DNA from: a virus
Virus record (IMG/VR): IMGVR_UViG_3300030110_003594
Location: 55,869 to 119,868 of that record
DNA length: 64,000 nucleotides
Direction: 5' to 3' (one strand)
Under the pieces are notes generated by a model. That model searched no databases. It had not been told where the DNA came from and saw nothing but the letters and a program-made list of their open reading frames with translations. Below are positions 1 to 64,000 of this stretch, piece after piece. Every line of letters begins with the position of its first letter. Position 1 is the first letter of the stretch. Made by a program: the position numbers and the translations under genes.

Positions 1-2051
1 GCTCCTTTTGTAGGTCTGTATCTTGATTCCTGTATACTATTATATGGTTGTTCAAAATTTAACATCATATTAAGAAGATCTATTCTTTCTTTATATGATA
101 CTTCTAATCCTTTATTTATATCTGGATTTGATTTCAATGCTTCATCTATATTAGCTCTTTTTTGTTCTAGATTACCATAAAGACCTGCTTCTATAACTCT
201 ATTAAAGAAATTATCATAATCATGTGGACTAATATTTTCTGCAATATTCTTTTTCATTTCATCTCTTAGCCAAGCAATCATACTAGGACCACCCATTGCA
301 GGAGTCAATATTTTATTAAGCGGGTGTTTAGGATTAATCGTTTCATTTGCATGATCATGTATTTGCCATACAGGACTTACAACATTTTTAATACCTTCAT
401 ATATTTTTTTAGCGTTTCCTTTTTCTTCTCCTCCTTCTTTCTTTTCAAATACATATCTTCCTTCATCATCTATTGTATAATACATTCTATTATATAATGA
501 TGCTGGTTGTACTCCTAATATATTTTCTTGTGCAAAATCAGAAAGTTTTTCCTTCCAACCTCCTTCATATTGATATGGAGATAAATCCCATTTATCATAG
601 TAACTAATGTATTTACCTTTTTTATCTTCTCCTTGATTTAAAGTAAAGTTACCTAAAACGGAACCATAAAATCCACCAGACTGACCAGTTCCCTCTTCTT
701 CATTTCCAGCTGTTGTTAAAAAAGTTTCAAAATCAGGAAACTCAACCCAGCTATAATTATCCTCTATTTGTTTTTTTGTTTCCTTTTCCCATTTTTTATA
801 ATTACTACTATTTACAAAATCTTTGTGTTCTTGTATATCTTTATAGTATATGTACTTATCTGGCTCATCTTCTGCTTTATATTTTAATGTTGTTGCTTGT
901 TTACCATTCCACATATATGGATCATTCTCTGGATCATTGCTTTTCTTAAGATCAATTAGCCTATAAAAAAGCTCATAATCAAATTCCTCTTCTAAATTTT
1001 CTTCCCAAGCTTTATCTATATCTTCTGGATCACCCCGCTCATCTAACAAATAATCCCTATACCAAATGTCTTTTTCAGTTTTTCCTATCCTATTAATATT
1101 TTCTTCAATTTCCTGTTCAGTGTATGGTGAGGAATAATATATATCTCCTTTGTTATGACCTTGAGTAGGAACGTATGTAGTTTGTTGTGGTATTGAATTA
1201 CCTTCTTGATCAAGACCCATTAACAAATGTAATAAATCTCTTCTTTCACCAGTTGCATCTTCACCTATATCTCCAAAATCATATTTTTTATCTTCTTTGG
1301 TAAAAATAGCATCATAAAGTCTATCATATGCATCTTCATATCCCCATGGATCTATATTATCTGCTATTTTATTTTTTACCCAATCCACACCTTTATCAAC
1401 TAGATAACTAGTAGTAGGCATAAGAGGACCTAGTAAATTTATCATGCCTAATCCATCCTGTGCTTTTGGTAGTGAACCTCCATCTTTAAATCTATGTTGT
1501 AAAGATATTTTAGGTTTAAATTGTAATGGTAGTTTTTGTACATTTTGATTTACAAAATATTCATGAGGATCATTTAAGATTGGTGAACCAATATTTAAAG
1601 CTAGATCTGTATTTCCAAAATTCTGTCTAATACCTAAATCAAACGCACCTTTAAATATAGGATCATTATCCATTGGTAAAATACCAGTTGCATTAAACTG
1701 TGTACCTGTTGGAAAAGTATATCCTGCACCACCTATCAATTGATTTTCTGCAGGATTATGATGTAAGAATGCACCAATATTTTTTCTTTGTCCTGGATCC
1801 CAACTAAAAGTATTTTTTAATGGTATCTCTTTAACTTTTGTTGTACCCATATTATGTATACCAGAATTAGGAGGTAATAATCTACCATTAGCTAATAATG
1901 GAATACTAACATTTGTCATATCTATTTCACCTGTTGGTGTATCAATATCTATGTAAGGTCTACTCTTAAAAGGAGAATCATCCCTATATCCAAACTTTGA
2001 TATAAGTTCATTACTTGAAGGTATTTTATATTTTATTTTTGGTTCACTCAT
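1..2051 (-). CDS. Partial large virion protein, cargo-like (C-terminus outside window)
   Basis: An uninterrupted minus-strand frame runs from ATG at 2051 to the left edge (about 683 codons) with no stop, so the C-terminus is missing. The start overlaps the stop of the muzzle-like gene by one base (TAATG), indicating one operon. The protein begins MSEPKIKYKIPSSNEL and is rich in Asn, Asp, Lys and aromatic residues. I see no enzyme motif, signal peptide or clear membrane segment. In crAss-like phages the gene after the muzzle encodes a large internal cargo protein; by position this would be its counterpart. The frame is certain; the role is inferred from synteny only. Confidence 0.75.
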   Translation of the reverse strand, partial: MSEPKIKYKIPSSNELISKFGYRDDSPFKSRPYIDIDTPTGEIDMTNVSIPLLANGRLLPPNSGIHNMGTTKVKEIPLKNTFSWDPGQRKNIGAFLHHNPAENQLIGGAGYTFPTGTQFNATGILPMDNDPIFKGAFDLGIRQNFGNTDLALNIGSPILNDPHEYFVNQNVQKLPLQFKPKISLQHRFKDGGSLPKAQDGLGMINLLGPLMPTTSYLVDKGVDWVKNKIADNIDPWGYEDAYDRLYDAIFTKEDKKYDFGDIGEDATGERRDLLHLLMGLDQEGNSIPQQTTYVPTQGHNKGDIYYSSPYTEQEIEENINRIGKTEKDIWYRDYLLDERGDPEDIDKAWEENLEEEFDYELFYRLIDLKKSNDPENDPYMWNGKQATTLKYKAEDEPDKYIYYKDIQEHKDFVNSSNYKKWEKETKKQIEDNYSWVEFPDFETFLTTAGNEEEGTGQSGGFYGSVLGNFTLNQGEDKKGKYISYYDKWDLSPYQYEGGWKEKLSDFAQENILGVQPASLYNRMYYTIDDEGRYVFEKKEGGEEKGNAKKIYEGIKNVVSPVWQIHDHANETINPKHPLNKILTPAMGGPSMIAWLRDEMKKNIAENISPHDYDNFFNRVIEAGLYGNLEQKRANIDEALKSNPDINKGLEVSYKERIDLLNMMLNFEQPYNSIQESRYRPTKG

Positions 2052-5000
2052 TATCTAAAAGATGCATTAATTTTTGTATTAGCTAATTTTAATATCATTT
2101 TTCTATCAGCAGATATATTTTTTCTAAGTATAACTTTATTCCAGTAATGTCTAAATTTCTTACGTTGTAGCTCTGGTTTATTATAATCTAAGTTTGCTTG
2201 ATTTAAATCTTTTATATAACCATTTAATTGTGTTATAAATATTGGCAGATTCCAGTTAGGATCAAACTCACCTCTATCTCTTGTAATATCCCAGAACTGA
2301 TTAAATCTATATTTCTGTTCTACTTTACTATATAGTATTCTTATCTCATTACCTGTAATAAAAGGGAATTGTGTAATTAAAGGTACATTGTTTTTAGGAT
2401 CTAGTGTTAATGCAAGTTCCCCTGATACTTGTTCAGTGTTGTGTATTATTGCATGATCAAAATTCCAATCTAAATCATGGAATCTATCACCACAATTATC
2501 ATCTAAGTTTCCTCTATAGATATAAGATTCTAATTGATACTCTACACTTCTAATTGTATTAACAGTTTGACCTACAGCTTCAACCCATTCTATTTCCCAT
2601 GGATAATTTTCTCCATAATAGTTTGCATATAAATCACATCTATCATTATGTTTCCATATACCACCTTTTGTAAATGTTCCATCTAAACAACATTCATAAT
2701 CATAATGACACATTTTAGGATTAGAGTTAACCCATAAAGGATCTCCAACACCTGTGGTTGTATTATACCATTTTGCTATACCATTCATAATATCTGAAGG
2801 ACATATTCCTGTTGTTGTTACAGGTATTGATGGAAATGGTAATTGAGTTGGATCACATTCACATTCCATTTTTCTACATACACCATTTTTACCCTCAACT
2901 ACACAACTTTCATTTAATCCTAAAACTTGATGAGGAGGTGCTGTACCATCTGTTAATTGAGTTATTCTTTCGTATCCTGCAGGACATGAACATACTGGAG
3001 GTAATGTACATAAATTATTAGCTAATGTAGTTGCAAAATCAGTAACAGTAGCTGGAGTTAAACTTAAGTTTTGATAATTTGTATCACCAGCTGTTACTAT
3101 ATCAAAATCAGCCTGATTAGCAGTTCCAGTTGGATGACAATATAATCCCCAGCTTTCTGAAGAAATAGTTGCTAATCCTGCAGTCTCAGCTGCATTAGCA
3201 TAACCAACATTAAAACCAGGATTATTTGGATTTCCACTTGCATCATTATTAGGAAAGCTTGAAGGCATAGCTCCTTGTAAAGATTGATAATATTGAGAAG
3301 CGTGAGCTCCACCACCATTATCACCACCATCTGCCATTATAATACAAATACGTTTATAAGCTGAATGATCTGTTCTATCTCCTAAAGTAGAATTAAGTAC
3401 ACCAGATAACTGTTGTTGTGCATCATCAAATGCACAAAAGAAACCAGTAGTACCACCATCACCTGGTATATAATCACTTCCCCAAGTTGTTGAAACTGTA
3501 TAATTAGACATATTTACTTCACCCTCAAGTACCCCTCCTGATCCATCTGGAGATGGTGTATGGTTATAATAATCACCACAACTATCCCATGAAGCTAATC
3601 CTATTTGAACATCTCCACTATCCATATCAGTTTTAAATGCCAATACAAAATCATCAACAAAACTTCTAAAATGGTGTAGAAAATCTTCTGTAGAACCTGA
3701 TTTATCAATAGCAAGTACAATATCTAATTGACAATCAAGTTGCTCTATATAAAATTCAACAGGTACTTCATCAACAATTACATCTGCTTCATAACTACCT
3801 TGAAATACTTGACAACATGTTTGTGTTGATGGATTCCAAGTAAAGCCAGGAGGACAATTTGGTTCAGCCTCAAGATCTTCATAACTATTAGTTGTGAAGA
3901 AATGATTTAAACTTGGTATCATTAATTCAGGATGCCAATCGTGGAATGACATCCAAGCTTCATATTTAGGATCATAACTTATTGTCCATGATACATCTTC
4001 AAAATATGTTTCATCTTGTAATGAAACTGGCGTTGTATTATCTAACATTTCAACAGGAGCATATTCTCTACATTCACACATATATTGTCCAGCAGAATTT
4101 GTTATTAAATCACATGTAGGATCTGCACATGAATATGTTGGTGGAGGTGTTACATCATCTATTATTTCAGTTGCTACAGCTATTATATCTGCAACATCTG
4201 CAAAAGCTCCTCCATATGCATTACCAGAATTTGCAAATTCTTCACCATAATTTAAATGTAGATTTGTTGGAGCATTACCACCTGGATCAACAACAACTGA
4301 ATAACTTTTTTGAGCATATGGTGCATTCATATAATCAGGATTATTTAATACATTAGTATTAAACCATGTACATTCATAATCACCTACACTCCAAGTAGTA
4401 GTTGTAGTTGGATCACCTGGCCAAACAACATCAGGAGTTAATGGACTTACACTCATTCCTTTGTATATATCAGTACCTGTAATACCAGCTTCACTATATG
4501 AACTACTTACATAAGATATACCTGGACCTCCGTTTGCTTGTAATATTGAAATACTACCTTCAGCTACTTGACCTCCATCAAATAATGAAATTAAAACTTT
4601 AGGAACTGATCTAGAACCTGTTCCATATAATAAATTTTGTCCATTCCATACTCCTCCTAATATATCTGTTCCATAAGGATTGTCATCACCTTGACCTAAA
4701 CCTGTAGAAGTTGATACTCCTCTATCTGCTGCTATTCCATATGTAGATGTTACATCAGGTTGATAACCTGTATTAGCACCATTCCAATCAAATGTTATTC
4801 CTGGTGTACCAACCCATTGATTAATAAGTGTCATATCACTAGTTAATTCTTGTTGTTCTCCCCAATTCATAAAAGTATCCGGAGAAGAACAATCTGGACA
4901 ATTACCTGGATTGTTACAATCTGCTGATGTTTGACCATGATCTGACATTGGAATATCTGAACATCTACCACCACCAAAATGAGTTAATCCAATTCTAATG

Positions 5001-8000
5001 TTTCCACTTCCTATTTGAGTTGCTAATTGGTCAATCATTACTTTTATAAAATTCTGCATATTACCAATATTATTATTGCTATCTACAGAATTTGATGCAT
5101 CAACTACAAATACAATATCTACTTGACCACCTTCTTGATCTTCTATTGCAGGATATAAATTTATTTTTTCACACTCTTCACCAACAGGATTTCCAGGATT
5201 ATATGTAAATCCATCTGGACAACAAGGAGTTGCAGGAACATTATTACAAGCCGTATTATTATAAACAAATCCTTCACATGGAACAAAATCTATACATTCT
5301 GGTAATATACAATTATAATCTTTTTTACTAAAATATATTAAATCATAATTTGGATCATATACTGATTGACATCCAATTCCTGCAACAGGATTATCTACCC
5401 AGTTATTACAACCTTCCATTCCAGGATATTGGTTTAAAAGAAAAGATGGTAAGTATTTATTAAACCATTGTTTCATTCCTTTATTAGCAATATTTTCTAA
5501 AGATTGTCCATTATATTTAAATACTTTTCCTTGAGCTTGAGATATATAAAATAATCCAGATGGTGTATTAATAACACTTCTTGCACTTTCACATGATCCA
5601 TATTCATATGATATATCTGTATTTACTACATTTTGCATAGGTTGACTAAATAAACCACCATCACCTATTGTAAGTTTAGTTCCTAGATCTGTTTGTAATT
5701 GATCTACTCCTTGCCACATTGCTGGTGCAAGGTTTGGAAATAATATCATTGCACCACTTTTAGATACTGGTTTAATTACATTAACTCTATTTTTAAAGTC
5801 TTTATAATTTAACGGTAAGAACACTCTCCAAAAATCTTTTTTAGCTTCAAGTTGTGCTTGTAATGAATATATAAGTCTTTTAGGATAATGCCTATAACAT
5901 TTTTCTGATACTAATGGATCATAATCTTTTGGTTGAATAAATCCAAAAGATATTAATTGACTAAAAAATCTACCTTTACTTAATGAAGAATCATATTTAT
6001 AAAAATTATCTTTTCTTATAATATCAGCATCAAATAATGCTTCTACATCTGTATACTCTAACCAATCATAATGTCTTTTTTCATCTACATCTTCCCAATC
6101 TCTTAATGCTACATTAATAGTTGATTCAACAAAAAACTCATTAACACCATTACAATGAGTATACATATATCCATTTTTAATATGAAATATAGAACTACTT
6201 CCTGTAGGCATATTAGGTGCAACTTGATTAGGAGCAGCAGTATTAACTGGTCCACTTGCTGTTGCATCTTCATCTTCACTACTTGAAGAACCAGATGAAG
6301 AACCTCCATCATCATCAGCTAAATCACCACCCGGTCTATCTAAAAAATATAAACCGCTAGGCATAGCTCCTGCTAATCCACCAGGAGTTGAACCTGTTAA
6401 AAAACTAAGATTTGTTATTTGTCTTACCATTTCTGATAATTCAAATTTCTTAGTATCCATCCAATAGATAGGACGTGGAACATTAGATCTTAATTTATAA
6501 TCATATGCAAACATATCTGGTTGACCTTTTAGAAAGTCCCAGAAGAATGGCATTATTACTTTTTCTGAATATCTATTTAAATAACAATCTCCTCCATATA
6601 TTGTAGGAGTTGTAAATCTATTAGCATTATTTATTTCACTTCCTGTTAACGGATCTGTTATAATTTCATATGTCCATGGTATAATTTCTCCACTTGAATT
6701 ATATCTTCTTTGATCTTCAAAATATGATATACATCCTGAAGGAACTTGTTTTATTTGATCTAATTGACCATACTGATTTTTAAATGCAACTTTTAATGCA
6801 GTATAATGTGCAGCTATATTTGCTTGTCTATATTGTCCAGGATTCCACCATCCACTAAAGTTACCTATAATAAATTTAGAGTTATCCATTTCTCCAACAG
6901 GTGCTGGAAAATCTGCTTCTCCAGTTGTAATTGTATTTATACAAACTGTCTTAGGTCTTTGTAAATTATTAACTCTTACATTTGCTGTTAAATTTTGCAT
7001 TGATGAACCAACATATCTAGCTTTATTAACTAATTGTCTAAATGGTGACCATCCGTCTCTTTGTTGTGTTGCCCAATATAATCCATGCCCACTATATTTC
7101 CATGCATAATCTTGCATGCTAACTAAATTATATATCATATCTATTACTACTTGTCCACCTTCTGCTGTAAATGACATAAATTGATACAAACCAAATACAA
7201 GTTGTGCTAATGATGGAAGAGCTTCAAATCTAGCTCCTTCAAATTCTACTGATGTATTTGGACCAACATGTCCAGCTGTTGCTGCTGCAGCTGCATTTTC
7301 TTCTGTTGCAAATAAAGGTTCATAGAAAAATCTTTGTGCCATCTTTGGTGCACCTACAACTGTTGATGCACTCAATACACTTTCATTAGCATTCATTCCT
7401 GCAAGTGTAGCTAAATTACCTGTTAACATAAGACCAGCATTAGCTGCTGCTGCAGCAGTAACTGCCCCAAATCCAGGAGCCATACCTGTAAGTGTTGGTT
7501 CAGGAATTTGAATTACTTCATTTGCAGTAACAAGAGTATAAATATATTCTGCTGCAGTTGCAAAAATAACACTACCTTCAAGATATGTTACAGCACCAGT
7601 AATACCTCCAAGATGCGTGTCTAAACTATATGGACCTCCTTCTCGTCCTATTGATAATGATCTTGCTCCATCCATTTTGGTATTACGTTTACCACGCATT
7701 TCTCCAATAGCATAACCAGCACCTACAAATATTGCAATCCACATACATACATTTCTAAGAAGTTTATTTTGTGGATGTTTTTCAGATGGTTTAAATCTAC
7801 CTAAAGAAGTACCTGTAACCATTCCATATGTTTTTAATTCATACGGAGATAAGAAAGGTTTATTAAAGGATGTTTCTGGTGAATGAAAAGTAAATAAATT
7901 TGTTGCTGTATATCCTGCAGAATATGGAGTATCAGCTTGTCTATTACCGTTAGCAACATATGAAAAAGTATTACTACCTGATAAATAAGGATCTGAATTA

Positions 8001-9985
8001 CAATCATTAAAAGGATAATTTGGTATAAATCCTTGTGTTCCTACAGTTTCATGACCTTGTGCGTTAGGAGGTAAATCATATCTTCTCATGTTTCTTGCTA
8101 AACCTTTTGCTATAATAGATTTATTACCTTCTCTTGAGCCAATTAATATTTCATATCCTACTATATTTGGAATAAGATTTCCTGTTGGTCTTCCATCTTC
8201 TGGGCCGCACTCTTCATCTGTTGATGCATTAAATCTTGGCCATGAAATATTCATAAATTTAACACCTAATACATTTATAAATTGATTTGGATTACCATCT
8301 GCATCTCCAGAACTTCTATCAAGATAATGATTATTTGATACTGTAACATCTGAATCTCCATCAATTAATTCTGTCCATGCTGTTGATTCATCAGGAAATT
8401 TATGATGTCTTATTGGTTTACCACAAAGATCATGGTCTGGACTACCTGTGTTTGAATTCCATCTTGTAGGATCTTGAGGGTATCTTTCTGTAGATTCCCA
8501 ATATCCCATATGACCTTCTCTAACAACTATTCCTCCATCTTCTGTTCGTTCAGCATCTTCAATATCAATATTCCAACCATTATCAGCAGTGTTGTGAACT
8601 TCAAATAATCTATCACCTTCATACGGTCCTATTTCACCATTTTGTACCCATGCTGCTGTACCTAAATCATTATTGCCAGGCCAAGGGTCTAATACATTAG
8701 GATTTGCTCCTGCACCATCTTGTATACCTGACCAGTTATAAGGAGCTCTTCCTGGAATATGATATGATGAAGATTTTTCACCTGTATTATAAACAAACCT
8801 AATAAAGAAAGAATAAACTTCATCTCTCATAAATGTAGGTTTATTTCCTCCTTTTGCATAGTAATCAGATGGAAATTGTGTAACAGTCCAATGTGTATGA
8901 ATCTGATTAGCTAAAGGTTGATAATTAAAATCAAATTGTTCAGTTGGACCTTGCCTTACTAAATAATCATTAACAACATACATTTTATCTGTTCTTTCAT
9001 ATGCTGGTGTTGTTATTGGTAATGACTCAACTGGAATTGTTTTTAATTTTTGATTTATATAATCAATATTTATATGTGTTTGTTCTGTACTATAAAAACC
9101 TAATTGTTTTGCTTGCTGTTCACCTTGATTAAAACTACAAACTACCAATTGATAATATTCAAAATTTTTATCTAAATTACTTATATTAACATCTAATCCT
9201 GATAACATGTCTTCATGATCAAATAATGGTTGTACATTTGACATACCATAATAATCACCAACTACTTGATCATTTATAACATATGCAATAAATATTTGAT
9301 ATGATCCATTTCTTAATTGTCCACCATCTGGTGATTTAGATAATTTAATACATGGAATATCAACTAATGGTGCTAATCTTATTCTTTCACAGTCAAGACA
9401 TAATGGTTGTATATCTTCATAAATTACACAATCAGCACCTTCATCTGAAATAACTTTTCTATGCCAAGGTATATTATCTAAATTTAAAGTTCTAGATGGA
9501 TTTACAGCGTCATCCCAATATATCTGCCAAGTACAATCAAAGTTTTCTTTTGCTGCTCCTGTTATTAAATGTTGTGTATTAAAGTTTAAACAAGGTGTAT
9601 ATACTGGAGTTGAATTTGGAAATTGATCTGAACATTGATAACAACTATAATCATTTACCAATGTTTCATATTTACATTCACTATCATCCCATGTACCTAT
9701 TTCACTTTGTTCATTATTAGTTGAAAATAAAACCCATTTATCTCCATATAAATGAATAGCTCCAATAATTGTAAAAGGTGCTGAAGAACATTGTTTATTT
9801 GCTGGTTCATTTCCTAATGTACCTATATCACCATCTTTAGAATTATTAATAGCATTTCTAGCATGAGTCCATTGATCCTTTCCTACTAAACTAGCATTGG
9901 GATCAGTGGTCATCCCTTTAACAAATATATCCGTATCTATATTTGTAGTATTTTGAGGTTGTGGTGTATTCTGCTTTTCAGCCAT
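2051..9985 (-). CDS. Giant muzzle/tail-stabilisation-like protein with two inserted vWA domains
   Basis: 2,644 residues. The N-terminal part (TGAAKENFDCTWQIYWDD, LNLDNIPW, the GDKWVLFSTNN region) resembles the P22 gp10-like / crAss muzzle family that closes the distal end of the short tail. The C-terminus (KFRHYWNKVILRKN, then MILKLANTKINASFR) fits the same family. Two von Willebrand A domains are inserted late: MIDAS motif DASNS at about residue 1629 (domain about 1620-1945) and DKSGS at about 2094 (domain about 2085-2325). Each is preceded by a Cys module of the form CPxGFTxNP. A hydrophobic Ala/Gly-rich stretch lies at about residues 750-870. A Ser/Asp-rich linker lies near residue 1235. 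It is much longer than I would expect for the family. It lies in an operon with the ring-like genes upstream and the cargo-like gene downstream. Muzzle assignment is fairly likely; the vWA domains are clear. Confidence 0.8.
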   Translation of the reverse strand: MAEKQNTPQPQNTTNIDTDIFVKGMTTDPNASLVGKDQWTHARNAINNSKDGDIGTLGNEPANKQCSSAPFTIIGAIHLYGDKWVLFSTNNEQSEIGTWDDSECKYETLVNDYSCYQCSDQFPNSTPVYTPCLNFNTQHLITGAAKENFDCTWQIYWDDAVNPSRTLNLDNIPWHRKVISDEGADCVIYEDIQPLCLDCERIRLAPLVDIPCIKLSKSPDGGQLRNGSYQIFIAYVINDQVVGDYYGMSNVQPLFDHEDMLSGLDVNISNLDKNFEYYQLVVCSFNQGEQQAKQLGFYSTEQTHINIDYINQKLKTIPVESLPITTPAYERTDKMYVVNDYLVRQGPTEQFDFNYQPLANQIHTHWTVTQFPSDYYAKGGNKPTFMRDEVYSFFIRFVYNTGEKSSSYHIPGRAPYNWSGIQDGAGANPNVLDPWPGNNDLGTAAWVQNGEIGPYEGDRLFEVHNTADNGWNIDIEDAERTEDGGIVVREGHMGYWESTERYPQDPTRWNSNTGSPDHDLCGKPIRHHKFPDESTAWTELIDGDSDVTVSNNHYLDRSSGDADGNPNQFINVLGVKFMNISWPRFNASTDEECGPEDGRPTGNLIPNIVGYEILIGSREGNKSIIAKGLARNMRRYDLPPNAQGHETVGTQGFIPNYPFNDCNSDPYLSGSNTFSYVANGNRQADTPYSAGYTATNLFTFHSPETSFNKPFLSPYELKTYGMVTGTSLGRFKPSEKHPQNKLLRNVCMWIAIFVGAGYAIGEMRGKRNTKMDGARSLSIGREGGPYSLDTHLGGITGAVTYLEGSVIFATAAEYIYTLVTANEVIQIPEPTLTGMAPGFGAVTAAAAANAGLMLTGNLATLAGMNANESVLSASTVVGAPKMAQRFFYEPLFATEENAAAAATAGHVGPNTSVEFEGARFEALPSLAQLVFGLYQFMSFTAEGGQVVIDMIYNLVSMQDYAWKYSGHGLYWATQQRDGWSPFRQLVNKARYVGSSMQNLTANVRVNNLQRPKTVCINTITTGEADFPAPVGEMDNSKFIIGNFSGWWNPGQYRQANIAAHYTALKVAFKNQYGQLDQIKQVPSGCISYFEDQRRYNSSGEIIPWTYEIITDPLTGSEINNANRFTTPTIYGGDCYLNRYSEKVIMPFFWDFLKGQPDMFAYDYKLRSNVPRPIYWMDTKKFELSEMVRQITNLSFLTGSTPGGLAGAMPSGLYFLDRPGGDLADDDGGSSSGSSSSEDEDATASGPVNTAAPNQVAPNMPTGSSSIFHIKNGYMYTHCNGVNEFFVESTINVALRDWEDVDEKRHYDWLEYTDVEALFDADIIRKDNFYKYDSSLSKGRFFSQLISFGFIQPKDYDPLVSEKCYRHYPKRLIYSLQAQLEAKKDFWRVFLPLNYKDFKNRVNVIKPVSKSGAMILFPNLAPAMWQGVDQLQTDLGTKLTIGDGGLFSQPMQNVVNTDISYEYGSCESARSVINTPSGLFYISQAQGKVFKYNGQSLENIANKGMKQWFNKYLPSFLLNQYPGMEGCNNWVDNPVAGIGCQSVYDPNYDLIYFSKKDYNCILPECIDFVPCEGFVYNNTACNNVPATPCCPDGFTYNPGNPVGEECEKINLYPAIEDQEGGQVDIVFVVDASNSVDSNNNIGNMQNFIKVMIDQLATQIGSGNIRIGLTHFGGGRCSDIPMSDHGQTSADCNNPGNCPDCSSPDTFMNWGEQQELTSDMTLINQWVGTPGITFDWNGANTGYQPDVTSTYGIAADRGVSTSTGLGQGDDNPYGTDILGGVWNGQNLLYGTGSRSVPKVLISLFDGGQVAEGSISILQANGGPGISYVSSSYSEAGITGTDIYKGMSVSPLTPDVVWPGDPTTTTTWSVGDYECTWFNTNVLNNPDYMNAPYAQKSYSVVVDPGGNAPTNLHLNYGEEFANSGNAYGGAFADVADIIAVATEIIDDVTPPPTYSCADPTCDLITNSAGQYMCECREYAPVEMLDNTTPVSLQDETYFEDVSWTISYDPKYEAWMSFHDWHPELMIPSLNHFFTTNSYEDLEAEPNCPPGFTWNPSTQTCCQVFQGSYEADVIVDEVPVEFYIEQLDCQLDIVLAIDKSGSTEDFLHHFRSFVDDFVLAFKTDMDSGDVQIGLASWDSCGDYYNHTPSPDGSGGVLEGEVNMSNYTVSTTWGSDYIPGDGGTTGFFCAFDDAQQQLSGVLNSTLGDRTDHSAYKRICIIMADGGDNGGGAHASQYYQSLQGAMPSSFPNNDASGNPNNPGFNVGYANAAETAGLATISSESWGLYCHPTGTANQADFDIVTAGDTNYQNLSLTPATVTDFATTLANNLCTLPPVCSCPAGYERITQLTDGTAPPHQVLGLNESCVVEGKNGVCRKMECECDPTQLPFPSIPVTTTGICPSDIMNGIAKWYNTTTGVGDPLWVNSNPKMCHYDYECCLDGTFTKGGIWKHNDRCDLYANYYGENYPWEIEWVEAVGQTVNTIRSVEYQLESYIYRGNLDDNCGDRFHDLDWNFDHAIIHNTEQVSGELALTLDPKNNVPLITQFPFITGNEIRILYSKVEQKYRFNQFWDITRDRGEFDPNWNLPIFITQLNGYIKDLNQANLDYNKPELQRKKFRHYWNKVILRKNISADRKMILKLANTKINASFR

Positions 9986-9998
9986 GGTAAATTATTTT

Positions 9999-10907
9999 TT
10001 AACCTCCCAATGTAGGATGGCTTTTAAACATATTATAGTAATTATGATATTGGGCTCTCCTATTTACTTCCCACATTTTTCTCATTTCTTCAAAGTCAGG
10101 TGTATTAACAAAACCAAGAGCATTATTTCTTGCTGCTCTCAATTTACCTTGAATGAATGATAATTGGTTAGATACGTTTTCACCAGAAAATATCATGTTT
10201 TCTAAAATTCTTTCTTTTAATGCATATTCATAATATTCATTGCAATATGGATGATCTAAAACTAAAAGATTACCCTCATTATCTTCCATAGCACCTTGAT
10301 AACTTATATAAACATTTCCTGTTTTAAAATTTGTTATTAAATAATTATCTCTAATTTCAGCAATATTCATTGATTGAATATTAACATTAGGACAATCACA
10401 TAATACTTTATTTGAATTACTTATTCTTAAAGGCATATAATTTGAATAAGTTCTATATTGTTCAGCTCCTACAAATTGAACTACCATATATTCATCATAT
10501 GTTGTTGTTCCATCTTTTGTTGTAGGACATGTTTGAACAACACAAACATCTTTACATGAATCTGGTGTAAGACATTGATTAGGACCATCTGGATCTGGAA
10601 CATATTTTGTATATGTAGTATCTACAGTTGTACCTGCAGGAGGAGTATTACTAACAGTATATGATCCACAGCAAAAAGCATAATTTAATGTATAAAAATC
10701 TTCTGGTAATTGACCTTTACTATGTTCAATATCTATGACAGTTTCTTTTGTTCTATTTATTCTAAGACCTAAATCATAGTTTACTCTTGTAGCAACCTTA
10801 ATTAATTGTTGAGGTTCAATCATACCTTCTAATGCTTGAGTTGAAAAATCAACTGATACATCTTCAAGTAATTGATTAAATGTTCTATATTTATGTGATA
10901 CTGCCAT
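9999..10907 (-). CDS. Tail ring / stabilisation-like protein
   Basis: 302 residues. The start is fixed by a one-base TAATG overlap with the upstream gene. The N-terminus (RTFNQLLEDVSVDFSTQ, then RVNYDLGLRINRTKE) has the form of crAss-like tail ring/adaptor proteins, which stack below the portal. A Cys-containing insertion (about residues 75-130) holds the CLTPDSC and VCVVQTC segments. The C-terminal part is helical (YYEYALKERILENMIF). It lies immediately before the muzzle-like gene, the place where such ring proteins are normally encoded. Family membership is judged from sequence style and position, so the exact ring number is not assigned. Confidence 0.6.
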   Translation of the reverse strand: MAVSHKYRTFNQLLEDVSVDFSTQALEGMIEPQQLIKVATRVNYDLGLRINRTKETVIDIEHSKGQLPEDFYTLNYAFCCGSYTVSNTPPAGTTVDTTYTKYVPDPDGPNQCLTPDSCKDVCVVQTCPTTKDGTTTYDEYMVVQFVGAEQYRTYSNYMPLRISNSNKVLCDCPNVNIQSMNIAEIRDNYLITNFKTGNVYISYQGAMEDNEGNLLVLDHPYCNEYYEYALKERILENMIFSGENVSNQLSFIQGKLRAARNNALGFVNTPDFEEMRKMWEVNRRAQYHNYYNMFKSHPTLGG

Positions 10908-11578
10908 TATCTATTAATATTTATTTTATTATCTGAATCTTCTGCAGGAACTTTCATTGTATTTAGCAATTGATTCATAACTTGTGTTTCTATTTCAGCA
11001 AATAAAAATTCTGGAATATACATATTTTGTAAATATCTTGGAGTACAGTCATCATCAGGATCACAATTCCATTTAGATATATCACCTTCAAAAATACCTT
11101 CTATTTTTATAGCATCCCACTCTACGTTTGGAACATATATATAATCATTTAACCACCAAAAATATTTTGTTTTATTGTATTTAAATGATGTTGTTTTTGT
11201 CATAGAAGCATAAGTTCCAGGATTAGTTGGTTGCATTTCAATTGAACCATCTATTGAACTTACAGTACGTATAAGTGGTCCCCAATATCCTTCCATAAAC
11301 ATTGGAAGTTTTTCTTTAGTTCTTTTTATTGTACATCCACTTTGTATTCCACTACATTTTGCTTCAACCTTATCTACTTCAATTAATTCAACAAAAGGTA
11401 GTGATTGCCATACACTATTAAACTTCATTAATTTATTGGCATTATCTTGTCTTCTCATTAATAATTGCCCGTATTTTAATATAAGACTATATAGATACCT
11501 GTCTGTTACAAATGAGTCTTGTACTTCAGCTTTTATTGATTCTCTAACTCTAGAGACTACTTGACCTATTGTTGTCAT
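10907..11578 (-). CDS. Tail ring / head-tail adaptor-like protein
   Basis: 223 residues, with an N-terminal helical part (VVSRVRESIKAEVQDSFVTD, then RYLYSLILKYGQLLMRRQD) typical of conserved crAss-like ring proteins that join portal and tail. The central part is beta-rich with two Cys pairs (KCSGIQSGC and NCDPDDDC). The C-terminus ends NKININR. It overlaps the following ring-like gene by one base and sits 5 bp after the upstream gene, so the three are probably co-translated. Function is inferred from synteny with the portal-to-muzzle order in crAss-like phages. Confidence 0.6.
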   Translation of the reverse strand: MTTIGQVVSRVRESIKAEVQDSFVTDRYLYSLILKYGQLLMRRQDNANKLMKFNSVWQSLPFVELIEVDKVEAKCSGIQSGCTIKRTKEKLPMFMEGYWGPLIRTVSSIDGSIEMQPTNPGTYASMTKTTSFKYNKTKYFWWLNDYIYVPNVEWDAIKIEGIFEGDISKWNCDPDDDCTPRYLQNMYIPEFLFAEIETQVMNQLLNTMKVPAEDSDNKININR

Positions 11579-11583
11579 AATTA

Positions 11584-12105
11584 TTATTTATTTTTCTTAT
11601 ACATATCAGCTACCCTCTTTTTATTTTCCATTCTAATATACTTAGTCCACTTTTTAGGGTAAGACTTAGCAACAGCTCTTTTAAACTGTCTAACAGCTTT
11701 AAATTGCCAAAGCTCTCTATTTTTAAAACGGTATTTAGTAGAATAATTTGTATAAAATATTTTAGCTACTTTACCATCAGTTTCCCAGTTTTTATTCTGT
11801 AAAACTTTACCATATTTTTTAGATAGTGCATAATCCGTATTTACACTTTTTGCAGCTGGACATGTCCCTATAAAAATGTATCCCAAAGAATCAGGGAGTT
11901 CTACACCATCTCTATTTTCTATAACTTCTTTCCATATCTTCTCATTAAATAGGTTAATAACTTTTTTAAATTTATCATTATCTATTTGAGAGTATATAGG
12001 ATTCTTTTCTTTAAATTCATTAATTAAATCCGCGTTTAAAAGCCCTAATACTTTTTCTCTGTATCTTGGAGCATTCAAATTAGGTTTTTTAAAATTGTTT
12101 ATCAT
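11584..12105 (-). CDS. Conserved unknown protein of the tail module
   Basis: 173 residues from ATG at 12105 (MINNFKKPNLNAPRYREK). A longer reading from GTG at 12120 exists, but that codon lies inside the promoter-like motif at 12116-12133, so the ATG is preferred. The protein is Lys-rich and basic, mainly helical, with a central segment SLGYIFIGTCPAAKSVN and a basic C-terminus ending MYKKNK. I recognise no domain. Placed first in the transcription unit that carries the ring-like and muzzle-like genes, it may help tail assembly or be a virion component; that is a guess from position. Confidence 0.7.
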   Translation of the reverse strand: MINNFKKPNLNAPRYREKVLGLLNADLINEFKEKNPIYSQIDNDKFKKVINLFNEKIWKEVIENRDGVELPDSLGYIFIGTCPAAKSVNTDYALSKKYGKVLQNKNWETDGKVAKIFYTNYSTKYRFKNRELWQFKAVRQFKRAVAKSYPKKWTKYIRMENKKRVADMYKKNK

Positions 12106-12115
12106 ATTATTACCA

Positions 12116-12133
12116 TACACTATAATTTACAAA
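12116..12133 (-). promoter_or_regulatory. Late-promoter-like motif (one mismatch to the 17.6 and 20.4 kb copies)
   Basis: The minus strand reads TTTGTAAATTATAGTGTA. It differs in one base from the identical 18-mers at 17639-17656 and 20405-20422. It lies immediately upstream of the 11584-12105 gene and would drive the ring/muzzle/cargo-like unit. Promoter function is inferred from repetition and position. Confidence 0.5.
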
Positions 12134-12154
12134 AAAAAGGTGATTTATTCAAGT

Positions 12155-13336
12155 TTATTCAGGGGAATATGTCAGTTCACATATCTCACCCTTATTAGGA
12201 GTATGTAAAGATAAAACTCCTGATCTTCTTGATCCTACAAATTTATTATGATAATGCCAATAATCTGTTCTTGATAAACTAGGTAATATCTTTAACATAA
12301 ATCCTGTATTTTCCTCTGCTGTTTTGTATTCTATTTTTTTCTTATGATGTAGGTGTCCTGTATATAATGTTCTATATAAAGTATTACCCCATTCTTTTGG
12401 ATACTCCATAGAATACAACATTAATGAATTTTTTGTATTAACATCACCATGTTCAAAAGCAAAGAAGTTATCTCCATATACAAAAACTTTTCTTTCAAGA
12501 TAAACTATATCCCATATTATATTATCATCTTTAAAGCATTTTGATAGAGCATGTGCTAAATGAAATGATGATAATCTATCATGATTACCTGGAATATATA
12601 CTATTTGTAATTCATCACAAAACTGCTTAAGCCAATTTATACTCCACTGTATTGCATCAAAAGCTTGCATATAAGCATCTGTAGCTGTCATACAGTTATC
12701 TAAAGGTGTTCCACTAGTGGTAGTACCACTCCATGTATCCATGTTGATTAGATCACCTCCTATAACGTAATATAATTTTTCTAGATGATGTGATCTAGTA
12801 GCTCTATCAGCAAGATCTATTATTGTTTCTTCAAAGCATTTATCAATAGTTTCATTACCTTCCTTACCAAAATGAATATCTTGTAATGATAAAACTCCAG
12901 CTGTTTTTATTTTACCTGGAGTTTTTATTCTTTTAACTAAGTTATGTTTTTTAGGTTTAAAGTCTTTTAATAATTCAACTACATTATCAACTTCATTATC
13001 TTTTAACTTTGTAACCATTGCAGATACTCTCCAATGATCACCCATTTGTTTATTCCAATAACTAGATAATTTCCATTGTGTAGTATCAATATTTAATACC
13101 TTAATAATTTCTTCAGGAGATTTAGGTTCAGAAGAACTGATTACTTCCATCTTTGCTTCTCCTTTTTCTAAATTATACTCATATGATGTAGAATTAGATT
13201 CAATAAGTTCTTGTGATTTGACATATTCTTTTAATTTATCATAGTCTTCTACTGTGATATTTAGTTTCTCTGCACAGTATTCAGAGGTTTTTTTCCATTT
13301 AAATGATGTTTTGATTTTTTCTAGTAATGATTCCAT
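12155..13336 (-). CDS. Calcineurin-like metallophosphoesterase
   Basis: 393 residues with a complete metallophosphoesterase motif set: DIHFG near residue 151, GGDLIN near 195, GNHDR near 250, EHGD near 292 and TGHLHH near 327. These are the two-metal ligands of this hydrolase superfamily, so the active site looks intact. The roughly 110-residue N-terminus is helical (TSEYCAEKLNITVEDYDKLK) and may bind nucleic acid or protein. The substrate cannot be read from the sequence; nuclease or phosphodiesterase activity is possible. It sits among tail genes, with its own promoter-like motif upstream at 13363-13374, rather than with replication genes, which is unusual and suggests packaging into or processing of the virion. 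Confidence 0.85.
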   Translation of the reverse strand: MESLLEKIKTSFKWKKTSEYCAEKLNITVEDYDKLKEYVKSQELIESNSTSYEYNLEKGEAKMEVISSSEPKSPEEIIKVLNIDTTQWKLSSYWNKQMGDHWRVSAMVTKLKDNEVDNVVELLKDFKPKKHNLVKRIKTPGKIKTAGVLSLQDIHFGKEGNETIDKCFEETIIDLADRATRSHHLEKLYYVIGGDLINMDTWSGTTTSGTPLDNCMTATDAYMQAFDAIQWSINWLKQFCDELQIVYIPGNHDRLSSFHLAHALSKCFKDDNIIWDIVYLERKVFVYGDNFFAFEHGDVNTKNSLMLYSMEYPKEWGNTLYRTLYTGHLHHKKKIEYKTAEENTGFMLKILPSLSRTDYWHYHNKFVGSRRSGVLSLHTPNKGEICELTYSPE

Positions 13337-13362
13337 AAATATATTTTAATTAAAATTGGTGG

Positions 13363-13374
13363 CAATATACAAAA
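13363..13374 (-). promoter_or_regulatory. Late-promoter-like motif upstream of the phosphoesterase gene
   Basis: The minus strand reads TTTTGTATATTG, sharing TTTGTATATT with the other minus-strand promoter-like sites. It lies 27 bp upstream of the phosphoesterase start and directly after a terminator hairpin, so transcription probably restarts here. Confidence 0.4.
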
Positions 13375-13393
13375 AAATATTGTATAAAAAACA

Positions 13394-13419
13394 GAAGCCC
13401 CAGATTTCTCTGAGGCTTC
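13394..13419 (-). terminator. Intrinsic terminator after the FnIII gene
   Basis: On the minus strand an 11-bp stem (GAAGCCTCAGA with TCTGGGGCTTC, one G-T pair) with a 4-base loop is followed by TGTTTTTTAT. This is a standard intrinsic terminator for transcripts arriving from the 13463-14011 gene. Confidence 0.8.
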
Positions 13420-13462
13420 AAACAATTGCAGAGTTAAAACCAACAAACTGTCTCCACTTTTG

Positions 13463-14011
13463 TTATGCTATTGTACTTAAAAACAACTCTACTGAGTCAC
13501 ATGTTGCAGTACTTGTAGTTGCTGCAACTTTAAATTTATATGCTGTACTTGGATTTAATCCTGTTAATTCATATTCTGAAATACCTCCACCTAATGGTGA
13601 AGATGTTGCTAATATATAAGCTCCTGCTGCTGTTCCATAGTACACATTTATTGAAGTTGTACCTGTAGGTACACCAGACCACATTAATTTAACTGTAGTA
13701 TTAGTAACTGTATCTGCCCATATATGTGCAATATTACTATTCCAACATGCAGGATCTTTTACAAACAAGGCCATTTTTTGTAGTATGAAATCTAATCTTT
13801 CTCCTTTATTTACACAGAAAGTTTGACCATTTGTATTTGTTACACAAAAATTATCTTGACAATATGATACACATTCTGCACATTGTAAATCTTCACATAA
13901 CTCTGTTGTTGCCTTTCTATCACAATTATTATATGAACAAGGTGTAGTCATTGCATGATCTCTACAAGCACATGGTGATGATTTAGTATTTCCACATATA
14001 TTACAAGCCAT
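13463..14011 (-). CDS. Small Cys-rich virion protein with C-terminal fibronectin type III domain
   Basis: 182 residues. The first 70 residues are Cys-rich (MACNICGNTKSSPCACRDH, then CEDLQCAECVSYC), a pattern shared with other appendage proteins here. Residues about 98-180 form a fibronectin type III-like domain (VKLMWSGVPTGTTSINVYY, then YELTGLNPSTAYKFKVAA), a fold commonly used on phage surfaces for carbohydrate or cell contact. It is the last gene of a unit that ends at the terminator 13394-13419 and follows the 1,190-residue appendage gene by 19 bp. A likely accessory part of the tail fibre or capsid surface. Confidence 0.7.
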   Translation of the reverse strand: MACNICGNTKSSPCACRDHAMTTPCSYNNCDRKATTELCEDLQCAECVSYCQDNFCVTNTNGQTFCVNKGERLDFILQKMALFVKDPACWNSNIAHIWADTVTNTTVKLMWSGVPTGTTSINVYYGTAAGAYILATSSPLGGGISEYELTGLNPSTAYKFKVAATTSTATCDSVELFLSTIA

Positions 14012-14030
14012 TTTTTTTATTTTTTAATTA

Positions 14031-17000
14031 TTAGGTACATGTTCCTATATTTTTCCAATGAGGTCCTGATGATCCTGCATCATATTGTGCATAATATTTA
14101 CCTGTTGTTCCATCATGAATAGCATACCATTGATTATTAATTAATTCATTCTTTCCTTTAATGTTTTGTGCAGCTGCAGATCTAGTTGAATATGCTCTAG
14201 AATTTAATATAGTTGCAGGGAAAGGTGTTCCTGGTGGAGTATCTCCTTCAGCTGATGTATATATTGGAGCATGTGTAACTGAACCAGCTGCTGTACAAGC
14301 ACTTGGTCCATCTACTGCACTATTTCCAAATCCAACAGCTCCTGCTCCTATTTGACCATATCCTTTAGCAGTAGGTTCATTTACATTACCTGTTGGTAAC
14401 ATATTGAACATTCCTCTAAAATATGTTGTTATATCAGAATTGATAGAATTATCTAATTCTACACCAGATTCTATATAAGCATGTACTGATGTGCTAGTGT
14501 TTGTTGTATCTTTTAAACCTGCTACACTAGTATGATATGGAATATCTGGACCTGCAACTGCAGCATCTAAGTAGCCAGCAAAATTTAGTCCTGTTACTCC
14601 ATTCCATTTATATTTTCTTAATCCAGCTTTTATACCCATATATTCTTGAGGTGTTAATAATGTTTGACCCTGAACGGCTGCAAACATTTGTAATGCTGCA
14701 TTAGCTGTAACAGCTGCTTCATCTCCAACAATATTTACAATAACTTGGTCATATGTAAATGGTTTATGAGTAGCTGTCCAAGGTGAACTAGCTAATCCTT
14801 GGAAAAGACCTGCCCATGCAGATGCAGAAGTTCCGTCATTTATATCTGCAATTGCATCCCAATCTTCTTCATATTTATAAGGTATAGAACCACCTGAAGT
14901 TGTAGGCCCAAAATTTGTCCAAGATGGACTTGTTGGTACTGTTGCTAAATCAGTATATGTACCACGTGTACCAACTGATGTAACACCGTTTACAAATGAT
15001 ATAATTTTAATATCCGTTGGATATTCTGCTGTTGCTCCTGACCAATAAGCTGGAAGTGTTCCTCCACTATTCATTACATTTGTCCACCATCCTCCTACTG
15101 TAGGCCAAGTTATAGATTTGTTAGTACCATCAAATGAATCAAAAGTACCAATATTTTCAACACATGCTTTTACATGTTTTAAATAATCTCCTGATCTATT
15201 TCCATTTACAGCAACATAATAAAAATTAGGTTTAGTACTACCTACAAATGTATTTCTAATATTATTAAATGAAGCTTTAATTTTAATTGCATTAGCTTCA
15301 TTTATACTTTGTGTATCAAAGAATACTATAACATCACTACTTGTATATCTTATTGGTTTTGCTGGTAATATTGAAACAGCTCTTGATAATACTACAGTAC
15401 CACAATCATTAGTTAATGAAACAGTAAATGAATCAGCTACCATGTTTGTATTATCTTGTATATAATTATATCTTACTTGAGAAGTTGATGTTGCTAAATT
15501 TGTTAAAGAACCATGATCTGGTTGTTTAGTAATAGTCCAAGAATATGTACCAGTTCCAGAAGTATATCCTACAGCATCTACTGTTACTTCAGTATTTCCT
15601 CCTTTATTACAATAATAAACTGGTTGAGGTGTATCTAAATATAAACCTGAACAATTACATGCAAATACAACTTTATCTATTGTTTTTGTATTTGTATTAA
15701 CAGCAGCATATACATATAATAAATTTCCTATAGGATCTAATAGTGTTCCAAAATATTTGAATCCGCTATCATTATTATTTCTATTAATAGATGTAGGTGA
15801 CAATGGTGAACCAGTCATACCTGTAACAACAAGAGGTGCTGTTGCTAGTTCACTATCTATAAATGATCCATTATGTGACCATCCTGATATATCTGTAACT
15901 GATGTATCTTGAATTACAATTGGTTCATTTGTAGTATCAAAACCAACAGTCCATTTTGTTTGAGTTACTCCATCATTATAAAAAGCTAAATCCATTGTAT
16001 TAGCTCCTGCTTTTAAGAATGTACTTGGAGTAGCTGTTAAATGCCAAGTTGCATCTGATGATACTCTTGCTTTAGTTGTGCATGTTGGAGCTAATGTTGA
16101 TACTACTTGAATTGCACATTGAGTTGGTGTTGAAGATCCTTTTCTTAATACTTCTACAAAAACTTGATATTGTGATGCTCCTGATAAATTTGAAAATGTA
16201 CCACTTATTCCAGAACTAAATGCTGTATATGAACGTGAATCTAGTAATTTACCTGTAGACGTTCTAAGTACTGCTGTTATTGTATGACCTGAATTTGCAG
16301 GAATTCTTATATTACTAACAGAAAATGGAATTGAATCACTTGTAACAGCTCCTATAGTTATATCAGGACATACTAATTCATTATCTATAGTAAAGTTTTG
16401 TACCTCTTGGCACATGTTATCTGCATTAGAACTACAAAATTCTACTTTTACTGAGTAATTGCTTCCTAAATCTAAATTACCCATATTACCTGCACCTATT
16501 GTATATGCAGTATTATTTTGATAATTTCCAGATACATCTACATATTTTACTAATGAATTTAATGATGCATCTGTTATAGTTACTTTTGTTCCTTGTGGAT
16601 TACAATCAGAATATGAAGTAGGTATATTTGTTCCTTGAAAATCTAAAGCAACAGCTGAGAAAGCACCTTCTGATGTTCTTGTGATAGATCCATTAACAGA
16701 ATATGTAATATCACCACATAGAGGATTTGCTACTGTTTCTTTTATACTTTGTACAGCATTTCTTGTATCATTCAGTGTTACCCATAAATTTTGTACTGAT
16801 TGTGCTAAGTTTACTGGGTTACCTATAAATTGAGGTATTGCACTCATTGTTCCACTACCACTTAATTTATCTCTACCTCCTAATGCTGGTGCAACATTTA
16901 AAGCTGTATTTATTGCAGCTGGTGTTCCTGTTGCTCTTTCTAATTCACCTAAAGTTTGTTCTGTAGCAACTACCACTGATTCTAATCCCATTGGTACACC

Positions 17001-17603
17001 AGGTGTTCCAACATATGAAGGTATAACCATTGAATGAGGATTTTCACCACCTCCAGGTGATGTTCCATGTTCATGACAACAATGATTTTCAATATGTGTT
17101 ATTCTACCTTCGTGATTTGCTACTATTGTATTAATACTACTTATTGCACTTATATTATCACAAATTTTATTTGCAAGAAGTTGTGCATATCCAAAATTTG
17201 AATTTGCATCATATAATGGTAATTCTGTAACTAATCTACCTGTACCTTCTTCTGTATATTTTAAACATGGAGGTAATGGTATAACACATGAACAAGGATC
17301 TGTTGTTTGTCCTGAGTTTTCACAACATCTACAAAGCTTATCAACTATGTTTGTTATTAAAGTTTGTACATCATTAGCTTGTCCATATTCACTAATTAAA
17401 CATCCTTGATTAATTGTAGCTATGTCTACCCCTGGTGATACACTTGTTGTATTAAGTATTTCATCACATAACTTAGCTATTATAGTACTTATAGTATCTC
17501 CTGTGCATACATCAACACATGGCAAATCAGGACCTTGCCAAACAACGCAATTTGAAGATGTTTCATCACATCCGTTAGTATTATTTGATTTATTTGGTAT
17601 CAT
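14031..17603 (-). CDS. Large tail-fibre/appendage protein with Ig-like and vWA-like domains
   Basis: 1,190 residues. The N-terminus (CVVWQGPDLPCVDVCTGDTI, then CRCCENSG, CSCVIPLPPC) has the Cys-containing anchoring motif seen in appendage proteins of Bacteroidota phages. FnIII/Ig-like beta domains follow (about residues 400-520 and 655-755). From about residue 757 a vWA-like fold appears: VIVFFDTQSINEANAIKI (degenerate MIDAS, D at about 762), IKIISFVNGV, and QVIVNIVGDEAAV at about 950-962. The C-terminus ends YYAQYDAGSSGPHWKNIGTC, a typical fibre tail. A promoter-like 18-mer lies at 17639-17656. It probably contacts the host surface. The vWA call rests on pattern and on matching segments in the 695-residue protein. 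Confidence 0.7.
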   Translation of the reverse strand: MIPNKSNNTNGCDETSSNCVVWQGPDLPCVDVCTGDTISTIIAKLCDEILNTTSVSPGVDIATINQGCLISEYGQANDVQTLITNIVDKLCRCCENSGQTTDPCSCVIPLPPCLKYTEEGTGRLVTELPLYDANSNFGYAQLLANKICDNISAISSINTIVANHEGRITHIENHCCHEHGTSPGGGENPHSMVIPSYVGTPGVPMGLESVVVATEQTLGELERATGTPAAINTALNVAPALGGRDKLSGSGTMSAIPQFIGNPVNLAQSVQNLWVTLNDTRNAVQSIKETVANPLCGDITYSVNGSITRTSEGAFSAVALDFQGTNIPTSYSDCNPQGTKVTITDASLNSLVKYVDVSGNYQNNTAYTIGAGNMGNLDLGSNYSVKVEFCSSNADNMCQEVQNFTIDNELVCPDITIGAVTSDSIPFSVSNIRIPANSGHTITAVLRTSTGKLLDSRSYTAFSSGISGTFSNLSGASQYQVFVEVLRKGSSTPTQCAIQVVSTLAPTCTTKARVSSDATWHLTATPSTFLKAGANTMDLAFYNDGVTQTKWTVGFDTTNEPIVIQDTSVTDISGWSHNGSFIDSELATAPLVVTGMTGSPLSPTSINRNNNDSGFKYFGTLLDPIGNLLYVYAAVNTNTKTIDKVVFACNCSGLYLDTPQPVYYCNKGGNTEVTVDAVGYTSGTGTYSWTITKQPDHGSLTNLATSTSQVRYNYIQDNTNMVADSFTVSLTNDCGTVVLSRAVSILPAKPIRYTSSDVIVFFDTQSINEANAIKIKASFNNIRNTFVGSTKPNFYYVAVNGNRSGDYLKHVKACVENIGTFDSFDGTNKSITWPTVGGWWTNVMNSGGTLPAYWSGATAEYPTDIKIISFVNGVTSVGTRGTYTDLATVPTSPSWTNFGPTTSGGSIPYKYEEDWDAIADINDGTSASAWAGLFQGLASSPWTATHKPFTYDQVIVNIVGDEAAVTANAALQMFAAVQGQTLLTPQEYMGIKAGLRKYKWNGVTGLNFAGYLDAAVAGPDIPYHTSVAGLKDTTNTSTSVHAYIESGVELDNSINSDITTYFRGMFNMLPTGNVNEPTAKGYGQIGAGAVGFGNSAVDGPSACTAAGSVTHAPIYTSAEGDTPPGTPFPATILNSRAYSTRSAAAQNIKGKNELINNQWYAIHDGTTGKYYAQYDAGSSGPHWKNIGTCT

Positions 17604-17638
17604 AAATATTCTTTTTACAGCTGTAAATTACTAATGTA

Positions 17639-17656
17639 TACACTATAATATACAAA
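17639..17656 (-). promoter_or_regulatory. Late-promoter-like motif (exact copy)
   Basis: The minus strand reads TTTGTATATTATAGTGTA, identical over 18 bases to the site at 20405-20422. A TAAATTTG string, matching the Bacteroidota -7 form TAnnTTTG, overlaps its 5' end. It lies 36 bp upstream of the 1,190-residue appendage gene. Confidence 0.6.
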
Positions 17657-17691
17657 TTTATTAATAAACAACCAAGTGTTTAACTTTACTA

Positions 17692-19779
17692 TTATGTTTC
17701 AGGCGTACAATCAACAGTTAATTTTGTACACACAACTTTTGTTTCTTCAGGTGTAAGTGTAATATCTATCCTTTGTTGATCACAACCGCCTGTTGTTGTG
17801 AAACAATGACATACATCTATAGAGTGTTTTGTATTAGTACTAGCAAAATACTCTGTATGAAGATAAAAACCATCTTTATCTGTCATTCCCACTTCTCTGT
17901 TATCTATATAAATTGGGTAACATTCAATAGGGTTACCCTGATCATCTTTAACATATATACTTATACATTCAGCATCATTAATACATTCTTCATCTCCTGG
18001 ATTCCAAAAGGCTTCTAAGTTTGTTACAAAATCATCTTTTTCAAAACCTGAAACTGGTTGATCAACATTATATCCCCAATTATATTGATCAAGTTTACCC
18101 TTATTTGCAGTTACATAAGGATTAGTACCAGACGTTACTGCTGTTAAAGTACTTACACCATTTGATGGTGCAGATGTTAATAAACCTGAACCAACAGGAT
18201 TATCTCCTGATGTTATTGCTCCAATTACATGTAATGGAAATGCTTTATGAGCATCTTGTACAGTTTTTGGATATGCTGGATATATAAAATAATTAGCTTT
18301 ATAATCTGATCCTTGAGCTAAAAATTTATTATGTTCAATTACAAACTTATCATAATCAGCATTCCAACATGGTGTAGTTGCTAATGTTGTTCCATCTGAT
18401 CCACCACTAGCATGTATCCATGTAGGTGTAGTACTATTTTGATCTACATGATATGGTTGTGGGTATGGTTGTGGAGATGTAGCTTCATCAGCAAATATAA
18501 CAACTAAAAGTTCTTTACTTTGATTTATAGGAGGAGGACCTTGACTTTTTACCGGTAGACCTGAAGGAGTTACTTCACTACCACTATAAGTTGCAGTAGT
18601 AACACCGTTTCCATTATCATACCATTCTATATCTAAAGTATTAATCATATAATCTAAAACCCCCCAATACTTCCATGATGATTTTGATGATGGTGGTTGA
18701 GCTGAATCAACAGCTCCTCCTGTACCACTTGACCAACTTGGATTTTGAGGTCCTATAACTCCTGGTGTTCCTAATCCGTCTGAATAAGCTCCACCACAGA
18801 ATCCAGCATTATTAAATGCTCCTGTATAAGGCATTATAGCCCAATCTAACCATCTTTCTCCATATATTGAAGTATGATATACTCTACCATTAAATGCTCC
18901 TATAGCTCTTAAACCATTTAACCATTGTTCAACTATAATATGTGTATCTTTAACTTCTGCTACACCTAATGATGTTACATCATAAAAGAAATACATATCT
19001 GGATCTTGTCTTCTTCCCTCTCCACAAAATGTACAATCTAAACTTATATTATATTTACACCATTCTACTTTTTCTCCAAAATTTGTTAAATTACGTGTAG
19101 AACCATCTACAAAAGAATTTGGATTCCATGCTCCAATAGTTGTAGTTTTTACTTGATATAATTCTGATCCATCTCCATTTTTATCTATAATTATAGTTAA
19201 TACTTCATCTTCATCAGCACCATTTTTAGGATCTGCAGCATTAGTATTTCCATAAGTTGTTATTTTAAAACTATCACCAGGTACTGCAGCAGGAACTTCA
19301 CCATAACCTACAGTAAGAAATGTAGTAGTTTGATTAGCTGATATTGTACCATCATATTTTGCTAACATATAGATCTTAGTTTTTTCACGTACTAAATATG
19401 AATCTGCGTCAATAACAGCATCACTAAATTTTATAATTTGAGTTTTAGTTGTAGTAATTACTGTAGAACTAAGAGGTGTACAAGGTCTGCATACTTTTCT
19501 AACCCAATCAGGAATAGTAGCATTTTCAAATAACCACTTATAACTTTCATATCCTGTATCTGTATGATCTGTGTATCCTTTGTCTAGGTATACTGGTAAT
19601 TTTTTATCATCCCAGTCACAAAGTTCTTTTTTAGAAGTTATCTTTTCTAATTTATCTAATGAACAACACGGAGACAAGCCATATCTTTCTGATCTCATGT
19701 TTCTAAATCTTAGATCAGCAAATTCTTGTTCTGTCTGTATTTGTTTCTCTATTTCCTCATTTGTCTTTTTGCAACTCAT
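17692..19779 (-). CDS. Appendage protein with vWA-like core and C-terminal beta domain
   Basis: 695 residues. The N-terminus is helical (EEIEKQIQTEQEFADLRFRN) with Cys (SPCCSLDKLEK). A beta region follows, then a vWA-like core: MYFFYDVTSLGVAE at about residue 260 in place of the MIDAS strand, VYHTSIYGERWLDW, and KELLVVIFADEATS at about residues 417-430, matching the DEA segment of the 1,190-residue protein. The last 90 residues (CISIYVKDDQGNPIECYPI, then REVGMTDKDGFYLHTEYF) resemble a carboxypeptidase-regulatory or transthyretin-like beta domain. Rich in Gly, Thr, Asn and Cys as expected of a virion surface protein. Probably a second type of fibre or spike; adhesion is inferred. Confidence 0.65.
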   Translation of the reverse strand: MSCKKTNEEIEKQIQTEQEFADLRFRNMRSERYGLSPCCSLDKLEKITSKKELCDWDDKKLPVYLDKGYTDHTDTGYESYKWLFENATIPDWVRKVCRPCTPLSSTVITTTKTQIIKFSDAVIDADSYLVREKTKIYMLAKYDGTISANQTTTFLTVGYGEVPAAVPGDSFKITTYGNTNAADPKNGADEDEVLTIIIDKNGDGSELYQVKTTTIGAWNPNSFVDGSTRNLTNFGEKVEWCKYNISLDCTFCGEGRRQDPDMYFFYDVTSLGVAEVKDTHIIVEQWLNGLRAIGAFNGRVYHTSIYGERWLDWAIMPYTGAFNNAGFCGGAYSDGLGTPGVIGPQNPSWSSGTGGAVDSAQPPSSKSSWKYWGVLDYMINTLDIEWYDNGNGVTTATYSGSEVTPSGLPVKSQGPPPINQSKELLVVIFADEATSPQPYPQPYHVDQNSTTPTWIHASGGSDGTTLATTPCWNADYDKFVIEHNKFLAQGSDYKANYFIYPAYPKTVQDAHKAFPLHVIGAITSGDNPVGSGLLTSAPSNGVSTLTAVTSGTNPYVTANKGKLDQYNWGYNVDQPVSGFEKDDFVTNLEAFWNPGDEECINDAECISIYVKDDQGNPIECYPIYIDNREVGMTDKDGFYLHTEYFASTNTKHSIDVCHCFTTTGGCDQQRIDITLTPEETKVVCTKLTVDCTPET

Positions 19780-19796
19780 ATTCTTTTATTTAAATA

Positions 19797-20375
19797 TTAG
19801 CAACACACTGAACATGTAATCTTTTTCAGTTTTGCTTTTGCAAAATTATAAAGCTCCATTCCTTCATTAGGACTTTGACAATATTCAACCTTTGCTTTTG
19901 CAGCATCAATTAATGTTCTTATATATTTCATTTCTCCCATTAAATCTTTAAATGTTGATGAAGGTTCACATGGAGTTACATCCAACTCACATAACTTTTT
20001 ATAATATGTTGTAAGTATTTCTGTAGTTCTTAAATGATTATATTCTACATAAACTTTATCATTTGGAGAAAGACTGTATTTAATTATATAAATACCATCA
20101 TTTATAGATTTTCTTGAAGTAGAACAACTTGTTGATTGTAATCCTAATGCACACGCATTTAGATTTAATCTACCAAAGCCATCCCAATCTCCTGATGCAT
20201 CTTTTACAATTGTTGTTTCAATTATTTTTGGTGCAGTGTAACCTGGTGCCGTTATTGATATTTCAGGACAACTTACTCCTAATTTGGAGTCATATGAACT
20301 TGTATCAACAATAGGTAGTATTTCACAATTTGCACTATCTGGAATGTCTAGACTTAAAATATGTTTAACTGCCAT
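19797..20375 (-). CDS. Cys-rich virion protein, unknown role
   Basis: 192 residues, with many Cys residues, including the C-terminal KKITCSVCC. The N-terminus is beta-like (MAVKHILSLDIPDSANCEI) and the C-terminal 70 residues helical (FKDLMGEMKYIRTLIDAAKA). The form matches small conserved structural proteins that precede fibre genes in Bacteroidota phages, perhaps a fibre adaptor or chaperone. It is first in its transcription unit, directly after a terminator (20446-20474) and a promoter-like 18-mer (20405-20422). Confidence 0.6.
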   Translation of the reverse strand: MAVKHILSLDIPDSANCEILPIVDTSSYDSKLGVSCPEISITAPGYTAPKIIETTIVKDASGDWDGFGRLNLNACALGLQSTSCSTSRKSINDGIYIIKYSLSPNDKVYVEYNHLRTTEILTTYYKKLCELDVTPCEPSSTFKDLMGEMKYIRTLIDAAKAKVEYCQSPNEGMELYNFAKAKLKKITCSVCC

Positions 20376-20404
20376 AAAAAAATTATTTAGAAAAGTATAC
20401 TCTT

Positions 20405-20422
20405 TACACTATAATATACAAA
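20405..20422 (-). promoter_or_regulatory. Late-promoter-like motif (exact copy)
   Basis: The minus strand reads TTTGTATATTATAGTGTA, identical to 17639-17656. It lies 30 bp upstream of the 19797-20375 gene and just downstream of the terminator 20446-20474, so it restarts transcription after the preceding unit ends. Confidence 0.6.
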
Positions 20423-20445
20423 ATATTCTAGATTAAATGAAATAA

Positions 20446-20474
20446 AAAGGGAGCAGATTTTTCTGCCCCCTTTC
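20446..20474 (-). terminator. Intrinsic terminator after the 471-residue virion protein gene
   Basis: On the minus strand a GC-rich stem (AAAGGGGGCAGA with TCTGCTCCCTTT, one mismatch) is followed by a T-rich tail (TTATTTC). It lies 28 bp past the stop at 20502. Confidence 0.8.
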
Positions 20475-20501
20475 TAATCTATGTATATAGAGTGTTAACT
20501 A

Positions 20502-21917
20502 TTAGTAGTCACCACCTTTGTCAACTAGATCTGCAACAGTTGCAACAACACCTGAGCCATCAAGTTTCATAATTCCAGCATCAATTGCAATTGCTAACCA
20601 ATCTGCATCTAATGATGTAGTTGCAGCAGAAGCACCTGTACATTTAACATATACTTTGTAGTGATATTGATCATTATCAAATACTCCAGAAGGATTGTTA
20701 AATCTAGGAACATTGTGTAACAAGTGATAAACTCTAAAGTGACCATTACAAGAAGCTCCTGTAGCATCTCTACCTAAGTCACCAATAATTCCACTCATTC
20801 CTTCTTGCTCTCTGAATCTACTAGAGTCTCTGTTTCCTTGATTATAAGGAGATTGTCTGTAATTTTCAGTTTTAAGAATGTCATTAATTCCTGTGTCAGA
20901 AGAAGTTCTTCTTTGTTTAAACGCAGTACTTTCAGTTCCTGTTACATAACCTAAACAAGCAACACATGGTTGACCAACTTCATCTTGTAAATCAGCAGTT
21001 GATTTAAGTCCTCCCATTAAATAAAAATCTCTTGTATCAAATGAACAAGAAGAGAACTGAGTTTGTAATTCACAACTTGTGTTAAGTGTGATTCTTACTT
21101 TATACTCATTAGCAGCAACCCATTCTCCTGTAGCAGATGCAGCAGCTTGATCAGCTGTAACACCTTTTGCACCTCCTTCATAGATTTTTTCTATTTTTGC
21201 TTGAGAAGCAGCACCAAATACTGTTGGAGCACCTACAGTATTTACTAATAATGTAGCAGTACCTAATTTACTCATAATAGGATCATTATTAAAATGATCT
21301 ACAAAGTTCATAGCAACAATAGATGGAGCAATACCAGAGTGAGTTGAATCTTGTGTTACACAACACATGTCAACATTTTCTTGTCCAGCAGCTACTCTTG
21401 CAGCCCATGCTAAAGCAGGATTTGCTGCAGCATCTCCAGAACCTGGCATTGGTAATGAACCAGATAAAGATTGATAAGCATTGTGATTTAATAATCTTAA
21501 TGCAGCAGTACCTTTAACGTCTACTCTTAAAATAGGATCTGTTCCACATGGGAAACAAGACATATATTGAGCAGTAGGTTTAATAAGTACATCAAAAACT
21601 TGAGCAGTTTCATCTACACAATCAGTGATCCACATATTTGAGATATACTTTTTAAGGATCATTTTTGATTTAGTTGTTTCCTTGTAACCTCCATGTCCTG
21701 GATTGTTACCTATTGTATCATTCGCATGGAATGATGCTTGTGTTAAATAGAAGCCACCCGCTTGTCCAGCAACTGCTACAGCATTCATTACTTTGTAACC
21801 TGAATCTACAAGTGCAAAATGTCCTGAAGTTGTTAATGAGGCTGAAGTGTCTCCAATTGTTTGGTTATGCGTTTGACACCAAAAGGCTTTGTCAAAAGCA
21901 TGATTAAAATAAGCCAT
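20502..21917 (-). CDS. Abundant-type virion protein, 471 residues, unknown role
   Basis: Ala/Gly/Thr-rich soluble protein with many aromatic and Cys residues (FPCGTDPILRVDVKGTAALR, then QENVDMCCVTQD, then CVACLGYVTG). No enzyme motif is visible. Codon use differs from its AT-rich neighbours, with more C-ending codons, as in the capsid gene, which suggests high expression. It forms its own transcription unit: a promoter-like motif at 21973-21990 upstream and a strong terminator downstream. A head decoration, tail or spike component is likely; the sequence does not decide between them. Confidence 0.65.
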   Translation of the reverse strand: MAYFNHAFDKAFWCQTHNQTIGDTSASLTTSGHFALVDSGYKVMNAVAVAGQAGGFYLTQASFHANDTIGNNPGHGGYKETTKSKMILKKYISNMWITDCVDETAQVFDVLIKPTAQYMSCFPCGTDPILRVDVKGTAALRLLNHNAYQSLSGSLPMPGSGDAAANPALAWAARVAAGQENVDMCCVTQDSTHSGIAPSIVAMNFVDHFNNDPIMSKLGTATLLVNTVGAPTVFGAASQAKIEKIYEGGAKGVTADQAAASATGEWVAANEYKVRITLNTSCELQTQFSSCSFDTRDFYLMGGLKSTADLQDEVGQPCVACLGYVTGTESTAFKQRRTSSDTGINDILKTENYRQSPYNQGNRDSSRFREQEGMSGIIGDLGRDATGASCNGHFRVYHLLHNVPRFNNPSGVFDNDQYHYKVYVKCTGASAATTSLDADWLAIAIDAGIMKLDGSGVVATVADLVDKGGDY

Positions 21918-21972
21918 AATTTCTAATTTTTGTGTTGAGCTTTACCTCAACTGGTTAATATTGATATTTATA

Positions 21973-21990
21973 TACACTAATAATATACTA
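21973..21990 (-). promoter_or_regulatory. Late-promoter-like motif (variant with one inserted base)
   Basis: The minus strand reads AGTATATTATTAGTGTA, the TATATTATAGTGTA core with one extra T. It lies 56 bp upstream of the 20502-21917 gene. A weaker match than the other copies. Confidence 0.4.
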
Positions 21991-22015
21991 CTTTTTCTTT
22001 ATTTAAACTAATATA

Positions 22016-22762
22016 TTAATTATTTTTTTCTGCTGATCCTGATCCTCTAATATACTGATTTGCATCATTTATATCCCCTGCAATGATAGAACATGCTTCA
22101 TCAATTAATAGTTCAACTATATCATCTTTGAATTCACATATAACATCTGCAGGTGATTGAACCAGTGTATAAGGATCTGTACAGCCTTCTATTTCTATTT
22201 CTCTAGGTCTTCTATAATAAGTAAATACAGGATTAATTATATTAAAATCTCTCTGATATATCCTTATATTATTATCTTGTAAAGTACAATAAGTTTCCCC
22301 CCATTCAAAATCTGGTCTTTTAAGAGGATCTCTCATTATTAGATCTACATTAGCAACCTCAGATAAATAGACTGTCATAGACCTTCCTCTTGTTACTGGT
22401 CCACCTGCTATTCCATCATCAGCAGGTACAGCAGGACAGCATTCTGTCACTGCTTCTGCAGATACTCTTTTATATTCAAGATAGTCTTCAGGAAAATTAG
22501 TTGACTCAATAAAAGTATCTCCTTGAGTAGTTATAAGTCCTAAATTTATTAATAAAGGTTGGAGATCATCTATACGTCTCTTAGACATCTCATCCCCTTC
22601 TTTATACATATTGTTTCCATGTAATTGTCTTCTACACCACTCAATTTGAGCTTTATTAAAAGATTCAACAATTTGCCAGCATTCTATATTATCATAATCA
22701 TTACTAGCTAATTTATTTAACCTTTGTCTAAACTTTATTTGTAGTGTAGTATTATTAATCAT
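22016..22762 (-). CDS. Virion-module protein, possibly tail ring or head-tail connector
   Basis: 248 residues from ATG at 22762 (MINNTTLQIKFRQRLNKLAS), 2 bases after the upstream stop. An ATG at 22777 would add five residues and overlap that gene. The N-terminal half is helical (IVESFNKAQIEWCRRQLHG) and the middle beta-rich (LIMRDPLKRPDFEWGETYCT, then FTYYRRPREIEIEG). The C-terminus is helical (DDIVELLIDEACSIIAGDI). This architecture is typical of connector/ring proteins in crAss-like phages, and the gene lies between the capsid and tail genes. I infer a connector role with moderate confidence. Confidence 0.6.
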   Translation of the reverse strand: MINNTTLQIKFRQRLNKLASNDYDNIECWQIVESFNKAQIEWCRRQLHGNNMYKEGDEMSKRRIDDLQPLLINLGLITTQGDTFIESTNFPEDYLEYKRVSAEAVTECCPAVPADDGIAGGPVTRGRSMTVYLSEVANVDLIMRDPLKRPDFEWGETYCTLQDNNIRIYQRDFNIINPVFTYYRRPREIEIEGCTDPYTLVQSPADVICEFKDDIVELLIDEACSIIAGDINDANQYIRGSGSAEKNN

Positions 22763-22764
22763 AA

Positions 22765-23847
22765 TTACATATTCCAATAATATTCAACTTGACTTAAAAG
22801 ACCCATTAAATGTTCTTCATTTAAAGGATTTTTTAGCCACTCTAAACATTGTTCTGATGTTTTACCCATTCTAACAGATCCAAAGTATATAAAGCCATCT
22901 GCTTTATTTGTTATTAAACTATAACCACTTGCATCTTTTAAAACAGCTTTTAATTTTAAATCTTCCATACTAAGTCTAGAAGCATCTAAAAAAGCTTGTG
23001 CTGATCTTCTTTGATTTCTATCGTGTCCTTCACCATGTATAAAAGAATCCATAGCTTCATAAATAATATCATTAGCTGTTGATTTATTATATTGTGTACT
23101 ATTTGCATCACAAACTTTAGCTACATAGAATAATTTAGTATTCTCTGAATCATACATAGATGTTAATGAAGCAAGAGCTCTATTTCTTAATTTAGATAAT
23201 TCTGTTCTTGTACTTACAGTATCTTCTAGTTTATCTAAATAAAATTTACAGCCGTTTTTACCTTTTGCTTCTCTTAAATTTTTTGCTACAAGTGAAAAAC
23301 CACCTGCTTCAATTGCATATATTTTAATTAAATCATACGGATCTGCTGCTGGATCTAAATATATTGGATCATTACCTACCCTTAATTTAATTTTACTCCA
23401 GAATTCATGATTATCATGTCTAAGTAATTTTACTTTATTCCAAAATTCTGGATCTTCTGGATCAATTATATTTGCTGCTAAATCTCTTTCAAGAACTGCT
23501 ACAGCTTTTCTTATTTCTTTTATTTTTGCTATTCTCTTTTCAGAAGATAACTTTTTTATTTCAGGTGCAAATTCATTCAATCCTGTTACATATCTTTTAA
23601 TTCCGTTTATTTCTAAACAAGATAATTCTTCTTCATGCATTACACCTTCAAATAGTGACATACCATAATTTTCTAGACCCATATTTTCCATATCTCCATC
23701 AAAGTATGTACGTATTGCAATAGATTGATCTTTACCTTCTTGGTATTTTTCAATCATTGTTAATTCTTTAATTGCAGTATCTGTATACGTTGGTGCAACA
23801 GATTCAGCAACTACTTCTTCTACTGTTTCTTTTTTCTTTTTTGCCAT
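22765..23847 (-). CDS. Conserved virion-module protein, unknown role
   Basis: 360 residues. The first 20 are Lys/Glu-rich (MAKKKKETVEEVVAESVAPT), a likely flexible arm. The body is mainly helical (KIKEIRKAVAVLERDLAANI, then SMEDLKLKAVLKDASGYSLI). No catalytic motif is visible. It sits between the capsid gene and the connector-like gene. The stop lies 2 bases before the next ATG, so the two are co-translated. A virion or assembly protein is inferred from context. Confidence 0.6.
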   Translation of the reverse strand: MAKKKKETVEEVVAESVAPTYTDTAIKELTMIEKYQEGKDQSIAIRTYFDGDMENMGLENYGMSLFEGVMHEEELSCLEINGIKRYVTGLNEFAPEIKKLSSEKRIAKIKEIRKAVAVLERDLAANIIDPEDPEFWNKVKLLRHDNHEFWSKIKLRVGNDPIYLDPAADPYDLIKIYAIEAGGFSLVAKNLREAKGKNGCKFYLDKLEDTVSTRTELSKLRNRALASLTSMYDSENTKLFYVAKVCDANSTQYNKSTANDIIYEAMDSFIHGEGHDRNQRRSAQAFLDASRLSMEDLKLKAVLKDASGYSLITNKADGFIYFGSVRMGKTSEQCLEWLKNPLNEEHLMGLLSQVEYYWNM

Positions 23848-23892
23848 TTTTAGTTTGGTTTTTATTGGTTTTTAAAATGTTTTAATGATATA

Positions 23893-23916
23893 AGAGGGAG
23901 GAATGACCCTCCCTCT
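23893..23916 (-). terminator. Terminator-like hairpin after the capsid gene
   Basis: A perfect 9-bp stem (minus strand AGAGGGAGG with CCTCCCTCT, loop of 6) lies 15 bp past the capsid stop. The following tail (TATATCATT) is only moderately T-rich, so termination may be partial and downstream virion genes could be expressed by read-through at lower level. Confidence 0.65.
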
Positions 23917-23931
23917 CTATCATATTAAGTA

Positions 23932-25566
23932 TTAGAATGATCCTCCTGTTACAGGATTCTTCATTACAATCTTCAATACCTTAGTTGGATCTTTCACCCA
24001 AATAGAAGGCATTGTTTGAGTCATCATCACTCGGTATCCATTAAAGTTACCAGATGAAGCAAACCCTTGAGTTCTTCCCATATAGTCCATAGTACCATTT
24101 TGGTAGAACCATTTTAATTGATTATCCCAAGATAATTTCAATAAGTGAATATTGTCATTACCTGACTCAGTGATGTCAAAGATAATAAAGCTATAAGAGC
24201 TTAATGGTCTTCCATCAATAAGTGGATTTTCAATATCATTAGTATGTAAATTGTCAAATGCAGGATTTAATACAAATCTTACGTTTGCCAAGAATGGAAT
24301 TACATAAGAAGTGAATGCATATCCAAATCCTAAGTCCATACCTGATCCAGATACAATTCCGTTTGAATCAGCATTGATTACGTAGTTAGTACCTAATCCA
24401 GCTGCTTCTGCTGCAATTGCGTCATTAACAAGTTTCATACCACCAATACCAGTCTGTACAATTAATGTACGTTGTGGATCTGGTCCTTCTAATTCAACTT
24501 TACCTTGGTAGAAGTTGTAAAGCTCAGTTTTAAACATATCTAAGCTGAAAGAAGACTTATTATAGATTCTCTTGTAAGAGTTATCTAATTGCTTCCAAAG
24601 ACCAACTGACATTCTGATGTCATCCGGCCCATCTTGTTTAACTCTACCACCGTGACCCCACATTAAGTAAGTCTCAATGTCACTTGCAATTTTATTCAAG
24701 TGAGCAGCTTCTAAGTTAGTTAAGAAAGTTCTTGATAAGCTTCCATTATCAAATGCTCTACGTACGTAGTCAGCACCCATAATTTCAACCATACTTTCTA
24801 ATGAAGAAACTGAAGGATCAACGTCTTGGTCAAATGTTCTCCAAATCTCTGTTACAGGAATAGAACCATCAGCATTCATTCCTCCTTTAAGCATTAAGTC
24901 TGCTCTTGAAGAAATAGAATAATGAACGTGTGCTTCTGCTCCTCCTACAAAGTTGTAGAATTCACGGAAACCTGTTCCTGTTGTTAGATCTGAGAATCTT
25001 TCACCATACTCACCACGTGCAGAACCTTTTCTAAAGAATTTAGTTCCTGATGCTAAGTACTTGTCTGCTAGACCTGCTGTATTATTACTGTTTACAAGTT
25101 GTACAGTATAAACAAATCCGTCACCTGATGGTAAAATATCATCAGCAGTAACGTAAAGTTCTTTACCATTGTACTTGTCATAAGTAATAATGTCACCATG
25201 TCCAAATGCTCTCTTACTTAAGAGAATTTTGAATGTTTGTCCATCCACACCTCTTGATGTTCCTGAAGCGTCAGTAACGCCATCAATTTTACCAAGTGAA
25301 TATGGAAGGTCTTGTGCAACGGGAGTTTGCCATTTATACTCACCACGTGCGTTGTCCACCATAATTGTATTGTTACCACCAAATGAAGCTAATTGATACA
25401 AAGGCATTTCTACCTTTTGTGTCATAGCCCACAAGTCAACTGGACCCATATCCATAGGTTCAGCAGAACCCAATAATTGAGTTAAGTGGTAAGAATCAAC
25501 GTGAGAACTAGCTTTGTAGTTTGTATCTCTAAGGAAAATCCCATTATTTAATACTGGAGTTGCCAT
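23932..25566 (-). CDS. Major capsid protein
   Basis: 544 residues; assigned by position and character. It lies four genes after the terminase and follows portal, acidic scaffold-like and small beta-rich genes. It has no N-terminal signal. Segments such as RRAFDNGSLSRTFLTNLEAA, then WGHGGRVKQDGPDDIRMSVG and FVLNPAFDNLHTND resemble crAss-like HK97-fold capsid proteins. Its codon use is enriched in C-ending codons relative to neighbours, as expected of the most abundant virion protein. An A/C-rich unstructured leader lies upstream and a strong hairpin downstream. It forms the icosahedral shell. Confidence 0.85.
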   Translation of the reverse strand: MATPVLNNGIFLRDTNYKASSHVDSYHLTQLLGSAEPMDMGPVDLWAMTQKVEMPLYQLASFGGNNTIMVDNARGEYKWQTPVAQDLPYSLGKIDGVTDASGTSRGVDGQTFKILLSKRAFGHGDIITYDKYNGKELYVTADDILPSGDGFVYTVQLVNSNNTAGLADKYLASGTKFFRKGSARGEYGERFSDLTTGTGFREFYNFVGGAEAHVHYSISSRADLMLKGGMNADGSIPVTEIWRTFDQDVDPSVSSLESMVEIMGADYVRRAFDNGSLSRTFLTNLEAAHLNKIASDIETYLMWGHGGRVKQDGPDDIRMSVGLWKQLDNSYKRIYNKSSFSLDMFKTELYNFYQGKVELEGPDPQRTLIVQTGIGGMKLVNDAIAAEAAGLGTNYVINADSNGIVSGSGMDLGFGYAFTSYVIPFLANVRFVLNPAFDNLHTNDIENPLIDGRPLSSYSFIIFDITESGNDNIHLLKLSWDNQLKWFYQNGTMDYMGRTQGFASSGNFNGYRVMMTQTMPSIWVKDPTKVLKIVMKNPVTGGSF

Positions 25567-25622
25567 AATTGATTGTTTTTAAAAATTAATAATTATTGTT
25601 ATTGTTGTTGTTGTTTTCTTTT
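25567..25622 (-). promoter_or_regulatory. CAA-repeat 5' leader of the capsid gene
   Basis: The minus strand upstream of the capsid start reads AACAACAACAACAATAACAA followed by TAATTATTAATTTTTAAAAACAATCAATT and the ATG. It has no Shine-Dalgarno site and little G. A shorter version (AAACAACAATAACAATTATT) precedes the next gene upstream at 26040-26078. Such A/C-rich unstructured leaders favour initiation in Bacteroidota; the role is inferred. Confidence 0.45.
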
Positions 25623-25629
25623 ATTTTTC

Positions 25630-26034
25630 TTATTCAGCTGTACCTAAGAAATATCCCACTCTAATCTGTAGCATATCTTGTGCAGTACCTGCTCCACCTG
25701 GATCTGATACAGCGTGTGATACGTGTAATCCTATATCAGCAGCAGATGTAGTTTTAGCACCTCCAACAGGTGCAGCACCCATGTTTGTTACTACAGCTTC
25801 ATCTGTAAGATCAGCCTTAGCTATTGTACCTGTTAGATCTACACCTCCTCCAGTAACTTTAAGTACTAAAGCACCACTAGAAGTAACAGCTTGTTGACAG
25901 TAAATACTTACCTCGTTAACTATTGCATTATCTGGCAGTTTTGTTGTATTTGCCAAAGTTTGTGCACCAGTTCCTGAAAAATCAGCAAACTTAGCAGTTG
26001 CACCTGCATAGTATTTTTTCAAATTTAGTCCCAT
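25630..26034 (-). CDS. Small beta-rich capsid decoration-like protein
   Basis: 134 residues, Gly/Ala/Thr/Val-rich and without Cys-Cys pairs or charged helices (GALVLKVTGGGVDLTGTIAK, then DEAVVTNMGAAPVGG). This is the composition of beta-sandwich head-decoration or auxiliary capsid proteins. It sits just before the capsid gene and shares with it a similar A/C-rich leader, suggesting high and matched expression. Identification is by composition and synteny only. Confidence 0.6.
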   Translation of the reverse strand: MGLNLKKYYAGATAKFADFSGTGAQTLANTTKLPDNAIVNEVSIYCQQAVTSSGALVLKVTGGGVDLTGTIAKADLTDEAVVTNMGAAPVGGAKTTSAADIGLHVSHAVSDPGGAGTAQDMLQIRVGYFLGTAE

Positions 26035-26084
26035 GATTCAAATTGTTTTAATGATTAATAATAATTGTTATTGTTGTTTTCTAT

Positions 26085-27383
26085 TTATATTCTTTTAAAA
26101 ATGTTTTTATTTCCTCTTGCAATTTTTCTTTTAGGTCTTTCAGCTGGAGCTTCTTCAACTGGTGCTGCAGAAGATCTATTGCTTTGTGCAGTCTTTAATT
26201 TTCTAACAGTTTGCTCAACAGCTGTGTTTGCTCCTTTTTTCATTATTTGTGCTTTATATCCATTTGGATCTGCAAGCAACCATAATGCTTCTGTTACTAA
26301 GTTATAGTTTGGTTCAACAAACTGATATTTTTCTAACAGATGACCTAATAGGTTTGTATTCTGTCCATTAATTGATGGATAAGCTGGATTAACTAATCCG
26401 TTATAAAGAAGTGATTGTACTTTTTTATCTACTTTCATATCACCTACTTTACCATCTTTTAATGTATTATATACATTTTGCATATAGTTTTGTGATGCTT
26501 GTTCTTGTTGCTTTCTTTTCATATCTTGTTCTTGCAACTTTCTTGCAACAACTTTTTCTTGCATCTTATCTAATTTTGGTTTAAACTTGTTTGCTTGAGT
26601 TTCAAGCTTTCCAAGATCTTTCCAAACTTCTATTTCTTCAGAGATTTCTTCTTGAGTTCCATATCCTGTAGCTCCTAAATATTCTCTAATTATATGTTCC
26701 TGATCTTTTTCATTTTTAACATCTAAATCTCTAGTTTCTTCAACTACAGATAATGCTTTAAATATTCCTTTTAGATCAGTTCCTCCATCTGCAACATATC
26801 TTGCTGCAATCTGAAGTTCTTGTGGTAAACTTTCAAAGAACTGTTTTGGAGTTTCTCTCCTTACTGAATTTGCTTTTTCATCTAAATTAGCCTGAATAAG
26901 TTCTTGCCAATCTTTTGCACTATACTCCTCTAAATCTTTTCCATCATCAAAAGCTAATATTTTTTCCTCATCTATGAGTTTTCTAAAAACATCAGAAACT
27001 CCTGTTATAGCTTTTCTTCCTCTTTTTTTAGTTTCTGTTTTTTCTTCTTCATTTTCTTCAACTTCATTATCTCCTAGGATTTCATTAAGTTGTTCTTCAG
27101 AAACTTTAGTTTCAGTATCTTTTGCTTTTACTTCTTCTTCTTTTTTAGCAGTTTCAGCAACAGTTGGTTCAACTTCTTCAGTTTTTTCTTCAACTTTCTC
27201 TTCTGCTGGTTTATCAATAAAAGACATATCAATATCTTTTTTTCTACTAAATACATTTGGTTTTTTTGATTCATCTTCTGGTAACGTAATTGAATCTGCT
27301 CCAGGAGCACCGTTAAAGATTTCATCAAGGTTAACCTCTACCTTTTCTACTTTAGTTTCAATTGTTTTTGATTCTTCTGACAT
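26085..27383 (-). CDS. Acidic scaffold-like head assembly protein
   Basis: 432 residues. The N-terminal 130 are very acidic and low-complexity (EEKVEEKTEEVEPTVAETAK, then DNEVEENEEEKTETKKRGRK). Helical, Gln/Lys-rich coiled-coil segments follow (KMQEKVVARKLQEQDMKRKQ). The C-terminus is basic (RPKRKIARGNKNIFKRI). Charge polarity, helicity and position between portal and capsid are typical of scaffolding proteins, which guide shell assembly and are later lost. In crAss-like phages the gene between portal and capsid often has this form. Confidence 0.6.
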   Translation of the reverse strand: MSEESKTIETKVEKVEVNLDEIFNGAPGADSITLPEDESKKPNVFSRKKDIDMSFIDKPAEEKVEEKTEEVEPTVAETAKKEEEVKAKDTETKVSEEQLNEILGDNEVEENEEEKTETKKRGRKAITGVSDVFRKLIDEEKILAFDDGKDLEEYSAKDWQELIQANLDEKANSVRRETPKQFFESLPQELQIAARYVADGGTDLKGIFKALSVVEETRDLDVKNEKDQEHIIREYLGATGYGTQEEISEEIEVWKDLGKLETQANKFKPKLDKMQEKVVARKLQEQDMKRKQQEQASQNYMQNVYNTLKDGKVGDMKVDKKVQSLLYNGLVNPAYPSINGQNTNLLGHLLEKYQFVEPNYNLVTEALWLLADPNGYKAQIMKKGANTAVEQTVRKLKTAQSNRSSAAPVEEAPAERPKRKIARGNKNIFKRI

Positions 27384-27422
27384 AATATTTTTGGTTTTAT
27401 TGGTTTTAATATTTGTTGTTTA

Positions 27423-27441
27423 CATATACAATATAATAAAG
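27423..27441 (-). promoter_or_regulatory. Possible promoter upstream of the scaffold-like gene
   Basis: The minus strand reads CTTTATTATATTGTATATG, containing TATATTG, near the -7 form, 40 bp upstream of the scaffold-like start. It is less similar to the 18-mer motif than the others and the region is AT-rich, so a chance match is possible. Confidence 0.3.
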
Positions 27442-27505
27442 TTTTTTTTAATAAACCTTAGAAATTTTATATAATATTAAGTTTTTTGGTAGTATATAGC
27501 TATCC

Positions 27506-30280
27506 TTATTTTTTCTTCTTCTTTTTAGTTTCACTTTCCTTTTTTGGAACATCATATTTGTTTTTATTTTCACGTGCAATCTCAAGATTTGTATTAGCAA
27601 TTTCACGTTGAGTAGCTAATTTTTGTCTATCAACATCTATCTTAGATTGATCAAGTGAAGATTTTCTTGCTGACTCTTCTCTTTTAAAATCCATTTGATC
27701 TCTATATTGATCTCTTTGCTCCATATCTTTCATTGCATCACGGAAATCACTTTGTTGATTTTGATCAATATCTGTTTGTGCACCATAACCTGCAGCTCTA
27801 ATTTCAGCAACCATAAGATCATTTTTACGTTCTTCAGCATTTTGTTGAGCTTGGAAGTCACGTTCAGCTTGTTTTTCTTTAGCTTGTGCTTCAAGTTGTT
27901 GTTGTTGCATTTCTTGCTGTTGTTGCATTTGAGCTTGTTTTTCTGCTTGTGTTTTCTCTTCTGCAGATTTAAGAATGTTTGAAACCTCAGCAATTGATTC
28001 AGCTTTAATAACACCTCCAAGATCATAAATACTTGCTCCTGTAGTATTATTAGTAAGTGCCATTTGTTTTAATTGATCTAGAATAGCTCTATGATTTGTT
28101 TTAGTTGTACAGAATATATTAAAATCTCTCATTAATAATTCTGTCCCATTAATAGTAAAGTTTACTTTTTCTGCTTCACTGGATATATAGTTTAATCTTA
28201 CACTTGGCATTTTACTATGATAGTATTGTGAAAGATCAGTTCTCATTTGATGTACCCTTGGCATAAGATTATCTGAATGTTGAATAAAGTACATCTCTGT
28301 TTGTGCATAAGAAGCTTGTATAGCTTGTTGTACACCTGTTGCAGTTTGTCTTGCAACTTCTTGCCCCATTCTTTGTGGATTAACACCAATTGCTTCAAAT
28401 GCTTGATTCTTGAAATGATTTGCTAATTGAATTCTTGACATTAATCTTCCTGACTGTTCAAGATTTAAAGTTTGATAATGATTAAAGTTTGTAGCATTTT
28501 CTGTATTAGTAATTGAAGTATCTAATGGTAACATACCAAAATCCTTCATTGCTACATAAGCTTTAGCCATATTATTTTTACCCCAGTCTTCACCCATTGA
28601 ATGACGTGGTAATGCATTTTGATCAAACATAATAACAGTTCCCAACTCATCTACTAGAATATCTGCTATTTGATTATTAACCATATTATAACCTACTTGA
28701 TAAGGTTTCATTAAATCAACAAGTGATGTTGATCTTGTATTTCTATCTGAAAATACTCTTCCTTCAATTGGAAGTTTAACTCCATATAAGTTGTTATCTC
28801 CTTTAAATTGGAATTGTACTCTACCTGGAGTTGCTTTATTTATGCCTAAGTATATTGGATTAAAGTCTGTTCCTGATTCTGTTCTCCAAGAATTAGGTAA
28901 ATTTCTTCCTATTTTAACTCCACCCCAAACTTCATTTACCCAGATCCAATCTACATGTTCTCCTTCTGCAAGATTATCTTTTGTTTTATTTTTAAACAGG
29001 TTTGTATTATAAATAGGTTTATGTGTTGTTTTAAAATTTTCATCAACTATTAATTGTTCTACTTCTCCATCTGTATGTACTCTTGTAAGATGTCCCACCT
29101 TTCTTTGTGTCTTCCAATAAATAGTGGAAACTCTTAACATGTCTGTTGTACCCCATGCGTTAATATCTTCTCCTTGACTTAATATTTCACTTACTACATC
29201 TCCTCCACCTCCTGGATTAGTTGCCCAGTTTGTCATAAATTGTCTATATGCTAATGAAGGTGCATTAGTATTCCACTTATGAGATTTAGTAGCATCATAG
29301 AATGAACCATCATTTTGTACTGGATAATTCATATAAATAGCTGATTTAGCTGGATGGATAGCCTCTAATGACTCTAATTGTTTTTTAGTCATTAAATATC
29401 CATATGTATCTATAACATCTGAAATAGTTAACATTTCACATTTACCACCATAATTAGAATCTGATATATATCTTACATCTGGAGACTTTTGATAAAAGGT
29501 GAGAACAGGATTCCATAATTCAACATCATAGTCATCTTCTAACATACGGAAGTGCCAGAACTCTCTATCACAAATAAGCATATCACGGAATGCTCTTTCT
29601 TCAAGTTCCTGCATTTTAAATCTTTCTTCATCAACTCTCATTTGATGGGAAGCCCATTCTTCTACAAGACTTCTATAATCTTTTGTAAAAAATTCTTCTA
29701 TTTCAGGTAATGACTTAAGTCTTTCCGGTGCTAACTGTTCTTGTGCATCAGCTGCATTAGGATCCATTCCCATCTCAATCATTTGTTGAGTAACTTTAGC
29801 TTGTGCATCATTTAATAGATTTTCCTCTATTAACTTTCTTTTATCTTCCATCATTTCATTATATGAAAGATCATCTACTGCTCTAAACTGAACTCTTGAA
29901 AATCTTTTAGAAAATTCTCCTGAAAGAACATTAATAACATTTGGAATTATAGGATAGAATTTAAGTTCTAAAGCAGACTCATCCTCTTTAGTTAGAACTT
30001 CCATTAATTCTTTATATTGATTATCTTCTTCAATTATATAATCAGATTTATCAATAATACCTTTTGCAAGTTTATAGTTTTTTAATAATTTTCTTGAATT
30101 TCTTCTAAGAAAGTTTATACCTTGTTCTTCTAACCAATCCAAATTCCAAGCAGCCCAATCTAAATTCTTTTTCTTTGATGACAAGAATTGAATAGGTTGT
30201 GTTAAGCTTGATGTAGCTGGATACTTAGATTGTTTGGCTTTAGCACCATTCTTCAGTTGAAGAGCATTAAGTATTTGCAT
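27506..30280 (-). CDS. Portal protein
   Basis: 924 residues. Assigned by its place directly after the large terminase and by typical portal features: a central part with long helices and beta segments (ILVDELGTVIMFDQNALPRH, then RMGQEVARQTATGVQQAIQA) and a long C-terminal Gln/Glu/Lys coiled coil from about residue 770 (AQMQQQQEMQQQQLEAQAKE). It ends in a Lys run. The portal forms the 12-subunit ring through which DNA enters and leaves the head. The long charged C-terminal extension resembles that of crAss-like portals. A leader overlapping a 22-codon ORF separates it from the terminase gene. Confidence 0.85.
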   Translation of the reverse strand: MQILNALQLKNGAKAKQSKYPATSSLTQPIQFLSSKKKNLDWAAWNLDWLEEQGINFLRRNSRKLLKNYKLAKGIIDKSDYIIEEDNQYKELMEVLTKEDESALELKFYPIIPNVINVLSGEFSKRFSRVQFRAVDDLSYNEMMEDKRKLIEENLLNDAQAKVTQQMIEMGMDPNAADAQEQLAPERLKSLPEIEEFFTKDYRSLVEEWASHQMRVDEERFKMQELEERAFRDMLICDREFWHFRMLEDDYDVELWNPVLTFYQKSPDVRYISDSNYGGKCEMLTISDVIDTYGYLMTKKQLESLEAIHPAKSAIYMNYPVQNDGSFYDATKSHKWNTNAPSLAYRQFMTNWATNPGGGGDVVSEILSQGEDINAWGTTDMLRVSTIYWKTQRKVGHLTRVHTDGEVEQLIVDENFKTTHKPIYNTNLFKNKTKDNLAEGEHVDWIWVNEVWGGVKIGRNLPNSWRTESGTDFNPIYLGINKATPGRVQFQFKGDNNLYGVKLPIEGRVFSDRNTRSTSLVDLMKPYQVGYNMVNNQIADILVDELGTVIMFDQNALPRHSMGEDWGKNNMAKAYVAMKDFGMLPLDTSITNTENATNFNHYQTLNLEQSGRLMSRIQLANHFKNQAFEAIGVNPQRMGQEVARQTATGVQQAIQASYAQTEMYFIQHSDNLMPRVHQMRTDLSQYYHSKMPSVRLNYISSEAEKVNFTINGTELLMRDFNIFCTTKTNHRAILDQLKQMALTNNTTGASIYDLGGVIKAESIAEVSNILKSAEEKTQAEKQAQMQQQQEMQQQQLEAQAKEKQAERDFQAQQNAEERKNDLMVAEIRAAGYGAQTDIDQNQQSDFRDAMKDMEQRDQYRDQMDFKREESARKSSLDQSKIDVDRQKLATQREIANTNLEIARENKNKYDVPKKESETKKKKKK

Positions 30281-30283
30281 ATC

Positions 30284-30352
30284 TTATTTTTTTAGTATAT
30301 ATACTACAGGAATATCTCCCCATGTTGTTGTTGTTGTCCAATAATTTTTCAT
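30284..30352 (-). CDS. Tiny ORF (22 codons) between terminase and portal genes
   Basis: Encodes MKNYWTTTTTWGDIPVVYIL plus two Lys. Its ATG overlaps the terminase stop (ATGA) and its stop lies 3 bases before the portal ATG, so it fills the junction exactly. It could be a real microprotein or a coupling leader that carries ribosomes to the portal start. No homologue is recognised. Confidence 0.4.
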   Translation of the reverse strand: MKNYWTTTTTWGDIPVVYILKK

Positions 30353-32541
30353 TTTATATTTTTAAAAGGTGACTTTTTAAATTTTTTACTATTTGACAAT
30401 TTTCTATTTCTCCCTAAATTCTTAAAAGGGTTCATAGATAATTTATACAAATTTTGTGAATTATCCAAGTTATTTGCTGACTTATCACTCTCTTTACGTT
30501 TTAAATAGCCTCTATTTGACTGTTGAACTCTTGCAAATGCTATTAATGAAGAAAATGCTACTAGTCTATCCACGTTTAATCCTGGATAATATTGTGACAT
30601 TTCAGTTAGTAACATTGGATCAGGAATTCTTTCTATTCCAAAAGTTTGTTTAACTACTTCACCATTGTCATCTAACTCTTCGTCTATTGCTTCTCTTATA
30701 TATTCTATTGCATAAGAGATTAAATGATTTTTAAATAATGTACCTGTATTTTTCCAACCATATTCTTGATATACTGTTCTATTTGAACCAAGGTCTTTTA
30801 GAAATAAAACTTGTTGTTTAGGTACAAGATATTTTTGTTTTCTTCTTGCAATCATATGTTGTATAAACAAAGATATATTATTTTCAACAATAGTCCAAGC
30901 TTTATACCATTCTATGATCATTTCTAATCTTTCATGAGTTTTGTTTATATCATCAAATCTACCACACCATGCTGCAACAATTTTATCTTTCTCAATAAAT
31001 GTTTCCTTACCATCTGGAGTTTCTCTTGTAATTTCTACAGGATTTTTATAAACAAATATACTACATAATGAATCTGATGTAGTTGTCTTACCTTCTGATA
31101 CAGGGTCAATAGATGCATAATACATTCCAAAGTCTGGATTCTTAACAGGTCTTTCCCATACAACTATTGATCCTGTTTTATCCTCCATTTTTTTCTTTAC
31201 AGGAAAATGAGATATAGGTAATTTTTTTGTTCTACTTGCTACTATTCCTTTTTCATCTCTTTCTAATTTTATAAACTCATATGAATATTCTTTATCCTCA
31301 ATTTTTTTCATTTGTCTTGCAATTAGATTTTGAGGAAAAACGGCTTCTTGTCTATAAGCAAATGCTTCTGCTATATTAACTGGTTTCTGAGATATACGTA
31401 ATTGATATTGCTCAGGTGCTAAATCTTTTTGCCATTGTGCTCTTTCATCTTCAATTGCTTTGAGAGATTCTTTAATTAATGAATTTCCATATTTATCAAT
31501 ATGTGGAGGCATAGACCATTGTTCTGGAATAAATAATCCTGCAACACCTATACCACCTTTATCATCCATAAGATCAGTTTCTACAGCATATATATCATTT
31601 GATTGTGGATTAAGAATAAATTCTTTTAATGGATTACATTGATTAAGATCACCTACTGATCCTGCTGCAATAAACATACCTGTTGTCATCATACCTGATG
31701 TCATAGCTGGTCTGATATACTCATATGTTTGATCCATCTTTGGAGCAATACCAGCTTCTTCATGAAAAAAGAAAGTACAAGGTCCACCTACACCTGTTGT
31801 TGCATTTTTTTCAAAAGATGCACCTTGTATTTTAGACATAAGTCCTTTGTTGGTTTTTCTATTATTTATTCTTACTTCTATCTTTTGTTCCCAAAGTAAT
31901 ACTTTTTCTGGAGTACATGGTCTATACCATGCTGTATGTTCATTAAGAAATGTTTTATATTCATCTAAGAATTTCCAGGATCCTTTATCATTTATATAAT
32001 CTTTAAGTGATGCTCCTATTTTACATATTGATCCTTCTTCAAACCAAAATTGATTTATGATTTTTCCCATATGAAAGTATGAAGAAGCTATTTGTCTTTT
32101 TTTTAGAATTGCTGCATGTTTATAATGTAATTCAGCTAGTATTTCATATAAAGCCATATGATATTGAGCATCTCTTACTTTTGCAAAACCATATTTTTTT
32201 TCTTCTTTATCAAAAATTGGTAAGAAGTTTAACCACATATAATAATCTCTGGTTAAATAAAATACATTCTTTTTACCATGAAAGAACACACCATTTTTAC
32301 ATTTATCTTTTTGATCTTCCCAATATTTTATATAATCTTTAGATCTAAATGGTTTATCACAATAAAATCCTTGTTTATCAAAATTTTTTGCTTGTTCATT
32401 AAACAGTAAAGCTGCATCATCAAATTCATATTGTCCAGGTTCTTTAAAAAGATCAATAAGATACTTAGTGAATTCTTCTCTTGTTTCAAATTCAGTAGTA
32501 TCCCATTTACCATCTTTATATGTTGGAACTGTTTTATACAT
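30349..32541 (-). CDS. terL: Large terminase subunit (packaging ATPase/nuclease)
   Basis: 730 residues. An N-terminal ATPase has a degenerate Walker A region (KKRQIASSYFHMG, about residue 145) and Walker B PCTFFFHEEAG with the catalytic Glu pair near 258. The C-terminal RNase H-like nuclease begins YYASIDPVSEGKTTTSDS (Asp near 478), with FLKDLGSNRTVYQEYGWKNT supplying a later acidic residue. The protein cuts concatemeric DNA and pumps it through the portal. The start overlaps the co-chaperonin gene by 8 bp and the portal follows. The basic C-terminus (SKKFKKSPFKNIK) may contact the portal. No small terminase is recognised nearby. Confidence 0.93.
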   Translation of the reverse strand: MYKTVPTYKDGKWDTTEFETREEFTKYLIDLFKEPGQYEFDDAALLFNEQAKNFDKQGFYCDKPFRSKDYIKYWEDQKDKCKNGVFFHGKKNVFYLTRDYYMWLNFLPIFDKEEKKYGFAKVRDAQYHMALYEILAELHYKHAAILKKRQIASSYFHMGKIINQFWFEEGSICKIGASLKDYINDKGSWKFLDEYKTFLNEHTAWYRPCTPEKVLLWEQKIEVRINNRKTNKGLMSKIQGASFEKNATTGVGGPCTFFFHEEAGIAPKMDQTYEYIRPAMTSGMMTTGMFIAAGSVGDLNQCNPLKEFILNPQSNDIYAVETDLMDDKGGIGVAGLFIPEQWSMPPHIDKYGNSLIKESLKAIEDERAQWQKDLAPEQYQLRISQKPVNIAEAFAYRQEAVFPQNLIARQMKKIEDKEYSYEFIKLERDEKGIVASRTKKLPISHFPVKKKMEDKTGSIVVWERPVKNPDFGMYYASIDPVSEGKTTTSDSLCSIFVYKNPVEITRETPDGKETFIEKDKIVAAWCGRFDDINKTHERLEMIIEWYKAWTIVENNISLFIQHMIARRKQKYLVPKQQVLFLKDLGSNRTVYQEYGWKNTGTLFKNHLISYAIEYIREAIDEELDDNGEVVKQTFGIERIPDPMLLTEMSQYYPGLNVDRLVAFSSLIAFARVQQSNRGYLKRKESDKSANNLDNSQNLYKLSMNPFKNLGRNRKLSNSKKFKKSPFKNIK

Positions 32542-32806
32542 CTTCTATAGCCCAAACATCTTGTTGTTTAAGTAATATGTGATCTTCATCCATATGTGTT
32601 ACTTTAACTGGTTGTATAAATTGATTAAACAATACAATTTCACCTTCATATATTCCTTTTACATCTTCACCTATACCTACTACAGTTCCTCTATCTTCTT
32701 TTTCTTGATTAGATTCTGGAATATAAATTCCTGTATCACCATAGGTTTCTTTTGCTTTGTGTTGTCTAATTAGGAGTCTATCTCCCACTGGTCTAATTTT
32801 GCTCAT
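32534..32806 (-). CDS. GroES-like co-chaperonin (Cpn10)
   Basis: 90 residues with the Cpn10 pattern: KIRPVGDRLLIRQHKAKE, a mobile-loop segment with TGIYIPESNQEKEDRGTVV, then EGEIVLFNQFIQPVKV and DEDHILLKQQDVWAIEDV. Full length for the family. By analogy with T4 gp31, which replaces GroES for folding the capsid protein, it probably pairs with host GroEL to fold a phage protein. It overlaps the terminase start by 8 bp in the head-assembly operon, supporting a role in capsid folding. Preceded by an A-rich leader without Shine-Dalgarno. Confidence 0.88.
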   Translation of the reverse strand: MSKIRPVGDRLLIRQHKAKETYGDTGIYIPESNQEKEDRGTVVGIGEDVKGIYEGEIVLFNQFIQPVKVTHMDEDHILLKQQDVWAIEDV

Positions 32807-32825
32807 TTTAATTTGGTTTTAATTA

Positions 32826-33344
32826 TTACATTTGGTCATAAGCCAAGCCTTGTCCACCACGTACTTGACTTTTTTGTTCATCTTTCATATCATTATACGC
32901 TCCTTTAAATGATTGTCTTATACTATCAAACTTAGCAGCTGTATTTACTAATGCTGTAAGATTACCATCTCTCCCATGCTCTATTTGAGTTTTTTCCATA
33001 TATCTTGCTAATCTATCTAACATTGTCTTAATACCTTTATATGCTCTATATGTTGGTGTATGATAAAGTTCTTCACAAAGTTTAATAGCATTTCTTATAG
33101 TTTCATCTTCTGGAGATTCTTCTAAACCTACTTCATCTATTATTAATTCTTCTTTTTCATGTTCTGTCATATTAAAAAAAGGATTCATATCTGGATCTGG
33201 ACAAGTCATATAAAATATAAATAAATATACCTCCATATATGTATCTGGATATTTATCCATAATACCTTTAAGTGTTTTTATAGAGTAACAGTGTTCTGAT
33301 GGAATCACTTTACCATTTTGTACATCAAATAATTTTACTAACAT
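32826..33344 (-). CDS. Conserved unknown protein upstream of the terminase module
   Basis: 172 residues, helical and acidic to neutral. Starts MLVKLFDVQNGKVIPSEHCY, with a central FIFYMTCPDPDMNPFFNMTE and a C-terminal helix pair (YKGIKTMLDRLARYMEKTQI). The C-terminus is QSQ/Gly-rich. A gene of this form occurs just before the terminase in many Bacteroidota podophages, so a packaging role (small-terminase-like) is possible, but no HTH is evident. It overlaps the nuclease gene by 7 bp. Confidence 0.6.
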   Translation of the reverse strand: MLVKLFDVQNGKVIPSEHCYSIKTLKGIMDKYPDTYMEVYLFIFYMTCPDPDMNPFFNMTEHEKEELIIDEVGLEESPEDETIRNAIKLCEELYHTPTYRAYKGIKTMLDRLARYMEKTQIEHGRDGNLTALVNTAAKFDSIRQSFKGAYNDMKDEQKSQVRGGQGLAYDQM

Positions 33345-34171
33345 TGTGGATTATCTTTAAGCCACATAACAAGACTATTAACTTCATCTTTTAAATATGG
33401 CAATTCATACATTTTAATTTCTTTAATAATTGGTTCTCCTTGATCATTATACTTAGTGATAGGATAACCAAACTTGTTTTCACCTTCTTTTTCAAATGAT
33501 ACATGCTGTATTTGTAATTTACCTATTTTTAATTTAGGATTATGTTTTTTGATTATATATGCATATAAACTTAATTGCAAATTATAATGTTTTAAATTAC
33601 AATCATCAAGGTTATTAACAGGATTATACATTTTAGCTGTTATACCCTCCCAATTTGTAAATCCTTTTTCTTTAATTTCTTTATTAGTTTTATAATCTAA
33701 AATATTTATTTTACCATTAACAATACTAACAAGATCAGCCTGTCCACATATACCTAATGATTTTAAATAAACAAAATGTTCAGGGTATACACCATCTTTT
33801 AATTTTTGTTCAGGTGCAATCTTTATACCATTATCATCTGTTATTGGTCTTACAATTGGAACTTCAGTTCCGTCTCTTTCAATAGTATCCCATTCACATA
33901 AATTTTCTTCTCTCTGATCATGGTACCAATTACCAAGTTTAATTGCTCTCTGTGTTTCAGTATCCCAGGCATCAGTAATTTCTTTAGGTGTCATACCATA
34001 CCATTTAGATCTTTTGTTCTTAGATGATTTCTTAGCTTGACCATCTCTATCAAATTTGGGTTTAAACATACCTACAAAACTAGTAACACTAGTCCATTTA
34101 ATTTGATCTTTTTCTAGATCTTCATTAAGGCTTTCATATATATGTCCTTTTTCTTTAAATATTACCGGCAT
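33338..34171 (-). CDS. PD-(D/E)XK nuclease (Cas4/RecB-like fold)
   Basis: 277 residues. Core motif: GICGQADLVSIVNGKINILD, where the Asp of QADLV and the D-Y-K of ILDYKTN form the metal site, followed by a helix (LQLSLYAYIIKKHNPKLKIG) with the usual Gln/Tyr. An N-terminal His (GNWYHDQRE) supplies the additional motif. Such nucleases act in recombination or genome-end processing. Lying between head genes rather than replication genes, it could trim packaged DNA or resolve branches before packaging. A second enzyme of this fold is at 60015-60995. Confidence 0.8.
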   Translation of the reverse strand: MPVIFKEKGHIYESLNEDLEKDQIKWTSVTSFVGMFKPKFDRDGQAKKSSKNKRSKWYGMTPKEITDAWDTETQRAIKLGNWYHDQREENLCEWDTIERDGTEVPIVRPITDDNGIKIAPEQKLKDGVYPEHFVYLKSLGICGQADLVSIVNGKINILDYKTNKEIKEKGFTNWEGITAKMYNPVNNLDDCNLKHYNLQLSLYAYIIKKHNPKLKIGKLQIQHVSFEKEGENKFGYPITKYNDQGEPIIKEIKMYELPYLKDEVNSLVMWLKDNPQC

Positions 34172-34577
34172 CTCTCTTTTTTTGTTGTTCTTTTAATTTT
34201 TTAAAATGTTCTTCCTTCAATTTATTTATTTTTGCATCATAAGCTTTTTTAGCTTCATGACTTAGATACACTTGTTTTTTTAATTTATCTTCCATTTCTG
34301 GTGTCATAATTGCATCCCATCTTCCTTTTGGACAATCAGAAGACATAGCTCTTATTTTAAGACCAATACTACAACCACAATCTGAACAGCAAGGTTGTGT
34401 TTTAGGAACTGCACAACTTTTTCCTTCTCTATCTAATAAAGGACATATTTTACATTCTTGCCATCTTAATTTAGCAACAGCTTCTATATCATCATTTTTA
34501 AAAATTTTATTTTTTATACCTTCAGCAATTTGATCTAAATTACCTAATGCACTTAATAGTTTACTTATTCTCATCTT
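34155..34577 (-). CDS. Small Cys-rich zinc-ribbon-like protein
   Basis: 140 residues from ATG at 34577 (MRISKLLSALGNLDQIAE). An upstream ATG at 34610 would extend the overlap with the HU-like gene to 50 bp. Cys pattern CKICPLLDREGKSC, then CCSDCGCSIGLKI and DCPKGRW, is typical of a structural zinc site (DUF6171-like). The C-terminal 50 residues form a Lys-rich coiled coil. Probably binds nucleic acid or protein; the role is unknown. Confidence 0.7.
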   Translation of the reverse strand, partial: KMRISKLLSALGNLDQIAEGIKNKIFKNDDIEAVAKLRWQECKICPLLDREGKSCAVPKTQPCCSDCGCSIGLKIRAMSSDCPKGRWDAIMTPEMEDKLKKQVYLSHEAKKAYDAKINKLKEEHFKKLKEQQKKRDAGNI

Positions 34578-34920
34578 TAAACTTTTTTTTATTCTCAATA
34601 TTTTTTTCAATTGTCTCTAATAAATCTTCCATAGCTTTTAATTTTTGTTTTACTGGTATAGATTTATCATATCCATCAAATGTCATTTTTTCTAAATTAC
34701 CTAATATATCTTTATTTCTTTTAATATTGTTTTTCAATTTACCAACTCTAATTGAAAAGGTACCAAGATTAGGTATGTTAATCTTGGGATGTTTTAAATC
34801 TGATAAATTTTTTCTAACTCTATCATAGAAAAAAAATATAAAATCAGATACTAAATCTTTATGAACCTTTGCTTCTTCAGCAATGTCATCATAGAAGGAT
34901 TTATAATTCTTGGGATTCAA
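34561..34920 (-). CDS. HU/IHF-like DNA-binding protein
   Basis: 119 residues with the bacterial histone-like pattern: helical N-terminus (YDDIAEEAKVHKDLVSDFIF), then INIPNLGTFSIRVGKLKNN, the beta-arm start (NLGTF corresponds to the G-x-F motif of HU). The arm is shorter and the C-terminus ends in a Lys/Glu helix. crAss-like phages encode such IHF-like proteins in the virion block; they bend DNA during packaging, replication or transcription. Overlaps both neighbours, so translation is coupled. Confidence 0.8.
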   Translation of the reverse strand: MNPKNYKSFYDDIAEEAKVHKDLVSDFIFFFYDRVRKNLSDLKHPKINIPNLGTFSIRVGKLKNNIKRNKDILGNLEKMTFDGYDKSIPVKQKLKAMEDLLETIEKNIENKKKFKDENK

Positions 34921-35272
34921 TTCCTAAAATTTTAAAATCTAAAAACAATGTACCTTCAATCTGTATATCCATAGCAGGATTAAGAGATATTGTTTTTTTA
35001 TTATTTCCTTTTTTTACTATTAGTCCTTTCTTTTCTGCTTTTGATAAAGCATTTCTACAAGATTGAGGACTTTTAAATATTCCTAATTCAGATATTTTTT
35101 CACAAAATAAAGTTAATTCAATTCCTTCCATTAAAGCTAAAGAGTATAGACAATTCAGATCAGATGTGCTTATTTGAATATTATTAAAGAAGCAGTAGGT
35201 AAGGATTTGGTATTGTATAACCTCATCCTTACTTACTTTAATCTTTTTATCTATTTTATTAACTAAAGCCAT
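34901..35272 (-). CDS. Winged-helix-like putative DNA-binding protein
   Basis: 123 residues. The region LYSLALMEGIELTLFCEKIS followed by FKSPQSCRNALSKAEKKGLI and VKKGNNKKTISLNP looks like a winged helix with recognition helix and wing. It overlaps the HU-like gene by 20 bp. It may regulate the operon or act in packaging. Conserved-looking in crAss-like operons next to the IHF-like gene; fold assignment is by eye. Confidence 0.55.
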   Translation of the reverse strand: MALVNKIDKKIKVSKDEVIQYQILTYCFFNNIQISTSDLNCLYSLALMEGIELTLFCEKISELGIFKSPQSCRNALSKAEKKGLIVKKGNNKKTISLNPAMDIQIEGTLFLDFKILGIESQEL

Positions 35273-35883
35273 GTTGTTGGAATATCATCACTATCAAGCA
35301 AAGTATATGTAAAGTTATTACTCCAAGTATCTCTTGCTTTTCTCATTATTTTCATAAACTTAGTCCAATCATCATTAGCTGCAATTACTTGACAACCTGC
35401 TGACCATTTATCTACTTGACTAGATTTTTTACCAGCATATTTAGTTGCTCTATGAATATTAATACCAAATAATCCTGTATCTGTATTCTCTGTATTAAGA
35501 TTATACATATCATCTCTATTATTATCACGGTAAACTGTTACATTGTTTTGTTGTCCTAATGCTTCATATCTACCTTGATGTTTTCTAATTTTATGAGATT
35601 TTGGATATTGTCCAGGTTTTAAAATTGCAGTACCTTTACTTTTTAAAATAGGACTATCCATATAATGAGTTCCTGGATCAGTGGTGCAATCAAATTCATG
35701 ATATTGCCACTCACCATTTATCTTATATGATAGAGTCATTAAATCATCAAATGCGTTTGTAACCTTATTCTTAGTTAAAGAATTTCTCACTCCAACTATA
35801 TTTACGTTATAGTCACCAGATTCAAAAAACTTGTACCCCTTAGTTTCTAGTGCTCTCTTTATATGATCTACACTATACTTCAT
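35263..35883 (-). CDS. Putative endolysin with L,D-transpeptidase (YkuD-like) motif
   Basis: 206 residues from ATG at 35883 (MKYSVDHIKRALETKGYKF). The longer frame from 36075 lies inside the upstream gene and is not expected to be translated. Key features: DTGLFGINIHRATKYAGKKS and VDKWSAGCQVIAANDDW, that is a His and an S-x-G-C cysteine motif spaced as in L,D-transpeptidase catalytic sites. The N-terminal GVRNSLTKNKVTNAFDDLMT and the HYMDSPILKSKGTAILKPGQ segment recur in a family found in Bacteroidota phages. It probably cleaves or remodels peptidoglycan at lysis. A holin-like gene lies three genes upstream. It overlaps the upstream gene by 11 bp. Confidence 0.7.
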   Translation of the reverse strand: MKYSVDHIKRALETKGYKFFESGDYNVNIVGVRNSLTKNKVTNAFDDLMTLSYKINGEWQYHEFDCTTDPGTHYMDSPILKSKGTAILKPGQYPKSHKIRKHQGRYEALGQQNNVTVYRDNNRDDMYNLNTENTDTGLFGINIHRATKYAGKKSSQVDKWSAGCQVIAANDDWTKFMKIMRKARDTWSNNFTYTLLDSDDIPTTWL

Positions 35884-36238
35884 TGCTTTGTCTTTTAAGG
35901 GTTCTTTTAATTTGTTCTGCTGCTTCAGAACCTGATACTTTACTTGTATCAAATGACATTTTTTGTTCCTGTGTTGCAGGATTAGCAGGTGCTTCTTCAC
36001 CATCTTCTGGTGGTGTAGCCATTGTTTGAGCAATAAACATTTGTGCTTGTAATCTTTCAGCACGTGTTTTCTCAATGTCTCTTAAAAGTTCTTCATACTC
36101 TTTTTGAACTTTAAGGTGAGGAATATTTTCTTCATAATATGAAGTAATTTCCTTTCTTCTGTTATCTAAATCTTCTTTAGATATGTTTTCTCCACTTGAG
36201 TCTTCAACTGGAGATGTTGATTTTTTAGATTTTGCCAT
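35873..36238 (-). CDS. Coiled-coil conserved phage protein, unknown role
   Basis: 121 residues. N-terminal Lys/Ser-rich tail (MAKSKKSTSPVEDSSGEN), then a coiled coil (EYEELLRDIEKTRAERLQAQ) and a Pro/Glu linker (TPPEDGEEAPANPATQEQ). Such proteins are common in this place in Bacteroidota phage virion blocks; a scaffold or virion accessory role is possible. It is the first gene of a unit preceded by a promoter-like TATATTTG at 36274-36281. Confidence 0.6.
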   Translation of the reverse strand: MAKSKKSTSPVEDSSGENISKEDLDNRRKEITSYYEENIPHLKVQKEYEELLRDIEKTRAERLQAQMFIAQTMATPPEDGEEAPANPATQEQKMSFDTSKVSGSEAAEQIKRTLKRQSNEV

Positions 36239-36273
36239 CTTTTAAAATTTTAAATTAATAATTAAATTCTTGG

Positions 36274-36281
36274 CAAATATA
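36274..36281 (-). promoter_or_regulatory. Bacteroidota-type -7 promoter element
   Basis: The minus strand reads TATATTTG, matching TAnnTTTG, 35 bp upstream of the 35873-36238 gene in an otherwise A/T-only spacer. It probably starts the lysis/packaging/head transcription unit. No clear -33 element is visible. Confidence 0.45.
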
Positions 36282-36328
36282 TAAAAAAAGTTTAAATAAA
36301 AAAAGTTTAAAGGTTTTTTTTATTTTTT

Positions 36329-36988
36329 TTAATGATACCCGTTCAAAAGTTCTAAAAGATTATCTATTGCACTATGTCTATGAGAATCTTCTAATACAGT
36401 TTTAAATACATAATCTGAATTAGTTAATTTAGCCATATCATGATATGCAGACCAATTTTTATCTTTTAGATCTATTTGGTATGAATCACCACAAAATATC
36501 ATCTTTGAATCTTTACCAAGTCTACCTATACACATAGCAAGTTGTGATCTTGTTAGATTTTGAAACTCATCTACTATTACCACACTATTATCAAAGGTTC
36601 TTCCACGGAAATGAGCTAAAGATACAAGTTCTATACTTTCTTCTTTTTCCATTTTTTCAAGAAGATTAGGTTTATTATAGATTTTACGCATATTAGAACG
36701 TATAGGTACAAGCCACGGTTCCATTTTTTCACGTTCAGATCCTGGTAAGAAACCATTATCTTCAGTTGATACAGTAGGTCTTGTAATTATTATCTTGTTA
36801 AATTGGCGTTTAAAGAATTGATCAAGGGCTATTTGAACAGCTAATAATGTTTTACCTGATCCTGCTTTACCAACTACAAAGTTAAAAGGATGTTTTAATA
36901 TTTCTGTCTTAGCTTTCTTCTGTTCTTCAGAAAGGCTAAGAGAGAATCTTACAGACCCTTTAGGAGGAGTCTTTTGTTTATTTGTCAT
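36329..36988 (-). CDS. phoH: PhoH-like P-loop ATPase
   Basis: 219 residues. Walker A GKAGSGKT at about residues 39-46, RPTVSTEDNGFLPGSEREKM after it (signature of PhoH), Walker B VVIVDEFQNL near 137 and the SKMIFCGDSYQIDL segment. Length is normal for phage PhoH proteins. PhoH is frequent in marine and aquatic phages; the cellular role is unresolved (RNA-helicase-like or phosphate-stress linked). It follows the holin-like gene by 6 bp. Confidence 0.92.
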   Translation of the reverse strand: MTNKQKTPPKGSVRFSLSLSEEQKKAKTEILKHPFNFVVGKAGSGKTLLAVQIALDQFFKRQFNKIIITRPTVSTEDNGFLPGSEREKMEPWLVPIRSNMRKIYNKPNLLEKMEKEESIELVSLAHFRGRTFDNSVVIVDEFQNLTRSQLAMCIGRLGKDSKMIFCGDSYQIDLKDKNWSAYHDMAKLTNSDYVFKTVLEDSHRHSAIDNLLELLNGYH

Positions 36989-36994
36989 AAATGA

Positions 36995-37210
36995 TTATTT
37001 AGATTTAACCTTTTCAAATGTACTAATACCAAAACAACCCAGTGTTACTAACACAAAAGAATTGTAAATAGTATTATTAATGATAAGCTCTTGACCACAA
37101 AGACCGGTTATTAAATCTGTAATAGCAAATAATACCATAAGAACAAAAGATGCAAAGCCTACAATAGCTTTCTCATTAATGTCATTTTGATCTTTGAACA
37201 ATTTCCACAT
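36995..37210 (-). CDS. Holin-like small membrane protein
   Basis: 71 residues with two hydrophobic segments (IVGFASFVLMVLFAITDLIT and IYNSFVLVTLGCFGISTF) and a Lys-rich C-terminus (EKVKSK). The layout and length fit small phage holins of Bacteroidota phages. It lies three genes before the L,D-transpeptidase-like putative endolysin. Holin function would be to open the inner membrane at lysis. Based on topology and position. Confidence 0.65.
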   Translation of the reverse strand: MWKLFKDQNDINEKAIVGFASFVLMVLFAITDLITGLCGQELIINNTIYNSFVLVTLGCFGISTFEKVKSK

Positions 37211-37212
37211 AA

Positions 37213-37371
37213 TTAAAGTACATTATTAGGTCCCATTTCCATACCGTAAGGACATCCACATCCTTGCACTTGAGGGCTTTTTACTTGTGTGTTTTTAACT
37301 GCTCCTCCTTTTTTGTATAAGCTCTTAGGCATAGTCCCTTTTTTTGTTGCAGGTTTAATTTTTTTTGCCAT
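37213..37371 (-). CDS. Small basic protein, 52 residues
   Basis: Encodes MAKKIKPATKKGTMPKSLYK followed by KGGAVKNTQVKSPQVQGCGC and PYGMEMGPNNVL. ATG at 37371 is 2 bases after the preceding stop; its own stop is 2 bases before the holin-like ATG. Lys-rich with a CGC motif. The tight packing supports expression. It is the last of four adjacent small cationic genes. Role unknown. Confidence 0.65.
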   Translation of the reverse strand: MAKKIKPATKKGTMPKSLYKKGGAVKNTQVKSPQVQGCGCPYGMEMGPNNVL

Positions 37372-37373
37372 AA

Positions 37374-37589
37374 TTATTTCTTTTTACGTTTTTTCCAACT
37401 AATTCTTTTTGAACTAGTTTTCTTTTTAGCTGCAGATGTACATTGTGCTTTAGTTGGTCTACAAGCAGGATACGGTCTTTTAGATCCGCCTTTTGCTGAC
37501 TTTCTTCCACAAGCTTTACCAGTCTTGCAATCTATCCAACCTTTACCTTTGTTTCTACTAAACCATTTATGTAAGCTTTCTTTAGCCAT
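37374..37589 (-). CDS. Small basic protein, DUF5872-like
   Basis: 71 residues, strongly basic: KWFSRNKGKGWIDCKTGKAC, then GRKSAKGGSKRPYPACRPTK, then a Lys/Arg tail. The W-x-DC-x4-AC-GRKSA and YPACRPT patterns match a family (DUF5872-like) known in algal viruses and environmental phages. Possible nucleic-acid binding through basic patches and Cys pairs. The start overlaps the stop of the upstream small gene by one base. Confidence 0.7.
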   Translation of the reverse strand: MAKESLHKWFSRNKGKGWIDCKTGKACGRKSAKGGSKRPYPACRPTKAQCTSAAKKKTSSKRISWKKRKKK

Positions 37590-37747
37590 TATTTTTTCTT
37601 TTTAGACTTGTTGCCCCAATTGGCAGCCCCCACTTTTCTACATCTTACTAGTGCCCCGGATGCATAAGCTGATGGCCATACACTATATCTTGATCTTACT
37701 TTACTATAGCAAGCGTCTCTTTTTGCTTTCTTCTTTTTCTTTGCCAT
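37589..37747 (-). CDS. Small basic protein with YSKV-type motif, 52 residues
   Basis: Encodes MAKKKKKAKRDACYSKVRSR, then YSVWPSAYASGALVRCRKVG and AANWGNKSKKKK. The CYSKVRSRYSVWPSAYASGAL motif is characteristic of small proteins found in algal viruses and marine phages. The one-base overlap of its stop with the next ATG supports it as a gene. Highly basic at both ends, so it could bind nucleic acid; function unknown. Confidence 0.7.
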   Translation of the reverse strand: MAKKKKKAKRDACYSKVRSRYSVWPSAYASGALVRCRKVGAANWGNKSKKKK

Positions 37748-37757
37748 AATTACTGTT

Positions 37758-38021
37758 TTAACATTTCCAACGTCTACGTGCTTTACAAATTCTTTTATCT
37801 GGAGTTTTACTACAGCTTATATTGTGCATTTTCATTTGACCTCTAGATCTAGCACAATATGATTTCTTACGTTTACCTCCTCCTGGCTGTGGTGCTTTAA
37901 GTTTAGAGCCTGTTTTTTTGTTGATCATTCTACGACCCTTAGCTGTAAGCCCACCTTTTTTACTTTTACAACCATTCTTGATAGAACAGCCTTTCATTGC
38001 ACCTTTATTTTTTCTTGCCAT
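37758..38021 (-). CDS. Small basic Cys protein, DUF6321-like
   Basis: 87 residues, very basic: GGLTAKGRRMINKKTGSKLK, then APQPGGGKRKKSYCARSRGQ and ending KRICKARRRWKC. The LTAKGR...SYCARSRGQ pattern matches DUF6321-like proteins of environmental phages and algal viruses. It is the first of four adjacent cationic genes and follows the SNase gene by 3 bp. A DNA-condensing or RNA-binding role is conceivable but unproven. Confidence 0.7.
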   Translation of the reverse strand: MARKNKGAMKGCSIKNGCKSKKGGLTAKGRRMINKKTGSKLKAPQPGGGKRKKSYCARSRGQMKMHNISCSKTPDKRICKARRRWKC

Positions 38022-38024
38022 AAT

Positions 38025-38387
38025 CTATCTTTTTCCACCGTGGTATTCCACGGCATGACCCATTTCTATTAATTTATCATTCACGCAACATTCTTTTTCT
38101 TCTACAACTATATGTAGTTTACCAAGAACTCTTCCAAACTTACCCACCTTCTCACTCTCTATTACAAAATATTTCTCTTCATTTGTTTTTTCCAGTAGAT
38201 CTATTAACGCTTGCTTTGCAGCAAGACCACGTTTCTTTTCTTCTAGATCCCGTGTTCTTGATTCCGGTGTATTGATCCCTGCTAATCTAATTCTCTTATG
38301 AACTGTAATATCAAACCCCAGGTCAATGATGGCATCTAAGGTATCCCCATCAACCACTCTATCTAGTTTTGCTTTATAAACGTACAT
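38025..38387 (-). CDS. Staphylococcal-nuclease-like (SNase) endonuclease
   Basis: 120 residues with the thermonuclease pattern: LDRVVDGDTLDAIIDLGFDI (D-G-D-T metal site), RIRLAGINTPESRTRDLEEK (catalytic Arg and Asp/Glu region) and GKFGRVLGKLHIVVEEKECC (second Arg). Length is normal for the minimal domain and there is no signal peptide, so it acts inside the cell or in the virion. A role in host DNA breakdown or repair is likely. It overlaps the upstream gene by 14 bp. Its codons are more GC-rich than those of nearby genes. Confidence 0.88.
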   Translation of the reverse strand: MYVYKAKLDRVVDGDTLDAIIDLGFDITVHKRIRLAGINTPESRTRDLEEKKRGLAAKQALIDLLEKTNEEKYFVIESEKVGKFGRVLGKLHIVVEEKECCVNDKLIEMGHAVEYHGGKR

Positions 38388-38715
38388 CTGGTATTATCTC
38401 TTTTAATTCATTATCTATTTCCGTCTTGTTGATTATATCACGGATCTTAGCACATTTCTCATACTCCTCTTGTTCCACGAAGTAACCCATCATATTTTCC
38501 AACGTTTCTATTGACGGCTCTTCTTCCGGTTTATGAGCCATGAGAGCACTCATACCATTTCCTGTTTTCTCATCCATTAAATCTTGAAACTTTTTTTCTT
38601 TTGTTATTATCATGAATGAATTTCTGAATGCCGTGTCCACTATTAGATCCTCTAGTTCTAATCTCTGTGCATACGTTAATCCATTAAATTCATCCTCATT
38701 ATATTCTTCTGACAT
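38374..38715 (-). CDS. Small protein with C-terminal UVR-like motif
   Basis: 113 residues. The C-terminal part, IETLENMMGYFVEQEEYEKC followed by AKIRDIINKTE, fits the UVR motif (a helical pair known from UvrB/UvrC and Clp-associated McsA proteins). The N-terminal part is acidic and helical. It is the first gene of the minus block, next to the divergent control region, and is translationally coupled to the SNase. Possibly a repair or protease-adaptor interaction module. Confidence 0.6.
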   Translation of the reverse strand: MSEEYNEDEFNGLTYAQRLELEDLIVDTAFRNSFMIITKEKKFQDLMDEKTGNGMSALMAHKPEEEPSIETLENMMGYFVEQEEYEKCAKIRDIINKTEIDNELKEIIPDVRL

Positions 38716-38772
38716 AATTAATTATTTTTTGGTGAGCACTATTTAATTTGGTTCCTTTTTGTAAAGGATTTA

Positions 38773-38789
38773 TATACCCAATATACAAA
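38773..38789 (-). promoter_or_regulatory. Promoter-like motif at the head of the minus block
   Basis: The minus strand reads TTTGTATATTGGGTATA, sharing TTTGTATATT with the late-promoter-like sites. It lies 58 bp upstream of the 38374-38715 gene, with a flanking ACCCAA/TTGGGT inverted repeat that could be an operator. It would drive the first minus-strand unit. Confidence 0.45.
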
Positions 38790-38864
38790 AAATTTTTGGG
38801 TAATTAAAATGTTTTATGTGTCAAGTGCTTGAAACCTTCTAACTATCAGCTCCCCGGTTTACTC

Positions 38865-38897
38865 TTGACGTGTTGTCACCCCCTGTAATATCAGGGG
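38865..38897 (+). promoter_or_regulatory. Possible early promoter with operator-like inverted repeat
   Basis: TTGACG at 38865-38870 and TAATAT at 38886-38891 (spacing 15, short for sigma70). The TAATAT is the loop of a perfect inverted repeat CCCCTG/CAGGGG (38880-38897), so a protein binding the repeat would cover the -10. It sits upstream of the first plus-strand gene at 38925. Inference only. Confidence 0.35.
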
Positions 38898-38924
38898 TAA
38901 TTTTAACCTTAAAAAATTTTTATT

Positions 38925-39215
38925 ATGAAAAATGTTTTTTTCCACAAGATAGTAAACAATACTATCGTTGTAAAGAGTCAACCATTGTCAGTCACTAAGA
39001 CTGAAATCAATGGTGTACAAGTGTTCACAAGAGAACAAGGTCAGGTGACCTATGGTCTATTGTGTCTCCTTGATGACAAGGGTAATTCCCTTGACCCTTC
39101 TTCACTTGGTCTTAAATTAAACCAAGAGATGAAAGGATTCCGTTTCTCTGAGTCTCCAGTCCTTGACCAAGAGACTAATGAAGAAACTGGAATGTATTGG
39201 GTGGAGTCTTATTAA
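38925..39215 (+). CDS. First plus-strand gene, small unknown protein
   Basis: 96 residues (starts MKNVFFHKIVNNTIVVKSQP, ends ETNEETGMYWVESY). No recognised domain; mixed beta-like composition with an acidic C-terminus. Its codons are clearly richer in C and G than those of the following genes, resembling the capsid gene, which may mark very high early expression or recent acquisition. Preceded by a promoter/operator-like site and followed by the 480-bp non-coding control region. It could be an immediate-early host-takeover protein; not shown. Confidence 0.7.
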   Translation: MKNVFFHKIVNNTIVVKSQPLSVTKTEINGVQVFTREQGQVTYGLLCLLDDKGNSLDPSSLGLKLNQEMKGFRFSESPVLDQETNEETGMYWVESY

Positions 39216-39276
39216 AGACTTCTCCTAATCCTTAAAGACTGATTATACTTACCTGTATAATAAACTCACTCAAACT

Positions 39277-39353
39277 ATGAATACATACTGACTGTGAAGA
39301 ATCAACTCTATCTTGACTGATATGAGTTCATCCACCATAAGATATGTATTCAT
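39277..39353. repeat. 11-bp inverted repeat with inner stem
   Basis: ATGAATACATA (39277-39287) and its exact reverse complement TATGTATTCAT (39343-39353) enclose a second pair AACTC/GAGTT (39304-39308, 39324-39328). Spacers of 16 and 14 bases make it nearly symmetrical. It could fold as a structured RNA or bind a dimeric protein. Confidence 0.5.
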
Positions 39354-39494
39354 ACTGTGGGTTACATCCACATCCACAACCATTATGGTTACACAACCAT
39401 GATAAATGAAAAGAATGTGGTTAAAAAAATTAAAATGTGTGTTAATTTGTGAGAGTGTGGTCAATTATACCACAAAACACCACTTATTACCACA

Positions 39495-39523
39495 TTGACA
39501 ACTGTTATTGACAGTAATATATA
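39495..39523 (+). promoter_or_regulatory. Sigma70-like promoter
   Basis: TTGACA (39495-39500), 17-base spacer, TATATA (39518-39523). A small ACTGT/ACAGT inverted repeat lies in the spacer. It would transcribe toward the small membrane-protein genes from 39699. A TTGACA-type element is unlike the usual Bacteroidota form, so this may be coincidental or phage-specific. Confidence 0.35.
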
Positions 39524-39698
39524 ATATAGCTATCATGAGAGTAATGAACATAGGATGAGTAGAAATACAATTGTCTACCTATAATATGATCTCCTTGACA
39601 TACTCTTATGTATAGTTATTATGTTATCTCTCTATAGGATGAGAGTATTAATCACCGTAACATTAATAAAATCCAGTGGATAATACTGGTATAATAAA

Positions 39699-39920
39699 TT
39701 GAACAAAGAAAAAAAATTTACATCTTATGATTCACAAGGACCAACAGATTTTGATATTGTTGGATTCCATTCAGATACAATAGAAGACATATTAAAACTA
39801 ATAGATTTATTACAAATACTAAAGTTTGAATCTTTAACTATACCATCTGAAAAACTAGATGAGATAAAACATTACACATTAAAGTTACAAAGATATGTAG
39901 ATCCATCTATAAAACAGTAA
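39699..39920 (+). CDS. Small unknown acidic protein (TTG start)
   Basis: 73 residues from TTG at 39699 (MNKEKKFTSYDSQGPTDFDI); there is no in-frame ATG near the N-terminus. The rest is helical (DTIEDILKLIDLLQILKFES, then SEKLDEIKHYTLKLQRYV). A CCAGT/ACTGG hairpin (39673-39689) ends 9 bases before the start and could control translation. Function unknown. It is first in a long cluster of small genes. Confidence 0.55.
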   Translation: MNKEKKFTSYDSQGPTDFDIVGFHSDTIEDILKLIDLLQILKFESLTIPSEKLDEIKHYTLKLQRYVDPSIKQ

Positions 39921-39961
39921 AACAACTCACTTAAATTATTAATCAATTAAATTAAACTGAC

Positions 39962-40315
39962 ATGAAAAAATTCATTAAATATAGTATCCTTAACGTATTG
40001 GGAAGAGATATTATGATTCACATCGTATTACCTGTATCAATGGTAGTATTAGGAATATTAGGTTACACTTGTAATTTACATACTGATCATTATATGATAG
40101 GTATGTTTAGTACATTAGTAGTTGCACTTGGAACAATAAACTATTTCAATTACACATCGTATCCAAAAAATCACAGAATGGAACTCCACTTTGAGTGGTT
40201 ACCAGTATTTGGTTTAGGAATAGTATTTGATAAAATGGTTGGTATTATACTACCATTTTGTATGATTGGAATAAACTTTAGTAATTTGTATAACTATAAA
40301 CGTAAATTAATATGA
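39962..40315 (+). CDS. Small membrane protein with three predicted transmembrane segments
   Basis: 117 residues; hydrophobic segments at about residues 18-37, 45-63 and 80-105. Ends YNYKRKLI, basic and probably cytoplasmic. The start has the context AAACTGACATG seen before three other genes. It overlaps the next gene by 4 bp. Early small membrane proteins in phages often block superinfection or alter the envelope, but nothing specific is visible. Confidence 0.65.
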   Translation: MKKFIKYSILNVLGRDIMIHIVLPVSMVVLGILGYTCNLHTDHYMIGMFSTLVVALGTINYFNYTSYPKNHRMELHFEWLPVFGLGIVFDKMVGIILPFCMIGINFSNLYNYKRKLI

Positions 40316-40560
40316 AAAAAATAAAAGAAATGGTGGCACCTGTGAAGATATTCATGAGTGTCATCGTCTCAGTTTTACTGGGATTAGGAACTGTAACGGT
40401 ATTAATTCCTGTTACATATCTATACAATATAGATATTGATACAGCAAGAATGATATACCTAATGATTACAATAGTATATTTTATATCAACAATTTTATAT
40501 GTATTCAATTTTAAATTGATGTATGAAAGATATAAATATAATAAAACACGTGGAAAATGA
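40312..40560 (+). CDS. Small membrane protein with two transmembrane segments
   Basis: 82 residues: hydrophobic segments around residues 10-35 (MSVIVSVLLGLGTVTVLIPV) and 45-65 (MIYLMITIVYFISTILYVFN), with basic ends (MKKIKEM; RYKYNKTRGK). The ATG overlaps the upstream stop and its stop overlaps the next ATG (ATGA), typical of a tightly coupled early operon. Function unknown. Confidence 0.65.
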   Translation: MKKIKEMVAPVKIFMSVIVSVLLGLGTVTVLIPVTYLYNIDIDTARMIYLMITIVYFISTILYVFNFKLMYERYKYNKTRGK

Positions 40561-41168
40561 TAGAGGTTATTAAGAGGTTATTTAATAATGAGAAGGAGGA
40601 TACTAATCTTCCTTCTCTTTCTAATCTAGATCAGAGTGGAGCGTGGAATATGGAAAATCTAAAATTACAAGTTGATGATGAAAAGGAAGGAATTAATATG
40701 AAAAGAATTATGACATTTGAAAATGGTAAATTATTTAGAGGTCATGGTGGTGGTATTCATAAAATAGGAAATTCATTATCACTTGTAAATTGTTACTGGA
40801 CGGATGTAGTTGTACAAAACTATTGTACAAAAACTAATGTAACTAACACTGAATATAGTGTAGATTCTGGTAGTCATCCAAAATATATAAGAAAAATTAT
40901 GGATAATTTAAATCATGATTATTATAAATTTGAATTGGATGATGTTACTATAAATGTTTATGATTGGTCAATTAGAGTTACTAAAAAAGTTAAATATGAT
41001 GGATTAGAGTTTAAAGATCATTGGGATAATATCAATGAACTTAAACAATTAAGATTTTTTATAAGGAGAATTAAAGATGTAATGAAAAATCACCATAATA
41101 TATTTGATAAAATAGGTAAATTAAATAATGACAGAAATTGTGTAATAATAAATGATCTAAACATATGA
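40557..41168 (+). CDS. Unknown soluble early protein, 203 residues
   Basis: Starts MIEVIKRLFNNEKEDTNLPS. The middle (MTFENGKLFRGHGGGIHKIG, then NSLSLVNCYWTDVVVQNYC) contains a Gly/His-rich turn and the C-terminal third is helical and basic. No domain recognised. The ATGA overlaps at both ends show co-translation with membrane-protein genes on either side, suggesting a shared process at the membrane; that is inference. Confidence 0.6.
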   Translation: MIEVIKRLFNNEKEDTNLPSLSNLDQSGAWNMENLKLQVDDEKEGINMKRIMTFENGKLFRGHGGGIHKIGNSLSLVNCYWTDVVVQNYCTKTNVTNTEYSVDSGSHPKYIRKIMDNLNHDYYKFELDDVTINVYDWSIRVTKKVKYDGLEFKDHWDNINELKQLRFFIRRIKDVMKNHHNIFDKIGKLNNDRNCVIINDLNI

Positions 41169-41269
41169 TAGATAAAAGAAGATACAGAAATGCAATGATA
41201 GGAGCAGCAGTAGGATATGTAGGATTAATATTAACACTTGTAGTTATAATAATAATGGCTCAATTGTGA
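41165..41269 (+). CDS. Single-transmembrane microprotein, 34 residues
   Basis: Encodes MIDKRRYRNAMIGAAVGYVG followed by LILTLVVIIIMAQL. ATG overlaps the upstream stop (ATGA). It has a basic N-terminus and one hydrophobic helix ending the protein: a classic small membrane peptide, possibly holin-, antiholin- or inhibitor-like. No homologue recognised. Confidence 0.5.
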   Translation: MIDKRRYRNAMIGAAVGYVGLILTLVVIIIMAQL

Positions 41270-41282
41270 CCTACATAACAAC

Positions 41283-41310
41283 ACAAGTATATTTTATTAG
41301 ATATACTTGT
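41283..41310. repeat. Perfect 10-bp inverted repeat
   Basis: ACAAGTATAT and ATATACTTGT flank an 8-base loop (TTTATTAG), 13 bp after the microprotein stop. It lacks the GC content of an intrinsic terminator, so it may be an operator or RNA-processing site. Confidence 0.5.
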
Positions 41311-41353
41311 ATTAGATTTAGTAGTCAGTATGATTATTAAGTTTGAGTGAGAG

Positions 41354-41392
41354 GAAATAAGGAAGTGGTATTAAGTTATCACTTCCTATTTC
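41354..41392 (+). terminator. Terminator-like hairpin between early gene groups
   Basis: GAAATAAGGAAGTG pairs with CACTTCCTATTTC with one bulged base, loop of 12, followed by TATTTTATT. A strong stem with a moderate T-rich tail; it probably ends or attenuates transcription before the 41424 gene. Confidence 0.55.
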
Positions 41393-41423
41393 TATTTTAT
41401 TAACCAAAACAAGTATTACGGCT

Positions 41424-41651
41424 ATGGCAGAATTACAATATAATGAATTATTTAATTGGTGTGTTGAACTATTATTATGGTTAGCATACATGACAGGAAC
41501 TACATATGAAGAGATAAATGTGATAATATTTATAATTGTTGGACCAATTATCTTCTCATTATTAGTAATGTATTCAATATTTATAACATATAAATACCAA
41601 CAACTTAAAAAGGATCTAGACTTAGATGATGGAGGATTATATAAAATGTAA
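41424..41651 (+). CDS. Small membrane protein, 75 residues
   Basis: One strong transmembrane segment (VIIFIIVGPIIFSLLVMYSI, about residues 34-55) and a weaker hydrophobic one near residues 10-22 (CVELLLWLAYMTG). The C-terminus is charged (KKDLDLDDGGLYKM). It opens the second early gene run, after the hairpin at 41354-41392. Function unknown. Confidence 0.6.
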   Translation: MAELQYNELFNWCVELLLWLAYMTGTTYEEINVIIFIIVGPIIFSLLVMYSIFITYKYQQLKKDLDLDDGGLYKM

Positions 41652-41653
41652 AT

Positions 41654-41806
41654 ATGGAAGACTTAAAAGAAAAATATAAACCAGAAGTTTTAAAGACAGT
41701 TGGTCAACCCAAACCTAATTGGTTATATAAACCAGAGGTTAAACCAAGGATTTGGGTTACCAAAGAGTCTTTGAAACATCTTAAAAAAAATAAAAAAAAT
41801 GTTTAA
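41654..41806 (+). CDS. Small basic protein, 50 residues
   Basis: Encodes MEDLKEKYKPEVLKTVGQPK, then PNWLYKPEVKPRIWVTKESL and a Lys-rich end. Starts 2 bases after the upstream stop and overlaps the next gene by 8 bp, supporting expression. YKPEV occurs twice. No domain recognised. Confidence 0.55.
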   Translation: MEDLKEKYKPEVLKTVGQPKPNWLYKPEVKPRIWVTKESLKHLKKNKKNV

Positions 41807-42032
41807 AGAATTATTAAAATGGTTAGGTGCTTACTATTTGGTGTTATTAGGAGCAGGAATTATGTTATGTATGACATCATGTGGAATGAGCCAATTAACT
41901 ATTCAACAACAAAGAGATCTAATAAAAATAGATAGGGAATTAAGTGAACTATGGAATGATTATGAATACGCATCTGATAGTTTATGGATTGAAAGAGATA
42001 AAATATTAAAATCTAATAAAATTAAGAAATAA
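41799..42032 (+). CDS. Small putative lipoprotein
   Basis: 77 residues. N-terminal signal with hydrophobic core (YYLVLLGAGIMLCMTSCG) and a lipobox-like site ending at the Cys of MTSC-G, near residue 28. The mature part is short and helical (QQRDLIKIDRELSELWNDYE). It could be an outer-membrane spanin-like lysis protein or a surface-exclusion lipoprotein. The next gene encodes a protein with a C-terminal membrane helix, and the two overlap by one base. Confidence 0.6.
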   Translation: MFKELLKWLGAYYLVLLGAGIMLCMTSCGMSQLTIQQQRDLIKIDRELSELWNDYEYASDSLWIERDKILKSNKIKK

Positions 42033-42250
42033 TGGCAAAGAAAATAAATGAAGTGTGGTATGCATATAATGCAAAGGGACAAAAAATACCACCATATAAG
42101 AGTACTTATACAGATCGTGGTCCTAAAACCTTAATAGGTAAAATGTGGAAAGTATATAAACAAAACTGGATTGAATTAACAGTAACATTTATAGTTGGAA
42201 TTTTAATACTTAGTGCATTAATGTATGGATTTTTACAATTAATCTCATGA
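42032..42250 (+). CDS. Small protein with C-terminal membrane anchor
   Basis: 72 residues. The basic N-terminal half (WYAYNAKGQKIPPYKSTYTD) is followed by a transmembrane helix near the end (VTFIVGILILSALMYGFLQL). Its start overlaps the lipoprotein stop and its stop overlaps the next ATG. Tail-anchored topology with the soluble part in the cytoplasm is likely. Function unknown. Confidence 0.6.
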   Translation: MAKKINEVWYAYNAKGQKIPPYKSTYTDRGPKTLIGKMWKVYKQNWIELTVTFIVGILILSALMYGFLQLIS

Positions 42251-42723
42251 GTAGGAATATAACACTTGATGATAATAAAATTAAATTATTAATCAAGAAA
42301 ATATTCAGTAAAGATTATAAAGATACAGTAATTGTTGATGCATTAGTTAAAATGTTAGGTGATTCATCTTTAGATATGTTAATACATATTATGTTTAACA
42401 CTGATTATAAACTTTTAGAAGTTGGTGATATTGTAAAGTTTAAACCTGGTAAGTATGATTATGAAAATCATGATAAAGATATTATGATTGATAAAGGTAT
42501 TATGTCTAAAGATGGATTTATGTATGGTGAAATAATAGGTGACAGTGGATATGGTGATGATTTTAATCCAACTCATTATAAAATGAAAGTTTGTGTTTTT
42601 TTATGTGATGGAGATCAAATAATAATGAAAGATAATGAAGTAAAAACATTAGATTGTATAAAAATTGATCCAAATAATATAAAATATAATAAATTAATGA
42701 ATATTTATAATGAAAAAGTTTAG
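42247..42723 (+). CDS. Unknown soluble early protein, 158 residues
   Basis: The N-terminal helix part (LLIKKIFSKDYKDTVIVDAL) is followed by a beta-rich, acidic region (VGDIVKFKPGKYDYENHDKD, then GEIIGDSGYGDDFNPTHYKM) that resembles an SH3-like barrel, by eye. Overlaps by 4 bp upstream and 14 bp downstream show coupling. No function assigned. Confidence 0.55.
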   Translation: MSRNITLDDNKIKLLIKKIFSKDYKDTVIVDALVKMLGDSSLDMLIHIMFNTDYKLLEVGDIVKFKPGKYDYENHDKDIMIDKGIMSKDGFMYGEIIGDSGYGDDFNPTHYKMKVCVFLCDGDQIIMKDNEVKTLDCIKIDPNNIKYNKLMNIYNEKV

Positions 42724-42958
42724 GTTTGGTATAGTATCGTATGATGTAATTAGTGATCCAGAATTATCAAGAAATGCAAAAGCAATTTATACTGTATTAG
42801 CAGTACATTGTAACAAAGAACGTACTTGTTTTCCTTCAAATAGTACTATGGCTGATTTACTTAATGTTAGTTATAGTACTATTAAAAGGGGAATAAAAGA
42901 ATTAAAACAAGCAAAGTGTATAACAAGAGATGGTAAAATAATAAAATTAATCAAATGA
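42710..42958 (+). CDS. Helix-turn-helix protein (HTH_36-like)
   Basis: 82 residues. RNAKAIYTVLAVHCNKERTC then FPSNSTMADLLNVSYSTIKR and GIKELKQAKCITRDGK match the winged HTH of replication-initiation and plasmid proteins (HTH_36), with wing at the C-terminus. Only the DNA-binding domain is present. It may regulate the early operon or assist origin recognition. It overlaps both neighbours. Confidence 0.75.
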   Translation: MKKFRFGIVSYDVISDPELSRNAKAIYTVLAVHCNKERTCFPSNSTMADLLNVSYSTIKRGIKELKQAKCITRDGKIIKLIK

Positions 42959-43566
42959 AAAAAATAATTAAATCAGTTGGCTTCTTTATATTAGGAGCAT
43001 TAAGTATAACAATATGGTATGGTTGTGAAACAATGACAGTTAATGAACCTACTACGTGTCTAATATATGGTGACACAAGAGAATTAACAGATACAGTATA
43101 TTTATATGACAATGGAAGACATGTAGATATAATATTAGATGAAGGAAATGGAAGATTTGCAGGATTTGGATGGGGATCAGAAACATTTTATTTAAAAGTT
43201 CCAACTTGGGATGATTTAACATATAGAGCAGTTTACAATGCAACAAAGAAAAATAATAAAACATTAATGCATGTAAAAGAAAATCTTATAAAATCTGAAG
43301 ATTGGGTAGCTATACCTGTTACTGAAGAACAAGTTGATGAATTATGGGATAATATATTTAGATCATTTGATCTAGATAGTGTTGGTAAATTAAAATTTGT
43401 ACAAAATGGATATGGTGAACATGATAAATTTTATAAAGCAAAAGGATCCTATAGTTTAAACTATACTTGCAATAGTTGGGCTAATGATATGTTGAAAAAA
43501 AGTGGCATTTATGCAAGAAAACACGCAATATTTAGTGAAGAAGTAATAGATATTCATAGAAAATAA
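42955..43566 (+). CDS. DUF2459-like lipoprotein
   Basis: 203 residues. N-terminal signal with a Cys (GALSITIWYGCETMT, near residue 25) suggests a lipoprotein. The body matches DUF2459: GRHVDIILDEGNGRFAGFGW, GSETFYLKVPTWDDLTYRAV and YSLNYTCNSWANDMLKKSG. In bacteria this family is of unknown function but resembles papain-like NlpC/LRAT-type folds, with the conserved His (HVDI) and Cys (NYTCNSW). Periplasmic or outer-membrane location is expected. It ends the early small-gene cluster. Rare in phages as far as I know. Confidence 0.75.
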   Translation: MKKIIKSVGFFILGALSITIWYGCETMTVNEPTTCLIYGDTRELTDTVYLYDNGRHVDIILDEGNGRFAGFGWGSETFYLKVPTWDDLTYRAVYNATKKNNKTLMHVKENLIKSEDWVAIPVTEEQVDELWDNIFRSFDLDSVGKLKFVQNGYGEHDKFYKAKGSYSLNYTCNSWANDMLKKSGIYARKHAIFSEEVIDIHRK

Positions 43567-43653
43567 CTATGGATAGCTATACTTCTCACAACTAATTTTA
43601 TTGAGGGAGTAAAATTAGGTAAAAGGGACATGTATTTTTCTTACTTTTGTTGA

Positions 43654-43944
43654 ATGATTTATCAATTACCAAACGGAAGAATAATACACATGTCTCTTGA
43701 ACAATATCTTGATCTTACAGATGAAGATATTCAAGAGTTGAACTGTTTAGGTAATGAATTTACAAGTGAAGTAAATGATCCTTTCTTTAGATCAGAACTT
43801 TCAAAAGGAACAACTAGAAGCCCTAAGAATATTCAATACACAGCTGATGAACAATATCCTGCTAAAGAACATGAACCGGATCTATCAGAGATTCCTGACA
43901 TAGATAAATTAGAAGATACATATTTTCATCCTGATGATATTTAA
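43654..43944 (+). CDS. Acidic small unknown protein
   Basis: 96 residues: MIYQLPNGRIIHMSLEQYLD, then LTDEDIQELNCLGNEFTSEV, ending in a Pro/Asp/Glu-rich tail (EHEPDLSEIPDIDKLEDT). Strongly acidic C-terminus. No domain recognised, though similar short proteins precede SSB-like genes in Bacteroidota phages. It lies 47 bp before the SSB-like gene. Confidence 0.6.
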   Translation: MIYQLPNGRIIHMSLEQYLDLTDEDIQELNCLGNEFTSEVNDPFFRSELSKGTTRSPKNIQYTADEQYPAKEHEPDLSEIPDIDKLEDTYFHPDDI

Positions 43945-43991
43945 TATATAATCAAAACAATTTTATTAATTAATTTAAAAACCAATTTGAC

Positions 43992-44606
43992 ATGACAGAA
44001 AATGGTAAAGTTACTATTGTGCCTGATGAGCACGGTAGTGTAATTAGAGTATCTAAAAATAACCCAGAATTTGGGCACGTTAGACTAACTCAAGAAAAAG
44101 TAGCATTTGGAGCCCAAGGATGGGTAAATAAAAAAACAAGAAGTACATTAATACATGGTACTGTAGAAGATTTACAATCAATAGGTATTGCTGATAAAAC
44201 AGAACTACCTGGACATATTGTTATAAGAGAACAATTTGAAGCATTTAGTAATGATAATCCTGATAGAGATTTAAAAATAGCAGGTGATACTGGTGTTGTA
44301 TGTATAGGAACAAACATTGAGACAGGAGAAATAGATGCTCCTATATATAGAAAAACATTTTATTCAATGGATCTTAATGAACAAGATACTTTAATAGCAC
44401 ATACTAATAGTGATGCAATAAGAGCAGCTAATGGTAATGAGTCAAAGAAAGTAACTATTACTAAAGATCAGTTAGATGAAATGACTTCTAATGATGAAGA
44501 AGAAAAACCTAAATCAACTAGAAGAAATAAAAAAGAAGAAACTGAAGACTTAGAAGAAACTCCAACTGAAGAAGTTGAAGTAGAAGATAGTTCATTTGAA
44601 CTTTAA
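43992..44606 (+). CDS. SSB-like protein with acidic tail ending DSSFEL
   Basis: 204 residues. N-terminal beta-rich body (KVTIVPDEHGSVIRVSKNNP, then HVRLTQEKVAFGAQGWVNKK) followed after residue 155 by a disordered acidic tail (EEEKPKSTRRNKKEETEDLE) and a C-terminal DSSFEL. This layout is that of single-stranded DNA-binding proteins: OB-like core, acidic linker, short hydrophobic tip. The tip is shared with the protein at 51966-52667. The start has the GACATG context, with a strong terminator directly after the gene, so it forms an independent unit. SSB assignment is inferred from architecture. Confidence 0.6.
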   Translation: MTENGKVTIVPDEHGSVIRVSKNNPEFGHVRLTQEKVAFGAQGWVNKKTRSTLIHGTVEDLQSIGIADKTELPGHIVIREQFEAFSNDNPDRDLKIAGDTGVVCIGTNIETGEIDAPIYRKTFYSMDLNEQDTLIAHTNSDAIRAANGNESKKVTITKDQLDEMTSNDEEEKPKSTRRNKKEETEDLEETPTEEVEVEDSSFEL

Positions 44607-44630
44607 ACCATCTTCAATACTTGTTTTGAA

Positions 44631-44663
44631 AGAGAGGCCTTAATTGGTCTCTCTTTTTTTTTT
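44631..44663 (+). terminator. Intrinsic terminator after the SSB-like gene
   Basis: AGAGAGGCC pairs with GGTCTCTCT (one G-T pair), loop TTAATT, then a run of ten or more T. A classic terminator 24 bp after the stop. Confidence 0.9.
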
Positions 44664-44700
44664 AACTCACTTAATAATAACTTAATAACAACTTAAAATT

Positions 44701-45177
44701 ATGTTTACTGATGAACAACTTACAAAATTAAAAAAGTCACAGGATACTGTGCAACTTCATAGACTAGGTATATTAGATCAATATAATAGTTATGATTTTA
44801 AAATTGATTATAGCAAATTAAATCCTCAACAACATTTCTTATTTAAAAGAGTGTTACATGGATTAAAGTTATATAAAAAAGAAGAAATTGATAAAATGCA
44901 TTGGGACAAGAAGAGAAGGATAATTAAAGTATGGAAAAGATCCCAAAATGTTATCAACAAATGGAAACAATGGTTAAATCATAAGAAAGCTAATGCAATT
45001 TTTGCTATATTTGAAAATAGTAAAGATGCACAGGCTTTAATAAAAGTTCCATTTGAATATATGCCAGATTATAAGAACAAAATGAGTCTTAAACAATGTG
45101 GTATAGAATATGAGCATCTTATAGTAAAGTTTATTGATGAGGGATTATTACCTCGTAATTATTTTGAAATAAAATGA
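44701..45177 (+). CDS. Unknown basic helical protein, 158 residues
   Basis: Lys/Trp-rich (DKMHWDKKRRIIKVWKRSQN, then VINKWKQWLNHKKANAIFAI). Helical throughout, predicted nucleic-acid binding by charge. It is followed by HNH and helicase genes with 4-bp and 1-bp overlaps, suggesting a common DNA-processing role. No domain recognised. Confidence 0.6.
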   Translation: MFTDEQLTKLKKSQDTVQLHRLGILDQYNSYDFKIDYSKLNPQQHFLFKRVLHGLKLYKKEEIDKMHWDKKRRIIKVWKRSQNVINKWKQWLNHKKANAIFAIFENSKDAQALIKVPFEYMPDYKNKMSLKQCGIEYEHLIVKFIDEGLLPRNYFEIK

Positions 45178-45437
45178 ATAATCAATCTAAAAAGATGTCT
45201 AAGAAGAATAGAGAATATTCTAAACTTAGAAAAGTGTTTCTTACAGATAAACCTAATTGCATGGCCAGCATACCTGGCTGTGCATTAAGGGCATCTGAAG
45301 TACATCACAAAAAAGGGCGTGGTGAATACCATAATGATATGTCAACATGGTTATCTGTTTGTAGATCATGTCATGATTGGATAGAAACACATCCTGAACA
45401 AGCAATAGAATTAGGTTTATCAATAAAAAGAAATTAA
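45174..45437 (+). CDS. HNH endonuclease-like protein
   Basis: 87 residues. CMASIPGCALRASEVHHKKG, then DMSTWLSVCRSCHDWIETHP shows the HNH pattern: Cys pair, HH (catalytic His), the Asn/Asp-equivalent helix and C-x2-C-H for zinc. Minimal length for a free-standing HNH. It may nick or cut DNA during replication or packaging; homing activity is less likely because it lies in an operon with coupled neighbours. Confidence 0.8.
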   Translation: MNNQSKKMSKKNREYSKLRKVFLTDKPNCMASIPGCALRASEVHHKKGRGEYHNDMSTWLSVCRSCHDWIETHPEQAIELGLSIKRN

Positions 45438-46531
45438 TGAGAGAAGAAGTTCAAGAAAAGGCATTAGATTTAGCCATAAATAATAAAAGATGTGGGTTAG
45501 GTATATCAATGGGTGTTGGTAAAACTAGAATAGCAATACAACACTTAATGAAAAACTACAATCCCTTTATACAAGTATTAGTAGTTGTTCCAAAGTTAAC
45601 TGTAAAAGAATCTTGGGAAAAAGAGTTAATTAAAATGGAATTGTTTATGCAATTAGATGAACATATTACATTTAGTACATATTTATCTATTAATAAACAT
45701 AATCCTAATGATTATGATATTGTTTATTTAGATGAATGTCATAGTTTATTGGAAAATCATGAAGAGTTTTTATCAAGTTTTAAAGGTAAAATATTAGGTT
45801 TAACTGGTACTCCACCTAGAAAAGGAACTGAAAAATATAAAATGGTCAATAAATATTGTCCTATTGTATATAATTTTAGTGTTGATGAAGCAACAGATGG
45901 TGATATATTAAATGATTATCAAATTGTAGTTCATGAATTACAACTATCAAAATTAAAAACACATCCAAAGAAAAATAAGGATGGTGGCAAATGGTATACA
46001 TCAGAGAAAGCAGACTATGATTATTTCACAGCAAGAGTTGGAGATGCACAAACTCAAAAACAAAAACAATTCTCATCTATTATGAGAATGAAAGCTATGA
46101 TGGATTATGGTACTAAAGAAGCTTATGCTAAAGGTTTATTAAAAAATATTAATCAGAAATGTTTAGTATTTGCTAATACACAAAAGCAAGCTGATAGAAT
46201 GTGTACACATAGTTATCACTCAGGTAATAAAAAATCTGAAGATAACTTACAACTATTTAGTGATGGAAGAATAGATAAAATGTCATGCGTACTTCAATTA
46301 AGTGAAGGTGTTACTATACCAGGACTTAAACAAGGTATAATTATGCATGCATATGGTAATGAAAGAAAAACTTCTCAAAGAATTGGAAGACTTTTAAGAT
46401 TATTACCAAATGAGAAAGCAACATGTCATATATTATGTTATAAAAACACAATAGATGTTAAATGGGTTAACTCAGCATTATCTACATTTGATCAAGAAAA
46501 GATTAAATATTATAATCCATTAGAAAGATAA
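45437..46531 (+). CDS. Superfamily 2 DNA helicase
   Basis: 364 residues. Motifs: Walker A GISMGVGKTR (residues about 23-31), DEAH-type box DIVYLDECHSLL near 99, motif III LGLTGTPPR near 123, and motif VI QRIGRLLRLL near 314. Shorter than typical SF2 helicases but with both RecA-like lobes. It probably remodels branched or stalled DNA. One-base overlap with the HNH gene indicates coupled expression; HNH/SF2 pairs are common in phage replication modules. Confidence 0.9.
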   Translation: MREEVQEKALDLAINNKRCGLGISMGVGKTRIAIQHLMKNYNPFIQVLVVVPKLTVKESWEKELIKMELFMQLDEHITFSTYLSINKHNPNDYDIVYLDECHSLLENHEEFLSSFKGKILGLTGTPPRKGTEKYKMVNKYCPIVYNFSVDEATDGDILNDYQIVVHELQLSKLKTHPKKNKDGGKWYTSEKADYDYFTARVGDAQTQKQKQFSSIMRMKAMMDYGTKEAYAKGLLKNINQKCLVFANTQKQADRMCTHSYHSGNKKSEDNLQLFSDGRIDKMSCVLQLSEGVTIPGLKQGIIMHAYGNERKTSQRIGRLLRLLPNEKATCHILCYKNTIDVKWVNSALSTFDQEKIKYYNPLER

Positions 46532-46547
46532 ATTAAAAATAATTAAA

Positions 46548-46751
46548 ATGATTAAAGATAGAATGGGCAAAATGAAACAACTACAACAAGCAATGCTTGA
46601 AGATAATTGGAAAGGAACTCCTGAAGATTATCTTAAATGGTGGATCAATAAAGAATCCAAAAAAATTGATAAAAGAAATGAAAATAATAATAGCAATACT
46701 GATTCTAATAATAATATTTGTAATGAATCAGAAAGAAAATCTATAAAATAA
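46548..46751 (+). CDS. Small unknown protein with Asn/Ser-rich tail
   Basis: 67 residues: MGKMKQLQQAMLEDNWKGTP, then EDYLKWWINKESKKIDKRNE and a low-complexity Asn/Ser/Thr tail (NNNSNTDSNNNICNES). The W-rich motif QAMLEDNWKGTPEDYLKWW looks conserved and folded. Its stop overlaps the next ATG. Role unknown. Confidence 0.55.
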   Translation: MIKDRMGKMKQLQQAMLEDNWKGTPEDYLKWWINKESKKIDKRNENNNSNTDSNNNICNESERKSIK

Positions 46752-47149
46752 TGGAAGTATATTATATTATAGGTTTTGTCATAGTTTATATAGTAGGAAT
46801 AACAACAGGTATGTATGCAGCATCTCAAGTGGAAAAGAAAATAGAAAAAAGAATTAAAAGAGATGTGCATATACCTCGTTATATAAGTGTATCTTATATA
46901 GAACAAGCACCTCAATGGTTTTATGGAATGTATTTATATTCTAGTAAAAACACGGGACATTATAAAAAATTCAGTGATATTAAAGAAGCAAATATAGTTT
47001 TAGAAGCTATGGGTTGTGATATTAAATTACCTGAATATTTTTATAAAAATGATGGAGAAAAGAAGTTACAGATAATTAAAACAAAGTTTAATAAAGCAAA
47101 TCATGGTGAATGTGTATTTGACTATGATGATTGCATGGATATATCTTAA
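46751..47149 (+). CDS. Membrane-anchored unknown protein, 132 residues
   Basis: An N-terminal transmembrane helix (YIIGFVIVYIVGITTGMYAA) is followed by a basic coiled segment (SQVEKKIEKRIKRDVHIPRY) and a soluble domain (APQWFYGMYLYSSKNTGHYK, then IKLPEYFYKNDGEKKL). Next gene is an exported putative murein enzyme, so a shared envelope function is possible. No domain recognised. Confidence 0.6.
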   Translation: MEVYYIIGFVIVYIVGITTGMYAASQVEKKIEKRIKRDVHIPRYISVSYIEQAPQWFYGMYLYSSKNTGHYKKFSDIKEANIVLEAMGCDIKLPEYFYKNDGEKKLQIIKTKFNKANHGECVFDYDDCMDIS

Positions 47150-47159
47150 ATAAATAATT

Positions 47160-47726
47160 ATGAAAAAGAATCTTATAGTAGTATTTACAACAGTATTTGT
47201 CTTAGGAGTATTAAATGTATTTCAAGATAATCATAGAGAGAAAGTTATAAAAAATAAAGTTATTCAATTTTATTATAAGCAAGCAATTAAAACAGACTCA
47301 TTATATCAAAATTGTATAGATTCTTTAACAATAAATAGAGATTCATTATTAATTATAAATGATTCTTTAAGAAGAGTAATTTCAAAATTAGAATCTAATA
47401 CTATAACTGTTACTGCAACTATGTATCATCCTGTTCTTGGACAGTGTGATGCTACACCAGATATAACAGCTGATCAGTCAAAAATACCTGATGTAGATAG
47501 TTGTAGTCATTTAAATTGGATTGCAGTGAGTCAAGATCTTTTATGGTTCAATGGTGGACCATTTCGTTATGGAGATAGAGTTGTTGTAAGTAATGCGGGA
47601 CATAAAAATGGTGTATATACAATACGTGATGCAATGAATAAAAGATTTACATATAAAATAGATTTTTTAGAAAGTGTAAATACACGTGGTTATAGATATG
47701 ATGATGTAGTAATGGCAAAATTATGA
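47160..47726 (+). CDS. Exported 3D/double-psi beta-barrel protein, putative murein hydrolase
   Basis: 188 residues. An N-terminal hydrophobic helix (NLIVVFTTVFVLGVLNVF) acts as signal or anchor, followed by a coiled coil (NRDSLLIINDSLRRVISKLE) and from residue 82 a 3D-like domain: VTATMYHPVLGQCDATPDIT, then LNWIAVSQDLLWFNGGPFRY, and GDRVVVSNAGHKNGVYTIRD. This pattern is found in MltA/RlpA-like barrels that cut glycan strands. The conserved Asp residues (CDATPD, IRDAM) are present. Present in the early block rather than the lysis cassette, so it may modify the wall early or help entry or exclusion. Confidence 0.7.
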   Translation: MKKNLIVVFTTVFVLGVLNVFQDNHREKVIKNKVIQFYYKQAIKTDSLYQNCIDSLTINRDSLLIINDSLRRVISKLESNTITVTATMYHPVLGQCDATPDITADQSKIPDVDSCSHLNWIAVSQDLLWFNGGPFRYGDRVVVSNAGHKNGVYTIRDAMNKRFTYKIDFLESVNTRGYRYDDVVMAKL

Positions 47727-48109
47727 GTAAACAAAATTTATTCTCTAATCTTACAAAAAAAGAAGGTAAACTTGTGTATAATATAAAAGCACAAGAAACT
47801 ATATATAATAAATTTGTAGAAGATTTACCTGAAGGAACAAAAGTAGAAATATTTGTTAGTGTATCTGGTGATAACGGAACCTCTGCACAAATTGCAAAGA
47901 TTCATGTTATGATCAGACAACTAGCAAATGAAATTGGATATACTTTTGGTGAAATGAAGCTACAAATAAAAAGAAGAGCAGGACTCTGTTTTAATAATAA
48001 TGGATCAGAATACTGTAAATCTTTTGGTGATTGTAGTAAAGATGAATTAAGTTCAGTAATACAAGAAATATTAGAGTTAGGAGATAACTTTGGATCTAAT
48101 CTTCGTTAG
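47723..48109 (+). CDS. Conserved phage protein, possibly NinB-like recombination factor
   Basis: 128 residues. The second half (SAQIAKIHVMIRQLANEIGY, then TFGEMKLQIKRRAGLCFNNN and CSKDELSSVIQEILELGDNF) resembles the helical pattern of phage NinB-type or Orf-like recombination mediators. The N-terminal half is beta. Overlaps the upstream gene by 4 bp and converges with a minus-strand gene (14-bp overlap). Assignment is tentative. Confidence 0.5.
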   Translation: MSKQNLFSNLTKKEGKLVYNIKAQETIYNKFVEDLPEGTKVEIFVSVSGDNGTSAQIAKIHVMIRQLANEIGYTFGEMKLQIKRRAGLCFNNNGSEYCKSFGDCSKDELSSVIQEILELGDNFGSNLR

Positions 48110-48578
48110 TTTTTGTTAACTTTATTTCTCCTCCTGTAGGATCTATAATTCCTTTAAAATCTTCAGGTTTTTTACCTGTTTTATCTGCTGCAGCTTGAAC
48201 AATTTTTGAAATTTTATCATTAAGTGGTTCATCTGTTATGATCATTTTACCTTGTTGAGCAGCTTGTCTATTTATTTCTGTCATTAAAGTCATTAAGCAC
48301 CATACTGTATTCATATAACCATCATATGGTGCATCTTTTTTAACATTTTTAAAATTAGATTGAATGTGTTGCATAACTTGAACAGTTTCTTCATCTGTCT
48401 TTAAAGTAAATATATAATTTAAAGCTTCACCAATATATTCTCTAAAAGCTCCAAGTATAGGTAGATTTATAATTGCATCTGTATCAATTTTTACTATTTT
48501 ATTATCTTTAATAGCATCTTGATACTTATTGTAATTATCTAATTCTTTCTGTTGTTTTTTTGTTAATTTTTTTGCCAT
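48096..48578 (-). CDS. Unknown minus-strand protein inside the plus block
   Basis: 160 residues: Lys/Gln-rich start (MAKKLTKKQQKELDNYNKYQ), then helical body (IINLPILGAFREYIGEALNY, then GYMNTVWCLMTLMTEINRQA). Reads against its neighbours. It may be a late-expressed or virion protein, or a regulator of the divergent DnaA-like gene. A promoter-like TATATTTG at 48698-48705 lies upstream. Confidence 0.6.
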   Translation of the reverse strand: MAKKLTKKQQKELDNYNKYQDAIKDNKIVKIDTDAIINLPILGAFREYIGEALNYIFTLKTDEETVQVMQHIQSNFKNVKKDAPYDGYMNTVWCLMTLMTEINRQAAQQGKMIITDEPLNDKISKIVQAAADKTGKKPEDFKGIIDPTGGEIKLTKTNED

Positions 48579-48693
48579 GATTTTTAAATTTTAATAGTTC
48601 AGGTGAAATACTCACCTTTAATTTTTTTATTGAAGGTTCTTCAAATATTTTATATATATCAGCAAATTGATAAGTATAATTAATTCTTGTCAT
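48535..48693 (-). CDS. Possible small protein, 52 residues, leaderless
   Basis: ATG at 48693 encodes MTRINYTYQFADIYKIFEEP, then SIKKLKVSISPELLKFKNHG and a basic end. It overlaps the following minus gene by 44 bp in another frame. The ATG lies only 4 bases after the promoter-like TATATTTG, so translation would be near-leaderless. Plausible but unproven; the region may just be a leader. Confidence 0.35.
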   Translation of the reverse strand: MTRINYTYQFADIYKIFEEPSIKKLKVSISPELLKFKNHGKKINKKTTERIR

Positions 48694-48697
48694 AATG

Positions 48698-48705
48698 CAA
48701 ATATA
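48698..48705 (-). promoter_or_regulatory. Bacteroidota-type -7 element for the minus pair
   Basis: Minus strand TATATTTG, consensus TAnnTTTG, in a 216-bp spacer shared with the divergent DnaA-like gene. No clear -33. Confidence 0.4.
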
Positions 48706-48763
48706 TAAAAAATATTCATACAAATAAAATAAGAAAATATTTTTATTTTATATACCAATTTGT

Positions 48764-48771
48764 TATCTTTG
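48764..48771 (+). promoter_or_regulatory. Bacteroidota-type -7 element for the replication operon
   Basis: TATCTTTG matches TAnnTTTG exactly, 23 bp before the DnaA-like ATG; T-rich sequence lies at the -33 position (48741-48744). Followed by the leader TTTAAAAAACCAATAAA. It probably drives the replication gene run from 48795. Confidence 0.5.
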
Positions 48772-48794
48772 TAAACCTTTAAAAAACCAATAAA

Positions 48795-49304
48795 ATGATA
48801 GATGATATACAGTCTTTTATAGACACATTTGAAAAAAAATATGATAAAAAATTACAAATATTTGTAATAAATAATGATGATAAGTTTAATATTCCTGATG
48901 AGAATACAATACAAATATTAGAAAAAATTGTAATTGATACAATGCATGAAAATAATCCTGAATTATCATATATAAAATCTTTTGAAAATATAAAAACAAG
49001 ATTAAGAAAAATTCTGCTATGGACATCAGTTTATTCATATTTAGCAGTAAAATTAGGTTATAGCAAATCATATGTTGCTAGATCTATGAATAGAAATCAT
49101 GCAACAGTTATACATAGAATAAAGGTTGTTGAAAATTTATTATCTGTAGGTGATAAAGAATTAAAAGAAGTTTATAATGCAGTAAAAAAATCAATAAAAG
49201 AATATGTGGGAATTATTTCAACAAATCCTGAAGGAAAAGATGACACCAGATCAATTCTTAGTGCTCTACGGGATAAAAAAGAGTCTATCATTACCGTTAG
49301 ATAA
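48795..49304 (+). CDS. DnaA domain IV-like replication initiator
   Basis: 169 residues. The region from about 75 to 135 (YSYLAVKLGYSKSYVARSMN, then RNHATVIHRIKVVENLLSVG) is the DnaA C-terminal DNA-binding domain: basic helix, HTH and the HATVIH signature equivalent to the DHTTV box-recognition loop. The AAA+ domain is absent, so it cannot oligomerise like host DnaA but could bind DnaA boxes or compete with DnaA. The last 35 residues overlap the next gene in another frame. First gene of the replication run. Confidence 0.85.
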   Translation: MIDDIQSFIDTFEKKYDKKLQIFVINNDDKFNIPDENTIQILEKIVIDTMHENNPELSYIKSFENIKTRLRKILLWTSVYSYLAVKLGYSKSYVARSMNRNHATVIHRIKVVENLLSVGDKELKEVYNAVKKSIKEYVGIISTNPEGKDDTRSILSALRDKKESIITVR

Positions 49305-49785
49305 TGTTAATAAACAAGTTGAACAACTTGTAAAAATAGGAATGCTTGAAGATGGAAAATTAACAACTAAAGGTAAAAGAGTTATAGTAAAATTTGAAAA
49401 TTATTTTATCAAAGCAAAGAAAAGAACAAATATCCAATTAATGGGTAAAAACTTTGTTAAAAGATTAAATGAATATAGAGAAGTATTTCCTGCAGGTAAA
49501 ATACCAAGTGGTAAACCTGCAAGAGTAAATATTAAAACATTAGAGAACTCATTTAGATGGTTCTTTGAAAATTATGACTTCAGTTGGGATGAAGTTATTG
49601 ATGCAACAAAAATGTATGTTAATGAATACAGAGATAAAGAATACATGTATATGAAAACAAGTCAATATTTTATAGCAAAAGAAGATAAAAATAAAGTTAA
49701 ATCCTCAGACTTAGCAGACTATTGTGATATGATAAGAGATGGTGTTGAACCAGAAGATAACCACTTTAAAGAAAAAGTTGTATGA
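49240..49785 (+). CDS. Winged-helix replication protein, possible helicase loader
   Basis: 181 residues from ATG at 49240 (MTPDQFLVLYGIKKSLSLPL). An ATG at 49204 would add 12 residues and enlarge the overlap with the DnaA-like gene from 65 to 101 bp. Residues 1-45 look like a winged helix (NVNKQVEQLVKIGMLEDGKL, then TTKGKRVIV). The C-terminal part is Trp/Tyr-rich helical (NSFRWFFENYDFSWDEVIDA). Position before the DnaB-like helicase, overlapping it by 4 bp, suggests a replisome organiser or loader. Confidence 0.6.
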   Translation: MTPDQFLVLYGIKKSLSLPLDNVNKQVEQLVKIGMLEDGKLTTKGKRVIVKFENYFIKAKKRTNIQLMGKNFVKRLNEYREVFPAGKIPSGKPARVNIKTLENSFRWFFENYDFSWDEVIDATKMYVNEYRDKEYMYMKTSQYFIAKEDKNKVKSSDLADYCDMIRDGVEPEDNHFKEKVV

Positions 49786-50729
49786 GTAAGGCGTGGAATG
49801 GACAATATCAATCCTTTAATGAAGCCCTTAAATATATGCTTGATAGGCAAAGTGGTAAAGAAAAATCAATACAAACTCCTTGGCCTAAATTTAATGATGC
49901 TGTAACAGATGGATTAGAGTGGAATACTCTTACTGTTATTGGTGGTAGACCTGGATCAGGTAAAACTTTAATTAAAGATCAAATAATAAGAGAATCTTTT
50001 GTACTAAATCCTGCAGAAGAATATAGAGTTTTAGAATTTCAATTTGAAATGGTGGGAAGAACCTCAGCATTAAGAGAATTTAGTTCTATTACAGGTAAAA
50101 CATATAAAGAACTGTGTAGTGCAGGAACTGTATTAACTACAGAAACATTTAATAAATGTCATTTATATGCTAAAGATAGAGTTAAAAATCCTGTTGATAT
50201 TATAAGTACTCCAATGACTGTCAATCAAATGCGTGAGCAAATTGATATGTATATGGAAGAACATAAAGGTCAAAAAACTATTATAACTCTTGATCATAGT
50301 ATACTTGTTAAAAGAGCACCATATCAGAATAGCAGATTAGATATGTTATTTGAATTAGGTGAATTTTTTACACAATGTAAACGTGAATATCCTTGTATGT
50401 TTATATGTTTATCACAATTAAATAGAAATATAGATAATCCTGACAGAGCAGTGGATGGTAAGTATGGTAATTATGTATTAGAATCAGATATATTTGGTTC
50501 AGATGCAATGTTACAACATGCTGATACTTTAATTGGTATTAACCGGCCTGCTAAACAAAAGATTAGATTCTATGGACCTGATAGATATATAATACAAGAT
50601 GATAAAACATTAGTATTACATTTTCTTAAAGCAAGAAATGGTGATACAAGAATGAGTTTCTTTAAAGCTCAATTTGAAATGATGAAAATAATTGAGATGG
50701 ACACACCACCTCAGCAAGAAAGAAGATAA
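49782..50729 (+). CDS. DnaB-like replicative helicase (SF4)
   Basis: 315 residues with a RecA-type core: Walker A GGRPGSGKT (residues 54-62), FQFEMVGRTSALREFSSIT (the DnaB H1a segment), Walker B TIITLDHS near 169, and CLSQLNRNIDNPDRAVDGKY followed by GSDAMLQHADTLIGINRP (H3/H4 elements with the LSQLNR signature). The N-terminal DnaB domain is absent, so it is a core-only helicase of the phage type. It unwinds DNA at the fork with the primase encoded three genes on. Confidence 0.92.
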   Translation: MSKAWNGQYQSFNEALKYMLDRQSGKEKSIQTPWPKFNDAVTDGLEWNTLTVIGGRPGSGKTLIKDQIIRESFVLNPAEEYRVLEFQFEMVGRTSALREFSSITGKTYKELCSAGTVLTTETFNKCHLYAKDRVKNPVDIISTPMTVNQMREQIDMYMEEHKGQKTIITLDHSILVKRAPYQNSRLDMLFELGEFFTQCKREYPCMFICLSQLNRNIDNPDRAVDGKYGNYVLESDIFGSDAMLQHADTLIGINRPAKQKIRFYGPDRYIIQDDKTLVLHFLKARNGDTRMSFFKAQFEMMKIIEMDTPPQQERR

Positions 50730-50731
50730 TT

Positions 50732-51265
50732 ATGATAACTACTAAAATAAAATGTAATGTTATGACTCCAGCTGAACGTAAAGCAAAAGTAAAAGAACTT
50801 AGAGAGGAGCATGAAGAATATTTCCAAAGTGTTGGAAAAACTAATGCTCTATATATACCAAAAATGGCTTATAGACCAACCGGTAAGGATGATTTACATG
50901 TTTCTTTTTTTCCTAGTGAATTAGAGAAAGGTAAAGATATTTACACAGAGTTTGTAAGCATTAAATATGAATCAGAAGATCCTAAAAGAACTTTGTATTT
51001 AATTAAACATAATCCGCATTGGAAAGAGGAATATGAATTAATTACAAGTAGCTCAGGATTTGAAAGACATATTATTCCTGTATCTGAATTAAAGGTAATA
51101 AATGATGTAACAGATAGAAGTAAAGAAATTAAAATAGATGATTTTACTTCTGAAGAAAAAGATTTCTTTAAATTACCTAATCCAGAAACAGAAAGAGACA
51201 TGTTAGATGTGCTAAAAGGAATTGAGAGAGCACTATTAAGTATAAGTAATAAATTAAATAAATAA
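50732..51265 (+). CDS. Unknown replication-module protein, 177 residues
   Basis: Starts MITTKIKCNVMTPAERKAKV and has a mixed alpha/beta middle (TGKDDLHVSFFPSELEKGKD, then YLIKHNPHWKEEYELITSSS). The C-terminus is helical (TERDMLDVLKGIERALLSIS). Sits 2 bp from the helicase gene and 2 bp from the Sak4-like gene. No domain recognised; likely accessory to replication or recombination. Confidence 0.55.
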   Translation: MITTKIKCNVMTPAERKAKVKELREEHEEYFQSVGKTNALYIPKMAYRPTGKDDLHVSFFPSELEKGKDIYTEFVSIKYESEDPKRTLYLIKHNPHWKEEYELITSSSGFERHIIPVSELKVINDVTDRSKEIKIDDFTSEEKDFFKLPNPETERDMLDVLKGIERALLSISNKLNK

Positions 51266-51267
51266 TT

Positions 51268-51948
51268 ATGGCACAAAGTGTTTTAGTAATTGCTGATTCA
51301 GGATCCGGCAAATCAACTTCAATGAGAAATTTAGATCCTAAAGAAACATTTATAATAAATATTGCAAATAAACCTTTACCATTTAAAGGTTGGAAGAAAA
51401 ACTATACTAATATTTCAAAGGATAATCCTAAAGGAAATATGACATCAGCAGCTTCCGCTAATGGTATTATTAAAGCAATAAAACATGTAAATGATAAAAT
51501 GCCTCATATAACTAATTTAGTTATAGATGACTGGCAATATATGAGTTCATTTGAATATTTTGATAGAGCAAGTGAAAAAGGTTATGATAAATTTACTCAA
51601 ATTGCAGCTAACTTAGCGCAAGTTGCTAAGATGCCTAAAGATTTGAGAGATGATTTATTTGTATTCTTTTTAACTCACTCTGAAGAATCAACAGATGTAA
51701 ATGGCCATAGAAAAGTTAAAGCTAAAACTATTGGTAAAATGATAGATAATACTTTAACATTAGAGGGATTATTCTCTATAGTTCTATTTGGTAGAGTTAA
51801 AAAAATGGAAGATAGTTTAGAATATGGATTTGATACACAGAACAATGGTGAAAATACTTGTAAATCACCAATGGGAATGTTTGAAGAATCCTTTATAGAC
51901 AATGATCTACAGCTCGTAAAAGACTGTATTAAATCTTATGAAAATTAA
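51268..51948 (+). CDS. Sak4-like RecA-fold ATPase (single-strand annealing type)
   Basis: 226 residues. Walker A ADSGSGKST at residues 8-16 directly at the N-terminus, TFIINIANKPLPFKGWKKNY after it (typical of the Sak4/AAA_24 family), Walker B LVIDDWQYM at about 85-92 and FVFFLTHSEESTD (sensor strand). Sak4 proteins are remote RecA relatives that promote annealing and work with a partner SSB; the next gene here encodes an SSB-like protein, as is common for this family. It probably drives phage recombination. Confidence 0.85.
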   Translation: MAQSVLVIADSGSGKSTSMRNLDPKETFIINIANKPLPFKGWKKNYTNISKDNPKGNMTSAASANGIIKAIKHVNDKMPHITNLVIDDWQYMSSFEYFDRASEKGYDKFTQIAANLAQVAKMPKDLRDDLFVFFLTHSEESTDVNGHRKVKAKTIGKMIDNTLTLEGLFSIVLFGRVKKMEDSLEYGFDTQNNGENTCKSPMGMFEESFIDNDLQLVKDCIKSYEN

Positions 51949-51965
51949 TCAAAAATTATTTAGAA

Positions 51966-52667
51966 ATGAGTGAATTAAATTTAAAAAGTAAAGTTATGTT
52001 AAACACAAAAGACATGTCTGCAGGAAGTGGCAGACCAAAGCCAGTATTAGGACCAGGAAATCATGTAATTAAAATAAATTCTGTTACATTTGATAAAACT
52101 CCTTATGATTCAGAAGCATATAATATTATGTTACATGTAGAAACTGAACCAGTTAAAGGAGAATTTGAAGGTTTCTACAAAGATATGCAAGATCAATCTA
52201 AAGGTAGATATGAAGGTCAAGTAGGAAGAGTTAGAATGAGTCCATATCCTTATAAAGATGCTACATTGCCAAGCGGGCGTGAAGTAAATAGAGATCAAGA
52301 AGTTCTTAAATCAATGATATTCTTATCTGAGCAATTAAATAAAAGAGATGAGTTAGATTCAATTGAAGCTGACACAATAGAATCTTTTATGAATCAAGCA
52401 TCAAAAGTATTTTCAAATACTGATTTCTTTAATGCTTGTATAGGTTCAAGAGAATGGGAAAGTAAAGAAGGTTATACAAATGATGACCTTTACTTACCTA
52501 GAGTATCTAAAGATGGAGTTCCTGTTGAAACAATGAATGTAGAAAATTCTAGATTAATGAGTTTTGATAGAGCTACTCATGTTAGAGAATTAGTGAAGAA
52601 AGAAACACCAAAAGCTGACAATCAATTTGAGGGTCAAAATGGAAGTGGTTCTGACTTTGAACTGTAA
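51966..52667 (+). CDS. SSB-like protein, partner of Sak4-like ATPase, tip GSDFEL
   Basis: 233 residues. Beta-rich body (VLGPGNHVIKINSVTFDKTP, then AYNIMLHVETEPVKGEFEGF) consistent with an OB fold, and a flexible C-terminus (KADNQFEGQNGSGSDFEL). The last residues (SDFEL) match the tip of the protein at 43992-44606 (SSFEL). Location 17 bp after the Sak4-like gene fits the known Sak4-SSB pairing. It probably coats single-stranded DNA. A hairpin follows the gene (52680-52727). Confidence 0.65.
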   Translation: MSELNLKSKVMLNTKDMSAGSGRPKPVLGPGNHVIKINSVTFDKTPYDSEAYNIMLHVETEPVKGEFEGFYKDMQDQSKGRYEGQVGRVRMSPYPYKDATLPSGREVNRDQEVLKSMIFLSEQLNKRDELDSIEADTIESFMNQASKVFSNTDFFNACIGSREWESKEGYTNDDLYLPRVSKDGVPVETMNVENSRLMSFDRATHVRELVKKETPKADNQFEGQNGSGSDFEL

Positions 52668-52679
52668 TAATATAAACAT

Positions 52680-52727
52680 GAAGGGGAGGATGAAAAGGTT
52701 TAATTGGCCTGCATAAACTTCCCCTTC
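52680..52727 (+). terminator. Terminator/attenuator-like hairpin before the primase gene
   Basis: Outer stem GAAGGGG/CCCCTTC (52680-52686, 52721-52727) and inner stem AGGTTTA/TAAACTT, followed by CTCTGTTTATTTTT. It lies between the SSB-like gene and the primase start. Because it occupies 52704-52745, a TTG-started extension of the primase frame there is unlikely. Confidence 0.6.
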
Positions 52728-52745
52728 CTCTGTTTATTTTTAATT

Positions 52746-53723
52746 ATGATAAGTACAAAGAATCTAGAACTTGATGAAAATAATGTTCCTAGTGCTTGGG
52801 TATTCCAATACTATTTAGATCTACCAGAAAGATTAACAGGACAGAATGTTAGAATACATTCTATTTTTAATCCGGGTGAGAGAACACCTAGTATGTGGAT
52901 ATTTGTGGATAATGGAACAAGAGAATATAAATATAAAGATTTTTCTACTGGAAACTACGGTAATAAAATAGATCTTGTAAAAGAGTTGTATAATATAGAC
53001 TTCTCAAAAGCAATATTTAAAATAATAAATGATTACAATAAGTTTACTTTAGAAGAGGGTAAGTATTCTATAGAAGTTAAAAATCATGCTAAGTATAAAG
53101 TAGATTATTGCCATCCACGTGAATGGAATAAACTTGATCAAGTATTTTGGTTAAAGTTTAATATTGGCAAAACTTTGCTTACTAAGTATAATATAAAACC
53201 TTTAGAATACTATAAAATGTCTAAAGAAGATGATGAGGGTCTTAAATCTATTAAGATTACACAACCTAAATTATATGGATATTTTGATAAAGATGATAAT
53301 ATTTATAAAATATATCAACCAAGTCAAAAAAAATATAAATTCATCAAAGTAAAAGCCCATTTACAGGGATTTGATCAGTTACAATATAATCAACCATATC
53401 TTATTATATGTTCATCATTAAAAGATGCAATGTGTTTAAAATCATTTGGATATAATGTTGAGGTTATTGCTCCTGACTCAGAAAATACTGTAATTAAACC
53501 ATATATTATTGAAAATCTTAAGTCTAAATATAAAAAAGTTATAACTTTGTTTGATAATGATGCAGCAGGGGTCAACGCAATATCTAAATATAAACAAATG
53601 TTTAATGTTGATGGTTGTCGTCTAACTTTAAGTAAAGACATATCAGATGCTGTAAGTAATTATGGCTTTGATAAAGTGCATCATAAATTAAAACAATTAT
53701 TAATTGAAACTTTAAGATCATGA
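52746..53723 (+). CDS. TOPRIM DNA primase-like protein (DnaG type)
   Basis: 325 residues from ATG at 52746 (MISTKNLELDENNVPSAWVF); an upstream TTG at 52704 lies in a hairpin and is rejected. The N-terminal part (NPGERTPSMWIFVDNGTREY, then FSTGNYGNKIDLVKELYNID) resembles the primase N-terminus without zinc-finger Cys. The TOPRIM core is LIICSSLKDAMCLKSFGYNV, then KKVITLFDNDAAGVNAISKY (D-x-D-x-A-G). The usual acidic E-G of the first motif is replaced by S-S. Probably makes RNA primers for the replisome. It overlaps RusA by 4 bp. Confidence 0.8.
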   Translation: MISTKNLELDENNVPSAWVFQYYLDLPERLTGQNVRIHSIFNPGERTPSMWIFVDNGTREYKYKDFSTGNYGNKIDLVKELYNIDFSKAIFKIINDYNKFTLEEGKYSIEVKNHAKYKVDYCHPREWNKLDQVFWLKFNIGKTLLTKYNIKPLEYYKMSKEDDEGLKSIKITQPKLYGYFDKDDNIYKIYQPSQKKYKFIKVKAHLQGFDQLQYNQPYLIICSSLKDAMCLKSFGYNVEVIAPDSENTVIKPYIIENLKSKYKKVITLFDNDAAGVNAISKYKQMFNVDGCRLTLSKDISDAVSNYGFDKVHHKLKQLLIETLRS

Positions 53724-54148
53724 AATGGTGGATACCGGGTAATGTACCCTCAAGTAAAAATGGAAAAAGATGGACAGGTAAATATTTGATTTCAAGTAAG
53801 ACTGTAATGAAATATCGTAAGGATACTACTAAAGTCTACAAGAAGCTTGCTGCTTCTTTTAAAAAAGAATTAGCTAAACATGATTTACCTGTTATAATAT
53901 CTTTTAAATTTTTCAGAGGGAGTAGGCATAAGTTTGATTATATAAACCCTGCACAAACGGTGCAAGATGATATGGTAAAACATGGATGGATTGAAGATGA
54001 TAACATGACATTTATGATACCACATTTTGAACCTTATGAATATAATAAGGAAAAACCAGGTGTAGAAATTAAAATATTAAAAAATGGACAAATTAACAAT
54101 AAAACACAGACTAGAGCTAAGAAAACTAAAAGATCAAAACGTATCTAA
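53720..54148 (+). CDS. RusA-like Holliday junction resolvase
   Basis: 142 residues. N-terminal IPGNVPSSKNGKRW (the PPSKN loop), the central FDYINPAQTVQDDMVKHGWI and EDDNMTFMIPHFEPY supply the conserved Asp residues (D73, D83-84, D93-94) of RusA. Length is normal. It resolves four-way junctions in replicating or recombining phage DNA before packaging. The basic C-terminal tail (TRAKKTKRSKRI) overlaps the next gene by 65 bp. Confidence 0.9.
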   Translation: MKWWIPGNVPSSKNGKRWTGKYLISSKTVMKYRKDTTKVYKKLAASFKKELAKHDLPVIISFKFFRGSRHKFDYINPAQTVQDDMVKHGWIEDDNMTFMIPHFEPYEYNKEKPGVEIKILKNGQINNKTQTRAKKTKRSKRI

Positions 54149-54497
54149 AGTTGAAATATCTTATAGTGGTGGTGGTGATGATGGTTGTATAGATATTTAT
54201 GAAGCATGGACAGTAGATGTTTATGGAAAAGAAAAATATGATAAAGACATAGATCTTACATCTTTTTCTGATGCATTTGATGATTATATATATGAATTAT
54301 TATCTGATACTATTGAGTGGGATTGGGTAAATAATGAAGGTGGTTATGGTATGTTAGAAATTGATGTAGAAAATGGAAAAGCAACTATACATCATAATCA
54401 AAGAGTTATAGAAGAATTTCACTATCATCAAGAAAATCATGAAGCACTAAAAAATCTATCTAAAAACTTAAATCATGGCTCACCCATTACTGCATAG
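54084..54497 (+). CDS. DUF6878-like protein
   Basis: 137 residues: KVEISYSGGGDDGCIDIYEA, then IEWDWVNNEGGYGMLEIDVE and ATIHHNQRVIEEFHYH. The SGGGDDG and W-V-NNEGGYG segments match DUF6878, a family of unknown function seen in phages and bacteria. Starts inside RusA (65-bp overlap; a start further in is possible) and overlaps the DUF6915-like gene by 23 bp. Confidence 0.7.
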   Translation: MDKLTIKHRLELRKLKDQNVSKVEISYSGGGDDGCIDIYEAWTVDVYGKEKYDKDIDLTSFSDAFDDYIYELLSDTIEWDWVNNEGGYGMLEIDVENGKATIHHNQRVIEEFHYHQENHEALKNLSKNLNHGSPITA

Positions 54498-54822
54498 TAA
54501 ATCATCAGTTAGAAAATGGGGAGGTAAAGTTGAAGATTATAATCATATACATGAATGGTTTGATGAGAGTAAAGGTTGGTTAGCAACTATGATGCATAGA
54601 ATGTTTAGACATCACTCTGAAGGTATTTTTGAATGTGAAAAAAGATTTGGTAAAAGCTTTACTAACTCAGACGGTAAAACCGTCTATACAAGATATGTTG
54701 GTGAACAACATGTAAAGGAGGATTGTAATAATTACATACCTACTGCTAAAGAATGGATAGATATAATGTCTAGTAAAAAAATGCCTAAGTGGGCACTTAA
54801 AACAGCAAAAATAAATGATTAA
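54475..54822 (+). CDS. DUF6915-like protein
   Basis: 115 residues: MAHPLLHSKSSVRKWGGKVE, then DYNHIHEWFDESKGWLATMM and HRMFRHHSEGIFECEKRFG. The His-rich pattern (IHEWFD, HRMFRHH, GEQHVKED) matches DUF6915 and could form a metal site, but the biochemical role of the family is unknown. Often found beside DUF6878-type genes. Overlaps both neighbours. Confidence 0.75.
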   Translation: MAHPLLHSKSSVRKWGGKVEDYNHIHEWFDESKGWLATMMHRMFRHHSEGIFECEKRFGKSFTNSDGKTVYTRYVGEQHVKEDCNNYIPTAKEWIDIMSSKKMPKWALKTAKIND

Positions 54823-55213
54823 ATTAACATTAAAACTTTATTTAGATAATAAAAAATTATTAGCAGGATCAGAGGAGGACTTAGCAATAGGTGTTTCCAA
54901 TATAATGAATACAGATATTACTGATGTAGGAATAATAGCATTAGCTAAATCTTTAAATGGACGCAATAGATCTATGTTTTTACGTTTAGTAGCAGAACAT
55001 GAATTTGATAATCAAGAGGAAATGATTTCAAGATTAAACAAATTATCAGAAGATTGTAAGCCTTGGATGGAATTATTTAAGAATATTAAAAAGAAATCCA
55101 CTGAAATAGATAAAGAAATAATAGAATATGAAATATCTAATCTTTATTTTAATACTATTACTGAAGGTAAAAAAGGATTTATTAAAAAAATAAACTTAAA
55201 ATTAGCATGGTAA
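54815..55213 (+). CDS. Unknown helical protein before the vWA-peptidase gene
   Basis: 132 residues: TLKLYLDNKKLLAGSEEDLA, then LNGRNRSMFLRLVAEHEFDN and a Lys/Glu helix (MELFKNIKKKSTEIDKEIIE). No domain recognised. It overlaps the vWA-metallopeptidase gene by 7 bp and is probably part of that operon. Confidence 0.55.
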   Translation: MIKLTLKLYLDNKKLLAGSEEDLAIGVSNIMNTDITDVGIIALAKSLNGRNRSMFLRLVAEHEFDNQEEMISRLNKLSEDCKPWMELFKNIKKKSTEIDKEIIEYEISNLYFNTITEGKKGFIKKINLKLAW

Positions 55214-56367
55214 CAGCAGATAACCTGGCAAAAGCAGGTAAAACATTAATATTAAAGGAGCCCTTCTACGGGCTCTTTTTAATTGGGTTAAATAAAACCT
55301 TTAGAAAAGATATACCTACAGCAGGTGTAAGTAAAAATGGTATAGGAGTACAATTATCAGTAAATCCTGAATTCTTTGATAATTTAAATGAGTTACATAG
55401 AATAGGATTACTTAAACATGAATTACTTCATATATCATTTGGACATTTAGTTCTTAGAGACAGGTTTTCAAATCATAAATTATTTAATATAGCAGCTGAT
55501 CTAGAAATTAATCAATACATATCAGATAGTTATCTTCCTGAAGGTGGTGTAACAATGGAAATGTTTAAAGATTTAAATCTAAATAAAAAAGCAGGTACTA
55601 TATATTATTATGAAAAACTTGAACAAGCTCAAAAAGATGGTAATTGCCCTTCTTTGGAGAGTTTACTCAGTCAAATGGATGGTGATAGTCAATATTGTCA
55701 TAAAACTTGGGAAGAGTTTGATAAATTAACTGAAGCAGATAAAAAACTTATTCAAAAGCAAGTTGAGCATCAGTTAAAAGAAACTGCAGAACAAACTGAA
55801 AAAAGACAAGGTAATGTTCCTGGGGAATTAGCAGAACTTATTAATAGACTTAGAAATATAGAACCTCCATCATTTGATTGGAAAGGTTATCTTAGAAGAT
55901 TTGTTGGGAATTCTAGTGTATCATATACTAAAAAGTTAAGACGTAAGTATAACAAAAGATATGTAGGAAACCCGGGTCTTAAAATAAAGTTTAAAAATAA
56001 TATTCTTGTTGGTGTTGACACAAGTGGATCAGTATCTAACAGTGAATTAAAAGAATTTATGAATGAGTTATGTCATATGCATAAAACTGGTCATAAAATT
56101 ACAGTTGCCCAATGTGACACTCAAATAAATTCTGTAGAAGAATTCAATCCAAAAAAGGATTGGGAGATCAAAGGTAGAGGTGGTACAGACTTTCAACCGG
56201 TTATAGATCTATTTAATAAAAAGAAAGGAGTTTATACAGCTCTTATATACTTAACAGATGGTGAAGCATATACTCCAGAAGACTGTCCAAAAAATACTCT
56301 TTGGGTACACAGTACAAGATGTGAGATAAATGAAGAATTACCAGGACTAAAAATTCAAATAAATTAA
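55207..56367 (+). CDS. vWA-domain putative metallopeptidase (DUF2201 type)
   Basis: 386 residues. N-terminal metallopeptidase-like domain: ILKEPFYGLFLIGLNKTF, VNPEFFDNLNELHRIGLLKH then HELLH (71-75) and GH at 80, followed by FNIAADLEINQYI. The C-terminal vWA domain has an intact MIDAS: DTSGS at 271-275, RGGTDFQPV near 330 and LTDGE near 351. This matches DUF2201 proteins, which pair with MoxR-type AAA+ ATPases in bacteria; the next gene is exactly that. The pair probably acts as a chaperone-like remodelling or peptidase complex in the cytoplasm. A hairpin lies inside its 5' end. Confidence 0.88.
   Translation: MVTADNLAKAGKTLILKEPFYGLFLIGLNKTFRKDIPTAGVSKNGIGVQLSVNPEFFDNLNELHRIGLLKHELLHISFGHLVLRDRFSNHKLFNIAADLEINQYISDSYLPEGGVTMEMFKDLNLNKKAGTIYYYEKLEQAQKDGNCPSLESLLSQMDGDSQYCHKTWEEFDKLTEADKKLIQKQVEHQLKETAEQTEKRQGNVPGELAELINRLRNIEPPSFDWKGYLRRFVGNSSVSYTKKLRRKYNKRYVGNPGLKIKFKNNILVGVDTSGSVSNSELKEFMNELCHMHKTGHKITVAQCDTQINSVEEFNPKKDWEIKGRGGTDFQPVIDLFNKKKGVYTALIYLTDGEAYTPEDCPKNTLWVHSTRCEINEELPGLKIQIN
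55254..55279 (+). terminator. Terminator-shaped hairpin inside a coding region
   Basis: AAAGGAGCCC pairs with GGGCTCTTTT, 6-base loop TTCTAC, followed by T. It lies at codons 16-25 of the vWA-peptidase gene, where the conserved EPFYGL peptide is encoded. It may be chance or an attenuator when the gene is not translated. Confidence 0.45.
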
Positions 56368-56371
56368 AAAA

Positions 56372-57631
56372 ATGGCACAAGTAAATTTAAACATTGATGA
56401 AGTAAAAGATTTTACAAATCACATTATCAAAAATAATAGATTTTTACAAGAAGGTGGTAAAAATCCAGTAGCAGTAGAAATAGTTGGTGAATCAGGTATT
56501 GGTAAAACTTCTGCAGTAATTGACTTAGCTAAAGAAAACAAATTAAATTTTGTTAAGTTAAATTTAGCTCAGATAGAAGAATTAGGAGATTTAGTTGGAT
56601 TTCCTGTGAGACAATTTCAAATGTATAGAGAACAAAAAATCAAAAAGAAAATTGATGATTTAAACTATACAGCAGCACAAAAAGCAGCAGCATCAGCGCA
56701 GTTAAGCAATGTTACCACTAAAAAAGTGGGACAATGGGTTGATGAACTTGCAGTTGAGGAATATCTTAAGCAAGGTTGGAAGATGACCGGTAAGAATAGA
56801 ATGTCTTATTGTGCTCCAGAATGGATCTCAGATAAAAAAGATGGAGGTATCCTACTTCTTGATGACTGGAACCGTGCAGATATGAGATTTATTCAAGCGG
56901 TTATGGAATTAGTGGACAGACAACAATATATTTCTTGGAGTCTTCCAAAAGATTGGCATATAATTTTAACATCTAATCCAGATAATGGTGATTATATGGT
57001 TAATTCAATTGACTCAGCACAAAAAACTAGATATATTACAGCAAATCTAAAGTTTGATGTAAATGTTTGGGCACGTTGGGCAGAGGAAGCAGGAATAGAC
57101 ACTAGATGTATTAACTTCTTATTATTAAACCCGGAATTAGTAACACAGGAGACTAATGCAAGATCTATTACAGCATTCTTTAATGCTATATCTAGTTTTG
57201 AATCTTTTGAGGATAATTTAACTATGATCCAAATGATTGGTGAAGGTAGTGTGGGTGATGAATTTGCATCTATGTTCACTACATTTATTAATAATAAACT
57301 GGACAAACTGGTTACTCCAAAAGATTTATTAACTCATGATAATGAGCAATATATCCTTGGGGAACTTAAAGGTTGTATTGGTGAAGGTGATTCTTATAGA
57401 GCAGACATTGCATCAACATTAGCTACAAGATTAGCAAACTATGCCGTGGTCTACTCAAAAGAGAATACTGTAAATCAAAAAATTACTGATAGATTGATTG
57501 CACTGTGCACTAAAGATTATTTTACTAATGATCTTAAGTATTTAGTTGTACGTACAATCTTTAATGGTAACAAACAAAAGTTTAATAAAATGATGATGAA
57601 TCCGGACATCATTAAAATGACAATTAAATAA
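56372..57631 (+). CDS. MoxR-type AAA+ ATPase
   Basis: 419 residues. Walker A GESGIGKTS (about 39-47), Walker B GILLLDDWNRADMRFIQAVM (D164-D165), sensor 1 WHIILTSNPDNGDYMVNSID and an Arg-finger region (SAQKTRYITANLKF). The LLLD-x-WNRA and sensor pattern is typical of MoxR-like ATPases, which assemble as hexamers and work with vWA proteins. A 70-residue insertion near 90-150 includes AAQKAAASAQLSNVTTKKV. It follows its vWA partner by 4 bp and abuts the next gene (one-base overlap). Confidence 0.9.
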   Translation: MAQVNLNIDEVKDFTNHIIKNNRFLQEGGKNPVAVEIVGESGIGKTSAVIDLAKENKLNFVKLNLAQIEELGDLVGFPVRQFQMYREQKIKKKIDDLNYTAAQKAAASAQLSNVTTKKVGQWVDELAVEEYLKQGWKMTGKNRMSYCAPEWISDKKDGGILLLDDWNRADMRFIQAVMELVDRQQYISWSLPKDWHIILTSNPDNGDYMVNSIDSAQKTRYITANLKFDVNVWARWAEEAGIDTRCINFLLLNPELVTQETNARSITAFFNAISSFESFEDNLTMIQMIGEGSVGDEFASMFTTFINNKLDKLVTPKDLLTHDNEQYILGELKGCIGEGDSYRADIASTLATRLANYAVVYSKENTVNQKITDRLIALCTKDYFTNDLKYLVVRTIFNGNKQKFNKMMMNPDIIKMTIK

Positions 57632-58686
57632 TGGCAAGCAAATCAATATTTCAAAAATTTAATGATGATGCTATTGCACATTTTGGTATTAGTTGTGATC
57701 CCTATGGGATCATGACTAGTGCTACAAATGGTACAATAGAAACAGTATATTTAGATGAGTCTGACGGTATATATAATAAAATTGAAGATATACTTGAAAG
57801 CTCAAAAACTAAAAATCTATCTTCTTATAAAAAGGCATATTTATTACCTAATTGTAGAGTTTCTGCTGACAGAGTAAAATCTGCATTAAAAGAGCATGGA
57901 GTTGTATTAACCGGTGATTATATGAAAGCTGAAATTTATATAACACATGATTTTATATCTACTCGTAATGAAAATAGTGAAAATATAAGTACTAGATTTT
58001 TATTATGTCAGCTATGGAATTATGAGGCCTTAGAAGATGGTTGTAATTCTATAAATAAATATTGTGAAGACAATATGAGAAACGGTGAAAGAGCTAGAGT
58101 TATCTATGATCCTAAATGTGAAGGTTGGGTTAGTAGATATAATACAGATTTTCATGCAATGCCTTATGAAGGATGGATGATGACCGGTATGGCTGTTAAT
58201 ATTGCACATAGGATTGATACAGGTGAAGCAACTACAATGGATGTTGATGCTGTATTACATAGTAGTGCAAACAAGGTTGAAATTACAAAAGAACTCATAG
58301 AACAATTATCAAATATGATGAATACTTATGATGATGAAAATCTTGAAATGGCAGGAAAAATATTACCAACAATTGATTATACTAAGAAAAAACATTTAAT
58401 GTGGAAACTTGGTCAAGAAATTGGATCTAATATTTATAGAATAAGTCGTAATAAAGATGTGGACTATTGGAAAAAAATTTCTAAAGTAGAAGACTATTAT
58501 CATAAAAGTGCATTAGATATGATCAAGTTTTTAGAACAACGTGATCAATTAGATAAAGAAGCTTTTAAGTATTTAGAACCTACTGTTAGAAAAGAAATAA
58601 GAATAGAAAACAGAGATCTTTATGTATTTAAAGTAGAAGTTAAACCAGAATATAAAAAATATTTAAAAAATGAAAACACTGATTAG
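57631..58686 (+). CDS. Unknown protein, paralogue of the next gene
   Basis: 351 residues, no recognised domain. Residues about 70-110 (LLPNCRVSADRVKSALKEHG) and 217-268 (IEQLSNMMNTYDDENLEMAG) align by eye with the next protein (see its entry), so the two are paralogues. A polar, mostly helical protein with an internal basic and Tyr-rich segment (MLKSIFQ... absent), no membrane helix. Tightly joined to the MoxR gene (one-base overlap). Its job is likely linked to the vWA/MoxR pair, for example as substrate or adaptor; inference from context. Confidence 0.65.
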   Translation: MASKSIFQKFNDDAIAHFGISCDPYGIMTSATNGTIETVYLDESDGIYNKIEDILESSKTKNLSSYKKAYLLPNCRVSADRVKSALKEHGVVLTGDYMKAEIYITHDFISTRNENSENISTRFLLCQLWNYEALEDGCNSINKYCEDNMRNGERARVIYDPKCEGWVSRYNTDFHAMPYEGWMMTGMAVNIAHRIDTGEATTMDVDAVLHSSANKVEITKELIEQLSNMMNTYDDENLEMAGKILPTIDYTKKKHLMWKLGQEIGSNIYRISRNKDVDYWKKISKVEDYYHKSALDMIKFLEQRDQLDKEAFKYLEPTVRKEIRIENRDLYVFKVEVKPEYKKYLKNENTD

Positions 58687-59923
58687 TATAGAATATGATT
58701 ATTTAGACAATGAAATTACAAATCCATCTCTTTCAGATGATTATTTTTCTTTTAAAAAAGCCGGTATATTTGCATATAGCGGAGATTGGAATACACAACA
58801 AATTGAAACAGACAATGTAATTGAAAAAGTATTAAATAATAAATTTGATAAAAACTATTTTACTAATAATGTAAATAGTTTATATAGATTACCAAATCTT
58901 ACATTATCTAGAGATAAAGTTGCAAACTTTAAAGATGAATGTAATTTTAAAGTAACTAGAGATAAAAATAAGGCTGATATTTGTGTAATTGGTAAAAAAA
59001 CTATTACAAAATTAACTGAAAGTACTTATAGAAATCCTATAACACTTAATGAACTTAAAAGGAACGCAGAAAATTTAATTCATAAACATAAGTTAAGACA
59101 AAATGAAATAGATGTTCTTAAAAATCTTATTTTTAATATAAGAAATGAATTTGGTGAAGATGTAATAATTCATAGATTTTCAAACAATTATTGGTATAAC
59201 CATGATTGTGTTGATCCATATACAAAAAAGATAAATAATACTTTAGAACATCTATTTGAATATGATTCATCATCTAATCATAGATCTAGAAATCATCATT
59301 ATACTTATTATGTAAAAAATGAAAATATAGAATTATATAAATGGTTATATGATAATACTGATAAAATGATTTTAGATACTGAACTTAATAAACTTTGTGT
59401 TGAGGATTCAGTAGTTTTATCTAAAGATGAATTTGAAAGATTAACTGATTTAGTTAGATCAACAGATGAAGAGAATGTTAATATAGGACTTACATTAATG
59501 GCTAATTGTAATGTAGAAGAATCTAAAACTTATTTATCATTATTATTTGCTTTTAATTCAGATAATATGAAAGGTAGAAAAGTTTGGAATCATGTTAATT
59601 TCAAATATCTTAGAACTTTATTTAATAAATATATTAATATGAGTTTATCAAATTGGGGTCATGCATATGATAATTTAATAAAATGTATGGTTGAAGACAA
59701 ATGTTTAACATTATGGTCATCTAGATATATTGCAACTAGAATGTTTACAAATGTATTGGAAAATAATTTTGGAATTAAACAAAATGATACAGTATTTACA
59801 ATATCTGTTAATGATCTAAAGTTAAAACCTGAATTTGAAGAACAATTAGTAGGAGAACATGATGATAAATTAAGTGAATTAATAACAGCTGGAGTAAGCC
59901 ATAATGATGATTTACCTTTTTAG
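58670..59923 (+). CDS. Unknown protein, paralogue of the previous gene, SSB-like C-terminal tip
   Basis: 417 residues. Residues 73-112 (YRLPNLTLSRDKVANFKDEC, then NKADICVIGKKT) and 251-301 (FERLTDLVRSTDEENVNIGL, then ANCNVEESKTYLSLL) match the preceding protein. It ends SHNDDLPF, the same form as the acidic tip of bacterial SSB proteins (DDIPF/DDLPF), which binds many repair and replication enzymes. No OB fold is evident. It overlaps its paralogue by 17 bp. A long imperfect hairpin follows (59942-59999). Function unknown; contact with SSB-binding host proteins is a hypothesis. Confidence 0.7.
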   Translation: MKTLISIEYDYLDNEITNPSLSDDYFSFKKAGIFAYSGDWNTQQIETDNVIEKVLNNKFDKNYFTNNVNSLYRLPNLTLSRDKVANFKDECNFKVTRDKNKADICVIGKKTITKLTESTYRNPITLNELKRNAENLIHKHKLRQNEIDVLKNLIFNIRNEFGEDVIIHRFSNNYWYNHDCVDPYTKKINNTLEHLFEYDSSSNHRSRNHHYTYYVKNENIELYKWLYDNTDKMILDTELNKLCVEDSVVLSKDEFERLTDLVRSTDEENVNIGLTLMANCNVEESKTYLSLLFAFNSDNMKGRKVWNHVNFKYLRTLFNKYINMSLSNWGHAYDNLIKCMVEDKCLTLWSSRYIATRMFTNVLENNFGIKQNDTVFTISVNDLKLKPEFEEQLVGEHDDKLSELITAGVSHNDDLPF

Positions 59924-59941
59924 GTAAATAACCAGCTTTGT

Positions 59942-59999
59942 GTGTGGAAAGTACGGGTAAGGTTAAAATATCTTGTGGAAGCCCGTGCTTCCTTCACAC
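59942..59999 (+). terminator. Long imperfect hairpin after the MoxR/paralogue operon
   Basis: GTGTG and AAAGTACGGG (59942-59957) pair with CCCGTGCTT and CACAC (59982-59999), with internal mismatches and a loop of about 24 bases. Followed by TTTAAAATT. It separates the operon from the next nuclease gene and overlaps a rejected upstream TTG start at 59973. Confidence 0.55.
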
Positions 60000-60014
60000 T
60001 TTAAAATTAAAAAA

Positions 60015-60995
60015 ATGAAAAAAGACCCAATAAAAGAAGAAGAATTTTATAACAAGGAGTTTAGCTTTAGTTACTCCTCTATAAATAAGATGCTTTTTTC
60101 ACCAAAACTTTTTTATAAAGATTATATTCTTAAAGAAAGGGAACTCAAGACTGATAAACATTTAATTGAAGGTAAATTACTTCATTTAATGTTATTACAG
60201 CCTGAAAAGCTCCATGATGAATTTAGTATCGTACCTAGTAAGATACCATCAGATAATGTTCGTAAAGTCTTAAATGATCTTAAAAACTATGGTAAAGAAA
60301 ATTTAGAAGACCTTGAACCAGAAATTATGACTACATTAAAAAATCATAATTTATATCAATCTTTTAAAGATGATAGTAAGAGACTTTCTAAAATTCAAAC
60401 ACCTGAAAATGAAGAATATTTCAAATTCTTACTTGAAAGTGGTAAAGATATTATAGATAATGATATGTTAGCTAAAGCTACTGAAAGAGTTGAGTTATTA
60501 AAACAAAACAAAGATGTAGCATCTTTAATGGAGGAGCAGGTAACAGATTTTGAAATGGATCCTGTTGAAATATATAATGAAAAATATCTTGAATGTAAAC
60601 TTAATGATTATAGATTTGGTTTAAAAGGATATATAGATAGATATATAATTGATCATGAGTCAAAAGAAATAACTATCATAGATTTTAAAACAACATCTAA
60701 AGGTATTGAAAAGTTTGCAGAAACTGTAGATTATTATAATTATTGGATGCAGGCATGTATATATATTATACTTGTTATGAAAAATGTTGATGAAAAAGTT
60801 GAAAATTACAAAATTAATTTTAAATTTGTCACCATAGATAATTATGATCAAATTTATATCTTTGATACATTAGAAGAAACTAGAACAAAATGGTCTATAG
60901 GATTTAAAGACATTCTAGATAAAGTTAATTATCATTGGAAAGAAAGAGATTATAGTTTACCATATGAATTCGCAAAAGGTAATGTAATTTTATAG
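60015..60995 (+). CDS. PD-(D/E)XK exonuclease-like protein
   Basis: 326 residues from ATG at 60015 (MKKDPIKEEEFYNKEFSFSY); a TTG at 59973 lies in the hairpin and is rejected. Motifs: KLLHLMLLQPEKLHDEFSIV (His region), LECKLNDYRFGLKGYIDRYI (D near 208), ITIIDFKTTSKG (D-x-K near 222-226) and YNYWMQACIYIIL (QxxxY-like). This is the pattern of phage RecE/PDDEXK_1 exonucleases. With the Sak4-like and SSB-like proteins it could form a recombination set. Its stop overlaps the next GTG. Confidence 0.85.
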   Translation: MKKDPIKEEEFYNKEFSFSYSSINKMLFSPKLFYKDYILKERELKTDKHLIEGKLLHLMLLQPEKLHDEFSIVPSKIPSDNVRKVLNDLKNYGKENLEDLEPEIMTTLKNHNLYQSFKDDSKRLSKIQTPENEEYFKFLLESGKDIIDNDMLAKATERVELLKQNKDVASLMEEQVTDFEMDPVEIYNEKYLECKLNDYRFGLKGYIDRYIIDHESKEITIIDFKTTSKGIEKFAETVDYYNYWMQACIYIILVMKNVDEKVENYKINFKFVTIDNYDQIYIFDTLEETRTKWSIGFKDILDKVNYHWKERDYSLPYEFAKGNVIL

Positions 60996-61552
60996 TGGAA
61001 AAAATATATAGAGAATATTTTCAAAAAAGTAAAGTGTTTCTTTATCCATTATTAGGAATAAAGAAAGGAGTGAGATTTGTCCCTGTTCAAACATATGTAT
61101 CATGGAATGATATATATCCAATGGATAAGGACAAATTACTTTGCTTTTATACAGTAGATCCTAAATGGAAAAAAGAATTTAAATTGTTTTCAGAATTATT
61201 TCTAGAAACAAATATTCTTTTTGAAGAAATGCATACTATTGAAAAAAATAATTTCTTATATATATTTGACATAAGTCCTTATAAGACAGATTTAAAAAAA
61301 TTTAGAAAAGGTAAATATTCAAAATTCAGAAAAAAAACAAAGGAACAAATAATGGCATTCTTTGGAGAAACTGGTAAAATATCAGAATACATAGAAAGCT
61401 ATTTATATCCTGAATTTTATTATGAAGATTATGCTGAAATATTAAATGTAAATGAAAAAGATTTAATGTCAGTAGGAGAATTATGTAGTTTACCTGATTT
61501 AGAAAAAGAAGATTTTAAAAAAGATTTAGCAATTGTAAAAGAATTAAAATAA
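60995..61552 (+). CDS. Unknown protein, 185 residues, GTG start
   Basis: GTG at 60995 (MEKIYREYFQKSKVFLYPLL) overlaps the upstream stop (TAGTG). The body is aromatic-rich (GVRFVPVQTYVSWNDIYPMD, then LYIFDISPYKTDLKKFRKG), the C-terminus helical and acidic. No domain recognised. Translationally coupled to the nuclease, so it may be a partner subunit. Confidence 0.6.
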   Translation: MEKIYREYFQKSKVFLYPLLGIKKGVRFVPVQTYVSWNDIYPMDKDKLLCFYTVDPKWKKEFKLFSELFLETNILFEEMHTIEKNNFLYIFDISPYKTDLKKFRKGKYSKFRKKTKEQIMAFFGETGKISEYIESYLYPEFYYEDYAEILNVNEKDLMSVGELCSLPDLEKEDFKKDLAIVKELK

Positions 61553-61557
61553 TTTTT

Positions 61558-61565
61558 TATATTTG
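61558..61565 (+). promoter_or_regulatory. Bacteroidota-type promoter with TAnnTTTG -7 element
   Basis: TATATTTG (61558-61565) with TTG at 61533-61535, 22 bases upstream, fits the Bacteroidota -33/-7 layout. The downstream leader ends AAACTGATATG. It probably drives the 61589 gene. Confidence 0.5.
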
Positions 61566-61588
61566 TAAATTAATTAAATAAAACTGAT

Positions 61589-62038
61589 ATGGCAAAAAAA
61601 ATGAAAAAGCATGTAGAGGAAAACCCAAAGACTATGATGTTAATCAAAAGTGCATTTGGCTCTATGAAAAGTTTTAAATTAATACCTATAAGTAATGATT
61701 GTCCTTATGTTGAGTGTTTATTTTCACCTGAACAAAAAATGATGGTTGTTATAGGAAAATTTATGAAACAAAGTTATCATATGGTACAAAGAATAGATGA
61801 TAATGGAGACCCATTACCTGTTAAAGGTAAACCAAGACCAAACGGTAAAGACGTTAGAGAAGAAAGAAGATTGGTTGACACTTGTTCAGAACACTATGTA
61901 GTTACTGAAGAAGAAATAAGAGAAATGATTCAAATGTTTGCTGTTAATCCAGATGCATTTGATTTAGATGAATTCTTTTTAGTGGAAAGTGAATTAGTAG
62001 GTTCTACAAATACTCCACCTATCTTAGAAAAAGTATAA
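61589..62038 (+). CDS. Conserved unknown protein, 149 residues
   Basis: MAKKMKKHVEENPKTMMLIK starts a small protein with a beta core (KSFKLIPISNDCPYVECLFS, then PEQKMMVVIGKFMKQSYHMV) and acidic helical C-terminus (EEEIREMIQMFAVNPDAFDL). It has its own promoter and ends at a strong terminator, so it is transcribed alone, often a sign of high or special expression. No domain recognised. Confidence 0.65.
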   Translation: MAKKMKKHVEENPKTMMLIKSAFGSMKSFKLIPISNDCPYVECLFSPEQKMMVVIGKFMKQSYHMVQRIDDNGDPLPVKGKPRPNGKDVREERRLVDTCSEHYVVTEEEIREMIQMFAVNPDAFDLDEFFLVESELVGSTNTPPILEKV

Positions 62039-62059
62039 ATATTAACCCTTCTAAAATTA

Positions 62060-62086
62060 AAGGGAGCTTCTGGCTCCCTTTTTTTT
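62060..62086 (+). terminator. Intrinsic terminator before the DNA polymerase gene
   Basis: AAGGGAGC pairs with GCTCCCTT, loop of 5, followed by eight T. A classic terminator 22 bp past the 61589-62038 stop. Confidence 0.92.
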
Positions 62087-62104
62087 GGATCAAACTGACA
62101 TGAC

Positions 62105-64000
62105 ATGAATCATTGGATAATGGATTATGAAACTTTGTCAAATTGTTTTGTAGCTGTATTCAAACATTACAAAACAGATGAGACACATATATTTTCTGTA
62201 TGTTCATTACAGAATGATTATGAAAAATTTTCAGAATTCCTAAAACAAAATGTTGAAAATAATGAATGGCACATATCCTATAATGGATTAGCATTTGATG
62301 CTCAAATAACTCATAATATAATAAAAGATCATGAGAATCTAATGTTAATGGACGGAGAAAGTGCAGCAGAAGAAATATATAGTTATGCTCAAGAAGCAAT
62401 TAAAAGATCTAGCAATAAAGAATTTCAAACTTTTGCTGAATGGCATATGACTATTAAACAAATAGATGTTTTTAAACTTAATCATTGGGATAATATGGCT
62501 AAGTTATCTAGTTTAAAGTGGATACAATATAGTATGGATTGGGAAAATATTATTGATATGCCTCTAGAACATACTACAAAAATAGATAAACAAGAACAGT
62601 TAGATTTAATTATTAAATATTGTATTAATGATGTTGAGTCAACAAAAGAAATTTTTGAAAGATCAAAACCATTAATAGCTTTAAGAAAAAACTTAACAAA
62701 TCAATATAATATAAATCTTTATAATGCATCTGAACCAAGGATTAGTAAAGAGTTATTTGCTTATTACTTAAGTAAAGAACTAAGTATACCTAAATATGAT
62801 CTTAAAAAATTAAGAACTTTTAGAAATGTTATTAAGATTAAAGATCTTATACTTGATTATATTAAGTTTGAGACACCTGAATTTAATAATTTACTTGAAA
62901 AATTTAAAACAGTAGAAATTAATCCTAATCAAACAAAAGGTGGATTTAAATATAATGTGAAGTATAAAGGAGTGAAAACACACTTTGGATTAGGCGGTGC
63001 TCACGGAGCAATGCAGCCAGGAGTGTATGAGTCTGATAATGAGAACGTTATAATGTCTTCAGATGTTGCCAGTTTTTATCCTAACTTAGCAATTATGAAT
63101 AAAATTTCACCTGCACATTTAGATAAGAAAGCATTCTGTCATCTATATGAATGGTTTTTCACAGAAAGAAAAAAGATTCCTAAAAGTGATCCTATGAATT
63201 ATGTATATAAGATTATTCTTAATAGTACGTATGGTCTTTCTAATGATAAAAACTCATTTTTATATGATCCTCAGTTTACTATGTTCATTACAGTTAATGG
63301 ACAGCTTACTTTGATGATGCTATATGAAATGATTATGGAAGCAATTCCTGAAGCAACACCTTTGTTACAAAATACAGATGGTGTTGAGACAATTATACCT
63401 AGATCTAAAATTGATTTATATATGGAAGTATGTAAGAAATGGGAAGAAATAACTAATCTTGTTCTTGAACATGATCAATATAAAAAATTAATATTAGCAG
63501 ATGTAAACAACTATATAGCAATTGATAATAATGGTAAAGCAAAATGTAAGGGACGTTTTGAATTTGAAAACTTGGCCCTTCATAAGAATAAGTCTAAACT
63601 TATTATACCAAAAGCTATATACGCCTACTTTGTTGATGGTACTTTACCAGAAGATACACTTAAAAATAATAATAATATACTTGATTATTGTATAGGTGGT
63701 AAATCTAAAGGTAACTGGAAACAAGTTGCTAGGTATATAAAAGATGGCAAAGGTCATGAAGATGAACTCCAAAAAATAAATAGATATTTTATTTCAAATA
63801 ATGGTGTTAAGATAATTAAAGTTAATAAAAATGATAACCGGGAAATACAGTTAGAATCAGGTAGATGGATGCAAACAATCTATAATGATACTAAAGTAAA
63901 AAAATGGGGATCATATGATATTAATGAAAAATATTATCTTGATGCAATAGAGAAAGAAATCAATAATATTATAGGAATTAAGTCTAATCAACTATTGCTA
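62105..64000 (+). CDS. polB: Family B DNA polymerase (C-terminus outside window)
   Basis: 632 codons from ATG at 62105 to the right edge with no stop. Exonuclease motifs: MDYETLSN (D7, E9), YNGLAFD (about 59-65) and YCINDVEST (about 172-180). Polymerase motifs: A DVASFYPNLA (D320), B KIILNSTYGLS (K369-G377), C QNTDGVE (D425). The first Asp of the usual DTD is Asn, but the essential second Asp remains. It has proofreading and synthesis domains without an obvious protein-priming insertion. Start context AAACTGACATGAC; an ATG at 62100 leads at once to a stop. It copies the phage genome with the helicase and primase encoded upstream. Confidence 0.93.
   Translation, partial: MNHWIMDYETLSNCFVAVFKHYKTDETHIFSVCSLQNDYEKFSEFLKQNVENNEWHISYNGLAFDAQITHNIIKDHENLMLMDGESAAEEIYSYAQEAIKRSSNKEFQTFAEWHMTIKQIDVFKLNHWDNMAKLSSLKWIQYSMDWENIIDMPLEHTTKIDKQEQLDLIIKYCINDVESTKEIFERSKPLIALRKNLTNQYNINLYNASEPRISKELFAYYLSKELSIPKYDLKKLRTFRNVIKIKDLILDYIKFETPEFNNLLEKFKTVEINPNQTKGGFKYNVKYKGVKTHFGLGGAHGAMQPGVYESDNENVIMSSDVASFYPNLAIMNKISPAHLDKKAFCHLYEWFFTERKKIPKSDPMNYVYKIILNSTYGLSNDKNSFLYDPQFTMFITVNGQLTLMMLYEMIMEAIPEATPLLQNTDGVETIIPRSKIDLYMEVCKKWEEITNLVLEHDQYKKLILADVNNYIAIDNNGKAKCKGRFEFENLALHKNKSKLIIPKAIYAYFVDGTLPEDTLKNNNNILDYCIGGKSKGNWKQVARYIKDGKGHEDELQKINRYFISNNGVKIIKVNKNDNREIQLESGRWMQTIYNDTKVKKWGSYDINEKYYLDAIEKEINNIIGIKSNQLLL

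What the first reader, a model, noticed from the sequence alone, without database searches (positions are those of the whole stretch)
2051..19779. Four vWA-like domains across three virion appendage proteins
The muzzle-like protein carries two canonical vWA domains (DASNS, DKSGS), and the 1,190- and 695-residue appendage proteins each carry a vWA-like core with degenerate MIDAS (DTQSI, DVTSL) and matching DEA strand segments (IVGDEAAV, IFADEATS). A metal-dependent adhesion fold repeated in one phage's tail parts suggests a shared host-binding or assembly principle, with intact and decayed copies.
Basis: partly seen in the sequence, partly recalled or inferred. Interest (0 to 1): 0.75.

Follow-up and report, generated by a model that had tools for sequence, protein, structure and literature searches.

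The report
Swappable binding modules on phage tail
A crAss-like virus of bacteria carries two ordinary metal-binding adhesion domains plugged into its tail-tip protein, and one copy each of a second domain family on two neighbouring proteins; comparison with relatives shows that these are plug-in modules that come, go and are replaced, which fits a role in touching the host cell.

Summary
The window lies in a 119,868-base crAss-like phage record. The 2,644-residue protein is the crassvirus muzzle (PF25731, 8e-23) with two canonical vWA domains (PF00092, 2e-10), MIDAS motifs kept in nearly all aligned relatives. They fill two fixed slots that are nearly empty in many other muzzles; elsewhere a slot holds a metzincin-like motif (L011, L022). 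The degenerate cores in the 1,190-residue (A) and 695-residue (B) proteins are real and homologous to each other end to end (hhalign global E 1e-6; shuffles and 28 decoy ORFs far below). No sequence test links either to VWA. A's AlphaFold model (pLDDT 56) has mostly vWA folds as best PDB matches, none significant; B's model failed. 'Decay' is not supported: five A pairs give dN/dS 0.09-0.41, and the same A position holds canonical vWA in other phages. Best reading: exchangeable host-contact modules. Precedent: the swapped vWA of phage 0305phi8-36 gp164 (PMC2147016). New variant of a known kind.

The parts
2051..9985 (-). Muzzle (tail-tip) protein, 2,644 aa, crassvirus gp44 homologue
   Evidence: PF25731 8.4e-23; profile match to crAss001 gp44, E 1.2e-9 for the N-terminal and 3.8e-6 for the C-terminal part
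4022..5317 (-). Muzzle insertion slot 1 (res 1557-1988), between YFSKKD and LQDETYFEDV
   Evidence: 432 aa here; 25-97 aa in 19 of 31 aligned muzzles, 361-859 aa in 12
4286..5152 (-). vWA1 (res 1612-1900) with MIDAS DASNS, T (NPYGTDI), D (LFDGG)
   Evidence: PF00092; triad in 5 of 5 aligned full-length copies, window included, three of them near-identical
2669..3886 (-). Muzzle insertion slot 2 (res 2034-2439), between NHFFTTN and KGGIWKHN
   Evidence: 406 aa here; 1-9 aa in 14 of 31 muzzles, 138-656 aa in 17
2963..3742 (-). vWA2 (res 2082-2341) with MIDAS DKSGS, T (GGTTGF), D (MADGG)
   Evidence: second PF00092 stretch; DxSxS and motif-3 D in 12 of 12 aligned copies, motif-2 T in 10; homologous to vWA1, hhalign E 9e-11
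14031..17603 (-). Protein A, 1,190 aa: conserved N-terminal base (about res 1-500) plus variable C-terminal part
   Evidence: phmmer pattern in relatives; N-terminal anchor in 555 IMG/VR stretches
14589..15332 (-). A vWA-like domain core (res 758-1005), motif-1-like DTQSI at res 763
   Evidence: A-type profile in 29 of 95 anchor ORFs; AlphaFold model and fold search
17692..19779 (-). Protein B, 695 aa: N-terminal anchor, central cassette, C-terminal adaptor
19495..19779 (-). B N-terminal anchor (res 1-95)
   Evidence: 28 of 36 virus records, own included, match protein B, most of them through this part
17983..19062 (-). B central vWA-like cassette (res 240-599), motif-1-like DVTSL res 267, IFADEATS res 428
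   Evidence: homologous to the A domain; absent in L006 and L023, whose 208-aa B has some 48 residues between anchor and adaptor
17695..17985 (-). B C-terminal adaptor (res 599-695)
9999..10907 (-). Ring protein R1 (gp43 homologue), next to the muzzle
   Evidence: profile hit to crAss001 gp43, 4e-6
10907..11578 (-). Ring protein R2 (gp40 homologue)
   Evidence: profile hit to crAss001 gp40, 6.1e-9

Best explanation
The tail of this crAss-like phage is a scaffold with plug-in positions. The muzzle, a hexamer in PhicrAss001, offers two insertion slots in its C-terminal part; here each holds a metal-binding vWA domain. Proteins A and B, encoded upstream of the ring and muzzle genes, each carry, on a conserved base or anchor, one copy of a second domain family that the two share and that probably has a vWA-like alpha/beta fold with a shortened, non-canonical motif 1 (D-x-x-S). 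Shown: the identity of the muzzle, the two canonical vWA domains, the slots, the replacement of modules, the A-B homology. Inferred: that A and B are tail appendages, that the modules face outward and bind host-surface ligands (the muzzle copies through a bound divalent metal), that their exchange retunes host contact, and that the A/B domain is a vWA fold.
For: Canonical vWA. Two precise slots, filled or nearly empty among 31 muzzles. The same slots hold HExxHxxGxxH in L011 (slot 1, by motif only) and L022 (slot 2; Pfam Reprolysin_5 8e-6, 0.4 bits under its cut-off). C-terminal part of A: A-type domain in 29, canonical vWA in 26, neither in 40 of 95 anchor ORFs. B's middle is missing in L006 and L023 and different elsewhere. 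A-B homology: local score 33.9 (E 8e-4, probability 25%), global 35.3 (E 1.3e-6, probability 82%); column shuffles reach at most 17.4 local (60) and 9.5 global (60 and 30), 28 other window ORFs at most 19.6 local and 12.7 global. Between L004 and L012, mostly 97-100% identical, vWA2 falls to 84-94% nucleotide identity. The muzzle forms the tail tip, and the authors of the PhicrAss001 structure expect its crass domain to contact the cell surface (PMC10172136, muzzle section read).
Against: No sequence evidence ties A or B to VWA; A's local hhalign score with canonical vWA (22.6) beats A's own best decoy (17.6) but not that of the canonical profile (21.9). A's model has pLDDT 56 and no PDB fold match at E <= 0.001; B's has 29. 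In L004/L012 two muzzle stretches outside the vWA domains, and stretches of the next genes, diverge as much or more, and vWA1 does not diverge. A and B matched no crAss001 virion protein, so their place in the virion is unproved. No ligand, host or experiment is known to me for these phages.
Confidence: 0.6

Rival explanations
1. The A/B domain is a separate alpha/beta (Rossmann-like) family unrelated to vWA; the D-x-x-S motif is a coincidence of a common strand-loop-helix.
For: No Pfam VWA hit in 24 A-type and 7 B-type members; global hhalign of A and B to three canonical vWA profiles stays in or at the edge of the shuffled range; Ser/Thr at MIDAS position 3 in 7 and at position 5 in 1 of 29 A-type sequences.
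Against: 42 of the 50 PDB Foldseek rows and all but one of the 50 VIA rows are vWA folds by my reading of the titles and recall, many of them repeats of the same proteins; A-type and canonical vWA occupy the same position on the same base.
Confidence: 0.3
2. The modules are structural: they brace the muzzle hexamer or the tail collar or gate ejection, and do not bind the host.
For: Constraint on A in five pairs; [quoted passage not shown]
Against: Slots are nearly empty in many other muzzles; B occurs without a middle domain; fillings differ and one looks enzymatic; local divergence at vWA2.
Confidence: 0.2
3. One reading: one vWA fold multiplied within this phage, with A and B as decayed copies of the muzzle type.
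For: All four cores have a hydrophobic strand ending in D at the start of the domain; B shows dN/dS 0.73-0.76, from few changes.
Against: A and B resemble each other, not the muzzle copies; A is constrained; D-x-T-S-L-G and the D of FADE are kept in six of six second-copy-type B domains, three of them near-identical.
Confidence: 0.07

Closest known systems
Bacillus phage 0305phi8-36 gp164 (PMC2147016; passages seen)
   Same: A vWA domain in the central part of a baseplate/fibre-region protein that is swapped for another domain in relatives
   Different: One copy in another kind of phage; not a muzzle, no shared A/B family
PhicrAss001 muzzle gp44 (PMC10172136; muzzle section read and passages seen)
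   Same: Homologous tail-tip protein; the authors note insertions that can affect its surface
   Different: gp44 (1,371 aa) is described without a vWA domain; the authors place the length variation in the crass and IG2 domains, whereas the slots here map to gp44 about 1200-1235 in a weak stretch of the alignment
Canonical vWA / integrin I domains (PF00092)
   Same: Muzzle vWA1 and vWA2: HMM match and DxSxS..T..D triad
   Different: The A and B domains lack the motif-1 spacing and have no detectable sequence relation
Virus NIOZ-UU157 protein A0A7S9SUN3 (BFVD)
   Same: 1,189 aa, 37% identical over 464 columns, Foldseek E 1.7e-28: a homologue of protein A
   Different: Uncharacterised; the passages I saw that name this virus say nothing of it
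AAA-ATPase-partnered vWA proteins of archaeal viruses and jumbo phages (PMC7824862, PMC7911831; passages seen)
   Same: vWA domains in viral genomes
   Different: Separate proteins encoded next to an ATPase, proposed co-chaperones, not modules within tail proteins

Membership tests
Crassvirus muzzle protein (PF25731) | Curated HMM above cut-off | tested here: met
   80.9 bits, cut-off 27
vWA (PF00092): muzzle vWA1/vWA2 | Curated HMM above cut-off for the protein | tested here: met
   41.5 bits, cut-off 23.8, two stretches; on its own vWA2 scores 14.3 bits, below the cut-off
vWA (PF00092): muzzle vWA1/vWA2 | MIDAS triad DxSxS / T / D | tested here: met
   DASNS 1629, T in NPYGTDI, D in LFDGG; DKSGS 2094, T in GGTTGF, D in MADGG
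vWA (PF00092): A domain | HMM match | tested here: not met
   0 of 24 members match VWA at E <= 1; 0 of 13 at E <= 10
vWA (PF00092): A domain | MIDAS DxSxS | tested here: not met
   position 1 D in 25 of 29; Ser/Thr at position 3 in 7 and at position 5 in 1 of 29
vWA (PF00092): A domain | vWA fold | tested here: inconclusive
   model pLDDT 56; vWA folds head the PDB lists, best E 0.022, best Z 7.4
vWA (PF00092): B domain | HMM match | tested here: not met
   0 of 7 members at E <= 1
vWA (PF00092): B domain | vWA fold | tested here: inconclusive
   model pLDDT 29, unusable; only indirect, through homology to A
One family for the A and B domains | Profile-profile similarity beyond controls along the whole domain | tested here: met
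Metal-dependent adhesin | Binds a ligand through a metal | not testable with these tools
   needs protein

The most novel reading that the evidence does not exclude
The crAss-like muzzle is a display scaffold with two standard sockets that take either vWA adhesins or metzincin proteases, and a second, phage-borne vWA-like domain family circulates among the neighbouring fibre-like proteins A and B; together they form an exchangeable, partly metal-dependent host-recognition kit whose engagement at the tail tip could trigger opening of the muzzle gate.
Probability: 0.3. Interest if true: 0.72.

Novelty: new variant of a known kind. Interest (0 to 1): 0.52.

Why it matters
How crAss-like phages recognise their hosts is, as far as I recall, poorly known. 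Two exact insertion points in the muzzle and one variable position in each of two neighbouring proteins, with a partial list of what fills them, turn host recognition into a testable question: which cassette goes with which host. In the held library no paper contains 'crAss-like', 'muzzle' and 'von Willebrand' together, nor 'crAss-like' with the word 'VWA'; other wordings were not searched, and most subscription papers and all preprints are outside that library.

Tried and rejected
Decay of A and B: rejected on constraint, conservation and family structure. Equivalence of GDEAAV with FADEATS: rejected on register. Actinohivin (a lectin) as a PDB sequence match of the A profile at 7e-5: rejected, since the score sums three internal repeats whose single E-values are 0.39, 14 and 21. 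Arthrobacter major capsid matches to A at E 2-9: taken as chance. A match of A, B, or the 182- and 192-aa neighbours to crAss001 virion proteins: none found; that same search also missed the muzzle, which shows its limits. tblastn of A, B, the 182-aa and 192-aa neighbours and two A relatives in 50,697 phage records: nothing at E <= 0.001. The first hhalign run used an unintended global setting and was repeated in local mode; global mode was then used on purpose with controls. The B model was not fold-searched, as its confidence is too low. An apparent exclusion of muzzle vWA by canonical vWA in A was not pursued: too few independent cases. In the BFVD search the only match at E <= 0.001 is the A homologue itself; six of the 50 rows bear a vWA-type name, none significant.

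Rows dropped and limits of the counts. One search counted 92 anchor ORFs after leaving out 16 loci as repeats, but three of these (L066, L097, L099) had no counted counterpart; one search puts them back: 95 ORFs (29 A-type, 26 canonical, 40 neither), 88 distinct sequences (27, 23, 38). The anchor pattern misses three further A proteins that carry a domain (L014 canonical, L011 and L016 A-type). The 80 loci are the best of 555, hence biased towards the query. In one search, 30 of 40 muzzle loci plus the window were used; seven cut loci and three repeats were left out, while three cut at the 5' end (L005, L033, L040) were kept, and L004, L005 and L012 are near-identical. The window row shows no vWA because the window was not in that script's domain table; its domains come. 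The decoys are 28 minus-strand window ORFs of 100 aa or more, some of which may not be genes. dN/dS values rest on few substitutions, above all for B. Papers: PMC8651126, PMC10892097 and PMC10537231 were seen in passages and add nothing on tail vWA modules; PMC11054128 and PMC13037465 only in a search listing.
Full report
What the window is. The window is bases 55,869-119,868 of a 119,868-base IMG/VR virus record. The 2,644-residue protein at 2051-9985 (-) matches the Pfam crassvirus muzzle (PF25731, 8.4e-23) and VWA (PF00092, 2.1e-10, two stretches). Its neighbours at 9999-10907 and 10907-11578 match crAss001 ring proteins gp43 and gp40 by profile. So this is a crAss-like phage and the protein is the tail-tip muzzle, as in PhicrAss001 (PMC10172136, muzzle section read).

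The two muzzle copies. vWA1 and vWA2 are canonical: DxSxS in 5 of 5 and 12 of 12 aligned full-length copies, the motif-3 D in all 17, the motif-2 T in 15; it is missing in the vWA2 copies of L018 and L023 (some rows are near-identical, and L015 and L043 identical). The two domains are homologous to each other (hhalign E 9e-11). A VWA search of 36 records gave matches in 15 at E <= 0.01, in 6 over the curated cut-off; in the window's own record only the two muzzle domains were found.

Two slots. One IMG/VR scan gave 40 loci with muzzle relatives. In an alignment of 31 muzzles (30 relatives plus the window) there are two exact places where whole modules come and go: slot 1 between YF-KKD and -D--YF-D, 25-97 residues in 19 and 361-859 in 12; slot 2 between NHF-TTK and GG-W-HN, 1-9 residues in 14 and 138-656 in 17. 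vWA domains sit in slot 1 in 7 and in slot 2 in 11 of the 31, counting the window in both; L018 has a further one in slot 1 that only the iterated profile saw. In L011 slot 1 and L022 slot 2 there is HELGHVIGAKH or HEMGHVVGAYH, the metzincin motif as I recall it; Pfam scores L022 res 2208-2476 as Reprolysin_5 at 8.1e-6, 26.6 bits against a cut-off of 27, while L011 was judged by motif only. Several filled slots have no identified content, for example L006 slot 1 and both slots of L013. The slots lie at about gp44 residue 1200-1235 in the profile alignment; this stretch is weakly aligned, and that it belongs to the propeller is inferred from the domain borders given in PMC10172136 (IG2 ends at 1021).

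Protein A (1,190 aa). Relatives share an N-terminal base of about 500 residues and differ beyond it. A conserved N-terminal anchor finds 555 stretches in IMG/VR, of which the best 80 were kept. Among 95 anchor-bearing ORFs, 29 carry the A-type domain, 26 a canonical vWA, and 40 neither; 17 of those 40 are 515 residues or shorter, little more than the base. Of 23 distinct canonical copies 22 have D-Y-[TS]-x-S and 23 the motif-3 TD; Pfam VWA is over its cut-off in L103 and L137 and below it in L017, and the profile matches muzzle vWA2 at E 5e-8. So the same position on the same protein holds canonical vWA in some phages and the A-type domain in others.

Protein B (695 aa). A short N-terminal anchor and a C-terminal adaptor of about 90 residues are kept, and the middle varies. 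Protein B matched 28 of 36 records, own included, most of them through the anchor. L006 and L023 have a 208-residue B with some 48 residues between anchor and adaptor. In what I searched, the window's middle domain recurred only in L004, L012, the L005 record and, twice per protein, in L073 and L076.

A and B share one domain. With 29 A-type and 8 B-type sequences, hhalign gives 33.9 (E 8e-4, probability 25%) locally and 35.3 (E 1.3e-6, probability 82%, 228 columns) globally. Controls: 60 column shuffles reached at most 17.4 and 9.0, the reversed profile 14.2 and 8.7; 30 more global shuffles reached 9.5, and 28 other window ORFs at most 19.6 locally and 12.7 globally. Landmarks run the length of the domain: D-x-x-S after the first strand, Y/W-x-x-D-Y-D, and a final P-Y. 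The tool's own comparison on registered alignments agrees (E 6e-4, 58 columns). The register makes B's IFADEATS equivalent to A's IKIISFVNG, not to IVGDEAAV.

Is the shared domain a vWA? Against: no Pfam match in 24 A-type or 7 B-type members, no PDB sequence relative that I accept, and no global profile link to canonical vWA above controls. The local A-versus-canonical score of 22.6, in the right register, beats A's best decoy (17.6) but not that of the canonical profile (21.9). For: the AlphaFold model of A res 745-1190 has the alternating strand-helix order of an alpha/beta core (pLDDT 56, pTM 0.54), and vWA folds dominate its matches: 42 of the 50 Foldseek PDB rows shown and all but one of 50 VIA rows by my reading of titles and recall, many being repeats of the same proteins; best E 0.022, best Z 7.4. 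Neither passes the usual bar, and the tool warns that Z under 8 may mean only a common arrangement. B's model failed (pLDDT 29). I put the vWA fold of A/B at about 0.65.

Decay or function? Five A-type pairs give dN/dS 0.09, 0.26, 0.41, 0.19 and 0.20, which argues against decay; in L004/L012 B gives 0.76 (0.73 with L052), muzzle vWA1 0.46 and vWA2 0.65, from few changes. Across L004 versus L012, mostly 97-100% identical in 300-base windows, vWA2 drops to 83.7-93.7%, while vWA1 stays at 97.7-98.7%. In the muzzle two other stretches drop too (L004 nt 12301-13200, 69-91%; nt 13501-13800, 74%). Outside it, the following genes have divergent or gapped stretches (nt 19201-21300, 22201-22500 and from 27001), and A has one window at 93%. 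So vWA2 is one of three divergent stretches in the muzzle, not the only one, and B's middle differs little in this pair (95.7-98.7%).

Mechanism. Most likely the modules are outward-facing binding domains exchanged in fixed sockets, the muzzle pair using a bound metal. Shown: domains, sockets, exchange, A-B homology. Inferred: exposure, ligand binding, effect on host range, appendage role of A and B, vWA fold of A/B.

Prior work. A swapped vWA in a baseplate/fibre-region gene is on record for Bacillus phage 0305phi8-36 gp164 (PMC2147016, passages). Archaeal viruses and jumbo phages carry separate vWA proteins next to an ATPase (PMC7824862, PMC7911831, passages), a different kind. Two searches for vWA in crAss-like phages returned no paper.

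Noticed in passing
L022:9965-18475 (muzzle res 2208-2476) and L011:10001-19270 (res 2071): Metzincin-type motif HExxHxxGxxH inside muzzle slots, in place of or beside vWA: a possible tail-tip protease.
   Followed up: partly
L073:1516-5937 and L076:1537-5937: B-type proteins of about 1,470 aa with two copies of the domain, the first with motif 1 lost (YYRGG / YYKGG) and the second with DGTSLG kept.
   Followed up: partly
L004 nt 12301-13200 and 13501-13800 (muzzle), against L012: Two further divergent stretches in the muzzle between otherwise near-identical phages, outside the vWA domains.
   Followed up: no
record behind L007 (G005:C1:85218-85391, -): A 424-residue frame with a partial VWA match (5.3e-4, below cut-off), in another part of the record than the muzzle.
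   Followed up: no
window 12155-13336 (-): 393-aa protein between the tail genes, with 29 sequences gathered from relatives and a GNHD motif that I recall as typical of metallophosphoesterases; not tested.
   Followed up: no
window 13463-14011 (-): 182-aa Cys-rich protein with an fn3 domain (2.2e-5, exactly at Pfam's cut-off), next to A here and in relatives; possibly its partner.
   Followed up: partly
A model m53aefbea6df3 in BFVD: Second-best match S0A289, a 145-aa uncharacterised protein of Cellulophaga phage phi17:1 (E 0.02, probability 0.97).
   Followed up: no

What the first reader, a model, noticed from the sequence alone, without database searches (positions are those of the whole stretch)
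12116..21990. Repeated minus-strand motif TTTGTATATTATAGTGTA as a phage late promoter
Two identical 18-mers (17639-17656, 20405-20422), one single-mismatch copy (12116-12133) and one with an inserted base (21973-21990) each lie just upstream of a virion gene. Shorter TTTGTATATT copies lie at 13363 and 38773. The shared 3' half (ATAGTGTA) goes beyond the host -7 element, pointing to a phage-modified or phage-encoded polymerase specificity.
Basis: seen in the sequence. Interest (0 to 1): 0.65.

Follow-up and report, generated by a model that had tools for sequence, protein, structure and literature searches.

The report
Late-gene promoter of marine crAss-like phages
A short DNA signal repeated in front of this crAss-like phage's late genes is very probably a start-of-transcription signal; it is conserved across related phages and differs from the signal used by its bacterial host and by the phage's own early genes, so the phage probably redirects the host's transcription machinery late in infection.

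Summary
The repeats are real: exact 18-mers at 17639 and 20405, one mismatch at 12116, a shifted form at 21973. The window is part of a 119,868-base crAss-like phage, probably infecting Bacteroidota. Nine related genomes carry the motif in front of orthologous genes. TTTnGTAWATT occurs 48 times in 12.8 kb of sense-strand DNA upstream of late-strand genes, never in reverse there, never in sense upstream of early-strand genes, and at about 0.01/kb in coding DNA.

A TTG sits exactly 20 nt upstream at some sites, so the layout matches the Bacteroidota sigma-A promoter (TTG near -33, TAnnTTTG at -7), but TG at -6/-5 is replaced by AT and TTTnG is added in front. Early genes of the same phages keep the host box (24 observed, 7.8 expected); late genes do not (13 vs 10.1). 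phi17:2, crAss001, phi14:2, Carjivirus and Lbo-JY46 lack the late class.

Best explanation: a clade-specific late promoter, read by host RNA polymerase after a phage factor changes its -7 specificity. The promoter is well supported; the factor is inferred, and no sigma homologue was found. New variant of a known kind.

The parts
12116..12133 (-). Late promoter core TTTGTAAATTATAGTGTA, upstream of gene 11584-12105
   Evidence: orthologous sites in relatives with the form TTTGTAAATTATAATGTA or close variants
12150..12152 (-). TTG at the -33 position, exactly 20 nt upstream of TAAATT
   Evidence: Read from sequence; TTG offset peak at 20 over all sites
17639..17656 (-). Late promoter core TTTGTATATTATAGTGTA, upstream of gene 14031-17603 (1190 aa)
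   Evidence: motif in all 9 scored upstream regions of orthologues
17673..17675 (-). TTG at the -33 position, 20 nt upstream of TATATT
20405..20422 (-). Late promoter core TTTGTATATTATAGTGTA, upstream of genes 19797-20375 and 17692-19779
   Evidence: motif upstream of the orthologue in 10 of 10 genomes
20443..20476 (-). Intrinsic terminator of gene 20502-21917, immediately upstream of the 20405 promoter
   Evidence: Terminator scan, 15-pair stem
21973..21990 (-). Late promoter, shifted-tail form TAGTATATTATTAGTGTA, upstream of gene 20502-21917 (471 aa)
   Evidence: motif upstream of the orthologue in 8 of 10 genomes
13362..13373 (-). Late promoter variant TTTGTATATTGC, upstream of gene 12155-13336 (phosphoesterase/exonuclease family)
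   Evidence: conserved as TTTTGTATCTTGC in relatives, 8 of 10 genomes scored positive
13394..13419 (-). Intrinsic terminator immediately upstream of the 13362 promoter
27428..27440 (-). Late promoter core TTTATTATATTGT, upstream of gene 26085-27383, first of the presumed unit that contains the major head protein 23932-25566
   Evidence: Posterior 0.98 in G000; motif upstream of the orthologue in 9 of 10 genomes
38778..38790 (-). Late promoter variant TTTTGTATATTGG, upstream of gene 38374-38715
   Evidence: motif upstream of 5 of 7 orthologues
61558..61565 (+). Contrast: host-type -7 box TATATTTG in front of early-strand gene 61589-62038
   Evidence: TAnnTTTG enriched upstream of early-strand genes
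44701..45177 (+). Candidate (not shown) specificity factor: 158-aa early-strand protein conserved in all 10 genomes, not found in five reference phages
   Evidence: confident all-helical model, mean pLDDT 91.7; no match to sigma or any other known fold

Best explanation
The repeats are the -7 region of a clade-specific late promoter. Full form: TTG at about -33 (at some sites), a 20-nt spacer ending in TTTnG, then TATATTAT at -12 to -5, and start of transcription near the following [A/G]TGTA. It drives about ten transcription units on the late strand (structural genes, giant virion proteins, other late-region genes). Mechanism, inferred: host Bacteroidota RNA polymerase transcribes early-strand genes from host-type TAnnTTTG promoters; a phage early product then acts on the holoenzyme, as a substitute sigma or as a sigma-appropriating factor, so that it recognises TTTnG-TATATTAT and moves to late genes. 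Shown by computation: the motif, its strand and gene-class restriction, its conservation, the -33 spacing and the early/late contrast. Inferred: that it starts transcription, the timing, and the factor.
For: (1) De novo motif search on minus-strand upstream regions of G000 returns TTTTGTATATT; the plus strand does not. (2) Ten genomes, dinucleotide-shuffle controls: late upstreams TTTnGTATATT 36 vs 0.2, GTAWATTAT 58 vs 0.9; early upstreams 0 vs 0.1 for TTTnGTATATT. (3) Strict orientation: 48 sense, 0 reverse in late upstreams; coding about 0.01/kb. (4) Orthologous placement in front of genes 16, 25, 32, 33/34, 39, 40, 42, 44, 45, 50 and 67 across genomes with portal identity of 63-92%. (5) A second information peak, TTG at -35/-33, spacer 20; the 51 host-type TAnnTTTG sites in the same phages have the same -33 peak (TTG offset 20: 12, offset 19: 6) but no preference for G at -13 (0.18 against 0.92 at late sites). 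(6) Two strong terminators lie directly before two of the promoters. (7) Host is probably Bacteroidota: type IX secretion sorting domain on a phage protein and TAnnTTTG early promoters; published host box TAnnTTTG at -12 to -5 (PMC9723704; PMC7366714). (8) crAss001 late genes are thought to depend on host RNA polymerase (PMC8375218).
Against: No transcript data. No sigma homologue among 72 smaller proteins by Pfam; the one candidate modelled has no sigma fold. The -33 TTG is present at only 14 of 78 sites, many of them orthologues of one gene. Some sites are hybrids with a host-like TTTG tail (gene 32: TATCTTTG). 'Late' is inferred from gene content and strand, not timing.
Confidence: 0.7

Rival explanations
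1. Ordinary host sigma-A promoters: TATATTAT is only a natural variant of TAnnTTTG that the unmodified host holoenzyme reads, and the late restriction reflects descent and copying of a successful promoter rather than a specificity switch.
For: Same -33/-7 frame and 20-nt spacing as host-type sites; the published sigma-A motif comes in several variants (PMC9723704); hybrid sites with TTTG exist.
Against: The two classes separate by gene class: TAnnTTTG 24 vs 7.8 early but 13 vs 10.1 late; GTAWATTAT 58 vs 0.9 late. Positions -6/-5, T and G in the host box, are A and T in about 80% of late sites. Five reference phages show no enrichment of the AT tail, and TG is their usual enriched tail.
Confidence: 0.15
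2. Promoter of the phage's own RNA polymerase (the crAss-type enzyme, DFDID motif in the 5198-aa protein), newly made late in infection.
For: The phage encodes a protein with the signature of such an enzyme (DFDID at residue about 4113); crAss001 authors raise a possible late role for its subunits (PMC8375218).
Against: The motif keeps a TTG at -33 and TAnnTT at the host spacing, expected of a sigma-guided bacterial holoenzyme. phi14:2 and crAss001, crAss phages with the virion enzyme, lack the motif.
Confidence: 0.13
3. A host alternative sigma factor (ECF or sigma-54) reads the promoters.
For: Flavobacterium psychrophilum has eight alternative sigma factors (PMC9723704).
Against: The known motifs do not fit: SM4 is -24/-12 sigma-54, SM6 has a CGT box, SM5 is TAnnTTGY.
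Confidence: 0.04
4. Chance or composition effect of AT-rich intergenic DNA, or an RNA element rather than a promoter.
For: TTTGTATATT alone is not enriched over the whole window.
Against: Shuffle controls, zero reverse-strand copies in late upstreams, orthologous placement; no Rfam match.
Confidence: 0.01

Closest known systems
Bacteroidota primary sigma (sigma-A / sigma-ABfr) promoter: TTTG or TTG near -33, TAnnTTTG at -7 (PMC9723704, PMC7366714)
   Same: TA at -12/-11, TT at -8/-7, TTG near -33 with 20-nt spacing
   Different: TG at -6/-5 replaced by AT; strong TTTnG at -17 to -13; restricted to late phage genes
T4 late promoter with gp55/gp33/gp45 (PMC2988020)
   Same: A phage late class dominated by one extended -10-like element, set apart from the promoters of early genes
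   Different: A -33 element persists at some sites; no gp55 or other sigma homologue found; different host phylum and sequence
crAss001 and phi14:2 late genes (PMC8375218)
   Same: Related phages; late genes thought to be read by host RNA polymerase
   Different: They lack the motif and show host-type TAnnTTTG instead
Flavobacterium psychrophilum SM5 promoter TAnnTTGY (PMC9723704)
   Same: A variant -7 box built on TAnnTT at the same position
   Different: Tail is G-pyrimidine, not AT; serves chromosomal genes

Membership tests
Bacteroidota sigma-A promoter | -7 box TAnnTTTG | tested here: not met
   Late upstreams 13 observed vs 10.1 expected; AT tail dominates
Bacteroidota sigma-A promoter | TTG near -33 at 19-21 nt spacing | tested here: met
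   Offset-20 peak and information peak at -35/-33, though only in a subset of sites
T4-type late promoter system | Phage-encoded sigma-2-like recognition protein (gp55) | tested here: inconclusive
   No Pfam sigma in 72 proteins; candidate 44701-45177 has no sigma fold match; larger proteins not all tested
T4-type late promoter system | Sliding clamp dependence | not testable with these tools
   Needs biochemistry
Phage late promoter class | Enriched, oriented and conserved upstream of late but not early genes | tested here: met
Phage late promoter class | Transcription starts at the motif late in infection | not testable with these tools
   No RNA data; phage known only from metagenomes
Crassvirales-like phage | Portal and large terminase of the crAss type | tested here: met
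Crassvirales-like phage | Giant RNA polymerase with DFDID motif | tested here: met
   ADFDID in the 5198-aa ORF; motif only, no fold test

The most novel reading that the evidence does not exclude
The phages encode a late specificity factor with no recognisable sigma homology that reprograms the -7 recognition of Bacteroidota RNA polymerase from TAnnTTTG to TTTnG-TATATTAT, a lineage-specific invention within the crAss-like phages, possibly one of eight conserved clade-specific proteins.
Probability: 0.35. Interest if true: 0.72.

Novelty: new variant of a known kind. Interest (0 to 1): 0.52.

Why it matters
How crAss-like phages, among the most abundant phages known, switch on their late genes is open: the virion polymerase is thought to handle early genes and the rest is assigned to the host enzyme without a known switch. 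Here one group of phages carries two promoter classes built on the same frame that differ at defined bases, and the class without the host tail marks late genes. That makes the switch testable and gives a short list of genes to test. It also gives a practical sequence tag for calling late transcription units in this clade.

Tried and rejected
Sigma-70 reading (TTGnnn-17-TATATT): the IMG/VR pattern search also pulls in unrelated phages with TTGACA-17-TATATTATAGTGTAA promoters, so the 14-mer alone is not clade-specific, but the host inferred here is Bacteroidota. ATAGTGTA as the key element: rejected, tail spacing varies. Same motif throughout the crAss-like phages: rejected, 0-2 copies of the core in each of nine reference phages. 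Protein 44701-45177 as a sigma-like factor: confident model but no match in PDB folds, viral model folds or PDB sequences, so it stays only a candidate. Rfam: nothing. Megablast against phage records found no match. Literature searches found no described promoter of this form in crAss-like phages in the open-access library; this is not proof of absence, because most subscription papers, the phi14:2 polymerase paper among them, are not held.

Full report
What the window is. The window is bases 55869-119868 of a 119,868-base virus record. Portal, large terminase and head protein match PHROG families, and tblastn of the portal ranks the phage with Leptolyngbya phage Lbo-JY46, Cellulophaga phi17:2 and gut crAss phages. 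A 5198-aa ORF upstream of the window carries ADFDID, the crAss-type polymerase signature (the meaning of the motif is from general knowledge). A 1054-aa phage protein ends in a type IX secretion sorting domain (PF18962, 5e-12), which points to a Bacteroidota host.

The observation. No other copy with up to two mismatches exists in the whole record. Window-wide counts of the short form are at chance, so position is what matters.

Relatives. A protein search and a promoter-pattern search in IMG/VR brought in related contigs; 14 of 15 long ones tested encode the same portal family at 63-92% identity. Ten genomes including this one were read in pieces, genes were called with a simple caller, and genes of relatives were classed by their homologue in G000: M (minus strand: structural and late region) or P (plus strand: replication and early region). 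One isolated plus-strand gene (ribonucleotide reductase, gene 27) falls in P and has a motif-like site in 5 of 6 genomes.

The motif. De novo search on the minus-strand upstream regions of G000 alone returns TTTTGTATATT. With dinucleotide shuffles: M regions TTTnGTATATT 36 vs 0.2 and GTAWATTAT 58 vs 0.9; P regions 0 vs 0.1 for TTTnGTATATT. Counts of TTTnGTAWATT: 48 sense and 0 reverse in M regions; 0 sense and 7 reverse in P regions (read as divergent intergenic regions where it faces an M gene); 24 in 2 x 1110 kb of coding DNA. It recurs in front of orthologues of genes 16, 25, 32, 33/34, 39, 40, 42, 44, 45, 50 and 67, in most or all genomes for most of them.

Anatomy. A weighted profile over 43 gene-by-clade groups shows T at -17 to -15, G at -13 (0.92), TATATTAT at -12 to -5, a weaker TG(T/A) near +1 whose spacing varies, and a separate peak TTG at -35 to -33. 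Positions are numbered by analogy with the host box; the true start is not mapped. TTG lies exactly 20 nt upstream of the TA at 14 of 78 sites and rarely at neighbouring offsets; about six different genes contribute. In the window, the promoters at 12116 and 17639 have it (12150-12152, 17673-17675). Two strong terminators sit directly in front of the 20405 and 13362 promoters. The map gives transcription units that begin at genes 67, 50 (with the major head protein), 45, 44, 42, 40 and 39 in the window; the ends of the units are inferred.

The contrast that carries the interpretation. Host sigma-A reads TAnnTTTG at -12 to -5 (PMC9723704; PMC7366714). In the same phage genomes TAnnTTTG is enriched in front of P genes (24 vs 7.8) but not M genes (13 vs 10.1). 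The 51 TAnnTTTG sites upstream of non-M genes have the same -33 TTG peak at offsets 19-20 but no preference for G at -13 (0.18). So the two classes share frame and spacing and differ at -6/-5 and at -17 to -13. Among all TAnnTTNN tails, AT is the enriched one for M (70 vs 30) and TG for P (24 vs 7.8). In crAss001, phi14:2, Lbo-JY46 and phi17:2 the top tail is TG on at least one strand, Carjivirus shows only a weak TG excess, and AT is nowhere enriched. The pattern TTNGTAWATTAT occurs 0-2 times in each of nine reference phages.

Mechanism. Shown: a conserved, oriented, gene-class-specific element in a bacterial promoter frame. Inferred: that it is the late promoter, that host core polymerase uses it, and that an early phage product supplies the new specificity. 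Published work on crAss001 also gives middle and late genes to host polymerase (PMC8375218). No sigma domain was listed for 72 smaller proteins. Eight proteins are conserved in all ten genomes and undetected by profile in five reference phages. One of them (44701-45177) was modelled with high confidence but resembles no known fold, so it is only a candidate.

Limits. Genes were called by a simple script; early and late are inferred from strand and content; relatives are not independent samples (G003 is 92% identical in portal); no expression data exist; the literature library lacks most subscription papers.

Noticed in passing
L004:9366-12530 (minus; record G000 C1, same coordinates): A 1054-aa phage protein ends in a type IX secretion C-terminal sorting domain (PF18962, 5e-12), as if the phage product were exported by the host's own secretion system.
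   Followed up: no
L190-L192 (PP438436.1): Lbo-JY46 is recorded as a phage of the cyanobacterium Leptolyngbya, yet its minus-strand (late) genes carry the Bacteroidota -7 box TAnnTTTG (10 vs 1.6 expected) and its portal is crAss-like; the true host may be a Bacteroidota companion in the culture.
   Followed up: partly
Orthologues of gene 32 (G000 C1, upstream of the giant virion proteins): The box TATCTTTG ends only about 4 nt before the called ATG in several genomes, which predicts a leaderless mRNA or a wrongly called start.
   Followed up: no
window 62039-63530: About 1.5 kb with only one 79-aa ORF on the opposite strand among ORFs of 60 aa or more, in a phage that is about 94% coding.
   Followed up: no
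window plus-strand early block and L004: Pfam matches among small phage proteins include GroES (Cpn10), a SET domain, a spore photoproduct lyase family and DUF932.
   Followed up: no
Loci among L018-L128, e.g. L020, L022, L033, L067: An otherwise distinct group of phages, linked by a homologue of the 71-aa protein at window 36995-37210, carries TTGAC-type promoters ending in TATATTATAGTGTAA, in some contigs two within a few hundred bases.
   Followed up: partly
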